Positions 1-64,000 of a stretch of 64,000 nt of DNA are shown piece after piece. Location of the stretch: positions 62,001 to 126,000 of the forward strand of contig JARVKI010000093.1 in the NCBI GenBank assembly GCA_036674765.1. The letters run 5' to 3'. The DNA is from Seiridium cupressi. Taxonomy: Eukaryota; Ascomycota; Sordariomycetes; Amphisphaeriales; Sporocadaceae. The position numbers and the translations under genes were made by a program. The notes beneath the pieces were generated by a model. That model saw nothing but the letters and a program-made list of their open reading frames with translations. It ran no database searches and was not told the origin of the DNA. The stretch's first letter is position 1. Each line of letters begins with the position of its first letter.

Positions 1-3000
1 TTCAGTCCACCCACCCCTGGCCCCAAATTGCACGGACAACCAACCCCAGGGAGCCCTGTCCTTGCCCTTTCGTGGTGCACGACTACGGCCTGAAGCGGTA
101 TGGGTTCTGCGAATCAGCTTGCCCTCATGCGGAGCCTCTGCATCCCTTCTGCTTCGAGCTGGGAACCGACGGCGGCTTGTGCTGGTGGAAACGCTCGACA
201 GGTTCCCGACGATCAGGGTACTGTTGGTCTGTGAGGACAGCCGTAGTGCGGCAGGGGGATTCTGAAGGATAAGATTGAGCGAGATCTCAACGGTGATGCA
301 GACCCTAGAATTGCTTCTTGCCTGCTGATCGCTTGGTGACAGACTGCTACCTGAAGGTGACTTGAATATTACTCAAGTAGATGAGAGACCCTTTCGAGAT
401 GCTACGGCGCTTCCAGAACGATTCCAGATAGATGAATACCAAGGCTCGCTTTGCTTAGGCGGCCATAAACATGAGAGCCTCCATCTCGGGGGCCCCACCG
501 AGGTATAAATGAGCTGCTCTCCACGTAAATCAGAACAAAGATACGCGAATGGTTGTCACGGGCAGAGGCGGCCAGTGGCTTGCGAGGAATCTCCAGCGAT
601 CCCCAGCCTAAGCAACTAAAGGACCGCTAGCGGCTGATTTGGGCTTAGGGCCAGCTCCGGGTACCTTGCAGCCTTCTGGCGCTACCTCCGCCGCTATCAG
701 TAATCCGTATGTACGCACCCCTTTCATACCCAGCAACGTTGTACCGAGATTCCTCTCGGTCCCTTTTGCGGCGCTCACTCATTTGCTCTTTGCTCGAATC
801 TGGCTGAATGCCGCTTGGTCCGATTCTGCCGGGCGCCCAATTGGGCCAGATATTCCCGATCGAGCTGGTGTTAATAGTAACGTGATCTGCTCAGGGTGAG
901 AAGGGGTTTCCTGCGCGACAATTGACTGGTCGGCGCTTTGATAACCAAATCGAACGTCATTTCTGGAGCTGAAGTCAGTGCGAACCATTCGGGCACAGCG
1001 TGGGCCACCGTTGCTAGTGAGATGGGTCCCAACCTACAGGACTATGGCACGGCAGATTCCAACATTGTGACTGGCAGACTGGCAGACTAGGTTTAATTTT
1101 GTCTCTTGGGCGATGTTAGTCGAGAGATCACCCGACGCATCGTTTGCTAGCAGCAGGCATCGCAAGTCGCTACAGTGTACTAGCTATGGCAATATCACCT
1201 CCTCCCAAGCCGTCTTTGAGTCTATTATTAGCACGAGAAGAGGAGCTTGCGCCTCTGATTCGTACTGCTGTCTATCTGACGCAACCTCCCCAGGGCTGAT
1301 TTCTTGCATTTAGAGGGCCTGTCAAACCTGAAGCACTCCAGCGACCCGCCGAGGCGGCCCTCCACTATGCCGGAAATAGTGCCCGTTTTTTATTTTTTAT
1401 TTTTTATTTTTATCTTACCAAGTAGCCGCCCTTAAGTGAGCGATCAAGGGCGAAATTCCATCTCACAGTCAACCAACGTATTTGCGTTTATGTTTCTTGA
1501 ATGAATCTGATGGACCTGATGAATGGCGTTGCCACGACTCGTGCGTCGACTCAGGCACACTCATGGCAATGATACATTAGAGATTCCCAATTTCCATTCA
1601 TACAGACTAGGCACCCTTAGACAGGCTTCGAGAACAGGAGTAGCGCTTGGTGCGGCGCTTGGGTTGTGAGTGACGGCAAGAAGTGGCGCATCCATTGGCG
1701 ATAGTCAGATGAAGCCGAAACGTTTCATCAGACTTGGGTCGCGTGGTTATTTCCTTGAGGCGCAACCGCCGCAGAGGCTTACACTAGCCGCCGAACTTCT
1801 TCCATGACGGCTCGAAACTCACGTGCCCGTTCTCTTCGAATCTTCCAGTTTTCGAATCTTCGCGTCAGAACGATCCTAGGAACATTGCGATTGGCATTAG
1901 CGGAAAGCTTCATAACGTAATCTGGGGTTAAATGTCAAGATCGCTTCTTGGCCATCCTTATCAGCGCGGGCTCAGTTCACGGGCCGTTGTGAGAGCAGTT
2001 CGATGAGGATCGGCAATCAATACAGATGACCCATGCTCATACCCCGGAGTCTGCCAAGCTCCATGCGACTGCTTCCATTGTTATGGGGTGATTCGTGTAT
2101 GTGTGTGTGTGGGTTTAAATCTTTTTTTTTTTTTAATTACATACCTACATGTAGCTACATGTTACAGAACTACCAGCTTTCTCAGCTTACATACGTACGC
2201 GGTGTTCTGAGTCTTGAATTTCTGCTTATGGGTCCCCGCAAATTTGTACAATGCACAACGCACTAGATTAAGCCAACTCCTCTCTGTACTATAGTCCATC
2301 ATAGTCTGATACTTGACCTTAATAGCTCAAGGTAGACAGGTATACATTGATATTCGGTTTTCCTCTATCACTGTCCCACGTCGAAGCGAATCTTATCGTC
2401 GGAGCTGCTGAAATGCCAAGATGCTTGACCACCTTGTAGGGGAACGCGCCAACCTCCCCGAGTAGCTACAGCATACAGACAGATGGTCCCAAGACTCTAT
2501 ATTGTGTTTCTGCAAAGGAACACTCGGTTTACAACTGCAATGCACTCTACCATTGGCCCTAGGGACAAAGAAGAGTGGCGTTTTTTGTCGTACATCATTA
2601 CATATATCTCGACTAGTTCATCTTCATTGCTGAACTACTCGACTAGGCTGCTTTTGGTGGTCTTCCGAAAACCCGTGCACAAGAGCTCGCATTGATAGCC
2701 GTCCCTTCGATTTCTCCCGTTGAAGCCGGGCTTCTAACCGAGGAAGATGCGTGCGAGACAGTATACCGAGCCCGAGACCGCTCAGTTCAGCGATAGTGCT
2801 AGACGACGGCTCCCTGACCGCCTTTAGAGTCTAGGCGGCCAAATCCAAGTCTGGCCAATCAAACCCCTGATTACCCCTCCCGGATTTGGGAATTCGGGGT
2901 CCAGCACATGGAGGGGCCATGGACTCTGCCACCACAATCCACGCGACCAAGACAACATCGTGAGATACTAGGTGATACTATGTCTTTCTTGCATTCCACT

Positions 3001-3352
3001 TGACCTAATCTGGATTTGTGGATTTGCTCGACAGGCTTGCCGTATCTGCATGTGTGCGTTGGCTTCATTGTCCTACCTTAGCCGGCAAGCCGAGTGAGCT
3101 GTGGGTACGGTACCAAGTAGACTCCGAACTTTCCGTCGCTGCTTCAAATACTACGTGAAATCCAGGTACGCTTGATCGGACCTCTAACCTCTCTCTACTT
3201 CTACTATCGTGAAAATTTGTCTTCAGACAGGCCTTGAACTGGTGAACCCATACTCTTTCGGCTTTGAGGCCTTATTCACGTCTAGACAGTTGATCGCACC
3301 CCCGGGCTGCGATCGCCACAACCGTCAAGACGTTTTCCAACCTTCTCAACTC
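1..3352. other. Intergenic region without a supported gene
   Basis: No reading frame here looks like a conserved protein. The open frames are short, overlap on both strands and mostly start at TTG or GTG rather than ATG. The region contains a small T6A tandem repeat near 1386 and a short GT run near 2098. The last several hundred bases should hold the INO1 promoter. An E-box-like TACGTGAAAT at 3152-3161 matches 8 of 10 bases of the yeast inositol-responsive UASINO consensus, but it lacks a perfect CANNTG core, so this is only suggestive. Confidence 0.5.
1386..1412. repeat. T6A heptanucleotide tandem repeat
   Basis: Three exact TTTTTTA units are followed by a shortened TTTTTA unit. This is a simple low-complexity repeat in intergenic DNA with no gene overlap. 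Confidence 0.8.
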
Positions 3353-3407
3353 GTGAGTCCTGTGACGTATTACTGTTGAATCGTGCTCGTAACTGACCAT
3401 GGTGTAG
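3353..3407 (+). other. Possible 5'UTR intron of INO1
   Basis: A 55-nt segment begins with GTGAGT, has a CTGAC branch-like site (AACTGAC) and ends with TAG. It lies about 130 nt upstream of the INO1 start codon. Short 5'UTR introns are common in filamentous ascomycetes. Without transcript data this remains a prediction; the start codon at 3534 does not depend on it. Confidence 0.35.
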
Positions 3408-3533
3408 CGTCCACAATCCCCACCGAGGAGGTCGCTGCTCTGCCGCCGGTAGTGCAGCGGACTCACCCTTTTCTCCGTAAAGGCTTATTGTTATCTCGAT
3501 TGATACTCTATTGCACGCTCGCCAACTATAAAC

Positions 3534-5288
3534 ATGGCGCCGCATGCCGAGGTCGACTCGGCCTCCTCGGATGGGGATGGACATGCCAGTAACCACCAAC
3601 AGGTCGTGACTCCCGCTAAGGAGGACCTGTTCCAGGTGGAATCACCAAATGTTGTTTACACCGACTGCGAGATCCAGTCCAAGTACACATACCGAACCAC
3701 CAGTGTGACAAAGAACGCCAACGGTAAATATGTTGCCACTCCCAAGGAGACCATCTACGACTTCAAGGTGGACCGCAAGGTTCCCAAAACCGGTATGATG
3801 CTTGTCGGTTGGGGTGGTAACAATGGTACAACTGTCACTGCTGGTATCATTGCTAATCGCCGAAACCTTTCGTGGGAGACTCGGGAAGGTCCGCGAGCCG
3901 CTAACTATTACGGATCTGTCATTATGGGCTCTACCATGAAGCTAGGAACGGATGCCGAATCCATGAAGGACGTCAACATCCCATTCAATGATGTCCTTCC
4001 CATGGTTCATCCAAATGACCTTGTGATCGGTGGCTGGTAAGTAAGACAGAAGCCCCCAAGCATACCTGCCAACAATTTATTTCACGACATACTAAGAACA
4101 TGTTGCTCTATACTTTGTACGCGTCTTGAGGCAATGTGCTGACCATATGGCAGGGATATCTCTAGCATGAACTTGGCTGATTCCATGGACCGGGCTGCGG
4201 TTCTGGAACCAACCCTCAAAGCTCAAGTCAAGAAGGAAATGGCCCAAATGGTTCCTCTACCCTCCATATACTATCCTGATTTTATTGCTGCCAATCAAGA
4301 GGATAGAGTCGATAATTTGATCGAGGGAAGCAAGGCTTGCACTGCCCACATCGAGAAAATTCGCAATGATATTCGAGACTTTAAGACCGAGAATTCTCTT
4401 GACAAGGTCGTCGTTCTCTGGACAGCCAACACCGAGAGATATGCAGATATTATTCCCGGTATCAATGATACGGCCGAAAACCTGCTTAAGGCTGTCGATG
4501 ATGGCCATGAAGAGATTTCCCCCTCCACGGTCTTTGCCATTGCCTGTATCCTGGAGAACGCCCCATTCATCAATGGATCGCCACAAAACACCTTTGTTCC
4601 TGGCGCAATTGAACTTGCAGAAAAGCATGGTGCCTTCATTGGCGGCGACGACTTCAAGTCTGGTCAGACGAAGATGAAGTCTGCTCTAGTCGACTTTTTG
4701 ATCAGCGCCGGCATCAAGCTGACCTCTATCGCCTCCTACAACCACCTTGGTAACAACGATGGCAAGAACCTTAGCTCCCACAAGCAGTTCCGATCCAAGG
4801 AGATTTCAAAGTCCAACGTTGTGGACGATATGGTGGAGGCGAACAGTGTCTTGTACAAGAAGGGGGAGCATCCCGACCACACTGTCGTCATTAAATATAT
4901 GCCTGCAGTTGGCGACAACAAACGCGCTCTGGACGAATACTACGCCGAGATCTTCATGGGCGGCCATCAGACTATTTCGATATTCAATGTCTGCGAGGAC
5001 TCTCTTCTGGCCTCTCCCCTTATCATTGATCTGGTCGTTGTGGCAGAGATGATGACTCGCATCCAGTGGAGAGCCAGCTCCAGTGATGGCGTCGCCGCCA
5101 AGGATTACCGTGGTTTCCACAGTGTTTTGAGCATCCTCAGCTACATGTTGAAGGCGCCGCTCACACCTCCTGGTACTCCTGTTATCAATGCCATGGCCAA
5201 ACAGCGTGGTGCCTTGACCAACATCTTCAGAGCTTGTGTTGGACTGGAGCCAGAGTCCGACATGACCCTCGAGCACAAACTCTTCTGA
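3534..5288 (+). CDS. INO1: Inositol-3-phosphate synthase
   Basis: This enzyme converts glucose 6-phosphate to 1D-myo-inositol 3-phosphate with NAD+, the committed step of inositol and phosphatidylinositol synthesis, in the cytosol. There are two exons, 3534-4036 and 4154-5288, separated by a 117-nt GTAAGT...CAG intron. The join rebuilds the invariant [16 protein letters not shown] segment and gives 545 aa, close to the yeast protein (533 aa). Visible family signatures are the Rossmann glycine motif [40 protein letters not shown] and the catalytic-core lysine-rich segment [10 protein letters not shown]. The start ATG is in good context and is followed by the usual variable acidic leader before the conserved SPNVVYTD. 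The gene appears intact. Identification is secure from sequence alone. Confidence 0.97.
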
Positions 5289-6399
5289 TTCGGTTGTCAG
5301 ATGGCTTCTCTAACTTCTTCTATTCGTATCCAGTCACATCTGATTCTACCTTCGGCTCTGTCGTCTTGATGCGATAGTAGTATTTTCAAAATTCCTGTAG
5401 GTCCCCGACAGTCGATTACAAAACTTTCGTGCTTTTTCTTTTAAGAACGAGGATGCCATGGATCTCAACATCCTGGCCTAGTATACAAACAAATGAAATT
5501 CACTCTTTTAATATGTTTGATTCCAAGAACGTTTTTGTTCCACTGAATATAGTCTCAATCAGTTGAAACGGAGTTACAAGTCCCATAACATTGTAAGACG
5601 AACTACTCAGCCTAAATTAAAGATATGTGGATCATCATACACGACGACAGCGGAAGCTGTTGTAGCTCACCAGAATTGTTATTCCCCAATACATCAGATT
5701 GGTGGCTTGTTGCCAATCGAGTACCTGATGGTCGTGGGGCATGTTGCAATTTTACCCCTCTCTGCAGGCAGGCGAATGGGATAAGGATATGATGCGTCGT
5801 GTCACAAGCTTCCCTGGTGCCATGAGCTTGGAACGAATAGCGATGCTACTCTGAGCCATGGGGAGGTAACATTGCATGATACTGACAGTTCACGTCGATA
5901 AAGTGGTAGACACCCTGACGCGTAGGTGCTGATCATTACGGCATGGATCTACCTACCAACCAAGCTCTTGTCCAAGCTATGGGTTGGGCGCTTTGATGGC
6001 CATCTGAGAGTCAATGATCTGATAAGGCTGTCATCCGTGCTGCATGCAAGCAGACGAATGACTAATGACCAGCCATGCAGAAATTCACCTATCATCATTC
6101 CGACTTAATTTTCCTAGTGTCCAGTGTGCTAATCGCCCAGGATGTCGTATGAGGACTATAGACTGACCATACCACCCATAGACACACACCGTTGCGAGCA
6201 TGCATAAGCCAAAGCATGCATCAGGCAATCATCCAATAGCAACAAAGTGCTAAAACACAGTTATGGGTATTGAATGGAACGGCAGTTCTTTGCGAGTAGT
6301 CCTCCGCGGACGTTTAAGAAGAGCCTGAGTGACTCGTGCTGAGACGCACCACTCTTACTGCTGGCCATTCGTACTCCACCATGTGGTATACCCTACAAG
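5289..6399. other. Intergenic, no gene seen
   Basis: The 3' flank of INO1 and the upstream region of the P450. Only short unsupported frames are present. An out-of-frame upstream ATG (6381) lies 19 bases before the P450 start and could form a small upstream reading frame. Confidence 0.5.
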
Positions 6400-8373
6400 A
6401 TGGCGGATACAATAATATTTGTTCTAGCGACTGTTCTCGTAGGGCTGATTCTGCACCGACTGAGTAAGATTGGCCAGCGACCAAAAGGGTATCCTCCCGG
6501 GCCGCCTACTCTCCCAATTATTGGCAACATCCACCTGATGCCCAAAGAAAACCAGCATCTCCAATTTCAAAAATGGGCTGAGGAATACGGTCCGGTATAT
6601 TCCCTCATGTTGGGGACGAAGGTAATGATCGTCCTCTCCTCAGACCAGGCTATCAAGGATTTGCTGGATAAACGCAGCAGTATCTACTCCTCACGGCCGC
6701 AGATGTATCTCGGCCAAATCATCAGCGGTGGATTTCGAATGCTTTTAATGGTATGTAACATGCTAATCACCGCGCTTTAATGCTGCACTGGAAATCAGAA
6801 ACTAAACTAGGCCTCAAGGAATATGGCGAAACGTGGCGTACGATTCGTGGCATTGTACACAACAGCCTTAACATCAAGGCGTCTCGCGCGTATGTCTCCT
6901 AACAGGACTTGGAAAACAAGGTCATGCTCCTAGGGTTTCTGGACACGCCGGAACAGTTTATTGATCACATTCGGCGGTTCACGAATTCTCTGACGACACA
7001 GATGGTCTTCGGCTTTCGCACCACTAATAATGACGATCCTAAGCTCAAGCAGCTCTATGATGTGCGTTTATTCTACTATTGCTGAAAGATAGGGTATTGA
7101 CCGCGGACAGGGCTTCGAAAGATTTGGAGAGGTCATTAGTGATGATTCAGCAGCGCTGTTAGACGTCTTCCCCGTCCTTCGCCATCTGCCCGACGCTTTG
7201 TTGCCTATGAGACGATATGCCAAGGAGCTGCATAAGAAGGAATATAGTCTCTACGTAGGTCACTATCTAGACACGAAGAAAAGATTGAAGGAGGGCAAGG
7301 CGAAACCATGCTTTTGCGTCGACCTTGTCAAGGCTCAAGACAAACAAGGGTTCTCTGACGGGCTTGCCGGCTATATCAGCGGCAGCTTACTCGAGGCCGG
7401 GTCAGACACAACGGCGGCAACGCTGGTCGGCTTCGTGCAAGCTCTTCTCATCTTCCCCGAGGTTGTCGAGGCTGGCCAAGCTGAGATAGATCGAGTCTGC
7501 GGAGAGCGAATGCCAGATTTGAATGACCTGCCGGACTTACCATACATCAGGGGGTGCAGTAAGCAACTTCCAGAGTTATTTCAAGCCCCGTATAGCCTGT
7601 TCTGGGAGTTTACCGGTTCCCGATTCAGCGGTTCTGCTCCTGAAATATGGTTTTGACCTCCCGACACCTCATTAAGCAGTTTAGAAGAAGCAAAGACTGA
7701 CTCCGGGTGTTGCAGTGAAGGAGAGTTTGCGATGGATGCCCACTGCCATCATTGGGGTTCCGCACGCGGTGACCCAGGACGATAAATATATGGAATACAA
7801 AATACCAAAAGGGGCGGGCGTCATGTGGAATGTGTGGTATGCTTGCGGCGCTCTTTGACGATATAATTTTTGTACATGCACTAATCTTCACCCAGGAACG
7901 TGGCAAATGATCCGAAGCGACATCCGAATCCACGTAATTTCGACCCGACACGGTGGGCAAACGACCACCAGACTTCGGCCGAAGCAGCATCGAACTCGGA
8001 TCCAACCAAGCGAGACCACTTCGTTTTCGGTGCTGGCCGACGTCTATGCCAGGGCATGCACATTGCCGACCGATCACTGTTCCTTGCTATATCTCGCTTG
8101 CTCTGGGCCTTCGACTTTCGCAGGGCAATCGATGAGAAGGGGGAGGAGATCATACCGGATATGGCAGCTCTAACAGGAGGATTGTTCGTGCAGCCAAAGC
8201 CTTTCAAGGCTGACATCAGGCCTCGCAGCACGTTCAAAGCCGAGTGTGTTCGCAGCGAGTGGGCCAAGATGATGGAGCTTCTCGATGAAGAGTTGCAGTG
8301 GAAGACTGTACCGGAGGGTCTTGTTTGGAGAGACTACGAACCTGCTGGGGCCGAAGCATCTTCCAAGGCTTGA
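6400..8373 (+). pseudogene. Cytochrome P450 monooxygenase with in-frame stop
   Basis: A microsomal P450 model in five exons: 6400-6750, 6819-7061, 7111-7558, 7716-7836 and 7896-8373, totalling 547 codons. It has an N-terminal membrane anchor (residues 3-20), the proline-rich hinge PPGPPTLPIIGN, the I-helix AGSDTT, the K-helix ESLR and the heme loop FGAGRRLCQG with the cysteine ligand. All exon joins keep frame. A TAA codon at 6900-6902, where relatives usually have an aromatic residue before QDLENK, stops translation after residue 144, before every catalytic motif. The rest shows no decay, so the lesion is either recent or a sequencing error. Intron 1 needs an AAG acceptor, which is uncommon. 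Intron 3 (7559-7715) is the introner-like element. The substrate cannot be told. The family resembles fungal O-methylsterigmatocystin-oxidoreductase-type P450s, but that is a resemblance only. Confidence 0.88.
7559..7715 (+). mobile_element. Introner-like element, copy A (P450 intron 3)
   Basis: A 157-nt intron, GTAAGC...TTGCAG, that splits codon M in C-MKESLR of the P450 (phase 1). By hand alignment it is about 84% identical over its whole length to the single intron of the HET gene (59951-60108, minus strand): 24 mismatches and one 1-nt gap. Both ends, the branch region (ACTGACTCC) and the interior are shared. The other introns in this window are mostly 49-117 nt and unrelated to it or to each other. 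Near-identical introns in unrelated genes are the defining property of introner-like elements, described in several fungi including Dothideomycetes. Mobility is inferred from the two copies. Confidence 0.75.
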
Positions 8374-8881
8374 AGTTAGTACGACTGGAATGTCCGATTT
8401 GGAAGTGAACCAAACAAGTGCAGGATGATCAAGGATAAACGAATATACAAAGTAATAATAAAACGGCAGTGCAATTTGTTGTCAAGCTAAATTGCAACAG
8501 TCAGCACGAGCACCAATCGCGTGAAGTTTGGTGACCTCATACGGACGTTCAATAGTCTAATCACGCGAGTCGTTATCCTTTATACAAACGACAAATATCG
8601 TACTGGCCACGTGTCAGCTCTAATGCCCCTTTAATCACGTAATAGGCTGCCAAGTTTCGTATCACTGGCTAAAATTTCTCATTCTTGCCTATGGCCTTTT
8701 TGTGATACTGTAGCGCTTTGTTCAGTTGCCGTGCCACTAAAGCAAGACTTGGAAGTGCACTTAAGAGTTGCCCCACATTTCTCCAATTGCGCGTTTGGGC
8801 GCGTCGTCGTAGCACTTACAAAGCACAACACCTTGGATCTGCGACGACACTTTTGCAACATCATTTCTGCTCAATGTCGCC
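8374..8881. other. Intergenic spacer between P450 and F-box gene
   Basis: This 508-base spacer separates two convergently unrelated plus-strand genes and should hold the P450 terminator and the promoter of the F-box gene. No coding or RNA feature is seen. Confidence 0.4.
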
Positions 8882-10930
8882 ATGCCAGCTGCTCTGACCC
8901 TTGCCGAAAGGCTTAAAAATGGCCAAGCCTGCTACAAAAGCGGCCATCTCATCGAAGCATCGCATCACTTCAAATTCGTAAGTAATTTGTTTCATCTGGC
9001 TGCTCAGCTACTGACGCCAACTCAACCCAGGTCATCAAGAACTGTTCTTGTCAGGCGGGCAAACCGAACTTGGAGTGCACATGCAGTGATTTTTTGGCTG
9101 CATGCAAAAATCGCACTCTAGATGGCGCGCTCCGTACATCATGCACATGTCCCCGCCGAGCCCAGAAGCGTTGCAAAGACGAGTCGCATATTACTGCGCT
9201 GGGCAGTCTGGTCATGGTGGCTGTGAAGGCTAAGGACTACAAGCTCGGCCTCGTATACGCCCAAAATCTCGTATACCTGGCGCCTAGAGATCCCCGGGGT
9301 TACCTTCGTGTTGGGCAACTGCTGCGTCTTACGGACAAGCACCATACCGCACTGGCTGTTTACCAGCAAGGCATTGGACTCGTGACACGGGCCAACCCAA
9401 ACCATTCAGGACTCCAAGCTCTGCAAGAGCAGGAGAAGGCCACGCGTAAGAGCATATCTCAGGTCGATCCCTTGGAGGCCCTTCCCTCGGAGCTCCTGGT
9501 TCTCGTTCTTAGTTACCTTAAAACGAGACAACATTGGTATGTTCCTGCCACCGCAACATAACTGCTCAGCACTTTCGCTAAGTTACCATAGTCGTTGCCT
9601 TCGAGTTTCTAAACTATGGAAGGCTTTCATGCAGAGCCACGCCGCCAGACCCCTGTGGCTAACTCAACACTTCGAACCCAGTATGAAGACGCCGATCAAG
9701 AGCATCAAGCCGAATATGGTGCAGAAATATTTCGCCACGTACCCGGGTGGCCAACTCCGCTCACTAAGAATTGATGATTGCACTACCGTTCCGCTCGTAC
9801 GCAGCAAGTTCATATCTGTTCTTCGCATATGCCCCCATCTTCATCATCTGGCACTCGGTGGCTCAGTTGTCATTGAGGCCTGTGACTTACCCTCTACGGT
9901 GAAGTTGCCGAAGCTGAAGTCTTTCTATCTTGGGCCTCAAGTAATTGTCTACAAGGAGCTTCTGGACCATCTAGTCAAAGCCTCCCGCGACACACTCGAA
10001 GAGCTTCACGTATTCAACCTGCAACACCAGAACCCGAGGTCCCCTCGGGGCTTGTCCACGCCTGATTGGCCACGACTACCCATACTGCACACACTGAAAC
10101 TCGAAGCTCACCCCGGTCATCGAGTCGATATGGGGCACATAGTCCACATTACCCCAAATGTCCGTACCGTATGGTTGGACAACATGTGTTACGATACAGC
10201 AGAAGATGCCATGGTAGCGCAGCCTCCTGAGCTGCAGTGGCCCAGCTTACAACGCGTTTCCATCAAGCGCAACGTCCTTTTCCCCATGCGACGAGTCTTT
10301 CCAACGCTGACCGAGGCCATAACTGAGCTGGTCCTCGAGGGGCCCAACCTCTCCCCCATCCTAGGCTTCCCCGCAGATGCAAACGAAAACACACCGTGTG
10401 TAGGAATGCTGAAAATCTCGGGCTGGACACAAGGCACAACCCCATTCATGCCCCGCTGGAACTTTCCGAATCTGGAGAGGCTCATTCTGAGCAGCAGATA
10501 TCCTCTCACGGCTGAAGCCATGTTTGTGCTCATACGGCCGTCGATCCAATCTGGCACATTGCGACATCTTGACCTTGATCCATTTCCCTGGGAGGTGATG
10601 AGGTGCGGCGGGTTCCGCAATGAGGACGCTACGTGTGTCACAGCACTGAGAATCAATTGTCTCATTGGCGAGGTCGGACGCTACGTCGACGACGCAGACG
10701 AGACTTTGCTAGAGCTCGTTAGTTCCTTCCCCAATCTCGAGAACTTGGACCTGGGGCCGGAGACGGTTTCAACTCTTACAGTTGGGCGCATACTTGAGGC
10801 GGGCGTGCGCAATGTATATCACACGCAAGGTGCGAGGTTGCTGGAGTTAAAGGAGTATGCCCGATCAATGGGGAAAGATGTCATTCGGGGTCCATATTAC
10901 GATATTGACCGCACTCGAGTGCCCAACTAG
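8882..10930 (+). CDS. TPR / F-box / leucine-rich protein (Pof3/Dia2-like)
   Basis: Predicted substrate receptor of an SCF ubiquitin ligase. Three exons, 8882-8977, 9031-9536 and 9592-10930, give 646 aa. Order: a TPR-like helical start, a Cys-rich insert (residues about 36-80, with CSC, CTC and CTC pairs), more TPR helices (about 85-155), an F-box at about 178-220 (DPLEALPSELL...LSYL...RCLRVSKLWKAF), then leucine-rich repeats to the end (LRSLRIDDC, LHHLALGG, LERLILSS, LRHLDLDPF, LENLDLG). This TPR-F-box-LRR order is that of fission-yeast Pof3 and budding-yeast Dia2, which act in genome stability. Many filamentous fungi carry several paralogues, so strict orthology is not claimed. The intron join within the F-box restores the conserved RCLRVSKLW. 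The gene is intact. Confidence 0.9.
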
Positions 10931-11325
10931 GGTTGCCTCGGCATGGGAATCAATGGGAAGCAATGCGTATACGCTCACGGTAGTTCATACTCGATGTCAT
11001 GTCTTCGCACTAGCATCAGCCTCGCCTGGGCGGAAAAGCCTACTGGCGATGGCCATATATATATGTGCAGGGTCAAGATGCCCTTCGGGAGTATATAGAG
11101 GCTTTAATGAACGGAACAAAATCCAGCTTCCATTAAAACATTACTAAAAACGTACGGACCGAGTTCTTCGTGTTCGTCAGTCAAAATAAAAACCCAATCC
11201 GGAACTCCTCATTATAACCTCATACCCAGCTTTGATAGCATGTCTAGACTCATATTCAAAAAAAAGCAAGCTTTTTGAAGCATACCAAAGTCTTCACGCC
11301 TCTCCTGATCTTGCAGCCGACTGCC

Positions 11326-13890
11326 TCACCTAGCAGGACTAGGCACCCCTTCCATGTTGCCCTGAATCAGGCTTTCCAACTCCCACGGATTCAGTGTGCT
11401 CCTGCGTCGTGAAACCGCCTTGCTAGGCCTCTTGTCACGTCTACGCTTCTCTGGCTTGAGATCTCGATCCTGCAGGCCCTCATTCGGCTTCATGAGCTCG
11501 TCCTCATCAGGGTCGGCGACCTGTATTACTGGAGGGGCTGGCATATCTCTCTTCACCGGATCCGTGCTTTCCCCTCCTTTCTTGGGTGATGTCTGTGCTG
11601 GCGCCATTGTAGTTGTCCCAGGCTTGCAACCCGTTCGAGCAGCTCTCAATTTCGCCCGCACGCGAGCTGCATCCGCTTGGCGCTCTGAAGCCTCGAGCTT
11701 GGCAGAAATGGCAGCCATCGTAATGGGGCTTTGTTGGACTGGCGGGTTATTGCGCCGCGGAAGGCGGGAATTACCCGATGGTCGGACTGGAGAGCGGTCG
11801 CGTGTGGTAGTATTGCCCGTGGATTTAGAGGTCTGCTTTTCTGTAGTAGGTGCTGTCCTCGTGGTCGCGTCCGGTGCAGAGGCCGTCCGTTTTGTTGTCT
11901 TTTTGGTGGACGATACCGGCTTGGGAGGACCGACAGGCGAAACGGCATGGTTTACGGCCTTTTTCTTGCTGGAAGCCTGTGTTGGCTGCTGTGACCGAGG
12001 AACGTGTGGTACCGGTATTTGTTGCTTTGTCTCCGTCTCCGCCTCCTGCTCCCTGTCCTTCCCTGTTTCCTGCTTCCTTTCCGGCTTCCTTTCCGGTTCC
12101 GTTGATCTAGGTGGCGGCTTCGAGAAGAGCTTGCGTGAAGGGTTCGAACGTATTGGTGATTCATACGATTCTCCGAATAGAGTGCTGTCATAAGAAGCCG
12201 TAGATGATGGTTTTAGCTGGTCCTGCATTTCTAATGCTGCTTTCAGGCTCTTGTGTGAAGGCTGAAGTCTCAACCCATGGGGTGGAGGTACTGGTGCTTC
12301 TGGTTCCCTCGTGGCGGCAGCTAGCTCCCACGTTTTCTCTTCGATGATGGTTGTAAAATCTCCTGGCTTCTTTCGATATGAATCGCTGTTGCTATTTTGA
12401 GAACCCCTGTTCACGGACGAATAAGAATCCTTTAACGGACTCAATTGTGGTGGGAAGGGCAGAGGAGGAGACTCTACGGATGTATCGGTCGATGCCTGGA
12501 GGACTTGGACATTGGGTTCATCGGCGTTGAGCTCGTCTATGTCGACATCATCCTGAAAGATACTGGAATCCTCATCCTCATCCTGTTCCTCAACTGCGTA
12601 GCCTGGTGCTGGTACCAGGTGTAATGACTCGGCACGACTCGGAGATCGGGATCGCTCAAACTGAGAGATTTCTTCTTCCTCGTCTTCTTCTTGTACACAA
12701 GACAGCTCTTGATGGTGCGTTTCGCAGTCTTGGGCGGGTTCCCTGGCGCCAGCCAAGCGCACAGGACTGAGACGTAATCCCATCTGTAATTCTTCCATGT
12801 TGACGGTCGTCCCGCTGGACGCCATACGCCTTCGCCAGCCGTCCATCATGTTGACAGCGTCTTTCCACCGAGCCTCCATCCGTTCCCACCCCTCGCGGAG
12901 CCGGACAATCTCCGTGTCACGGATCTCCACCTCTTCGATGGGCACGAAGGAAGGGTTCGTGAGTATCGTCCTAAGATGCTCCAGGATGCCCTCCAACTCG
13001 TTGGCTAGCTCTTCGGCGTTCCTGTGCGGCCGAGGAGGCGGGTTTGCGATCTGACCACCCGACCTCATGCTTTCGTCCATCGCACGATCCAGGCCGCTCA
13101 TCTCGCGTAAATTTTTGACGGTTCGATGCACCAGGTTCAAGAGTGTTGAGTTCTCCTCGCTGAGGCTCTTGGCAAGCTCGGTAAGGAATTCATTCGTCTC
13201 CATGCGTAAGCTGTATTCTTCGTCGTGTGTGCTCACACGAGTAATGCCATCGTCTGAGCCCTCTGAGCCAGTATCGCCGATGACGGTGATACTGACGACG
13301 TCGCGGTTCTTGTTGCCTCCTCGGACTCGCCCCGCATCCACTACGGCCTTCTTCAAGCTGTCGATTTGTCTGTCCCTCTTGCGGACTTCGTTGGCGCAGG
13401 CAGCGCGACTTTGCGCGACGAGAGACTTCATCTTGGCCATCTCGTCCTTGAGCTTGTGCACTGTCGACTCGGTGGACTTGACCTGGAGCCGCAGAGTGCG
13501 CTCGGTCGCGTCGGCGCCATCGAGCTTGCGCTGCGTATCTTCCAGCCTTTCCGATAACCTCGCGTTCTCTGTTGTATGTCGTTGGGCGTCGGCACGGAGG
13601 GACAGCAACGTGTTGCTTAGGGACTCGCGCTGGACTGCGTCACGCTGAGCAGAAGGGGATAACGTTTAGTCACATCTTTCTTGGACTACATATCTCGGAG
13701 ATGAACTCACATCGCGCCTTAGTATCAAGTCATTAACCACGCCCATGATTTTGCCCATGGTCGCCTGGAGCCCCGTGCCCGCGTCCGGGTCGGCAAAGTC
13801 GATGTTCTGGCCATCGCGCAGGAGGCCGCGGGATAACAATTGATTGTTGATGTACAGCGATGCTGTCTTGAGGTTGTCGGACTCGATCAT
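11326..13890 (-). CDS. Coiled-coil protein, ADIP / Msd1-like
   Basis: Two exons, 13890-13711 and 13644-11326, are joined across a 66-nt GTGAGT...CAG intron, giving 832 aa. The N-terminal 60 residues (SLYINNQLLSRGLLRDG, then LMKIMGVVNDLI-type helix) continue into a long coiled coil, about residues 60-270. This matches the afadin- and alpha-actinin-binding (ADIP/SSX2IP) family. Fungal members such as fission-yeast Msd1 and, as I recall, Aspergillus TINA anchor microtubules at the spindle pole body. The middle is acidic and serine/proline rich. The C-terminal third is basic and disordered (EKRRRDKRPSKAVSRRRS). The family call rests on the N-terminal pattern from memory, so it is moderate; the gene itself is secure. 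It is convergent with the F-box gene. Confidence 0.8.
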
Positions 13891-16703
13891 GGCGAGAGAT
13901 GACGCCCGTCGGGAACTGACGCAGATGGCAATTGGAGTGGCTTGTCACTTGTCGCTGGGGCGGCCGAGTTCCTTCATGTAGCAGCGAGCATTGGAAGCCT
14001 CTCAGCACTGAGCAAACAATATATAAAATTCTTCAATAAGAATTTGAGGCCCTGAAGCTCCACGGGAATGGCAGGGGACCGAGCTATCGACGACAGGGCT
14101 GCATGTAAATTGAGATTACCCAGGTGAACCCCGGCTCGCTGGGCAGTGGTGGAGGTTTGTCAACGAGGTCCCTGAAAGTGGCATGTTTTGGCGCCGTTGC
14201 TATGGCCCGAGTAAACAATCTTTGACCAATGCCGACAGGGGTGCGGGTTGACGTCTCCAAGCCCGACAAATCCGATGAAGATGCAGCTCGCCGCCCGACT
14301 TGGCACTAATCGCTCCCGTCACGTGGGAGCTTATCGTTGACCAGCGAGTCGACTCTGCCGTGACATGCCGTGACATGCAGGGACGGAATTGATCACAACT
14401 GCGCTCGATCAATTGTGCGATGCCATGTGTTTTGTCTGACGCTGCTTCTACATGAAGCACAGCAGCTGCCGTTGCTATGGGCCTTGCCCGTTCGTCGCCA
14501 TCTCATTGGATCGCGCAGGCGAGCCAAACAACCGAGGCCGCGGCTCTGGTTTCCGCGACCCCGACGTCGCATCTAATAGAACCGATTTGATATGGCGATC
14601 TCACCAGATTCCCAATTATTTTCATTATTTTATGCAATTGGCGCTCCAGGTAGTATGAGTTCACCTTAGTTAAGACAGCGGCAGCTTAGCCGTTGCCACA
14701 TCCACGTGCGGGCTTGCGGAAGCACAGATCACACAAGAGCCATATCGACGTCGCCGGGTACATTATGGAGTTGATGGATCCAGGGACTCCCGCTAGTTAG
14801 TTCTCGGTTGAGTCATTGCTTCGGTGGGGATTTCTAACGCAACTGACTCGACGCAGACTTTACGTAAATGCTTCTTCACCACTACTCATGGTTGGGGAGG
14901 AAAGAGATGGAGGAAAGAGATGGAGGAAAGAGATGGAGGAAAGAGATGGAGGAAAGAGATGGAGGAAAGAGATGGAGGTCGATGTCCCGTAGGTCATTAA
15001 GCTGTGCCAGCTCCTTTGTTCCCTAGCCACATAGACAGAAAAATACAAGCTTCAGAATAAAAGCCCGTATTCAGTGATCATAGGGCAGTAAAACCATTGA
15101 GGAGGCTCGCGGGTAACTTATCGCGAGTGTCCGTCCCATGAGTATGTCCGCTCGTCGCGAACATGTATCATTAGTATTCGACCGAAACCTTTGAATACAA
15201 CGCCGCCCTTCAACTTCCCGCTTATAACATTGTTGTCAAGTTTAACTTGTCTCGTTTTCGTGAGCATTGCTTCCGCTCAGGATTTGCGAAATTTGGGCCA
15301 GGACTCGAGGCCGTTATATCAAAGTCTGGGCGGAAGTCGTAGCTTGTGTTGTGCCTTAGGGACTAGTTACGATCGTCATGATTATGTAGTTTGATGATGG
15401 CTCTAATGCGGCAATGCCAGCCGTCGCAAAGTCTTTGCGCTTCCACGCGATAAGAAGCGCCGACAAATAATGATTAGGCACAATAGTCCGAATTTAAATG
15501 AGAGTCCTGCTTAGGTACTGGCAAGCTCGTATATACTTGAGTAACACGAAGAATGATTCTTCGCAAAATCAAAGCAGTCAACATCCCAACATCAAGCTCA
15601 GTGAATTTGGAAAAGCTACCTATGCACGACCCAAGAAAAGCGGAAGATGACAAGTGCCGGTTCTCAGACTTCGTGGGATTGGATCAAGTTGAGCGTGAGA
15701 TGCAGCTGAGTACTTGAAAATGAATCCTTGGACACTTTTGTCGTTACGTTGCCTTCCCTTCAACTCCAATTCATACCCAGAGATACACCGAGAGTTTAGG
15801 GGCGCTATTGAAACGAGCTGGCCATTAACACTTAGTTAGCAGATCGCTTTCGCTTCTTGTTCAATAGAATGTCTATTATTTTGGGAGCAACAACGGCGCA
15901 CACCATAGGCAGCAGTTTCTTCTGACCTGGAGTTCTCTGTACCTTGCTCTGAAATATTGGAATCAAGTGCTGTGTAGACGGACAATGCAAGCGTGGTAAC
16001 ACATGCTGAGAAAGTACCGTAAGTATTCCGTTTGCTACTCGGAATGCCATTGGGCAGTGCTGTTCAATGGCTCGTTACATACAACCTCATTTTTCGGTGT
16101 TGAACACTTAGCTGAACAATGGTCTGCTTCAGCGTCCTGGGAATAGATGTGTGAATTGACGAAGAAAAGCGAAGGAGGTGTTTGCACTTGGAAATTGTCG
16201 GAAAAGTAGTTATTTCAGGTTGTATTTAGGTTCTGATCTTTAGATTAGTGATATAATGACAAACGGTCGTCGCTTTATCATAGACGAACCCGACACTACA
16301 AACACCTGCAGATGCGCCTTCCGCCAGGCAATCGATACTTGTGACCTATCTAGCACGCAGTATACGCAGGGTGGTGCTGTATAATTAGACGTGCTTTATG
16401 GGAATTGATCCCAATATTATTGACGAAAACATACTCTAGTGGTAAAAGCAAAGCGAAAAATTCCTTAGAAGAAATAGCTCTGGTTCCAAAGAGCTTATAG
16501 AACGAATTGCGCAGTACGTGCTAGCCAGCGTAGAACTTCAGTTGGGAGTGCAACTGGCTGCTGATCTCCAGTTGTTCATTAATATAGGACTGACGAATAC
16601 TGTCTGGTCGTTACTGATACGTATTATAAATTATGATACGATTTTAAGCCACGTCTACTATTCAGTGTTCTTTAGTGGAATATATCTCTATGTTTCTCTC
16701 GTA
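13891..16703. other. AT-rich gene-poor interval
   Basis: About 2.8 kb without a supported gene. It contains the 13-bp minisatellite (14896-14978) and frequent AT-rich patches. A 72-codon minus-strand ATG frame at 16050-15832 with a basic tail (NKKRKRS) is open, but nothing recognisable supports it. Confidence 0.45.
14896..14978. repeat. 13-bp minisatellite, six copies
   Basis: The unit GGAGGAAAGAGAT occurs six times in perfect tandem (14896-14973), followed by a partial GGAGG. The array is purine-only on the plus strand. It is intergenic, between the ADIP-like gene and the lectin relic. Confidence 0.95.
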
Positions 16704-18234
16704 TTATGGATAAACTATTGCGACGTAATGCAATTTCGACGGGTCCGAGTCATCTACTGTAAATTCTAGGATTTTGTCATTATAAATACCATATAACACG
16801 GCATCGTGCGTCATAGAAATGCTTGTAAAATTGACATTCTCCGGGGCCCCCTCCAGTGTTATGGAGCTGAGGGTATTGCTTGTGCTATCATCCCACCAGG
16901 TGCCCCGAAGTGTCCCATCACCCAAGAGCACGTAGCTCAGCGTTATCGACCAACCTCGCCACTTGGAGACCACGACATGCTCCAAAGTTGCTGGGGCGGG
17001 GACGTTGGTGATGATTGAGGTGGCTGTGTTTCATTTCTGGCGTTAGTCATTGAGTCGGGGTCAATGAAGTATGTGCCGCGGGGGTTTCACTGAATTGAAG
17101 AAAAGCATACCATCCGTAGAGCCCCACACGTGGTCGTCGGTATACTTTGTCACCCGCACGTCCCGCTCCGTCCCAGAGAAGTAGCGCTGAGACACCAAGC
17201 CCATGGCGCCCTCGTCACCCTGGTATTGCGTGACCAGAGCGAGGCTCGTAGACGCCATTACTTCATTGTCATTTACCGCCAGCTCCCTCGCAGACCAGGC
17301 ACTACTATAATTCGTCGTTATGACAGCGCCATCCTCTTGGCGCTGGAAAGCCACAATCTAGCCTGCTGTGCAAAAGTCCAGGTTGCAGGAGCATACACTA
17401 TCGGCCGTGCCGCAGCCCTTCACCGTGGCGGCCAGTCGCGAGCCCGGGTAGGTATACAGTGTATTATTCAAGGTGTAGTTTTGCCAAAGGTCCGGGCTGC
17501 TGACCATGTCCGAGCAGTACAAAGACCGGATTAGGCTACTGCTGTCGATAAGGAAGAGTTCAACCTGGCGACCAAGCGCCGTGGCCGCGAGGGCGGTTCC
17601 CAGCGGCACATTGATGGTCGTGGCCCACGTGTTGTTTTGCGAATCCCAACGCCTCTCGATAATGTTGTTGTACGGGTCCTGGAAGAAGAGTATGCGGTGG
17701 TTGTACCCGCTCGGATCAGTGAAGTTTACCGCCGAAAAAGACGAGTTGCTCAATGTGTTGGAACCATCTGACGTTGTCCCCGTGCCGTTACTGGCCAATC
17801 CATCATCTCCAGGGTGCTTTTTTTGTCGTTGAAACACTGACTGTGGTACCTACAACCACGCCAATGATGACTACGACAATAAAACCAAGTAGTATTAGGA
17901 ATGCACGTCGCCCAAGTCCACAAATCTTCGACCGCTGTTCCACACCCTTCTCGTCGCCGGGAGCTGCTGCTGGGGTAGCTGGGCTCAACCCATGCAACGG
18001 TCCACCTTGACCGTATTCTGGATTGAAGGGCTCCGGTGCATTGGCGCCTGCCCAGGTGTCGTGGTTCCCTACTTCGGGATACCCTAACTGCTCTCCTGGC
18101 ACGAGTTCTGGGTATTGCGATTGCTTCCCGGGACCAACTTCAGGGTCCTGCGAATAAGGTCTGACGAATATCTTTTCTGCGGAGTGATTGGGATGTTGCT
18201 TGGGAACAACCTCGAGAGCGCTATAGGGCTCCAT
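16704..18234 (-). pseudogene. Membrane-anchored fucose-lectin-like protein, broken
   Basis: Family pattern: a cytosolic proline-rich leader starting MEPYSALEVVP, one transmembrane helix (FLILLGFIVVVIIGVVVG) and an extracellular lectin-propeller region with repeated blades such as RILFFQDPYNNIIERRW. The ATG at 18234 fits the family start. The exons 18234-17111 and 17023-16704, separated by an 87-nt GTATGC...CAG intron with a GACTAAC branch, would encode about 480 aa. Two lesions break it. A run of seven A (plus-strand T at 17818-17824) shifts the frame by +1 just after the transmembrane segment. A TAG at 17360-17358 falls in frame after CTAG, before the frame resumes with IVAFQRQEDG; TAG in place of CAG (Gln) would be a C-to-T transition. 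The downstream blades remain open, so decay looks recent. Confidence 0.8.
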
Positions 18235-20437
18235 GCTGCTACGAATCTTCACGAGCGATTACTCCGCTTGGCGAGACGCCTGGTGCGGTCAGTTGATGAT
18301 TGAGAGCTTGTATCACGTATGGACATTATGAGTGCGGAATGAAGAATTGAGGAGGCAGATCAGGCTCGGTAAGGGAATGTTGATGGCTGCTTATCAACAG
18401 ATGCAAAGGAGTGGCGTAGTCGACTATGGCCCACATTCTTAAAATACACCCGGCAAGGCCTGAATGTATTGTCAAGCGGTGAGATTTACTCTCTGACCTG
18501 TACAGGTGCATGGGCTATAACTTTCCGTGTCATAAGCGGCGTAGAAGTGGTCCGTTCGGGCTTATGTAGGTAGGCATGTATCTGCGGTGTTGTGTGTCTT
18601 TCATATCGGTTGTTCACTATACCTCCAAGGTTGCGCTTGATAAGGAGTTCGCCCGGAATCCCCACAACCCCATTTTATAGCACTTCGAGACTAACCCCAC
18701 AGCGTAAGCCGCTGTAAACATGAAGCCACCAATCGATTCGTCCGCGATGACATCAACGCTGCAGGGCTATAGGAGGTCAGAGCGGGAAACTGCGGGAAAC
18801 TGCACACTTCTAAGGCGCACTAATTTCGCAACAATATAACTCAACAATATAATATAACTAATTTAAAATTTTTTTTTTAAAAAATAAAAAATCCGCCAAG
18901 ATTATGGGATATAAAGTAATCGATCCAAATATGAAGGTTGAAAAGTTTTACGATTTTCTCTCAACTTCTATTATAGATACTGGTTGAATTCTTACCGGAA
19001 TATGTGGGGAAGTTTGCAGTTTCCTGCTCTGACCTCTGGCTGTTACCATACTGCCAAGTCACTAAAACTGCTAATAAACCAATTACTGCGGCTAGGAATT
19101 GCAAGAAACGTGGTGTTGACAATAATAGTGCACATCGGTACGAAGTTTTAAGCCTAAGCCTGGTTATCACTCCGTGGGATACAAAACCCAACTACATAGC
19201 TTTTAACAGCAGTTATGATAACTCGGCCTCTACGACGCCCGAACTATCTACTCTCTAGGGAAGCTCTCCTGTTCCACCCAGCAGGAACTTAGTGGCCAGT
19301 GCTATTCCATGAGATCCCGAAGATAACGTCCAAGCAATCTGTTAAGGAAGAGGCAGCGACAACTGTTGTTGGCGAGTTGAATCTTCATCACCCAAAGCTT
19401 ATCAGCAACTGGTTCATCAAGTCCGACAGCATACATATACTTCCGTCGCGGTCGTCGGTTTGTCTCTCAAATAGACGCATAGAGCGTCGGACTGTTGTTA
19501 ATAGAATAGGTTTGGCATATACGTTCCGAGGAGAACGCAGGGAATGTAGTTCAAAAGGTGAAATCGTACAGCCGTTCGGAGTTGGGTCGAAAAGATAGAA
19601 TCAAGGTTCTTCAGTAAGTGTGCTCATGTTTCTCTAACAAATGGAAATACTAAAACGAATGCTAGAAGATTGAGTCCAGAAAAACGTCCGAAGTAGCCAG
19701 ATGCACTTATGCTGTTGCTTATGTATACTTCAATATGTCAGAGGTTCTTCCCACAGCGGCAAACTAGACACCAGACGTTCCTCGTGAGTGAGGTTATGAC
19801 AGAGCGGTAAAAATCAAGTTGACAGATTTTATGCAAGATCAATTCTAGATCTCTAAATCATTCGTGCCAGCACCCCACTTCTCGTTGATCCAGAGGAAAG
19901 CTGACGCAAATGAGTAGACTTATAGAAGAACTAGAATTGGGAAAACCTTACAGGCTCACTTCTCGATAGCCAACAAAAAGGACACTTGACCTAAATTACG
20001 TCAGAAAGGCATGAGAACGTCAATGAGCTGCTATCGAACGACACCCGGCCATTTTTCTAGTTGTTATCTCTCCGTAGGTAAGTACTGCCGATGTAACGGA
20101 AATGCTTGACTCTTCTCTTCATCGTCTGCTCTCTCTCTCTCTTCTTAATTTTAGATTTTTTATATTCCTGTTTGTTTCTCATTTACTCTATAAACCGCTT
20201 GATTTCTAAGTAGCCTAAGCACGAGCTGTAGTCCTATAAAATCCACAACACATGCATTGGAAGGAAACACACGCCGGAGCTTATATGCCATTTTCTCGAC
20301 TTTGATAAAATAGCAGCTTATTTACTTACAAGGCCTCCAAGTTACTCCGAGCCAATTTCCTTGACATTTTTGCTGACGTCCTCCACGCTTTCTGCCTCCG
20401 GCTTTATTCGTTCTAATGCAACAAAAAATCAGCTGGG
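18235..20437. other. AT-rich gene-poor interval
   Basis: No supported gene. There is an A/T-only patch around 18838-18890 and a CT-rich tract around 20120-20150. Frames in this region are short and lack conserved motifs. It could contain degraded repeat DNA, but I recognise no element ends. Confidence 0.4.
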
Positions 20438-23400
20438 TTATACGACATTTGGGAAGGGCACAAAATGTGGCCACCTACCGCGTGAAGAAGCCACGGGTTC
20501 CTCATCATTTCCGTTCGACCGCGAGCCTGCATCATGGGCGGGAACAACGACCTCGCTCACCTCGTTGGAAGGCTGCGCATGATCCTGGTTCAAAGTATCG
20601 TGTGCCTCCCCTGGTTGTGGGGCCGCGGAGTCGTAGGTCTCTCCACTTGTGGGCCTGAGGTTATATACTCCATTCCTCTTGCTGTTGGCCCCAGTCCATC
20701 CAGAATTGTATTGCTTCCTTCCCTCATTCGGTGTCATCTCTGCGGATGGGCTCCTGTCATGTTCCAATCGGACATTTTGCTTTGCGGTGGAAGGACTGGA
20801 ATCATTGTCCCCAGCTTCCAGAGAGGCATCCAGGCTTTGTTCCTCCGCATCGCCATTCGACCAGCCGTCCTTTTCCTCACTGCTGGATGAATCCGTATCT
20901 CTTGAACTAAGATGATCTTTCACGGAGGGAAGAGAATCGGAGGAAGAAGGATGGTCGACTTGGATAACGCGTGGTGGGAAACGGCGACGCTTGATGCGCC
21001 AGATTCGCCCTCTAGGGAGTCTCATCGGTACTGGTGGAGGTTCCATGGAGTCTGTTGAGCGACTTCTTTCCCGGATCTCAGCTCTAGATCGCAGCTCCTG
21101 GAGATCATTGCGGACTTCGCGCAGTTGTTCCATGAGCTCAATCCCTTGCTTCTCGCGCAGCATGTCCTCACTGGCTTGCTCCTTGTATCTTTCCACGGCC
21201 TCCTTTTCGACCCTTTTGCGCTGCTCCTCTTCTGCTCGCGCCTTTAGCTCTTCAAGTATCTTCTCTGCCGTTAACCTCTGCCTCACCTCTGCCTCCAGAT
21301 CTTCGCGCTTCCTCGACTTTCGGAGCTCTTTCTGTTTCCTCTGATGCGCCTTGAGATCATGTTCTTTTTCTTCGTACTCATCCAGTATCTCTCTCCGTCG
21401 CGCATTCTCGCTCTGTCTAAGTTTCTCAGCTTGTCTAGCCATAACCGTCTGTTGCATTGTTCGAAGCTCTTCGAGTTGTTCCCGTATGCGTTCTATCTCG
21501 TAGTCCTTCTCTCTGGCTGCCCTTCGCTCGACAGATCTTTTACGATAATGCGGAGCTCCTGACTTATGCTCGCCATGTGCCTGTTGTCGACTGTAACGCC
21601 CCCTCCGCATATCTCTCATCCCATCCAAGGACCCATCCCTAACATGACTCGGTATTCTCTTGAATTTCTCTTGGGCTGTATCTTCTCTTTGGATGGCTCC
21701 AAGTTCGTCCGTCTTCCCAGGCCAGTCTTCGATCACGATTTCGTCGAATTCAGGTACGTCTCGCACCCGTCTTTCCCGCTCTTCGGCTCTGAGCCCCAGT
21801 TCTGCCTCTTTGCGCTCTCCGGGTGTCGTGATGGTTTTCTTCAAACGATCCAGACGTTTCAAGTTAATGTCCGGCATTTTCTCTTCAAGCATTTCCAGCG
21901 CATGCGGAGCAATATATTTGGAACAGTCGAGCGCCAGATCCATAGCTTTCCTCGCTTCCGGCCCTTCACCCTCGATCGATCGTAGCAACAGGCTCATGGT
22001 AAGAATTTCTTGCGCATTGAGACAACCCTGTAACACTGAATCGAAACATGTTTCTCTGAGTTCGTGTTTGAACTCCTCCATTGATGATTTCGAATCGACA
22101 ATGAGGTATTTCGACACAAGTGTATGTGAGTAGCTTTTGAAGTCGCCCTGGACAGATTTCTGGAGTGTGCAAAGGTCTTCAAAAATTTTCATTGGACTCT
22201 TGGAAAGTCGCATCAGCGTCCTCAGAGCCGTCGACTCGGTTTTGTATGCCCCAAGTCTCTTTGCCATCTTGAGGACCATTTCGATGGGATTTCGATATTT
22301 AGGATCCGCATCATCGAGCCTCCATCCCGGATTCTCAGTTTCCACTGGAATGTATTCGGGCAAGTCAAAATTGGGACAGGTATTGATACCGGGGTGTGAC
22401 TCAAAGTGCTCATTGAAACCTTCGGCTCGCCTCTTGTCTTTCAGGATAGCGAACTGGACCTTTGTTAGCATCCAGTTTATAAACGGCTCGGTCTTCATTG
22501 CTTCTGGGTCAGATTCAATGATGGAGTGCGCAAGCGAAGTAGACATGGCCATGGGGTCCTCTAGCAGGTCGTCTATTTCGTAGTGTTTGATGGGGTATGT
22601 TGCAGATACCGCTCTGAGCATATCTAATAGAGCTAGATTCGTCGAAGTATCACTTCCCTGGACTGGTGCTTTCCAATCGGATATCAAAGCTTGTAAGGGT
22701 CTGCGGATATCGGTCGTATCAACAAAGTGTCCAATGGCTTTTTCAGGACCCTCAGCAGCAACTACGGAGATAAATATGTCGTGAAAGTCCCAAATACGGC
22801 CCTGCCTGAGTAGATCTGCGTATAAGCTCTGGTAGAATGACGATGGGAAAAGATTTGCGAGTTGTCTTCGTAACCAGTCCGATTGCAAATAAACGTGGGT
22901 ATATGTGCATGTCATGTCCAAGAGTAGAACAAGCATTTTGATCTAGTAGTCGTGGTTAGCGTTCACACATTCAAATTGTTGATTTTCATACCTGTGTCGA
23001 GCCAACAGGTCGCTCACCAGACGTGATCGTGCGGTGTAGCATGCTCAGAGCCTTGGGGATGATGCTGAATGCCTCCGGAGACACGGGTGGTTTGAAGCGA
23101 GCTCTTTCCACTTGCATTAGCTTCCAATAGGTGTTCAGAAATCGTCCCTCATCGTTGTCCAGAAGATGGTTGTCGAGGTTAAAAACAGAGCCTCTTTCCA
23201 ATTCCGAAAAAGAGTTGTAATCTTTTTTCTCAAGCAGCATTTCAGCGTACTGAATAAGTACATATGGGTTATCTTGGTGCTCTTTCAAGTTCTGGCTGAA
23301 ATACTGCCCAGCTGAAGCAAAGTCCCCCCATCTTCGGAGGCGGCAAAACTCCTCGAGATACTCGTCGATATCGTCTTGAAGAGGCAATTTCAGGTGGATG

Positions 23401-24017
23401 GTGAGATCAGAATTTCGCGATGGGTCCCATACAGCTTGAACCCCTCTCCTCGACAAAGTGCCCTGGGCACTCGAGGGCTCTCGGATGCTAGAGATCTTGT
23501 GGGGGCCTTTCGTACGATTAATGCCTTTGGTGTCGTCATGTCTCCGACGGTGCTTGTGACCACGCCTGCGGCTCTTCCGCCTCGCACCGTCAGAGTCAGT
23601 GTCGCTTGAGGAACCATCATTGCTAGAAGAGTTCCAGGTATGTATATAGTTGTTGATTTGCACGGGTACAGGAGCTGGGGTACGAGCCCTGGTACCAGTT
23701 GGGGGTGGCGGTGATGGTGACGAAGACCCGAAGCCATGACCACGAATATACATAGGGGTTCGCTTATGCGAAACGCGTTCGTGAGAGCCATCTCTGATCG
23801 CCATAGAGGCACGAGAAGGCGACTGTCTATCGAACCTCCCGATTCGACGTTCATCACTGTGGCGATTGTCTTCGTAACGACCGACCTCCCTTCTCGGACG
23901 TCGCGAGACGATAACATCGGATGGCCTCATATCTCGGTGTTCCTCCAGATACAATCGAGCAGCCTGTCGCTCTCTCCCCACATCGTCCAAGTCCAGCCCT
24001 GCGAGAGGCGTCGCCAT
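20438..24017 (-). CDS. Conserved fungal protein of unknown function, charged coiled coil
   Basis: Two exons, 24017-22992 and 22942-20438, separated by a 49-nt GTATGA...TAG intron with a GCTAAC branch, give 1176 aa. The N-terminal third is disordered and Arg/Ser rich (RRKSRRRGHKHRRRHDD, a likely nuclear signal) with a proline run. The centre is an alpha-helical domain with regular Leu/Trp spacing (LPLQDDIDEYLEEFCRLRRW onwards, about residues 200-560), which could be TPR-like. A long Glu/Arg coiled coil follows (about 700-900), and the tail is acidic and serine rich. I do not recognise a named family. The start is the first in-frame ATG; upstream codons lack one. An alternative last intron (20478-20433) would replace the final residues by ADFLLH. 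It is divergent from the next gene. Confidence 0.8.
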
Positions 24018-24529
24018 CAGCTCGGACAACTTCCGATATGAAGCGTACAAAACACCAATGGTTGATAGTGGTGAATTGAGGACAAAATGTCCCAAAGATG
24101 ATCGTAAGACATACCCAACTAGGATAAAACTGGGCTTGGAAGAAAGTAACGGAAGGCTTGAGAGCACAGAGCGGTGGGCAGCAGCGGAGTCGTAGCGGCT
24201 GATTGCTTCTCTGGTCGGGCGCTCTTATCCCGTGTGGCCATACCGAGTCCGCACACTGCTGCAGCTTATTCTAATACAAGGGAATTATCCATGGATGGTT
24301 ACACATATGGCGTAGTTCGGCTGCCTTTGTAGAGGGGCTGTGCTGCACAGATCAGGTTTAGTGCTGTCACCTTGCATGGGCGGCACAATCGAGGCACGGG
24401 CTGGCCATGGAAGTATGTGCTGAGAGAGAGATTGAAAAGTGTGCCTCAGCCTGGTGCTGCTGCACACCGTGTTCTCTCCAATTCCGGGTCCAACCCAACC
24501 GGTTGGTTTCATGAAAGACAGAAATCACG
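24018..24529. promoter_or_regulatory. Divergent promoter region
   Basis: 512 bases separate the start codons of two genes of unknown function on opposite strands, so it must hold both promoters. No clear TATA box or recognisable operator was identified. Confidence 0.4.
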
Positions 24530-25951
24530 ATGTCCGCAACCACTCTCCATCCAGTGTACACTGGTGTGGCACGGTCGCGACTTGAGCGCCTCAAAGTCGG
24601 CAGAAAATACGGGAAGTATGACTTCGAGCGATTCGGTCACCTTACAGGCTCAAGACATTATCTAGAAAATGGGTCCATCGGAGATATGAAAGTGACGTGT
24701 AGCTTTCTTTTCACCAAATCTCGATGGGGTGTCTTGACCCCGGCACAGAATCCGGGCGGGGTGGTATATTTGGATCTGGGTTTCATTGATCCGCCGGGCT
24801 GTCGTCTCAAGGGAGCAACAGTGCTGCTTAACCTGGATGAGGAAGACGAAGATCTCCAGAGGCACTACGCTGCTGACAAGCCGCCGCCCAAGCCCCGCGT
24901 CCCGGTCCAAATCATCGAGTATGGCCCACAGCAATTGCATGGTCAGATCAGTGAAGCCCTGAAGATGACGACCAATTCCTTCGTCCCGAACATCAACGTC
25001 GGTGCTTTTGGAGGATTCGGGGGCGTTGGGAGGGAATCGCAAAAACAGGAGTTGAAGAAAAGCCAATGGAAATTTTCAAGTCAAGCATTACCTAACCACT
25101 TGGGTAAACCTACAACTCTCAGATGGGATCTCAACGAGAACAAGATTGATCGCCAATCGGACCACTCCAACACTTTCCATACGGCGTTCGCTTTCGAGCA
25201 TGATGGCCAGCCGTTCTTCATGCAAGTTGAAGTGAACGGCCATTTGGAAAGCACAACTTCGCACCTAAGGCACAAGGTCAGACAGAAGTTCAAGAGATTC
25301 AAGTTTCCGGCCGAGCCTAGAAATGCCATCACGATGGTCAACTTCGGCGGAAGGAACAATGCTTATAAAACCCCGCTGGACGAGGAAGTGGAGAGAATAC
25401 CTTTGGATATGGTTCTACAGAACATGAAGTCAGTCCCCCGAGTACCGGCAACTCAAACTGGGGCCAGACCACTTTACCAGGCTATCGCAGAGGAGACGGT
25501 TGTTGATGAAGAGGAGACGTCGGAGGGTCTAGAGTACCAAAATGAGCAGCCCTATTGCACGAATTTGTTGACAGGTGCGGAGACGGCAGAGCTACGGAGC
25601 GAAGCGATGTCAGTTATATCCCTGGGGCAGTCCACGGTTGGACCCGCTCCACAAACCTTGAACACGGCACCGCCACTGGAATCGAACTATAATAGGTATT
25701 CTAGTATGGGAAACAACAATCACGAAGGTCAGCTCTCAGCAACGAACCATTTCGACCCAGTCTCGCCGGTAGTCCAAGAACAAGACACAGAAACCCAACA
25801 GAATGTCGCTTCCAGGTCGAAAGCAAGATACAAAGAAGTCGAAAAGTTCCTTCAGGAAGTTGATCTCCCTCTTGTAATCCAGTTCATCATCCTATGGATT
25901 TTATCCTTCAAGATAAAGTCGCCACCATTGAAAAGTCAAAATTCACATTAA
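24530..25951 (+). CDS. Hypothetical protein, single exon, C-terminal hydrophobic helix
   Basis: An uninterrupted 473-aa ATG frame. The N-terminal 300 residues are compact: RLKVGRKYGKYDFERFGHL, a beta-rich segment with GGVVYLDLGFIDPP and the glycine block VGAFGGFGGVGR, and then alternating strands (FHTAFAFEHDGQPFFMQVEV). Residues about 310-430 are acidic and polar. The end has one hydrophobic helix (LPLVIQFIILWILSF) followed by a short basic tail, consistent with a tail anchor. I do not recognise the family. The length, ATG start and non-random composition make it a real gene. Head-to-head pairing with the large coiled-coil gene may mean shared regulation, but nothing shows a joint function. 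Confidence 0.8.
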   Translation: MSATTLHPVYTGVARSRLERLKVGRKYGKYDFERFGHLTGSRHYLENGSIGDMKVTCSFLFTKSRWGVLTPAQNPGGVVYLDLGFIDPPGCRLKGATVLLNLDEEDEDLQRHYAADKPPPKPRVPVQIIEYGPQQLHGQISEALKMTTNSFVPNINVGAFGGFGGVGRESQKQELKKSQWKFSSQALPNHLGKPTTLRWDLNENKIDRQSDHSNTFHTAFAFEHDGQPFFMQVEVNGHLESTTSHLRHKVRQKFKRFKFPAEPRNAITMVNFGGRNNAYKTPLDEEVERIPLDMVLQNMKSVPRVPATQTGARPLYQAIAEETVVDEEETSEGLEYQNEQPYCTNLLTGAETAELRSEAMSVISLGQSTVGPAPQTLNTAPPLESNYNRYSSMGNNNHEGQLSATNHFDPVSPVVQEQDTETQQNVASRSKARYKEVEKFLQEVDLPLVIQFIILWILSFKIKSPPLKSQNSH

Positions 25952-26870
25952 ATAAGCTTTAATAAAAATGAGTAATCATTAATTTGGTGGGGGAGCTTCG
26001 CCCAGTACGATGAGCAGGAAGAGAATCCGAAGCCCTCCTCTGGTTTGTCTGTGATACCCCCGGCGTTGACTGGGCAATCTCTGCCACAATTCCCCATGGT
26101 CGCGGCGAAGGAAACTTCTCTACCAATGGCGCAGTCCAATTTGCCTCAGTGTATGGGCACCAACTACGCCAACATCGTACAGACTTGACTTGCCTGTCTA
26201 GATGCGGAAGGCAAACCATCTTGGGGCCCAAGAAAAACTTGCGGATCAAGACGGAACCAAGATAGGTGCTCGTTTTGAGAAACGACCCTACACGAACTAA
26301 ACCGGTTAGATATTTAACCATATTGATAATTCAACACGAAGGACTTTAAGTTGAGTGTTCTGTGAAGGACTTTAGCCCTACTGCCAGGATGGAGGAAACA
26401 AGGCAGGCGAAATTGGCAGTACAAAGACTGGCCCCGACGTACCCAAAGAGGCCTCGCGCACAAAATAAAAATCTCCCTATCAAGAGCGAACAGCCACTGG
26501 TTTTGGTCCCTCTATAGCTGATGGCATCAGCATGCGTATCTCTAGTACAACCGTGCCGCCTCTGCCCAAAACAACACCTTGTACCGAACGGCTCGTCCGG
26601 CTTTGGAAGTCAGCCTCTAGCACTACGCAGCTATCATTAACAGTAATTGACTTCCAAACTGCTTGCCGGACATATTGACTGGTCTTTGGAGGCTGGCGCA
26701 GGTCCAGCTGCTCTTGACCGAACCCATCGTCATGTCTGAAACCGTGGCGAGTCGATCAAACTCTAGTAAATACTAGCGAACCACACCGTTTATCGATCTC
26801 AATGGTAAACCAACACAAAAGCTTTAACGATATATGTGTTCCATTCAGTGCCAACCCTAGCGTCGCTGAG

Positions 26871-27252
26871 CGTCACGGAAAACCCCCACTGTACCTCGCC
26901 TGTGAGAAGAACGATTTCTTGGACATTTAGTTAAGCTCCGTTGCAAGGAAAGGCGAGTCATAATCAGCCCGGCCCTAATGGTGTCACAGCTCTCGCCATT
27001 GCTGTGCATATTGCACCGATTTTCCCAGGCGAGGTCAGAATCGTGAAGGTCCTGTTTGAGCGAGGGGGAGACTTGATCGTCACGGACATGGTGGGACATA
27101 CTGTGTGGGCATATGCTGCTTTGAAATCCGATGTGAGGCGAGTCCTACAGGAGAAATTCCGTCCCAAACGTAGATTGCCTCTACGATTCCTTCCTAGGGT
27201 CGTGGATGCTACGTCAAAAGCGGCTAATCTCCCTTTCGACACATGGGAATGA
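26871..27252 (+). pseudogene. Ankyrin-repeat gene relic
   Basis: Two pieces of ankyrin repeat are visible in different frames. The first (26871-26930) reads GKPPLYLACEKNDFLDI and ends at TAG. The second (about 26977-27252) reads GVTALAIAV...IVKVLFERGGDLIVTDMVGHTVWAYA. The family consensus G-x-TPL-x-x-A...VK-x-LL-x-x-GA is clear in both. The stop and the frame change show that the gene is dead. No N-terminal domain could be found upstream, so the original architecture is unknown. Confidence 0.6.
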
Positions 27253-27681
27253 ATACCAGCCATGGCGACACGCGCGAGCGTATATGGCTAATCTAGCCCG
27301 GTGATGAATACACTATTGACCGCCAAACAACTATATCATTACTCAACTGGAGCTGTTTTACTAGGTTTATCACACGAAGTAGGAAGACTTCTGCGGAAAT
27401 AGAGACACTCGATCTCCATTCTTCCATAGCGTCAGCAGAAAACTATACCACCACGGTGTTATCTATTTCTGAGTTGCAACGACTAGGACAGCTATTCCAT
27501 TCTGTGAGTGAAAACTTCCTTGCGATCAGCATCAATAGACACACGTTTCGAAGGGGTCGGTCTTACGTCACCACTTTCTCCAAAACATCCCAGACAGATT
27601 CACCACAGGTTTGTGGACATGCCTTGCATTCTCAAACAGAAGAGCCTCCACGGAAAGCCCTGATGTGTTTGTTCGCAGCGA

Positions 27682-28195
27682 ATGCACCTGTTTCAGTACG
27701 CAGAATGTGTATCGAAATCTTTCAAGAGAATCGGCGATCTCAAACTGCACTGCAAAAGACAACACCAAAAGCCTCCGCAATGTAGTCGTTGCGGAACGCT
27801 GTTTACTAAGAAAAGAAGAGCGGCGAACTGGACTTTGCTGGAAACAAAGAGATTCAAGTCAGACACTGAGGCAGAACTTTGCGAAGTTGCTGAACACATT
27901 GTTGAACCTGACGGTCTAACACAAGAGCAAATATATCTTATGAAAAACAAAGATAAAGGGGATGCTGAAGAATGGACTCGGCTCTGCCTAAAGCTTTTTC
28001 TCAGACCGCGACGAGATTCCATCGCCGTATGTCGGCGCAGTTTCCCAAGGACCGGAAGGCAACCTACTGCAGCTTGCCTTGTATGAGTCAGAGCCATTAG
28101 CACGTAAGGCATTAATCGGAAAAGGCTATTTGTCGCAGGATGTGGATGTGATGCTGGGATTAATGCAAATTACGCACTGTAAATTTTTTTTTTGA
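27682..28195 (+). pseudogene. C2H2 zinc-finger gene relic
   Basis: The first frame contains a fungal C2H2-type motif (DLKLHCKRQHQKPPQCSRCGTLF) and the segment GLTQEQIYLMKNKD...EEWTRLCLKLF typical of a family of fungal C2H2 proteins of unknown role. After LKLF the frame becomes nonsense, while the next frame reads SDRDEIPSPYVGAVSQGPEG, then LLQLALYESEPLARKAL and SQDVDVMLGLM, which is sensible protein. The switch lies at a T5 run (27995-27999), where one T too many explains the shift. The first half of the gene is not identifiable. It lies next to the ankyrin relic, so the two may be parts of one decaying locus. Confidence 0.55.
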
Positions 28196-31100
28196 TACGG
28201 CGAGGCAAAACCATGGCCAGCAAGGGATTTCAGAGATATCCAGCAGAGCCACAGTCCCGGACCGCCTATGGATTCCATCATGATGGATGTTGAGCGCCCA
28301 GGATGAGTGAGCATTGGGGCTTATCAGACCTCGTCTTTGCAATCGTCACGATTCGATAAATGGACAAGATAATACTAGAGTCGGGATATACTAGGTATGA
28401 CGAATTCTCTACGTATCCGCTACGAAGACCTAATTCTTGTCATAATCTTTAGTTGAAGAGTAGTCCCGCCCGCTTCGCCGAGAGAGCTTTTCAAGCTCGA
28501 GTTGTGTACCAATACCATCTCTGCTACACTCTTCGCTTCGGTTTACTGCCCTTTGACAACGATCCGCGGACCAGATGGCTACCTACCGCAGATGTGATAA
28601 TTCCAGATCTTTATGTTCATCTGGGAGAGGCGGGGCAGGTCGGAAACGAAAACTTCTCGTTTTCCTTGCGCGAGTCTCCGAATTTTATAATTATGTTGCA
28701 ATTGTGCAGAGATCTGGCCCTTTTCATTTGAACGTCCCATGTGGTTTGAACAGCTGGTATGTTATGAGGTTGAATTTGAGGGAATGTCAATCATGCTTCG
28801 TGGACAGCGCCAAATGATCAAAGCACATGGGTACAATCTGCCCGAAGAGCCTGGGCCAAGGAAACGTCTTTCATCCCGTTCACCGAAATCATATACTATT
28901 TCCGGAGGCTCATCCGGCTTGAAAAAATAGACTGGGACCCCGTTGTAGAACGACAACGAGGTAGATTCGAGTGATACATGGCGGGGATCAAGATATCACG
29001 TAGGGGAGGGGGGAAAGAGTGAAAAAGGAGCCAGTTTTAAACTGACGGCTTGCCGAGTGTCTTCAAATAAATCCGCGCTGTGTTTAAAACTAAGCCATAT
29101 GACCAAATCCCCCGGAGCTACATTAAACGCAATCATTTGTAAACCGATCTGCTGAAGTAACAGCGGCACCAGTTACTAGCAGAACTTCCTTTGATAGGTT
29201 CCGATAGCACTGAGTCGATACTCTTCCGCGGCTTTCTGACGATGAAGAGGCAAATTTACTTCCATTCCCACCGGCATCGACTACTCAAACATCTGGCTTC
29301 GAGATGCACCTTCACCAAGTCTTCCAGTTAAACGAACAATATACGCTAGTTGTACTCGGCTGGGCACCAATAGTTGCCATCGGCAAGATCTTTCCCTCGA
29401 CCTATGCGAGCATCCGAGCTGGTTGTCACCCTTCCCGCCTCGTAAACTTGTCCAACCCTTCCTCCGCCTTCCCCATGACCAAAGAAGAACCTGCGACAGT
29501 GCCCTACCGAATATGCCAATTTGCAGTCGGTGATCAGTTCAGGAGTCGGTTTCTCGGTGAGCCTGCACCCATCGCCACCTCGGCGCTGATTGCTCGGTAT
29601 GCGATAGGGGGACAATGCAGGTCTGCGGCTCAGACGCGGATAAGCCAGAGGAGCCGTGGCATGGAAGCGGAGTGGCGGTTCCCCCCTCGCACCTGCCGCA
29701 AAAAGTGGCATCATTCAACTCCTTCGCTTTTACTTCAAAAGTCGGAGCCTGGAGGGCGAAAGCTGGCGATGTGTCGATGCGGCGGGACGGGTCAGCAGCC
29801 ACGCACAAACCGATGGCACGTGTCGGCGGAACGTCTAGGCTGTCTACATGCATGCATCGCATCGCATAGCACGGATTGATATCGTCACCCTGCGAACAGT
29901 TACATCAACCTCATCGGAAGATGGAATCCCATTGTGGCGTTGGAGCTGTGATCGCCGGAAAATCTGCCTCAACGGGGTCTGGGACGGTCTATTTGAGGCG
30001 TCGTGCACTGTCCGATGCTCGTAGATGCTATGTTCGGCCGCCTCCAAGCAGATTTAGGGCGCAAGCAACCCAGAACCCCGTCCATTGTACTTCTTTCCGG
30101 GGTAGAAACTGGCAATGGCTTACTACTTCGGTCGGGTCAGGTCGTGATATTGAATTGGGGGCCGGGAGTCGCGCGGGGGCCAAGCGCGGATGAGCGGAAT
30201 GTTGGGATGGCCTGTTGCATGCCTGTAAGGAAGATCCCCGCTTCGTGAAGCCCCGTGAAGCCCCCAAATAAGGTTCAATTAGTGTGTTGAGGTGCTGGTC
30301 GTGGTGTTGATTGATGGCAATCATGAGGAGCGAGATTGGATGAGTGGGCTCAGCTGTGAAGGAAGCTCTGTCCTTGAGTTGCCTAATATGGTGAACTATG
30401 GGACTACGGCGTCTTGAGCGTGCGACGCGGATGAGAGATCGATGCCGTAGAATCTAGTGCGCACTCGATGCTTGATGGATTTCCGTAGCCAAGCACACGA
30501 ATTTTTGGCACCGGTCCACAACCCTTCTCCAGGATCATAGCGGAACCTTTGCAGGCATCTGAGTGACCACTGGGCGTCCTCGGCGTTCGGCATCCCCAAC
30601 TCCTCGGGGTAAAGTGTTCCTTCAGAGTACCACGGTCCCGAGCATCTCGACAGTCGGGTTAGGTAATGGCGACGGATAGGCTGTGCGCAGGATCTGTGGC
30701 GGCCGGGGCGCGATTTGGTGCCGTTGGGTTGTGTCCTCCACGTGGAAGTATGTTGTTATGAGATTGCGGGCTCGTGGATCTGATTGGCTGTTTGAGAGAT
30801 CTTAAATATGTCTTGGGTACACACGACACCCAATAAGATAAGGTAGAACAAATACTCATTTGCTATCTACATCAGGCACTTCAACCTTGCCAATCACAGT
30901 CCGCAGTCTGCCTTGCGTATCTAATGAGCTCAACATCGTACTGGCATCGCTGAAGGACACCTTAATTCATTCGTAAGGTCGCATTGCGGCAAGGGGACCC
31001 AAATCTCAGCTGTGCATCGGAGCGATGAGCCGTGGCAGGGAAAGATAGCGCATAGTGCTAATAGATTCACGAGCTGCCATTCAAGGATATGGGAAACAGG

Positions 31101-33948
31101 GCCATCTTCCTTATGTCTCAGCAAAATTCCTGAAATGCTACCTTGTCATCCTCCAAAATCTATTAGGTACTCCAACACCGAATCAGAGGGTTGGGTAATC
31201 CACCGAGGCCTACATAGACGTTCCAAAACTGAAATTTAGAATAACTATGGTGATCATTGGCTGTGCAATATCAGCTCATATACTCCGCACGATCATGTAG
31301 GATTCTGAAAATGCCACACACTCGCAGTATTTACACTGTCACAGGCATTAACTAGAAGCTTGGCGAGTCGAGTGGCCAGTGATGCACCAATCTGACAATG
31401 TGAGCCGGAGATCAGGGGCTTACTACTGACGGCAATTGACAGCAGGGGGTCAAGTGAGCATGTACAGCAAAATTTCGTACATGTTTGCCATGCGTGGTCG
31501 AACGCCAAGTATCGTGAGGCGCAGTCAGGAATGCGAGCCTTCCTATCCGGCATACCGAATAAGAGTAACCGATGGATGCCTGTATAGTCGCGCTCCAGCT
31601 TCGTACTTCCAGTGAATCGACTGGTGCCCACGACTTGTGCCTCTTCATTGCATCTGCGCACTATGTGATATGTCCCGATCTTGTTCATATATTTCATCAA
31701 ACGATCATCGGCAGTGGGTGTCGATATAGCAGAGGACACTCACCGAAATATGCATTGTACTTTGGCTGTCATCACTAGGTCCTGCCTACTGCAGTGCAAC
31801 TGAAACATGTGTAGGGCAGTCGATGTCGTGCTGACCCGTCCATGAGTGGCCCCGGTTATGCTCAGGGAATCATTCTTCGAACCCAGAGTCCATTGACTGA
31901 ATTTGCGGTTCGACAAAAAGTTACGAGCGTACCTGCGTCGTATAAAGAACGGAGTTTGGAAGCTGGAGACTGGGCGTAAGATGACGTGAAACCGCGTGGG
32001 GACTTCAGCTCCGAGGCAAGTATCCCGAAAGAGCTGAGACGGGCCGGATGGAGCAATGTGTCGAATTGAAACAGACGTTTGAGACAATCCTCTTTGAGTG
32101 CTTATGATGATGACCGGGGCCTCTCTCGAGCCGCTACCCTTGGTGGACAATTGTCTCCATCACCCGTCTTCAATAGGCATACAACCTACACACAGGAGAC
32201 AGTTGTTTTTCCATCCTTCTCAGTCTGTCCCGAGCAGGTCCGTGAACATGGATAGATTCGGGATCCCAGTCCAGCTGATAGATCCTTGGAACAGTCAGAC
32301 ACCCGCATGCAGCGCTTCTCTGGGCCGTTAGGCGCTCGTCTAGGGTAGGGCCGATACCGCGGCTATTCTTGAACAGTAGTCGAACCCTTAGTATGGCAAG
32401 AAGGGACTGTAACATTGGCCGTAGTGAAGCGTCCACCACCCGAGAGGATGACTGACAGCTTGTCCTTTCGCGCTCGAGGCTGGTATGCTGGTGTGGCTGA
32501 GTACAGCCCCGATGCGAAGCTAAAAGGCATGTAAGACTAAACTCTGCTGGGGTATATTCTTCAAGCACTAAGGATTTCGCGTCGTCGATTGGCATGGCGG
32601 CATGAATTCGGATGGAAAATATGTGGATACCGCCAGACGGCTACGTCTTCTCAACGTCGTTCCCTCTGGCTTTTGGGGAGCACCTAGTATTGTAGGAATG
32701 ACTGACTGTCGAAGGAGGCTGTTCAATGCTGGTGCCGCCTCAAGGTGGCTAAACCTAACCCGGCACGCACAAGTGAGTAATGTCTGCAGAGGTCGCTTTG
32801 CTCATCGGATAAGCAATGATGTCAAGGCGATCGTCATCCGGCTCGAGATAAATGTCCACGGCATGTTGTTGCCTGAACATACCAAGTCAACATGTTCCGA
32901 GGCTGCCGTCGCAATAGTACATATTTGGAATGATTATACTGGGCTCCGACGGTGTCTCCGGGTGATCCGGTGGGGTGACGGGACATCCTACCGGGTTCGT
33001 GGTCAAAGCTCTCCGTCGAGGTCACCTTCAATATCGGCTTACATTTTGCAGCCTTGTGACCTGGGACAGTCACTGCTCCAGGTAGTGGCTGACGTTGCGA
33101 GCGTTCGTTTTCGAGCGACAAGCCCAGAAAGCAGTCATCAGACAGCCACTATCGAGGCGCAGCACCGTCGAGGGTTCGGACCACAGTGTCGGGAGAGCAG
33201 GGGCCAAAAATGCCGACAGGGCTGGGGACGCTGGTCATTGGATGGCTCCCGAGTGAGTGCACGCGAGACCCCAGGACTGGCGGCCAAGGCCGTTGGACTA
33301 GTGCTAGGAGAGGGTGACTGGCATGATCGACAGCCCTTGTTGTCGCCGTCAAACGGTGTCATGGAGCTTTCGACAGCGACTGTATCACCTCCGCTGTGGG
33401 GGCTACTCGAACCTGCCTGCGTTACCAGACCCCTGGGGCTTGAATCTTGTTAGGCAGAAGTTGGCGCCTAGTTCCCTCGGTGAAGCGATGAGCCTACCTA
33501 CATGCAGAGCCAGACCTTGAATCCCACCCAAGTTAGACCGGGCGTGAGCTTCGATTGCCTAAAGGGGAGTAAAGATGGCACCTCTTCATCTTTTGCAAGA
33601 GAAACCTGAAAGCTGTGCACCTGGATCCTCGAGCCACACGAGTTATTCTTCAAAGTAGTTCCAGAACCCCACTGCATCACAAGAAAATGGGGGGGGGTTT
33701 TCTTCATTAATTGGATATGTAACTAGGTAACTCAGATCGCCGACTAAACACCCCCGAAGCGCATGCAGTCCTGCATGTACGCAAACTTGGCCTTGAAAAA
33801 GACTCAGCGAGCAAAGGATAGCCCGGCCATCTTCCAAAGTCCTGACGTTGTGGTGACTAGGACTGTGGCTTCTCCGCAGCAAAGGCGTTCATACATTTCA
33901 GTCAGTGCGGGTTAAGTCCACAATATTTGCACAAGCTCCTGTATGTGC
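28196..33948. other. Long gene-poor interval
   Basis: No gene can be supported in almost 6 kb. The longest frames (29304-29879, 191 aa, and 32602-33453, 283 aa, both with ATG) have arginine/serine-rich, low-complexity composition, no motif, and overlapping frames on the other strand. GTGAGT at 31739-31734 on the minus strand could be a donor of a noncoding transcript. Confidence 0.4.
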
Positions 33949-34276
33949 GCCGGTGCCACTATCGCACTCTTCGTATTCGGCTTTCTCGTTTGGCTGTCAG
34001 GCAGTATCTGCAGCAATTGGGTACAATGTATACTCCTGGGAGGGATGGCTATCCTGGACATGGCCAGGCATATGCTAAAGGAAGCGGTTGTCTGCCCTGG
34101 AAGTTTTCGATTGCCGGTGCCACTATCGCAGTCTTCGTATTCGGCTTTCTCGTTTGGCTGTCAGGCAGTATCTGCAGCAATTGGGTACAATGTATACTCC
34201 TGGGAGGGATGGCTATCCTGGACATGGCAAGGCATATGCTAAAGGAAGCGGTTGTCTGCCCTGGAAGTTTTCGATT
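33949..34276. repeat. 164-bp tandem duplication, two copies
   Basis: The segment 33949-34112 is repeated immediately as 34113-34276 with only two differences seen (C/G near 34131 and C/A near 34227), and a third copy starts for about 10 bases at 34277. The unit is not a multiple of three, so the open frames change between copies. One frame in each copy is strongly hydrophobic (TIALFVFGFLVWLSG). Confidence 0.93.
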
Positions 34277-37200
34277 GCCGGTGTCGGTTATCTGCTAATT
34301 CCAGAATAGCTCTCAGGGATCTTCTCTCATGTCTTGGAAGTCGGACCCAGGGGCTTGGTTGGATCGGAGGACGAGGTCGATCTGGGTTTCGAGTTCTGAA
34401 ACAGTTGACACTCCCATAAGGCAGAAGAGATCTAGTGTGGCTGGGGGAGATCGGCCTGAAACATACAGATAGATACCCGCATCGAGCCAGCGCCTGCATG
34501 GGCCTTCGTGCGACCTCTATTGGGCCAGAACCGAGCCTAACTAGGCTCGTTATGATATGCATCGTAGATCTCACTCAAACGGACTCTGCAGCTCTTGGGC
34601 CTCGGTCGACGTTGCCAAGTCCTCCTATACTCTCCAGATGCGAGTTTTTACAGAAACAAATACGGAGACTGGAACTCTGACTGCGTTAACCACGCAAGCC
34701 GTGCAATTGCTGGAGTCAGCCATGGAGATTCGCGATGCATCTGGTTCTACAACTGTTGCGATGTGCTAAATTCTCCAGGGCCTTTCGGCCTCTATCAAGT
34801 TGCTGACCCCCACCAAGCACCAGCTCAAGTCTCTCCAAGTCCTCAATCAACAAGAGGTAGTAACTGCTTCAAGGAGACCTGCGCGCTGAACCCAACCTGC
34901 GCTTCGATGATAATAATGCCGAGATACTAAGATGATGAGAGATGAAGATGCAGTGAAGATGCAGTGATGATACTGCTCACCGTACGGCAACCAATAGTGC
35001 AACCATGAGACAATTGTCGTGCAAAACCCCTGTATGCACAGCCAATGACCCCTGCTAGAGAGAAATCGTCAGCACCAAAGCACTGCTGCGTCTTAGCTTA
35101 TTCTGGAAAGAGTTGGCACTAAATTCAGAAATAGTCGATGCTCGCTTCGATGTGGACTTATGGTCTAGTCAGAACCATCGTCAGTCAGCGTTACCAGCAT
35201 GACTGCCGCCAGAACGTCTGGGTACCTCAGGTCGCCAACCGGCATCCGAACCACCTGCCAATAGCATCATCATCCCTTGGAAGCATGGTACGACCCGCGG
35301 CTCATTTTTAAGCCTGGAGATGCGGGATGGCTATGGTCAACGCTGACCACCCACCGGTGACAAGACGAAGAAGAAAAAACTGCATCAGTATAGGAAATAG
35401 AATTGGACTACGCCGTTCGTGTTGTGGACAGCTCGATCCCTCAAGCTGTACCTGAAGCTACTTTGGATTAGGTCCACTCTACAGACGACTTCGCAAGTAG
35501 TTCTGGCCCAAATGTGGCCCGTCCTTGTCCAGTAACTAGCTCAGTACCTTACATACCTACGCTACTTGAGAGACACTTTGTTATTATAGTTGGTGTTGCG
35601 CATTGACCGTGCAAGCAGAAAATGATGCTCTATACTTTTATCTACCTACGAAGTCGATGCTGCTGGACGTCACCATGGAATTGACCTTGTAATCTCACAC
35701 TGTGACATGGGGAGGGGAAAACACTTACTTATCGAGCATGCCATGATATAAGGTTACAAATCGTCGTAGGCTTAGAAATTGCCGTGGAACTGAGCACATT
35801 TAGCTTCACAAAGTCTATTCTAGGCCGATTTGATGCAACCAGAAGTGATCAGCGGCGACGCAAGGTTACCCAGGTAGGGCTGTCACGAGTTTAGGTAACT
35901 TGCAGCTTGAAGCTGGATGTTGCTCGAGCGGCGTCAAGTTGGAGGTGAACTATCTGACTAAACGGCCGAGGCGTGCGGCACTAAACTAACTCACTGGGGC
36001 GAGCGGATGGTGTGCACCATGGTTGTCGATTGCGGTATGATAAAGAGTGAAGGCCTGGCAACGGCCCCAATGCAGTGTGTAGTTCATTTCGGGACGTTGG
36101 GTTTTTCGATGCTGCGACCGAGGATGCCGTCCGTGTTTCCCAAAACGTACCGCGGATCGTTCGCGCACAGCCGGAGACCTCAGGAAAGGTGTTGGCTGGC
36201 GGCAGCTGAGGGCGAGCGCAGATTGGCTGGAATGCGCCCGGGTACCTAGCAGAGCCTACAGCGCCGTTAGGGCCGCGGGCACCTCACCCGCGGGGTGGAG
36301 CCCAGTCCCAAGCCCTGCAGTGCTAACCTAACCTTGGAAGTGCTACACAGCAGCCAGCGCATCCCAGCGCATCCCTGGCGCTCTTGCCTGGCCCTTCCCT
36401 GGGCCTGGAGGTCGAGTGATCAACTCGGCATATGTACACTGCAAGGGCTGATGCACCGCATCAGCCCTTCTGCACGACTTTGCTCGGATTCGGCCCTCGT
36501 CCGTCCCAGGAACCCCAAAGGCCGGCGGTATGACTCTTTCGTCCTGTGCTCGATGGATGACTGACGCTCTGCGCATCAATCCGTCCGCCGAGGTCCACCT
36601 TGCCCATGTACCCTACCGACTACCTACTACCAACTATGACTTTGACTGCCATGCAGCCCCATCTGTGCTACATTGTACATCGTACTGCGAGCCATCAACA
36701 ACGGAGCGTCGGCCATCACCCACCAGACGCACCCCACTCCATCATCCTCCCTGAGTGACCCGAGAACGAACGTACCGTTCTCTATCCGCACACACTACGC
36801 GTTGCTCTATACCTCCTCAGACCCCCAAGGCCCCTCGCTGCGCCTTTACTCATCATGGCAAGGCACTTCCACCCTGCGCCATCTCGTTCCATGTACCCAT
36901 CACCTGCGAGAGCTGCATGAGACTTGCATGCAAGATGCAGCCTTAATCAACCTACTGTCCTTTTGGGACTGTAAGACTATTTCGTCACTGCTGCCTTCCC
37001 TGGCCCTCTGCCCATGACTGCCGGTCCCCAGGCTCCAGGCTATAAGGCTACGATGCCTTCTTCACCCCAGGGCTTGGAACGACACCTGACCCTCACTGTC
37101 ATTGACATTGTTCCTTATTCTTACTACAGTTTCCTTTCGTCACCCTTCCTAGATCTGCTTCTTGTCGCCTTAATATCTCTTCTGCCCACCAACTCGAGAC

Positions 37201-37403
37201 GGCCCAATTGACCTGTTTCTCCTTGCTCCAGTCTTTCAACGTCGACACACCAACCTGAAGGAAACCAGTGAAACGGATACGGCCCAGGAAGGCATTGAGC
37301 TATTGCAGGGGAACATTGTCCCTGTCCCTCGTTTCTTTGTTTCTCTCTTCCACCACCATAGAAGATATATTTGCAACCAGCCCGCCGGAACTCATTGTCC
37401 AAT
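34277..37403. other. Gene-poor interval before the small Cys protein
   Basis: No supported gene. A short stretch about 34625-34770 could encode a cysteine-containing peptide (SPDASFYRNKYGDWNSDC, then CIWFYNCCDVL) but has no start codon or clear splice sites. Bases about 36250-37400 become C/T rich with many ATG-free stretches, which suits a long 5' leader and promoter of the downstream gene. Confidence 0.4.
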
Positions 37404-37646
37404 ATGTGTTACCAATTAGTCGAGCTCTACTCGGCATGCCGATGCCTTTACTATCAACACGCCGTAGACCGATGTGCTTCCTATGGCCGCCCAGGGCATG
37501 GGGTCACTAAGAGGACCATCTTGGTGGGCTACGCCTGTCAAGACCACTCGCAGTCAAGCCACTACTCGTCACACTCGTCCTCGCACTACTCAGATTCTGG
37601 CTACCATAGCAGCCGCTCGCACAAGAGCTCCCGCCACCACAGGTGA
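37404..37646 (+). CDS. Small conserved Cys-containing protein of unknown function
   Basis: An 80-aa protein starting MCYQLVELYSACRCLYYQHA and continuing VDRCASYGRPGHGV then RTILVGYACQDHS, with five spaced cysteines and a His/Ser-rich tail (SSHYSSHSSSHYSDSGYHSS). Small proteins with this N-terminal pattern occur widely in filamentous ascomycetes; no function is known to me. The Cys/His spacing suggests metal binding, which is inference. An in-frame ATG exists only at 37404 in the conserved part, and the family begins there. Another possibility is that AG|GTGAAA at the end is a donor and the protein continues, but the tail looks complete. Confidence 0.7.
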   Translation: MCYQLVELYSACRCLYYQHAVDRCASYGRPGHGVTKRTILVGYACQDHSQSSHYSSHSSSHYSDSGYHSSRSHKSSRHHR

Positions 37647-38789
37647 AACGTGCTGTCTTCGGTACTTGGCTGTTGTGCCTGGCATTCTCCACCGCTCTTG
37701 AGGTTCGAGTTTGGGAATTGGATCTCCTATCTCTACTCGTTCAGACCAAGAGCTATGTCACCATCGCGGCCGCCCTCGCAGCTGTCGCTGCTGTTTGTGG
37801 GCCATGATCGGATCATGTCGACATCTGCTCCTCCTGCGCCGCAATGACCTGCCGGACCCGCGGCTCCCTTTGGCTGTGTGACTCGACCTTGCATTGAATG
37901 CAGAGCTCAGTTGCCATTTATCGAGGACGTGAGGCCAGGAAAAGCTGTTCTGGTTATGCGGTCGGGAGGACTAGGGTCCGTGAACCTCTGCTCGCCTCTG
38001 CTTACCTCTGCCGGTTGAGCACAGGTACCAAGACTCAGGACCCAGTCCTGGCGGTGTTTCTTCTCTTTCATTCTTGGCATTGTTTTGGGACGGAAAGCAT
38101 AGCGTTAGCAAGGGCGATATCTGCATTGGGATTCTCAGCGGCATACGATTCGAAGATGGACAACGAGGGCTTCATGCTCGGATGCTTCAGGCGAGATGGG
38201 GAGGGGGAAAACACGCGTGGATCGAAATGACAGCACCATCGAACTCATTTTTTGTCCCAATACATCACTTTTGGAAGCATAGGGCCGGATACATTGCATG
38301 GAGCTCGGATGGGATTTATACCAGGCGTTTTGGGTGGATGATGGGATTTTTTCGTTTTCTTGGCTGGACGCCACGGGTTTGATACACGCAGCTTGCCTCT
38401 TTTCTTCCATTTCTGTCTCCTTTCATCGCTTTTTCAACTCGTCTCTTTCTCATATTCTCTTCATCTGTACTGGCTGCCGTTTGTGTAACAACAAATTTTT
38501 TTTTTTTTTTTTTTTTTAAAAAAGGAAACTGCTCTGGAAGCAGCTCATGTACTCTTACCTTCAACGCCCCTAGTGGTCACTGGTGGTAACATGCTGGAAA
38601 GGGTAGCTGGCATTTCGCCCTTCAGGACATCCTACCACCAGGCTCGGCCTACTCGGGAAGCTCTCGTTCACTTTCTTTAGACGCTCTTCGCCGGGTCACG
38701 AAGCTGGAGGTACAAAGCTACATAGACTTGGTGCTCCCATAGAGCTGATAGAGGGCAATATCCGATATTGGATATACGGACAATTATAT
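37647..38789. other. Intergenic, 3' flank of small Cys protein
   Basis: The 3' region of the small gene and spacer, including a run of 22 T followed by A6. No coding feature is supported. Confidence 0.4.
38496..38517. repeat. Poly-T run of 22
   Basis: Twenty-two consecutive T followed by six A. It might be a mononucleotide microsatellite or the tail of an old retroposed sequence. No target-site duplication or element body was recognised on either side. Confidence 0.9.
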
Positions 38790-39110
38790 AATCATATTTT
38801 GAAGATACTTCAATTGATGCAATACTTCAGTTCAATGATAGACAGTTCTCTGAAAGTGAGTCTCCAAACCATGTTTATTTCAACCACCTGGTTTCTCTTA
38901 ATCATGCCATTGAGGCCGGCGATATGCAATGATGTAGCGACCAGACTCTATTGCAGTGGAAATCTGGCAGCACAAAAGTCTTCTTGTTCAACGGACTAGA
39001 CGGCTTTCTAGGTAACCAAGAGCAAATCTTGTCATCGCAAAGTGGTTCAAATATGAAATCGGATAGCCCACAATTTGCTCACCGAGCAATCTGCCTGGCG
39101 TCCGACCCTG
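38790..39110 (+). pseudogene. Possible gene fragment, unrecognised
   Basis: One frame reads SIDAILQFNDRQFSESESPN, HLVSLNHAIEAGDMQ, then TGA (38932-38934), then LLQWKSGSTKVFLFNGLDGF. The composition is like real protein on both sides of the stop, and upstream the frame is closed by TAA. No family is recognised. Treat as a weak candidate for a truncated relic. Confidence 0.25.
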
Positions 39111-42100
39111 AAGTTATACCTGTTTGCAGATATGTCGTTCTCGTTACAGCCGGACTGCGGTAGGAGTATATTCCTTCTGGCCCCCAATTGGCTCAAGACA
39201 GTTCTGATCGCCATGGCGCCACCAGCAGTTAGCCTCGCCCCATAGATCTCAGCCTCCCCTTGAGGAAGAGAGTCTGCCTAGACAAGGTGCTTGTTTACCA
39301 AAGAAAACAGGGAAAACAGGGACTTGGGGTCGAGTACGTCCCCACGTGTTTTGATCCCTATGAGACTAGGTCGATTCGTTGTGTTGTGGCACGGCGTACC
39401 AGAAAAAGGCAACAATGGGACGAAGCAGATTGCCACGCCCTACGACGCGGTACACCCCCCTCCCAAAACGCAGGTCCCCAAAGAGCCGGGACTGCAGCAC
39501 CAATGCCGTGGGCACAAAATGTGTGGACGGGCTCATGAGGTTGGGCCCGTCCCTGGCAGACCCGGTGGAGGGGTCTTGCATGCCGGTGTAGCCTGAGGGT
39601 GCGCTCACCATCTGCAATGCCCTACCTACCCTAGCTAGGTACATTGGTACGGTACATACCCATACTCATACTACCGTGAATAGCGGGGTCACCCCCTTTG
39701 CGACTAAGCTACGAACCGGGCGACTATTAATAGCCGTTTTAGGTGGAAAGAGTGAACTTAGGTCAGCACCTTTGCTGTATCGGGTAAGTCTTAAGTCCAT
39801 TTACCCTCGTCCCACCCAGATGAGAGGCCGCCTAGCCGCGATAGACGCTCTTGGCGCTCGGCAAGTGCCTTGGTATCCCATCACCCGACAAGCCGGCGAT
39901 CTGGTGCCCGGCTGACATGCGCCAGGGGGTCGACAGTTCTGTAGCCGGGCTTGCTGACCCAGCCACGGCCTGGCTACGTGAAGTTGGGGTCCAAATTTGG
40001 ATCTCACCTGCTTCGTCCAATATAGATGGTGGCTGCCTCGTGTGACACCCCCAAAAAGCAGACAAGATCTCGCAGTCACGCTGCCCTCCCTCCCACGGAG
40101 TCGGAACCCCTCGTGGCCACGTGTTTGTAGAAATGAGCATGCTGACTGCATATGTGTATCGCAGTGTAATACAACTCGATGTCCTACACGCGAGTGACAC
40201 TACAGCGCGATAGGGCTGAAGATGATACCTTAACTTAGCCATTGCGATGCTACCTCAGACCGAGCCGAAAAGCAGCGAAGATTGGACGATGGGATTCAAA
40301 GGAGCTACGACAAGAATGCCACTCTATGGTGGTGGGCGAATGAGCCTGGGCCTGCTCTGCAGGATTACTTCCCGGACGGCGGATCGTTGAAAGAGAGGGG
40401 CACGTAATACCCAGGACCCAGCACTGGCCTCAACATCGCCAGAATTGCCGATCAGGGGGTGCGACCAATGTGCTCTTCGAAACGATTATTCTTCAACGAG
40501 ATCCTTCGACGGCCATGAATTTCCAGCCAGTCGCTTTCGTTCCAGATCCCGGGGTTGCCATTCCGCAATCTTAAGGAATGATCGCCTGGGCACGATCATT
40601 GGTCTCCCCCCTCGGCTTCGAGGCAGACACTGCCATGGATCGCACCATAAAAAGATCTTGCCTGCTGCACCGACACACACACTTTACTCAAGTCAGAGTC
40701 AATTGTCGAGACGAAGCTTGTTTACTCCGGCCCTAATGTGCCACCAAAGCAGTTCGTGTCGACCCGCGGGAAGAGGCGCAAGCTCCCGCAGCGGGTCGCC
40801 CAATTGGCACCCATGGGTCGCTATCGCTTCCTTCTGCTACGACTACGACTCCATGCAATGAATTCCGTCTCCATAACGAATACAATCTCCGGTGAGCCTG
40901 AGATTTGCAACGCCCGTCACCACGTGTGCGTCGTGCTAAAGGTCATGTACCAACCCATGCAAGTGCAGGTGGAGGTCTGCAGACATTGATAGTAATATGC
41001 AGGTCCTGGCACGAGGAAACGTCTCTCCAACCCCTGGTAGGCTGGAGCCGGTCTCCTCGCCCTTGGTCGCTACTTCATCACATGGCAATCTGAAATGCCC
41101 CTCCAACACCCCGCTCAGCAAAAAGCACCTTACATTCAGCACTAGCCATGGGAATCAAGTTCCCACAGCCCAAGTCCCGAAGAAGGATTTTCCCGTGCGG
41201 CGCAATATGACGTTCTCTTCACCATCCGTGTATTTCGTTTGTGCGACGACCGCTACAATCACTACAGCTACGCCTCGTCGCAGTGGCCGCAGCCTCCGCC
41301 GCCGGAACGCCAAGGTGGGCGCGCCCGTAGTGAGGCTTGGAACCCCGCGTGTAGTTGAGGAAGATGCAGTTGCACGAGTGACCCCACATGCCTGCCCTGG
41401 CGGGCAGGAATATAGTCATTATTGAGAGTGCCATGAAACAGCCACATGAGCCGATCTAGCGAATGGATTCGTCCCATCATACGCTGGCAGCACAAGGCAT
41501 CCTTCTCCGCCCGGGAGGGCCGGGAGTCTGCCGGAGCCTACGGAGTGTGGGAGGAGGGGCTGGTTCTGGAGTATGCTGCATGCAGAGGCAATACAGTATC
41601 ACACACCGAAGAGTTGGACAGTAAACATGGCCAGACGAGCGGGTCCGAGGAGGGTTGTTGATGCAGTTCTCTCTATGAAGCAGTGCGTAACGACGGTGTG
41701 CTAGAATCAACGCGCCTGGTGAACTGGGCAAGAAGAGTGTTCGTAATTTGAACGAAGCGAATGGATTCACTGGCTCGGTATACAGCCACTATTTGCAAGC
41801 TCTCAAGGCGACACTATCTTTGATGTTACAGTATAAAGTTTCATGGTGTAAACCTAGCCAATCGTGCTCAGTGCAAGTGGATACTTATACGGACCCGAGG
41901 CAATCTCGCCTAGGCAGATGAAATAGGAGATGTTGCCACGCATGTTCCGTAACAAACGTGCCAATGCGGCAATCTCTCCAAACTGCTATTTCACGGACCC
42001 GAACAGAACCACCCCAGCAACGTCAAGGCCCTGGACTATGACGAACACCGCCAAACCACTCATCACAGTCGTATCCTTCAATTTCACTCGATACTCGCAT

Positions 42101-45100
42101 CCTACACGCTCTGCAGCGTGATCTCAAGGGTTCCAGCCTCCATTGTTGGAGAACAGCTTGGTTCGGGACCGAACAAACACTGGGGCACCATCCGCCTCCC
42201 AGCAGGCGTTTGAGCCAAGAAATTGGGGTTTTGAGCGTCTAAGTATAGGTGAGGGCGAAGGCGCTGCTGCAGATGAGCTAGATGCAGATCAAAATAGACG
42301 ACATGTTGACATGGAAGGACAACGTGTAGAAGGATGCTATGAAGTCATCAACTGTAGTATTCTCGACTATACTTGTACGAGCTGCGGAGGTATAGGCAAG
42401 GACGTGCTGTTAGAGATAGTAACCGGGGGCGCTTGAGCTGAAGGTGTCCCATTGCATGCAGTGTTTCTTTTTGCGTAGTTCGATGAGTCTATATGGCAAT
42501 TTACCATCCCACTTGGGCTGGCAGATGGAGCTGTTTTGCTACTGGATATCGACAACCTGGATTGGGATGGCCACTGTGATTGAAAATTATGAAAAGTTGT
42601 CTCGCAATAGAAATTACGCCGATTCAACATTTTGATAGCTATGTATCGACATGGACTGGATAATTCAATGTGTATGAGTTCTTTCCAATTCATCACAACG
42701 TTCGTGAATCTCGGGGTCTGCTCATCCAGACGTCACGACAAACTTAACTCTCTCGCTGCACACATCCTATTCGTTCTCATAGAGCGATATCAGCCACATT
42801 GGCGTGCCTAGGGTATTCGTTCACTAAAATTGGAAAGATAGAGAGCTGACGGGGAAAGTGGTATCGCACCTTGTAATGTCATAGCCAGTGGATGGCCTTA
42901 ATGGGGAATTACGCAAGCAGACGAATCAAGATCAATCAAGCCTCCCCGTTTAAGACCTACATTTGCTTTCGAATCTGGAATTATCTCCCCCCTTTACTCT
43001 ATAGGGCTCATGTTCTGCGATAAATACAGTTCGAAAAGAGGTAATCTCCTTTCTTTACCGCAGAAGTGCCAGGAGGCATATGGGAAGGTGAATTGATCGC
43101 GAAGCTTCTCGAACGGGCGACAGGCCTTAAAAACGAAGGCGAAAGCGAAAGGACATACTCGATGATGGTTGCCTTGACAGATACTTTAACATTCTCGGAT
43201 CTTTGCTATCCTGTGATGCTGCTTTTGTTGTTTCGAGTAGAGCGGAACAGCTCGAATAGTTTTGCGAGATATTCATAAGATCGAGTCTGTCGGAGAGTTG
43301 ACGCACTTTGAGCACACCTTTATCGTTTTGAGTCAATAGCTCGCAATCTTAATAAATTGGTGCTCCAAACTATAAACTATCGATCAACCTGATCTCTGGT
43401 ACTGGACTCTTTGGGAGGAGTTTTAGAACGTCACCAATCTCTCGAAATTTGCAAATGCAGCGAGTACATGAGTCTGTTGTTCACCTATATCGTGAAGTCC
43501 CTTACGTTATGCGATTCAAGTTGTCAGGTACGACTTGTATAATGTGTAACAGCTCCGTGTGCCGCGATCTTGGTACCACTTACGAGTCAAGTACCACCCC
43601 ATACTATGTCAGTATATTACGGGGGAAAAATATTCCCATCTACAACGAGACCATATCCATTTCTATATAGGGGTTATGGACTTGATTTTGTGAATCACTC
43701 TCTACATGTTTTCCCTGATACTTAAAGCGTATATCAAAAAGATCCGACTGAGAACTATAGCTATTGATATATGCCGTGGAGGAGCGGCCGCGGCATCATG
43801 TTGGTTGCCGAACTCTCATCTGACTTAGCGAAATCAAACGAACCGTTCTGGGTTCCGACAGGATCTCTAGATCCTCCCGTCCAACCTTAACTATATCAGC
43901 ACTGCATCTCGCCCTCTACTAGTACGGATCATCATATCCCTCAGTCCACAATCGATAATGCAGAATTTGGCCCTTGATCAATCATGAAAATTCTATCCGT
44001 AACAAAGTCATTGGCTAGCATCGCTAGCTCCATGTCATTCGACGTCTCGGCGCAGACAACTTCCTTCTGATACGCAGGACCCGGATGTGAGCAATCTTTC
44101 TCTTGCGGGGGTATGACCTCCGGCATCTACTCGACAATAATATACCAGCTTGGCGCCAGTCTATACTTTGGTGCCCACGTCGTGACCAGCATGGGTTTCA
44201 AGACAATGGAGACATATATGGCTTACAACAACTATTGTTCCCCGAGAACGATTACGAGCTATTTGGCGACTAGCGTAGACGAGCCTAGGCGACTCGACTA
44301 ACCCACAACGTTTGTGTAGGAGTGTTGTGAGCAAACTGACGGAGGCATGGATGCGTTTTGATCCTGTGGTCACGTTCGGGCCGAACCACGAGTATATTTA
44401 GCATACCCTTGTATCTGGGGTGGGTGCTTTGGTATACAAAAAGCTTTCCTTTATCTATGACGCCAGGCATTTCATTGAAAGATGAAAACGGCATGACGCT
44501 TGAAGTAATGATAACGATTATACCTGGGTAGTCTATCCTACATTAATAGTGAGGGTGAACGCTACGAGCACCAAGAAATATGAGTCTATGGGAAAAGGGC
44601 GAAGTAAGAATCTTGGATTGTAATTAGTTATTATCTTAGAAATATGATGTTAGTAGGTATATCACGTTGTGTTTACCATTACCTTATGAAGACCTGTACC
44701 CTACTTAGAAAACGGAATTGAAGACGTACCGCTTTTTTTTTCTTCTTTTTCTTCTTCTTCTTCTTTCGCCCTTTCTCTCTTGAATCGCTGAATAATATTA
44801 CATTACATAACGAAAGGTCCCCCTCACCGCAAGGGTTTTGTAGATTGATATGATGTAAAGTGATAATCCACTCGGCCACGACCCGTTTCATCCGATAACG
44901 ACAGCTCAATATAATACATGGTCGCTGGCTCGATTTATACATGTCCACAGACACTTCCTGCGGTGGGATACAAAGCTTGTAATGGCTATAAGCGAGGCAC
45001 ATAATCACACCGTATGTTCCGGTGCAAGTGCGGAGTTCGCTGTGATCGTCGAAAAGTAATTGATAGCTTTGACGCGATATTGCCCCTTTAAATAGATAAG

Positions 45101-45847
45101 ATTGCCAATCTCCAATACGCATATATCTATAGAAAGTTTATAGTTCTTGATGTGGATTATCTTATCTGAGCTATATTGATTCGAAAGGGAAAAAAAAAAA
45201 AAAATCGCAAGACTGAAATAGGCAGGTCAAAAAGTGTGTCGCTGAAAGGGCCTTGAAAATAAAACCCGCACAGATACAGGACCTGCAGAAGCGCTAAACA
45301 TGCCCCGCCATTCAGCTTGCGTTACGGGAGTCCCAGGCCCCATAGAGCTAAGGCGAACGGTCTGCCCCGGGTCATGGCAGCGGCGAATCAATCTATTCAG
45401 CGGCTTCTGGGGGTGGGTTCACGCCCGGCGCATTCCCACACCGCAGTCGCCATCCTCCAGTCAGCTCTCGACTTTGTCATGCAGGCACTTATCGCGGCCG
45501 TCATCAGTGTAGGGAAGCCGCCACGGCCAAATTTTGAGATAGCCGACGCAGCTCGGCGTCGGTGTCGGCTTGCGATGGCCGTTTCTTCCTTCTGTTTGGT
45601 GTGGCTAGGCCGCAGAACCAACTAATTATCCTTCCCTAGAGAAAAACGTCGAGGCTCGGACTCTACTCATACATCACTCTGCAGTTCAGATTTTGCACTC
45701 GCTCACACGCCCAACGGCCAACTACTATCATAATTACAACAACCAGACTAGCTTGCTTACCGCATCCTAGTCTATCTCCACAATATTTGTCTCGATATTT
45801 TGGACTGCAAGCGACTATCTTCGTCCTCTCCGCCACTGCGTTGATCG
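39111..45847. other. Long gene-poor interval
   Basis: About 6.7 kb with no supported gene. Frames above 100 codons (for example 40997-41425) have compositions typical of non-coding GC-rich DNA and no motif. The stretch 45300-45847 just upstream of the transporter is presumably its promoter and leader. Confidence 0.4.
44733..44766. repeat. T-run / CTT microsatellite
   Basis: A T9 run grades into TCTTC and T5, then four CTT/TTC units. It is simple sequence in intergenic DNA. Confidence 0.85.
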
Positions 45848-48036
45848 ATGAGTGGATCCAAATATGAGCCTATCAGCCATGACGCGGACGACACTTTAAG
45901 TACGGGGAGCTCGGACCGTGGGTCTGAGCAGAGCAAGGGCAGCATCGTGGAGGAAAGTCACGCGGATGACGGTACCAAGACTCTCAAGCTCGTGACTTCC
46001 CGCGATGGAGTGGCCGATGTGGAGTCTGGGGCCGGATTATCGGACAACCAGGGACGTCGGCGCCGAATGAGCAATGCTTCGAAGAAGAAGCAGCAGCAGC
46101 AAATTGCAGCATGGAGAGATCTACCGAAAAAGAAGCAGTTGGTTGTCATCACCATGACTCGGCTTAGTGAGCCACTCGTCCAGACGTCACTACAGGTAAA
46201 GCCTAGGCCGAGACGACCCCTCTTATGACCCTCGAGTGCTGACCCATGCGTAGTCATACATGTTTTATCAGTTGAAGTGGTTCGACCCAAGCCTGCCGGA
46301 CTCTGTCATATCCAGTCAGGCCGGTATACTGCATGCTAGTTTCACAGCTGCCCAGTTCTTGACTGCTATGATTTGGGGAAGGGTTGCCGATTCGGCATGG
46401 GCTGGTCGAAAAACCGTCATCCTCATCGGTCTATTGGGTACTTGTAAGTCCTGGTCACTAATTGTACTTGGAGCCAATATCGTCTGACAGCTTTAAATAG
46501 TGATCTCGTGCGTTGGCTTCGGCTTTTCGACCTCATTCTACCAGGCACTCTTCTTCAGGTGCCTGGGCGGTGCTACGAACGGGAATGTTGGTGTATTGCG
46601 AACGATGTAAGGATCACCTTTTCCATTGTCTTAGTCTGTGTGTCGAAGAACTTTCCGTCCCTCGTAGTATCATCAAGGCGCAAAGCGTGGTTTTCAGTAA
46701 TTGAATCAAATGCGATTTCGTACCAACTCCACTCAATCTCGAACAATCCGGCATACTAACTGCACACGATGGTAGGATCAGCGAAATAGTCCGAGAGAAG
46801 AAGTGAGTTGCGTCTTCAAATTCTCAAACCTACCCCTGGTTCTAATTTTGTTCTATTAGATATCAGTCTAGAGCCTTCCTCCTCCTGCCAATGACATTCA
46901 ACATAGGTATCATCATAGGACCCGTGTTAGGCGGTATCCTGTCAGATCCAGCGGGCTCATACCCGGATCTTTTTGGCACTGTATCTTTCTTTCAAAACTT
47001 CCCGTACGCACTTCCCAACCTCGTCAGCGCCGTGTTTCTCTTCTGCGCCCTCACAGGAGTGTGGCTGTTTTTGGAAGAGACACACGACGCGTTACGCGAC
47101 AAGATTGATTACGGAAGGATGATTGCATCAAAGATAGGACAGCTTTTCTCCAGACCGAGTGGAAGCTACGCTTATACACCTCTGCATTCCCGTGGCTCCA
47201 GCACTGCTACCGTCGAGATGTCGCCAATTACCCCGCAGGAACAACACAAGCAGGGTCCGCGTCGTCGTTACACGACTAGACTCCCATTTCGACGCATCTT
47301 TACTCGTAACGTCAGCTTGACCTTCTTTGCGCACTTCTTCCTTGCTTTCCACCTGGGCACTTTCAACTCGCTCTGGTTTGTCTTCTTATCCACTCCCGTG
47401 TACAACCCTGCAGAGCCAAATCCGCCCGGCTTCACACCTTCGCTACCTTTCCGATATACTGGCGGTCTGGGTCTTCCGTCTCGCAATGTTGGTTTTGCCA
47501 TGGCGATGCTTGGTACAATTGGAATTTCTATGCAACTGTTTCTGTACCCGCGGCTATCCTCACGCTTCGGTACGCTGAGGATGTGGCGAATATGCCTTTT
47601 CCTTTTTCCAATCGCATACACACTGCTGCCATACCTGTCGATCGTCCCCTCAACCACAGCGCCACCGAGCCAGAAAACGGGGCCGGCAATTTGGCTCGCG
47701 TTGGCAGGCGTCCTTTTCATCCAAGTCACGGGACGCACGTTCGCCTTGCCCGCCCAGACTATTCTGGTGAATAACTGCACACCTCACCCCAGCGTCCTTG
47801 GGTCGATACACGGCATAGGCCAGAGCGTGTCCAGTCTTGCGAGGACAGTCGGGCCGATTTTGTGTGGGTATTTATATGGGCTTGGATTGAGATATGGAGT
47901 TGTAGGTGCGGTATTTTGGGGGTTGGCTGGTGTCGCGATATGTGGTTTGACCGCAAGCTTTTGGGTCCGAGAAGGTGACGGGCACGAGATTTGGTTAGAA
48001 GGGGACGAGGAAGATGAAGAGGAGGAGAGAAAGTAA
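45848..48036 (+). CDS. MFS transporter, DHA1/ZIFL-like
   Basis: Five exons, 45848-46195, 46254-46443, 46501-46606, 46776-46802 and 46860-48036, give 615 aa. Exon 4 is only 27 nt, and its use restores RTM-ISEIVREK-KYQSRAF. The N-terminal 115 residues are hydrophilic and cytosolic, with KKK/QQQQ runs. Then come about 12 membrane helices with the MFS motif A variant GRVADSAWAGRK after helix 2, RCLGGATNGNVGV in helix 4 and NIGIIIGPVLGG in helix 5, a long basic central loop and an acidic C-terminal tail (EGDEEDEEEER). The family is close to fungal DHA1 carriers of the yeast YCR023C / plant ZIF1 type. The substrate is unknown, and zinc or drug export would be a guess. The gene is intact. Confidence 0.9.
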
Positions 48037-49276
48037 GCCCTCAAAAGGATAGCATGAAATCAAATAGACCATATATCCATTTCCAAATTCATTGTGGTGT
48101 GGCACATGCCATCCCAGGTATTACGGCGCGCGTCGTTTAGTGTCCGTAGTCATGCTCTCCATGGCTCTACATAGCCATATCAAGTGTTAGCTAGAATTTT
48201 GTAGTTCACGAGAGGGGAAGGAAGTCCCGGGGCTTGTCAGATGAGAACTCTCTGCTAAGATGCCGGGAAAATAAATGGATCTGTCACTTTCAGCTATTTT
48301 CCCGCTGGTGACATCCTTGGTATATTGCTGTTGCATATTTTGCGGGCCCGAAACTCACAGTAGTGGAATGACTATCGGAAATTTAGTCTCCATATAGGAC
48401 TTGACAATGACATAGGTGTAGCCTCCATGGTACTCCGAGCGTTATTCGTTACATGAAGAATCTGGCTGCAAACATTTGATGAGCCTATTCCCCTCATCAC
48501 AGCCTATAAGACGTTACTTTGAGCACCCCCGGTGCATCGGCGGAATTTGAACATATATATAAGAGTTGTGCGAAGTCAAAGTGAGGATAATGATCGTGAT
48601 GCTATGTGCTGTAAACGGAAGCTCTTGTTTAACACGAGCTGCAGGTCTATTGGCAGAACTATCCTCCCCAGAGCAAGCATGCCCTTCATGTGGGTCAAAA
48701 TTGCAGTGCCATATTCTTTACTTTGAACCAGTGTAACCTTGGCATCTTGGCTGAGTTCTTACACTTCTGATCTCGAAATTTCGTTGCTCCACAAGCTCCT
48801 ATCCTAATAGCAGGGCAGTGCTAGCAAGACTAGTCTAAATGTATCATATAATCTTCTTTGTTTCCTTGTATGTAGCTAGAAGACCCTTTGCACAGTTTGT
48901 AATTGCAGTGAATATGAATGTGATTGGATTGAACGGTCAGTCAAGTGATTTCAGAAAATTTGCGTCTCTGCGAAAGGTGGAGTATTAGATCATAAGGAGG
49001 GTCGGAAGATTCAGACTCAAGCAAGATTGTGTACTGATTCGACCCCATGGTGTATACGGAATCAATGTCACCTGTCAAAGTATCTACTCTCAATGCGATC
49101 AATAATTTTATCAAAATCGCTGTCACAGCTTTGGTCAACCACCTTCCAATTGCATTTGTATACGGGGCGCCACCGCAAACCAGGAGAGTGGCTGCAGCAC
49201 TGGCCTTTTCCAAAGTGGAGTAAGCAACATTTTGCTATCCAGCGACTCAATCTCTAATAAGACGCCGCCACTCACA
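48037..49276. other. Intergenic, no gene seen
   Basis: The 3' flank of the MFS gene and the upstream flank of the tRNA. Short frames only, none convincing. Confidence 0.45.
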
Positions 49277-49348
49277 GCCCGCTTGGCTCATCGGTAGAGC
49301 GCCTCACTAGTAATGAGGAGGCAATTGGTTCGACTCCAGTAGTGGGCA
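49277..49348 (+). tRNA. tRNA-Thr (anticodon AGU)
   Basis: A full 72-nt cloverleaf without intron. The acceptor stem GCCCGCT pairs with AGTGGGC (one G-U pair). The D stem is GCTC/GAGC, the anticodon stem CCTCA/TGAGG with loop CTAGTAA (anticodon AGT), the variable loop AGGCA, and the T arm ATTGG-TTCGACT-CCAGT. The discriminator base is A. The A and B box internal promoter elements are present. The anticodon would be modified to IGU and read ACU, ACC and ACA threonine codons. Confidence 0.95.
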
Positions 49349-49842
49349 AGAATTGGGTTCCACTCGGTTCTTGCTTCAATTAATATTCGGTCTTCACTGG
49401 GCCGGCCTGTCTTTTGGCGATTTTTTGTCGATGACTTTAATAGCAGAGTTGTATGTATGTATGAGCGGGGGATGTTAAGAAATTTTGCTTTGTTTCTATT
49501 GATTGAACTGCCTACGCACTCTCCCCGAATTGGATTTACAATAAACGAAGAGCTGCCAATCGTCGCGACCCCAAAACTTGGACTGTTCCGTCCTATTTCA
49601 AATCCAGGCGAACAATTGCTTCATATTTCGAGATCGGCCATGTAGAATGAAGCTGGACAACCCGCTCCCATTCTAGGTTGGAACAAACAGGAACATAGAG
49701 CCACGGGTCGCCGGGCGTTCCTTGTCACATTTAGATGAGACTAGTGTATTATCAATTTATTCAGTTTCTCTGACTGCTATAATGTGGCAGCGAGATCACA
49801 CTTCACGCCTAAAACAGTGGCCGGGGATGGTATTTTTGCTAA
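49349..49842. other. Intergenic, 3' flank of GH79 gene
   Basis: No feature beyond a possible T-rich Pol III terminator (GATTTTTTG at about 49420) some 70 bases after the tRNA. Confidence 0.4.
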
Positions 49843-51582
49843 TCACCAAAGGAGTGCACAACCTACAGCTACCACGAGGGTACTGGAGAAGATATTCCTG
49901 AAGGAGAGGGAAATGGCACCAGACGTGCTGACAGAACCGGGGCTGGAAGAGGAACTATTACTGGAAGTAGCAGCAGCCTCAAGAAGAACGCCGTGTGCTT
50001 CTGGCAAGGTGACTGTGACCACACCCCCATCTCCGACGGTGATGGTCTCTGTGGCCTCGGTGCCAATCTTTGCACCTGACTCAGGATCAAAGGTTGCTCC
50101 TGATACGGTGACATTGCTCTTTGCGTTGGTTCCAGGGCCAGTCAGTCGAACGACGTTGAGCTTGCTACCAGCGGTCCACGGCGTAGTGATGGAAAGAGTG
50201 CTGTTTGGCCTCTCGCCTTCGCTGAATACTGTGCCATCTGTGGCATTTAGAGTAGATGGATTGCTGAGACCTTCGGTGCCGTTCCAGACTCCCAAGTCGA
50301 GAAAGACGAGCTTTCTCAGGGACTGGCTGCTGCCGCCATAGACAGCGAAGCCACTCAGTGAGCTGGAGTTGGCATCTGGCAGGGCAGAAATGCTGTAAGA
50401 CTCGTTGCTTGCAGAGGCAACGATCTTCGATATAAAGTAATGCCCGTACCAGCCTGCCCTAATTCCCGGAATGAGATGTTCCCCTTTCAAGTCGTACTGG
50501 ATTGGTGTGAAGCTGCTGTATTCGCTCTGGGCGCCCAGGTGGAAGTAGACCTTCTCGAATCCGATCGAGGCAGCCGTCAAGACGTAGTCGACGCCCCACA
50601 AAGCTGCGCCAAACGTATCACTGATTCCACTCTTGCCGGAGCAGCTGACGGAGTTTGTTTCGCCCATGACGAGTGGTGCGCCAGCAGCATCAGCCGCTGC
50701 CACTTGGGGGATGTATTGGGAGACATTCAACCATAGCGTAGTGTGGTTAGACAACAGGTCGAGTCGCATGCGGAGCCAGCGTGCGGTATCGCAAGTTGAC
50801 TGAGGGTACAAATGAGTAGCATAGCTGCCAATGATGTCGCGATCTGATTGTTCCTCAACGGCTGTGAGGTTGGCGATGCTGAAGTCATCGATCTCGTCTT
50901 GCTGGTCCGGAACCCATGGCGGATCGGCAAAGACTCCAGCTTGGAACTTGGGCGGATTCGAGGCCGACTGGTACCAACCAGAGCTGGTGATCTGACCGGT
51001 GAGGTTCCGGAACTGCTCCAGGTATGTGCGCACGCCCCAGGTGGCGTCCCTCCAGCCCTTATGGATGAAGTGGTCGATTTCGTTGCCGGCCTCAAACATC
51101 ACTAGCTTGTCTCCGAGCGCCCCATGTACCGCCTCGGCCTCCGTAACAGCGTCGGCCCACGCTGAAGCATTGTTGGCGAAATTCAGGGTATAAATCAAGT
51201 CGGTCCCTTCTGGAAAGTAGTCTGCCCACGTGGGGTACCATTCTGGAGTGATGTTGAATTGGTTGGCGCTTGGAAGCCCAGGGAGAGCAACCGAGATGTT
51301 TCCCGTTGACAGGGAGTCGTGTATATAAGTCTGATCGGCTGTATTGCCACCGACCCGAATAGGAGGCGCCTTGCCGGTCACATCTTTAATGTGGCCCAGC
51401 AGTGTCGCAGCTAGAGAATTGCTGATGTAGCTATCAACCCAAATAGGCTCGACAGAATAACCATATACGTCGCGACCTAGAGCTCTGGTGGGAAGTCCGG
51501 TGGGTATGTTGACAGCAATGTCTTGAGCTGCTGCGCCATACAACAGGGCAAGGCCGAGCAGGACTGCTGAAGTGGTAGTCAT
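49843..51582 (-). CDS. Secreted GPI-anchored GH79-like glycoside hydrolase
   Basis: A single-exon 579-aa protein. The ATG at 51582 starts a signal peptide (MTTTSAVLLGLALLYGAAAQ). The upstream in-frame extension lacks an ATG. It has a family 79 beta-glucuronidase-like (beta/alpha)8 barrel followed by the beta-rich C-terminal domain. The likely acid/base is E168 in FEAGNEID and the nucleophile E308 in VMGETNSVSC. Early GH79-type features include IRVGGNTADQTY. Many N-glycosylation sequons are present. The end is Ser-rich followed by a hydrophobic tail (STLVVAVGCALLW), indicating a GPI anchor. Expected role: removal of glucuronic or 4-O-methyl-glucuronic acid from cell-wall or plant polysaccharide at the cell surface. 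The exact substrate is inferred from the family. Confidence 0.9.
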   Translation of the reverse strand: MTTTSAVLLGLALLYGAAAQDIAVNIPTGLPTRALGRDVYGYSVEPIWVDSYISNSLAATLLGHIKDVTGKAPPIRVGGNTADQTYIHDSLSTGNISVALPGLPSANQFNITPEWYPTWADYFPEGTDLIYTLNFANNASAWADAVTEAEAVHGALGDKLVMFEAGNEIDHFIHKGWRDATWGVRTYLEQFRNLTGQITSSGWYQSASNPPKFQAGVFADPPWVPDQQDEIDDFSIANLTAVEEQSDRDIIGSYATHLYPQSTCDTARWLRMRLDLLSNHTTLWLNVSQYIPQVAAADAAGAPLVMGETNSVSCSGKSGISDTFGAALWGVDYVLTAASIGFEKVYFHLGAQSEYSSFTPIQYDLKGEHLIPGIRAGWYGHYFISKIVASASNESYSISALPDANSSSLSGFAVYGGSSQSLRKLVFLDLGVWNGTEGLSNPSTLNATDGTVFSEGERPNSTLSITTPWTAGSKLNVVRLTGPGTNAKSNVTVSGATFDPESGAKIGTEATETITVGDGGVVTVTLPEAHGVLLEAAATSSNSSSSSPGSVSTSGAISLSFRNIFSSTLVVAVGCALLW

Positions 51583-54500
51583 GGCTGCCAAGTGTAGACC
51601 CTCCTCCGTGTCTGCGGGCTCTCCGGTGCCAACCTGAAGGCAAGCGGGCGTCTCGCCATCTTTAAACAGCTCCAACGTAGCAATAGATGATGGCTGGCCA
51701 TGTCATTTGGTTCCTTGCATGCCCGGAAATCTGGGTTTCTCCAACGTGCCAAGGGACTGTTCAAGGGTCAAATGCGGGGAGATGGGGTACGGGGAAGCTA
51801 GAGCCGAGATTTTCAGTGCTCACTGGGCCAACATACGATGGTCTCCAAGATCGTCAATGGCACTTCATTGAAGGAAAAACTCACCCTTGACCTAGACCAA
51901 GCCTAATGAAACTTGGGTGGATAGCACTCAATCACATCAGAGCCTGCCAGTAAAGTACAATGTAAGATTCGGCTCCTCGGCGCTCGTGGGTACCAGTTCC
52001 CGAAATCCAAGTCAACCAAACATATACACCGACAGTTACACAAGAGTCATTCGCGTCCGCAATTCCAAGTCGTTGGAGCGCCTAGTATCAACACATCAAT
52101 GTATTGCCAGTGCAGAAGTCCGTCAATTGGATACAGACGAAGCTGTAGAATTAGTAATCAAGTAGTGTTTAGACCATCTGTAGGGCAAGGTGCCGTTGTA
52201 TGAGATATGCCGGTATTGAAAACGATGCTGAGTCACCGGCACAGACGCTCATTGCCTTATGACGCGGGGACTTCTGCATCGAGACATATCTCATATGATG
52301 GTAGCCGGCAGTGAAGCTCTCTCCCTTTGCCGGAATAAGTCGGGGCAGGCCTCAGGTTTGAACTTGTGGACATGAAGATACAGAGCCTATTTGCACTCAT
52401 ATGTGAATGCTTAATGAGGTTTGGGCTTGGCGGAGAAATAGCTGTCAAGCCTCCTTGACTTGAAGCATCGTAACAAAAGTCGACCTGTGCCAGAGGATTC
52501 CATAAGGGGATAGAAAGAACTAGCAACTCTTTCTCCTAGCCGGAGATCGATTCTTCTATACGGCGTAGTCGAACGAGGTTCGACTAAGCTTACACAAGCA
52601 ATCTGCGTTTCGGCTGATCGATATGAGATCGGGCTGCTATCTTCGGCGCTGGATCCCCACACGACGACGCTAGAAGCAAGTACTGCCCTAACCAGTGCTC
52701 AACTACATTGTAGCGCTAGGGGCCATCAGCCTCATACATGGTACTAATGTAAGTAACAGACGGGTTAGTTTAGGTTGTTTGGACGAGGTTGATTGAACAC
52801 ATACCGGTTGTCAACATCCACATAGGATACTGATAGGATATTCCATACCTTTTTGTCTGCCTCTATTCGAATTCTCTATCACGGTTTCGATGGAAATAAT
52901 TCAAGGGACTAGGTTAGTCTAAAAGAGCTGCTGACATGACACAGACAATACCAATAGACTTGCCTTGGCCGCCTATGTAAGCTCCAATTACGCATAGTTT
53001 CATAATAAGCACAGAGGCGCGAAACTGTGATCATGCCTATCTCCAGCTTTTGCGCAAGCCCTGCTGTTAAAGGTTCTCGCACGCAAGAAGCTGCAGAAAT
53101 GCGTCATCACACTCAAATAAGCACACATAAGAGTCGACGTCCAGCCATCTATCTGCCACCCTGTAGTCAAAGGTCCCACGACTATGGGAATGCAGATCTG
53201 CGCGTTGGCACGTGCAAGAAGGAAACTAAATGAAGCAGCGATCATTTGATATCAAATGGGATCTCTCAAGCAGCCAGAGGCAGACTCTGGGACCAGATGT
53301 TTTTTCTTTTCCCATATTCTTCGAGGAGACTCTTTGGAGGACCCATCTCTCGATCAAATGTAACGACACCGACGCACCTGTGCAGGAGCCTGAGTGTACA
53401 ATTGGGCTTGCTCGCTCCCAGCCAAGGAAAGAACGAAGAAGGTTCGGACTCATCACAGCCTCAACACACCATACCGCTCAAGAGTCCAAGGCAAATGTTG
53501 TCTGAGAGAAAGGGGGCAATGAGAATATCCAATATGCCCAAGAAGCAAGGTCTCACCCAACAAGACTGACGTTGGCCCGAACGTTACCGTCACAATGACT
53601 TGGGAGCACCTTTCGTGGCTGGTCTGAAATGCGAGGTAACACTGCAAAATCGGCCAGCTGAAGAAATATCTCAAGTACGCGTGAGCCTGCCGAGGATCGT
53701 GGGATTATACAGCAACTCTTTCGGAATGATATTGCCGAATTGGCATGCCTCGCAGGAGTCTAGTGTCCAACATGACGACTACTCATAACCGACTGACACC
53801 ATCTAGTCAGGTGATGGTGTGACAAAGTGTCCCTGGCGCACAAGGCCTGTCCAAAGGACCTTGATGGTGCATGAGAGAGCCGAGAAACGGAAGGCATCGG
53901 GTCTCGGTCGAATGTCTGTTTACATCCAGTACGGCTTCGGCTCGCGGAGAAATATCGAGTAGCCATGGCATGGGGCTCATGTTACATTGGATGAGAACTA
54001 CCGTCTCATGTCCCGGCTATTGTTGATTACAAGGCCTCTCGTACGAGTCCGGACCTAAAATAAAAGGCTTAGCCATAGGTGGAAGCCAGCCCCTCCCACG
54101 TGCGTGCAGGGAAAAGCAGATCTTTTTATCCCGATGGACCACATTGTCGTAACATACCGACGTTACTTCAGCCGTCCGCTACCGAGATTGCGCCTGGCGG
54201 GTGACAATTGCAATAAGGAAAAGCTTGTGTTCTTTTGATTTGATCGAAGAAGGCAGTCAACTTTGAAATACCAAGCAATTGGCGAATTAGCAGTCCGAGC
54301 CTTTCCCCACTCTCTGCGCGTTGCGACTTCACATGTCTGCAGCCAACTGCACTATAATATCCCATCTACTATTGGCCCCGGCCACGAGGTTGCATCAAGA
54401 ACCATGCCAACCCAACTCTTTGCCCGATTGAGCAGGTCGCCGTTTCGCATCCTCGATACTTGTTTATTGGTTTCGCCATTAGACCTGCCAAAGAGCCCCA

Positions 54501-54962
54501 AGCCCCCGTCGACAGGACCAACGGCATGGATCAAGTGCAACACCAAAGCCAGCGCTGCCGCGATGGCTCGAGTCTCGCCTGCGCAAAGTTTCTTGCACAG
54601 GTGCCAGATCCAGAACCTCATCGCGAGTTCACTGCTACATCATGGGGGCTATACAGTAGCGTGACGAGATCTGGCGATGCTACTGAACCACCGCGGGAGA
54701 CCTGAGCAGCCTGCAAGCCTTTGGGAAGCTGTAACGCGGCTACCCCATCCCAGATCTAACCGACGTGGGCACCACATACAGGGATAGAGAGAGATGTAGC
54801 TGGTGTAGAGAGTATGTGCTGTCTATAACAGTCACGACATATGGTTCCGAAATATGTGTGCTAAATGTACATATCCACGATGATCTCCGACTTATAGTCT
54901 CCAATCTGACTATGCGGCTCTAGCCCTCGTGGCCATTTCACTCTTTGTTCTGGATACCGACC
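51583..54962. other. Gene-poor interval
   Basis: About 3.4 kb without a supported gene. It contains the GH79 promoter at one end and the lipase promoter at the other. ATG frames at 53230-53505 (91 codons) and 54404-54664 (86 aa) have no recognisable motif. Confidence 0.4.
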
Positions 54963-56380
54963 ATGTCACTCTTTTACTTTGTCTTCCTAACTCTCCTTGG
55001 TGTCGCTCTTGCGGCGCCGGCGAACAGTAATACCTGGCCTCGCACAGATGGACCTTCAGGTTTGGCTGTTACGGACCCTATCCCCCCAAAACAAGATCCG
55101 TGGTACACGCCGACTGTTGGCTGGGAGTTGACGGATCCGGGGAAAGTCCTACGTGTGCGGGTTGCTCGGGGGCAACTAGGCTTGACGCTAGATAATCTAG
55201 GGGCGGCTTACAACATTCTCTACCGCACGACGGACAGCAACGCGCAACCATCTTGGGCTGTGGCCACACTCCTTATCCCACCGACACCGAATACTACACC
55301 GAGATCACTATTGTCATACCAGGTACCCTACGATTCTGCCGACCTAGATGCAGGTCCTAGCTATACTCTCTCTCAATATGCGTCGAACGGCAGAACACCC
55401 GGGAATTGTGTCTCTGAGATCGACAAAGCTCTTGCTGCCGGCTACTACGTCACTGTACCAGACTACGAGGGCCCCCTTGCATCATGTAAGTTCCTAGTAA
55501 TACCTCATTGCAGTCCTCGTTTGGCTCAGTCAACTAATCCAGCGCAGTCACGGCAGGGGTCATCTCCGGACAGGCCACTCTGGATGCTGTGCGAGCATCT
55601 GTAGTTACTGACATGGGTCTTCCTGGTATCCCGAATGCCAAATATGTCTTATGGGGATACTCCGGTGGAGCATTGGCAAGCGAATGGGCAGCCGAGCTTC
55701 AGAGCACATATGCCCCTGAGCTCAACTTCAGTGGTGTCGCCGTCGGTGGCCTGACACCAGATACCTTCAACGTCTTCAACACGGTTAGCGGTACGTACAG
55801 TGCCGGCCTCGTCCCGCCTGGCGTCGTGGGTCTCGTGAGCCAGTTCCCAGATGCCCAGACATACCTCTTCGGCAAGCTCAAGACGACCGGGAAACACAAC
55901 AAGGACAAGTTCCTCTCGGTGCAGAACCTAACCCTAGATCGGGAGGCACCCATGTTTGCCTTTGAGAACATATACGACTACTTCGTGGGTGGTGTCACCG
56001 TCTTTCTCAACCCGCTCATCAGCGCTGTTATTGACAGCAACGGTAAGATGGGCAACCACGGTATCCCGCAGATGCCCCTATTCGTTTACAAGGCCATCCA
56101 GGATGAGGTCAGCCCCATCGCCGACACGGATGCCTTGGTCGACAAGTACTGTGCGGCCGATGCCACGATCACGTACGACCGCAATACGCTTACCACGCAT
56201 AAGGATGAGCAGGATGCCGAGAGCGCAAATGCGTTTGCCTTCCTGAAAAGTGTTCTGGCTGGAACTTATGTGCCTCCCATTGGGGGATGCACTATTAGAA
56301 ACGTCTCCATTCCAGGCCCGAGCAAAACCCCCAACGGTGGTGCCAGCACTCAGCCGCTCACGTTCATGGACTGGGACTAG
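54963..56380 (+). CDS. Secretory lipase (LIP family)
   Basis: Two exons, 54963-55485 and 55548-56380, separated by a 62-nt intron (GTAAGT...CAG, CAACTAAT branch), give 451 aa. Start: the ATG at 54963, followed by a signal peptide (MSLFYFVFLTLLGVALA). It has an alpha/beta hydrolase fold of the fungal secretory lipase family that includes Candida Lip enzymes and Candida antarctica lipase A. The nucleophile is S213 in GYSGG. The likely acid is D350 (IQDEVSP) and the histidine H382 (TTHKDE). The D-to-H spacing of 32 equals that of C. antarctica lipase A. The family oxyanion region YEGPLASFTAG and paired cysteines are present. Role: extracellular hydrolysis of triacylglycerols or other esters. Confidence 0.92.
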
Positions 56381-57217
56381 GACTGCTCCGATTAGCGTAA
56401 CAGCTCAACTTCCTCGTTTGCACGCCAAATAGAGGCCGAATAAAGGAAAGTCTGGGGATTTTCTTGGGGATAGTGAGCTTATTGGGTCTTCTACGGTACA
56501 TCCCGCCAAGGCTCTGGTGATATTGTACTATACGTCAACAGACAATTATGTTTAATCCCAAGTCGTTGAAGAACACGGGGAGCTTCATTGCATTGATGCG
56601 TCGTATCTTTCCTTTCGTATTTCTTCAAGGAGATATAAAATCTGCAAGAGCAACAGTTAATGCCCTTGGATCTCGAGCGATCACAGCTCGTGGACGTTGG
56701 TAGGTTATATCATACCACAATGGGGCAGTAATATGACAGTACTAATCGTATTGTTCGTATATCAATCGCTATATATAAAATTACAACCACATGAAATCAT
56801 AAGTTTTCGAAGAGCAGACGAGCCCCCCTTTTCTGGCCCGATCTCATTCCGCGATACGGAGCGCTGACAGGAGCGGGGCTTGGTAGACGTCAGACGCGAT
56901 GTTGGTTTCAGCCTCGGTTTCGTGGATCGGCCGTTATTCTGTAGGGGTCATCGAATAGCGGTCGTTTACACAGGCCCATCGAGTTTTCTTCCAAGGCGGC
57001 TACGCACTTTCGCTCACTCTCCTGTCAAGCTACGATTTGCGGCTTGTATAGAGTCTGTACAACACTGTGCTACATATCCCTTTGGACAAACAGGTGACTT
57101 CGATGTTTCGCAGATTTTAGTAAGCACGTTCACATGAGCAGTATCATCCTGGGGCTTCGACCCCTGCTATGTTACGAGCACTTGACCATGCGGAACCTTC
57201 ATCATTAACCTCACGCT
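56381..57217. other. Intergenic, no gene seen
   Basis: The 3' flank of the lipase gene and spacer, with AT-rich patches. No coding feature is supported. Confidence 0.45.
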
Positions 57218-57643
57218 CTACCCTGTATCTCTAGGTCGGTAGCAACTCAATTTAACAGGCTTCTGGCAAGAAACTATCGCCGATAATATGTGCTCCTCAT
57301 TGTTGGTTGACATGGCGTCGAGTTCAAGGTCAAGGTTGTCCTCCGGCAGCTCACGGATCTCGGATGCGCTGGCTGCTGCATTGTGATCACGCAGTCCATC
57401 AACTGCAAGTGGGTTCACACAGTCGAAACGTTGTAACAGGCACGTCATGATCACTCGGTAGCCGGAAAGACTTGCGAATTGGATTGCCAACACCCCAATT
57501 GCTGTTGAGCCGCCGTCATGGGCGATGACTGTGACCGGCGGCGGCTGAGCGGGATAGCAGTGTTCATGGATGTTGTTGTGGCTGGAATTGTTATCGCAGA
57601 TTTGATATACTAAGTCTACTAGACGGACTGCAACTCCCGCAGT
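57218..57643 (-). pseudogene. Enoyl-reductase / zinc-type dehydrogenase fragment
   Basis: A minus-strand frame reads TAGVAVRLVDLVYQI...VTVIAHDGGSTAIGVLAIQFASLSGYRVIMTC and then LLQRFDCVNPLAVDGL...IRELPEDNLDLELDAMS. This is the NAD(P)-binding Rossmann portion of fungal trans-acting enoyl reductases (LovC-like), whose usual glycine motif is GGSTATG and whose next strand ends in TTCSP. The N-terminal GroES-like substrate domain is missing, and an in-frame TAA lies just upstream. The C-terminal half is also missing. It is therefore a remnant of a gene of the kind found in polyketide clusters, but no polyketide synthase is in the window. Confidence 0.65.
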
Positions 57644-58420
57644 TTAGCACATCTCCACACGAGACAGCTCCAACCTACGAGGAGCGCGGGAGAGGTTAGC
57701 GCCGCAAAGGACGCACATATATAAATATATTAATTATACGACGGATCAAGGGTCTTGAGTGACCTGGCTAGGGAACGGTCTTTCATCAACAACCTTTCCA
57801 CATATCCGCCGAGATACGAGGATGAACTCTTACCGTCATGACCCAAACTTTACTAAATATCAAGTGCCAGGAGCCACGGTCATGTCAGGGAATTTACAGA
57901 TTTCTTGCGGCCTGGTTCGTCACCGACCATTAGGCAAAAGGGGGAGGGTGAAAGCTACATGTATATTGGGAAATCTCAAAGGCAAGAATGTAGTCTCGTT
58001 CGAGGAGGCGCCGGGGCTTTCTTGCGCACAGTTACAATATACCATGATGATGTTTCGTGTCGCAGATGACCCATTCTTAAATGGTGCCAGATTTTGTGGT
58101 GGCATTACAGTCTGAGTGGTCGCTCTTGTCATATATCCGTTTAGCCGCGGCTGTGCATTTTCTTGTTAACAAACGTCTTATGGGAGCTGACTGATTAGGT
58201 ATGCCCTGAAATCTCATGCGATTGGTCACATAAACAACAGAGCTCTATTATCAGGGGCACTATATCGTGGTGCTATCAAGATACAGGTAGAAACGATGCA
58301 GGCTGGCAGGTACGGACAGACAAGGCGCCTGCCGGCATTCATACTTCTTGCAGCTCTCGACAATCACAAACATACAACGAATTTACTGCTGTTCAACGCA
58401 CCCACCCAGAGCTAGCTAAG
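57644..58420. other. Intergenic between ER relic and HET gene
   Basis: No supported gene. An open frame 57759-58115 starts with GTG and has no motif. Confidence 0.4.
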
Positions 58421-60327
58421 CTATATCTTGCTTACCATAGAATCCTGGACCCTGAAGTACACCTTGATGACCCCAAATCCAGCATCACTGGCCCTCCCAG
58501 CCACCGAAAAGACGGCATCAAAGCGCGGGTCAAGGCTGAACCTATCTTCCCACAGAAGGCCTGTTCCATTTGGGTAATTCATGTGCTTTTGATTTTCAGA
58601 CCACCTCCATCTGTAAAGTATATCCTTTGGCGAAGCGTCGGGTGCCGTCCTCTCAATGCGGTAGATGAACCCACCGGTATATCTCATGAACTTGAAATAG
58701 GCCAAGATGGGCTTATCGAAGCCCGTCAAGAGCCAATATCTGTCCCCGCGTTCCAGGGTCTGTGTCTTTCTCCACGTCTCCGAGTCGATGATGCGAAGCC
58801 CATGGGTGGTGGCGAGAGAACTCATCGACTGGGAGGACACAATGGTAGGAAGCCCCCCTGGATTTTGATCATAAGTACGGATGGGGACTTTGTAACTAAC
58901 TATGTTAAGTGGCTGAACCTTCCAATTCAAAGTTTCGGCGGGTGATATAAGAACGTATTGCGAGATAACAAAACATACTGCCGGTAAGGAATCGCCGCTC
59001 AAGCCCTTCGCATTGAGGTCAACAAATAATAAGGTAATGTCAAAGTACTGAGAGCTTATGGTTTGCATTAGATTGCCGGAGCCAGTGCTATATGCCCGGT
59101 GAACTTGTTTATATAAATCGTCCCATGCGTACAAATTGAGCGCTGCGAAGTTCCAGACATATTTGCGGTCAAGTTTTAAAGTTCTTATGTCTCTCGGGGT
59201 TAATTTTCGCACCGGAAGATGTATGCGTAACCTTGGTCTTCCGGCCTGCAGGTTGTTGACATATCCTGACTGGCTCCAGCGGATATTTGCTTGTCTTCGG
59301 ACCATGGGGTCTGCACGAAAGTCCTTCGGGGACTGTGCAATGAGTCCGGGGACATCAGTTAGTCTCGGTACCGGGCGATCAGGAGCCCATGGACTTAGAC
59401 CGAACGACAGTAGCGTGTGGCCATCGGTTGCTGTAAGTATATGTTCTTGCAACCGGTAGAAAGCCTTCCTGCCCTCGCCGTAGAGTAGGGGCATGTTAAC
59501 ATCGAAAAGTCCGAGCAAGCTGTAAGACAAATCCTCTACCCGAGTCGCTTGTCGGTATGCCGCCCACCGCATTTTGTCGCCGGCAGGTTTTTCGTGCAAC
59601 GAGAGTGCATGGCTTAGAATGCTAGGGTCTATTCCAGTCGCTTTGGATAGTAGTGGCTTCAGGTCATTTTTGCTGCCCAAGTACGCCCATTCTTTACCGA
59701 AAAACTGTACTCGCCTTGGCGCAATGAGCTCTTGCAAGGTCCAAGACCGATAGAACCAGCGACACGGCAACGGCGAGGCAGGTGAGCTCCTTGCCAAGTG
59801 TGCTGCCATGTCCTCCAGCCGAGCCTCCAGATTCTGTCGCGAATCAATATCGCTTAGATACGCATAGCAGACCATAGCGTGTTTGTACCAGTGGAACATG
59901 GAGTTGATGGCCTCGGACAGCTCTGCACTTGAGCTTTTGTCGATACAGCACTACAACATCTGGAGTCAGTATTTGCTTCTTCTAACATGCTTGGTGAGTT
60001 GTCGGGAGTTGAAACCCCATGTTTCAAGAGCAGAAACGCTGAATTCGGAACCGACAAACTCCCAAAACAGGCTATACGGTGCATGAAATAACTCCGGAAG
60101 TTGCTTACTGTATCAATCCAGACCCACTCCCAGCCGTCGTTCAGGGCTTCCGCACAGCATCTTTCAATTTTCCAGAACCCATCCCTTGTGCGAGCTGTTT
60201 CGAGGTCGCTGATAACCTCATACAGGACCTCGCCGTCTTCCCAAGTATGTGAAAGAATGGCATAAGGTGGGATGTTCGCGCCGACAAATTCCTCGAGTCG
60301 ATATGACTCGGCGTTGAGAAGACGCAT
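58421..60327 (-). CDS. HET-domain (heterokaryon incompatibility) protein
   Basis: Two exons, 60327-60109 and 59950-58421, give 582 aa. The start MRLLNAESYRLEEF is the usual HET beginning. The HET domain covers about residues 1-170: YAILSHTWEDGEV, WEWVWIDT|CCIDKSSSAELSEAINSM, WYKHAMVCYAYLSDI, RWFYRSWTLQELIAPRRVQFF, ending near LYGEGRKAFYRLQEHI. The remaining C-terminal half has no recognised domain. HET domains are TIR-related and trigger cell death in allorecognition or innate immune responses of filamentous fungi; which role this one has is unknown. The intron (60108-59951) splits the WIDT-CCIDK motif and is the introner-like element copy B. The gene is intact. No partner STAND or NLR gene lies nearby. 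Confidence 0.93.
59951..60108 (-). mobile_element. Introner-like element, copy B (HET gene intron)
   Basis: A 158-nt intron, GTAAGC...TTGTAG, phase 0. It aligns from end to end with P450 intron 3 (about 84% identity, one gap). It can form a nested stem: GAGTTTGTCGG with CCGACAACTC (one bulged base), enclosing TTGAAAC with GTTTCAA. The exon flanks are ACA|TGC here and GCA|TGA in copy A, both CA|TG. Stable structure and full-length identity between introns of unrelated genes are the hallmarks reported for introner-like elements. Ectopic gene conversion between two ordinary introns is the main alternative. Confidence 0.75.
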
Positions 60328-61425
60328 ATCCACAGCCGTCAATCTACAGATTGCTGATTACACACGTACCGCAACCACGGACAATAGCTGGCCAGTTCCA
60401 AATTGATGACATGGGGTCTTGGAGGTGGAATATGGACGGTCAGGCTGTCGTCCGAGACTCCGCACAAGCCTCGACTGTGGATGGTCCAAAGTTATAGCTA
60501 CGAAAGGTGCATGTGCAGGAATTAGTCGTATGTATGGCACGTATTCGCTCAGGTCGTAGGGATCAGGTATCAATATTACTCGGCGCATACTGGAACTGAA
60601 CATCCCAACGATGAGCTGAATTACACCAGGAGCAGTGTGCAACATGTTAGAATATAGTACAAAATTAGATTAGAATGATCACAGCGTGGTGGCTGGGTAA
60701 TCAAGTATAGCAACAGCATCAACAAACCCGTGTTACATAAACTCGTATTGCTCATAAATGCAAAAATAACGATGCAATCAGTCAATGCGGCTTAACGCTG
60801 ACGACGTTGACCGTCCCTATCTACAACCTAGTTTTCTCGTGGCCCATGCTCATCGAGCAATATACAGCACGGTCAGCACAATCCTCTGTGCGACATTACA
60901 AAACGGGGCATTTCTTCCACCTGAGCAGTCTCACACTCAGATCGGCTGTCATGATAATGGACTGCGAGTCCTGCTGGAACCTCAAGCAAGCAGTATTGTG
61001 ACCGCTGAGGGGGTGATTACAAATGAGAATGTGGATATCAGAAGAGGACGCAACCCTAGGAATGAGGTGATGCGACGAAAACAGGAACGCCGAGAACCCA
61101 AAACAACCCTGAACCCCTGTGTCTATGCTTCCTTCCAATGCCAGCGAGGGATGAATCAATTGATCGAGGATATGTCGGAAATATCTCATGATTGTGTCGT
61201 CAAGTCGCGTGAGTGCCAGCAGCGGGCTGGATGATGTGATGATGATGCAGAATGCAGCCGATACACGATGGTCCTCCATTTCATTCTTGTCTAACCAGCG
61301 GATTGTCGATGGCCTCTTTTATCGCCATTCCACTGTTGCCCCCGAATTTCTTGCTGGGCTGTCCCCTAAGTGCTGTAGCCCGCGCTGCTTCTTAAAAAAC
61401 ACATCTTGGGCTTATCGTCCATGGT
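60328..61425. other. Intergenic between HET and STS1
   Basis: Holds the HET promoter and the STS1 3' flank. Frames on both strands are unsupported. Confidence 0.4.
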
Positions 61426-62247
61426 CTACCAGGGACCAACACGGACCGGAGAGCCATATGCACCAGACAGAATGTCATCAAGAACCGAGGTTTGTTGCTG
61501 TTGGGAGGCCGGAGCACCTGATCCGTTGGGACCTCCGCCGACCCAGCCAACGTTTGTTGCCATGGCACTCATGGCACTTCCAAGTCGTCCGCCAGACTGC
61601 TGATTGTGTTTCGTCAGGATCTGATCCCACCCACCCGAATGCAACACAAAGCCGCCGCCCTTCTTGGCAGCTTCATTAATCACCAGTGCCCATGCTCTTG
61701 AGATCTCGTCGTAAGCATTCTCTTTGTGATGGCGGTACCCCTGGCTCTCCCAGTCCGGCAGACCGTGGATGACCTTGGTGGCTCCGTCCAGATACTGGAG
61801 TGAGATGTTGGCTTGTTGCTCGTTTGGTGGGAGATATTGTGGCGTAAAGTCGGCCAGGGCGTCGAGAAGATTGACCAAAGGCGACTTCACTCGGTAGTAT
61901 GCGTAATCTGAACTCGTCTCTCCGTAGGGGAATGCAGCCCGAAGCTTGTCCTGGTACTCTTCCAAAACCTGGAATGCCGATGCAACTGATGGTCTGGGTG
62001 CACTCTTGACTACCTCCTGGCCAATCTCCGGTTGTCGCTCGCAAATTTGCTGCAGCACGTTTCGCAACGATGCGGCGTCGAGGGTCTCGAGCAACCTCGG
62101 TAGCGGAAGAGGACGGCCTGCGATATCATTTGAGCGTATCTTCTTGGACGGTCTGACTAGCTGGCGATTCTGGATAGCGGGAGATGAGGACGGCGATACC
62201 GACATGTCGACATCATCGTCGGCCTTTCGTTTCCGGTTGCTGGACAT
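61426..62247 (-). CDS. STS1: Tethering factor for nuclear proteasome Sts1/Cut8
   Basis: A 273-aa protein starting MSSNRKRKADDDVDMS, with the basic nuclear-localisation clusters NRKRK and PSKKIR followed by the Cut8 core. The conserved PRLLETLDAASLRNVLQQIC and ERQPEIGQEV open the six-helix bundle, and LVNLLDALADFTPQYLPP and YLDGATKVIHGLPDW follow. Sts1/Cut8 binds the 26S proteasome and holds it at the nuclear envelope and nucleus. It is short-lived in yeast. The open frame extends 167 codons further upstream without conserved sequence, but the ATG at 62247 is the family start, so I take the extension as 5'UTR. The C-terminal Gly/Gln-rich part (GWVGGGPNGSG, QQQQ) is disordered. It is intact and single copy in most ascomycetes. 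Confidence 0.93.
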   Translation of the reverse strand: MSSNRKRKADDDVDMSVSPSSSPAIQNRQLVRPSKKIRSNDIAGRPLPLPRLLETLDAASLRNVLQQICERQPEIGQEVVKSAPRPSVASAFQVLEEYQDKLRAAFPYGETSSDYAYYRVKSPLVNLLDALADFTPQYLPPNEQQANISLQYLDGATKVIHGLPDWESQGYRHHKENAYDEISRAWALVINEAAKKGGGFVLHSGGWDQILTKHNQQSGGRLGSAMSAMATNVGWVGGGPNGSGAPASQQQQTSVLDDILSGAYGSPVRVGPW

Positions 62248-64000
62248 GTTGTTGTGGAAGGGGGACACTGGAAAACCAAGGTTAGTGCCTATTTCTAGGA
62301 TTGTGCTGCAGGATGCAGCCCTCTGCATCGAGGCACGCTGGGTCTCTTTCGAGTGCCAAGGCCTCAATCGACAGGTGGGGAGGGAGAGAGGGACATACTG
62401 GATCGAGATGGAGAGCGTCGGGGGGAGTCGTGCTGATGAGGGAGGAACGGAGGCTGTGGCGGCAGCAAGACGTTCATCATGCCCGATGCGACGGGTCGCT
62501 GGGGTGTACGTTGATTGCACAACAAATGGTGGTGAGGATGGTGAGTCGCCGGGGTGTGTTGTGTTTACGATGGGGCGATTCGACAATGAGGGCCTGAGGA
62601 GTCGGCAGTGGTGGTTCCGTCTCTGAGGCAGTCGTCGGGTATGTTCTGGAAATGGAGCGACGACAGCGCAAGGGGAGATTTTGACAGAAGGGTGAGACTG
62701 ATGAGACTGCACTCGGCGTGAGGGGCTGCAGGAGGAGAGAAGATTCACACGAGTGCCAGGTGCGTTTGCTTCTGAGCAGGATGTTGAATTAAGTTAGATC
62801 GCAAGTGGTGGATGCTTAAGTTAGCGAGGAATGTTCAAGCCTTGGGTCTCAAGAGGAGCTCGTGCTTGTGTGGGTTGAGGTGGTGGCCTGGCACCTGATT
62901 GGCCACTCACATTGTCCTTTGTGGACTTGGGCTTGCGTGGTCCCAGTCGCAACCCAAGTCATCCATTCATTCGTCACCCAATTTGCTGCTCTGCCGCCTT
63001 GGTCTGCTGCGGAACGGACTCCAGGGTGACTGGCCCTGACCATGATGGTTGTTTATCATTATCGTAGACATATTGCCCCGAGGCAATTACGAGGCACAGG
63101 ATAGGGCAGGACAGGACAGGCCAGCCGCGCTGCACATACTATTTCTGTTTGTCTTCACTCAGCCAAAATCCCGCTGTCGTAGTCATGCATGCATATTAGG
63201 CAACGGCATTTAAGGTTAGGGGTGTATATGGGATTGACACGCCCAGCGCCTTTTGAGGGATTACGCTCATTGATGAAGCAATGCAAGCTGCCTGCAATTT
63301 TGGGCAGGTTGGGATATGGCGGGGTCATAGTATGCCAAAGCCAGCCAGGGCATCGGCATCAGGTAAAAGCGGTCAACCACATCCCCACCAAGGGCCATGC
63401 CAATTCCGCACTGGACCGACGGACTCCCTCAGATACTGCAGGGCACGCTGCTCCAAGGTGAGCTATCTCAGACGCTGACTGGCGAGATGGCTCCAGGTGG
63501 TGCGGTCCAGAGAAAAAAAAAGCCTCCGGGCTGCATGTGCTGGCATTGGAGCTGGGAATCGTCAGGGCGTGTGGAATGCAGCGACAAGTCACACAGCTGC
63601 AGCGCCTCTCCAATCGCGACCCTGGATTCATTACGGATCATTCTCGGTTTGAGCCCTACTGTACTTGCTCTGCTCTCTCTTTCCCTGCTGCAGCCATTCC
63701 GTCCATTTGTGTCGAGACAATCAAGCAATTCATGGACTAGACTACATGTAGTCAATGACACCAATATACTTGGCTGTGTATGACAAACACTATTGATCAA
63801 CTCTGCCGCCATCAGCCAGCAGCCACCACTCCGCTCGGCCCAGATTAATAGGACCCTCTGTAACGTAGAGCCAGATCTGACAAAACTCTGCTTCCCGCCC
63901 AGCGGCCCCGCGCTCCCGCACGTGAGCATCTGCGGGACACAGCAGCGAGGTCCCGACGCAGTGGTGGCAGCAAAAAGGTTCTTCAGTGGAGACCCCCTCT
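62248..64000. other. Upstream flank of STS1, no further gene
   Basis: The 5' leader and promoter of STS1, then GC-balanced spacer to the window end. Opposite-strand frames are mirror images of the open STS1 leader. A new gene may begin outside the window. Confidence 0.4.

Follow-up and report, generated by a model that had tools for sequence, protein, structure and literature searches.

Introduction

The origin of new spliceosomal introns is a long-standing question. The introner-like elements (ILEs) of the Dothideomycetes have been described as canonical introns present in many copies in unrelated genes, some of the copies being nearly identical, and some insertions are reported no more than 15 bp away from ordinary introns found in other species (PMC4457414). 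Their insertion is presented as seamless in another account, which credits van der Burgt et al. with the description of an AG/GY insertion preference (PMC8469720). The stwintrons of the Hypoxylaceae are reported to be inserted seamlessly, with no target duplication, to be functional only on the coding strand and to display terminal symmetry and a near-terminal stem, at sites given as unbiased or 'random' (PMC8469720, PMC12403724), and ligation of the excised intron RNA into a break has been proposed as a model for their spread (PMC12403724). In PMC9860276 the introner families of ascomycetes stand out as outliers devoid of terminal inverted repeats or target-site duplications, and fail to conform to the DNA-transposon model.

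We describe here what is probably, judging from sequence comparisons, a further introner-like family of ascomycetes: a spliceosomal intron, about 157 nt long, of which many copies occur across the Seiridium cupressi genome, with insertion of RNA as the favoured route. The finding points to introners in the Sporocadaceae, for which the literature searched gave no description of such elements.

Results

Two related introns in unrelated genes

The window, the whole stretch of 64,000 nt that was analysed, contains two introns which an earlier note had taken for diverged members of one family; both were located where that note had placed them (Table 1). BLASTN aligned them from end to end over 158 columns at 84.8% identity (E 2.8e-46, in a search within the window), in agreement with the identity of about 84% and the single gap claimed beforehand, the number of mismatches being 23 rather than 24. 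The next-best matches inside the window were 11-18 bases long. When the window was compared with itself, the match ran 2 nt beyond each intron end, with CA before and TG after, over 162 columns. The host genes, a cytochrome P450 (PF00067) and a HET gene (PF06985), are indeed non-homologous and lie on opposite strands. A public protein of Seiridium cupressi matches the spliced HET product without a single difference over 582 aa; splicing of the copies is a prediction, as is the public protein that agrees with the HET exons.

Table 1. Features of the two window introns and of their host genes, in window coordinates
Feature	Position	Strand	Remark
Introner copy A, P450 gene	7559..7715	+	157 nt, GTAAGC...GCAG
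Introner copy B, HET gene	59951..60108	-	158 nt, GTAAGC...GTAG; public protein joins the same exons
CA, left half of copy A CA|TG target site	7557..7558	+	5' exon end
TG, right half of copy A target site	7716..7717	+	3' exon start, within ATG codon
CA, left half of copy B target site	60109..60110	-	5' exon end
TG, right half of copy B target site	59949..59950	-	3' exon start, within TGC codon
Copy A branch-point motif CTGAC	7697..7701	+	branch A at 7700, 15 nt from intron end
Copy B branch-point motif CTGAC	59965..59969	-	branch A at 59966
Copy A near-terminal stem, 5' arm	7563..7578	+	predicted, without covariation support
Copy A near-terminal stem, 3' arm	7698..7713	+	predicted
Copy B near-terminal stem, 5' arm	60089..60104	-	predicted
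Copy B near-terminal stem, 3' arm	59953..59968	-	predicted
Open P450 reading frame adjoining copy A upstream	7093..7558	+	3' limit is copy A
HET exon 1	60109..60327	-	73 codons
HET exon 2	58421..59950	-	stop codon included

A large family bounded by its own splice sites

Far from standing alone, this pair is part of a large family, as the whole-genome searches proposed in the earlier note bear out. A 25-mer of the family 5' end occurs at 102 places in the 45.4-Mb genome (control 0), and a 21-mer of the 3' end at 140 places (control 2). Each window intron had at least 40 genome matches by BLASTN: of the 101 and 108 candidates, 40 apiece were scored, and 35 and 40 of these align over their full length. 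The statistics given below rest on 93 copies that were read, of which 86 are complete, reaching from one splice site to the other, and lie exactly at introns in unrelated genes, spread over 55 contigs; no longer relative of the element was found among the 93.

The complete copies are 137-160 nt long, exactly 157 nt in 47 of the 86, and 72 start with GTAAGC. A GT start and an AG end are each found in 85/86, the exceptions being a GC start (L094) and a decayed end (L089), while 83/86 carry the branch-point motif, with the branch A 15 nt from the intron end in 81. Similarity between copies spans GTAAGC to TAG, and outside it only target bases are common to them: the boundaries of the element are those of a canonical intron. 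Pfam searches of spliced segments assigned the hosts to many unrelated families, the match crossing the junction in nine of ten segments. Among the copies, 15 pairs are 93-99.4% identical, and none of the 15 has similar 80-nt flanks, which argues that the spread was recent.

Seamless insertion

Several junctions could be compared with homologues. At the P450 junction, a single residue stands without a gap in 120/120 homologues (Met in 51, Val in 44, Ile in 25), the spacing being equal in 116 and the other four not being matched by the motif, and the HET junction residue is Cys in 117/119. Trp at the junction is kept in two YcaC-like PDB hydrolases, and Met in yeast Gal6. For the beta-galactosidase and serine-dehydratase copies, PDB alignments set Cys against Ser or Ala without gaps (in one of the two beta-galactosidase alignments the Ser lies one place on, also ungapped), and in 120 closer serine-dehydratase homologues the residue is Cys in 58 and Ala in 43, with 19 not matched by the pattern. 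A PDB search with the Zn-cluster segment gave no match. The predicted spliced proteins therefore fit their homologues with no residue gained or lost and, by this comparison, insertion added, removed or duplicated no target bases in the cases open to checking. We rejected the idea that TG is part of the element, because in several sets of homologues the residue specified by the TG-containing codon is conserved, and insertion brought no extra residue.

How old these positions are can be approached through paralogues. Both window genes have many paralogues whose sequence continues across the junction without a break. Two P450 paralogues (C24 and C50) are split at query residues 72-75, the copy A junction being at residue 71, and the gaps between their parts, 61 and 74 nt, read as an intron of ordinary length at or near the copy A position. 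As these splits adjoin the junction, the P450 intron position may be old, or may have been hit twice.

Orientation within host genes

The coding score is higher in sense than in antisense in 73 of the 86 complete copies. By strand call, 57 are clearly sense, 25 fall within 2 units and four are nominally antisense (L094, L097, L003 and L102); L097 and L102 appear sense by eye, and a Pfam search of these two gave no match in either. Coding is weak on both strands in 10/86. Random positions in the same loci gave sense above antisense in 73%, with 60% clearly sense and 13% clearly antisense; since the loci were oriented by the element, this control is not an independent null and displays mostly sense surroundings. 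The earlier note had set against an introner family the prospect of matches that would be mainly intergenic and bounded by terminal inverted repeats. The copies, with their sense excess and no target-site duplication above control, do not fit that prospect, though they carry an imperfect near-terminal inverted repeat.

A preferred target, CA|TG

The target lies at (C)(A/T)|TG, with a weaker bias farther downstream. Base +1 is T in 85/86 complete copies, and TG occupies +1/+2 in 78/86, against 6.2% TG in long ORFs. The commonest site is CA|TG, with CATG in 36/86 and C(A/T)TG in 47/86. CA precedes the intron in only 38/86 copies and is thus no fixed part of the element. Positions -2, -1, +3 and +7 remain biased after codon-position control in the 57 clearly sense copies; the bias, weaker at +7 than at TG, is asymmetric, being stronger and longer on the 3' side. 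G is nearly absent beside the cut (-1 in 2/86, +1 in 1/86), and AG precedes the intron in none of the 86. We found no earlier description of a CA|TG target site in the literature searched. The earlier note makes no mention of it.

The ordinary exon consensus around introns is AG|G. For comparison, a relaxed script gave 24 putative short introns, a stricter first script having given none: TG is at +1/+2 in 0/24, with G at -1 in nine and at +1 in six, a weak control inasmuch as it does not reproduce the AG|G consensus. Direct repeats at the ends of the 86 complete copies were no longer than control, and a 3-bp repeat outside CA and TG occurred in 2/86, against one in the shifted control.

Secondary structure

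The element ends show imperfect near-terminal complementarity, with wobble pairs, and 61/80 copies form more than 5 of the expected pairs. In the consensus fold 88.7% of cells are paired, whereas sliding lowers the figure to 32-43%. A stable predicted secondary structure is a trait of fungal ILEs. Here copy A has a fold z of -0.3, copy B one of -3.5 and the family member L082 one of -1.0, with a mean of -1.4 over 20 copies relative to mononucleotide shuffles. A conserved RNA structure is not supported by these results: RNAalifold returned only 5 pairs, and the consensus fold had no covariation beyond that of shuffles.

Discussion

Routes of insertion

In the explanation that we favour, new copies would arise from excised intron RNA. 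This RNA would enter the coding strand of a gene under transcription, either through reverse splicing or through ligation into a break, and would afterwards be converted to DNA. CA|TG would be chosen in a step that is selective for sequence, whether nuclease cleavage or a contact with the 3' exon through pairing or a protein, and distinct from the ordinary exon preference of splicing. Several observations count against this explanation: simple reverse splicing would not lead one to expect the CA|TG bias, a near-terminal inverted repeat is a feature of DNA transposons, two P450 paralogues are split beside the copy A junction, coding is weak on both strands in 10/86 copies, and the predicted RNA fold has no covariation support. 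A more specific form, in which RNA-based, transcription-coupled intron transposition is directed to CA|TG (extended as CA|TG-B-R-N-N-R), which has no relation to the splice-site consensus, is offered tentatively, with chances that we rate slightly below even; it would imply a dedicated target-recognising factor or pairing. One version of the favoured explanation has the excised RNA ligated into a double-strand break made by an enzyme preferring CA|TG, and copied during repair. This would account for seamless insertion, and the near-terminal stem predicted for most copies would keep the two intron ends close to each other, an argument made for stwintrons in PMC12403724. A sense bias, however, does not follow from break repair alone, and the published stwintron sites are described as random. 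We regard this version, inseparable from reverse splicing with the present data, as rather doubtful.

A DNA-based origin has to be weighed against insertion of RNA. The family might be a non-autonomous DNA transposon (MITE) whose terminal inverted repeats are short and imperfect, with CATG-like targets, no duplication and splice signals present by chance, antisense and intergenic copies being rare through target choice or selection. The ends are imperfectly inverted, the commonest target, CATG, is a palindrome, and the ten copies with weak coding on both strands would suit it. We nevertheless hold it to be unlikely: target-site duplication does not rise above control, sense is strongly favoured, the 93 copies read include no longer relative, the target bias is asymmetric and CA is often missing. 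The right end, TAG|TG, does resemble CACTA termini. A CACTA (En/Spm) MITE has CACTA...TAGTG ends, a 3-bp target duplication and a matching transposase; resemblance of ends was all that we found, the 3-bp repeat outside CA and TG being as scarce as in the control, and a CACTA origin was rejected. A search for the PF02992 transposase family gave no match, and neither did its controls. PMC9860276 describes the majority of introner families in other eukaryotes as DNA-type in appearance. As for duplication of intron-bearing genes or segments, with no intron mobility at all, it would be favoured by the large size of the gene families of the two window genes, and by the intron found close to the copy A position in two P450 paralogues. 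This reading is rejected as extremely improbable: no close pair of copies has similar flanks, the hosts come from many unrelated families, many paralogues have no intron at the junction, and the gaps in the split P450 paralogues measure 61 and 74 nt instead of 157.

With its apparently recent activity, seamless insertion, strong sense bias and sharp choice of site, the family places testable constraints on mechanism, and any mechanism must account both for the CA|TG preference and for the near absence of G on the two sides of the cut. Should the sequence-directed reading be true, a dedicated target-recognising factor or pairing would take part in the birth of introns.

Comparison with known systems

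Like the ILEs of Dothideomycetes (Fulvia, Dothistroma, Zymoseptoria), the Seiridium elements are multi-copy canonical introns, inserted seamlessly and with no target duplication, and the P450 case is comparable to ILE insertions near ordinary introns (PMC4457414). They are set apart by description, belonging to another lineage (Sordariomycetes, Sporocadaceae), and by a target which is CA|TG and not AG/GY, with AG before the intron in no copy and G at +1 in one. The Hypoxylaceae belong to the Xylariomycetidae. With the sister stwintrons and type-2 cropped sister introns of the Hypoxylaceae and Xylariaceae, the family has in common the Xylariomycetidae, seamless insertion, no target duplication, a predicted restriction of function to the coding strand and terminal symmetry with a predicted near-terminal stem, whereas its terminal symmetry is short and imperfect and its sites are strongly biased. 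Stwintron identity itself ([D1,2], with a nested intron starting GGT) was rejected, as a G at -1 in only 2/86 leaves no GGT start. The DNA-transposon introners of Huff et al. and Gozashti et al. are likewise non-coding multi-copy elements that are introns. The Seiridium family differs from them in having no target duplication or co-opted splice site, both splice sites lying inside the element. Group II intron retrohoming places RNA, without a seam, at a sequence that it prefers. Should the RNA route prove correct, the mechanism in Seiridium would resemble it, a matter of resemblance and not of membership, for the Seiridium element is about 157 nt long, encodes no protein and carries U2-type spliceosomal signals.

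A genome-wide family of introns

The two long introns that the earlier note had paired, in a P450 gene (copy A) and a HET gene (copy B), lie where it placed them and are similar from end to end in BLASTN (23 mismatches and one gap in 158 aligned columns, or 84.8% identity), a similarity that reaches two bases past each intron end, CA on the 5′ side and TG on the 3′ side. Its proposal that they belong to a multiplied family is borne out by the many copies that BLASTN and pattern searches recovered from the 45,361,241 bases of the genome. Each window copy has at least 40 BLASTN matches, running end to end in 35 and 40 among the best 40 of 101 and 108 candidates scored. With up to three mismatches, a 35-base 3′ end pattern was found at 56 places (control 0), a 25-base 5′ end pattern at 102 (control 0) and a 21-base 3′ end pattern at 140 (control 2). 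From this larger set, 93 distinct copies were read, none of them a longer version of the element. The family counts rest on 86 of these, on 55 contigs, each aligning as far as the 3′ end; among the seven left aside, four (115, 152, 157 and 160 nt) retain their own end, TAG followed by exonic TG, and three have no visible one.

Copies measure 137–160 nt, exactly 157 in 47 of 86, and at least two subfamilies can be told apart. The 5′ splice site is GTAAGC in 72 of the 86, with a GC donor in a single copy, L094; a branch-point motif is present in 83, its A placed 15 nt from the intron end in 81, and the 3′ end is TAG or CAG in all save one decayed end (L089; 85/86). Retention of the intron would bring an in-frame stop into 50 of the 57 copies having a clear reading frame. 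The predicted fold of the consensus is a rod with paired ends, nt 5–20 with 140–155, and 61 of 80 copies exceed five expected pairs in this near-terminal stem. Copy B has a folding z-score of −3.5, against −0.3 in copy A and −1.0 in L082, a young copy. Because covariation in the consensus fold showed no excess over shuffles, and RNAalifold on the family did not recover the stem, a role for it is only suggested.

Features and their locations
Feature	Location	Observation
Copy A	window 7559..7715 (+)	157-nt P450 intron
Copy B	window 59951..60108 (-)	158-nt HET intron
P450 stop	window 6900-6902	in frame, upstream of copy A
Tandem duplication	window 33949-34283	164 bp, two copies 98% alike
L069	C66:230181-230335 and 230356-230513	two copies within one gene, transporter-like by eye; intervening exon just 20 nt
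L018/L070	C2:500168, 501123	one gene, by eye a likely transporter, with two copies spaced about 0.95 kb; one a 137-nt variant
L094	C5:45776	stretch without clear coding potential
L112	C12:26223 (-)	shortened 115-nt copy, both ends recognisable: internal deletion of the standard element
L082, L102, L088, L105	C28, C53, C80, C77	young subfamily
Uninterrupted paralogues (examples, same-genome search)	C80, C51, C115 and C56, C120, C86	
Split P450 paralogue	C24:123469-123109 (-)	61 nt between parts
Split P450 paralogue	C50:93873-94294 (+)	74 nt between parts

Insertion in genes, mostly in the sense orientation

A junction-anchored coding score favours the sense over the antisense strand in 73 of the 86 copies: 57 are clearly sense, 25 lie within two units, and four are nominally antisense (L094, L097, L003, L102), coding being weak on both strands in 10. 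Random positions in the same element-oriented loci score higher in sense than in antisense in 73%, so that the surroundings, too, are mostly sense. In 55 of the 86 copies the best sense frame stays open across the spliced flanks, and many of the 16 copies, mostly non-open, whose longer frames were inspected by eye have long sense frames adjoining the junction, as would be expected if other introns lay close by. Of the four nominally antisense copies, only L097 and L102 could be read by eye as sense proteins, with a Pfam match in neither; L094 is a candidate non-genic or decaying insertion. Phases 0, 1 and 2 number 23, 21 and 13 in the 57 clear copies. A Pfam domain crosses the junction in nine of the first ten spliced segments, out of 86, that were submitted (DAO, C1-like peptidase, M28 peptidase, P450, GH2, PALP, isochorismatase, HET, Zn-cluster), L016 having none; in a second, mostly short, set of ten, seven gave some match at E<=1, several of them weak, with a GH3 match wholly 3′ of the junction.

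Once spliced, the window HET gene encodes a product that matches a public Seiridium cupressi protein, itself a prediction, at 100% identity over 582 aa, with the exon joint exactly as we infer for copy B. A fragment of the P450 shares 99% identity with a protein of S. unicorne, recorded at 546 aa, and 96% with its S. cardinale counterpart; the in-frame stop upstream of copy A points either to damage in the gene or to a small intron that escaped recognition.

A seamless and selective insertion

At the HET junction a Cys is conserved in 117 of 119 homologues, and motif matching shows the spacing unchanged in 117 of 120 (three unmatched); at the P450 junction a single residue is found in 120 of 120 (Met 51, Val 44, Ile 25), with unchanged spacing in 116 (four unmatched). 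Likewise, the isochorismatase-type copy retains a Trp of two bacterial YcaC-like PDB hydrolases, and the bleomycin-hydrolase copy a Met of yeast Gal6. The codons of these residues cover the TG, which therefore belonged to the target; at the junctions that could be checked, insertion added nothing. Direct repeats at the target were no longer than in shifted controls, independent offsets included (86 copies).

The first exon base after the intron is T in 85 of 86 copies, and TG follows the intron in 78, against 6.2% in long ORFs. The commonest words spanning the site are CATG (36), CTTG (11), TATG (7) and CCTG (7). CATG also occurs three times inside the consensus (nt 24, 88, 119), and zero to three times per copy in 80 aligned copies. 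Further 3′, A is found at +3 in three of 86 and a purine at +7 in 71, with weaker biases at +4 and +9; among 32 positions examined post hoc, a codon-position control on the 57 clear copies gave p of about 6e-6 at +7 and 1e-4 at +3, +4 and +9 being marginal. In 24 putative ordinary introns, a weak control, TG was never found (0/24), and G stood at −1 in nine and at +1 in six. Family sites have G at −1 in two and at +1 in one of 86; since ordinary splicing favours G on both sides of an intron, a separate selective step seems needed.

Recent gain or old position

HET and P450 paralogues in the same genome cross both junctions uninterrupted where the window genes are split. Against a gain of copy A, two P450 paralogues are also split, at query residues 72–75, beside the copy A junction at residue 71, and the length of their gaps indicates that some P450 family members have an intron of ordinary size at or near that position. 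From these alignments, copy A may have been gained in parallel, may be a replacement or may occupy an old position; near-coincident gains of this sort are reported for introner-like elements in PMC4457414. For the family as a whole, none of 15 copy pairs at 93–99.4% identity has similar 80-nt flanks, and multiplication was therefore recent; L082 and L102, 99.4% identical between unrelated flanks, suggest recent activity.

Mechanism and published relatives

Insertion is seamless, sense-biased and genic, and the element contains both of its splice sites; this combination argues for a route through RNA or linked to transcription, in line with the case made for fungal elements in PMC8469720 and PMC12403724. 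To these earlier arguments on mechanism, site choice adds evidence: a separate sequence-selective step at insertion might involve a nuclease, spliceosomal contact or pairing.

No literature was found in library searches on introners in Pestalotiopsis or Seiridium (Sporocadaceae, Amphisphaeriales), or on introners with a CATG target, the genome possibly figuring in the supplementary species lists of PMC9860276; Seiridium genome papers, judged by title and start of abstract, hold nothing on introns of this kind. PMC9860276 places introners in Pezizomycotina, with ascomycete families lacking TSDs or TIRs; PMC8469720 credits an AG/GY preference to van der Burgt et al. and describes Hypoxylaceae sites as unbiased, and PMC12403724 describes the sites of 288 stwintrons as seemingly random. 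We regard the S. cupressi family as introner-like elements whose target preference differs from those reported.
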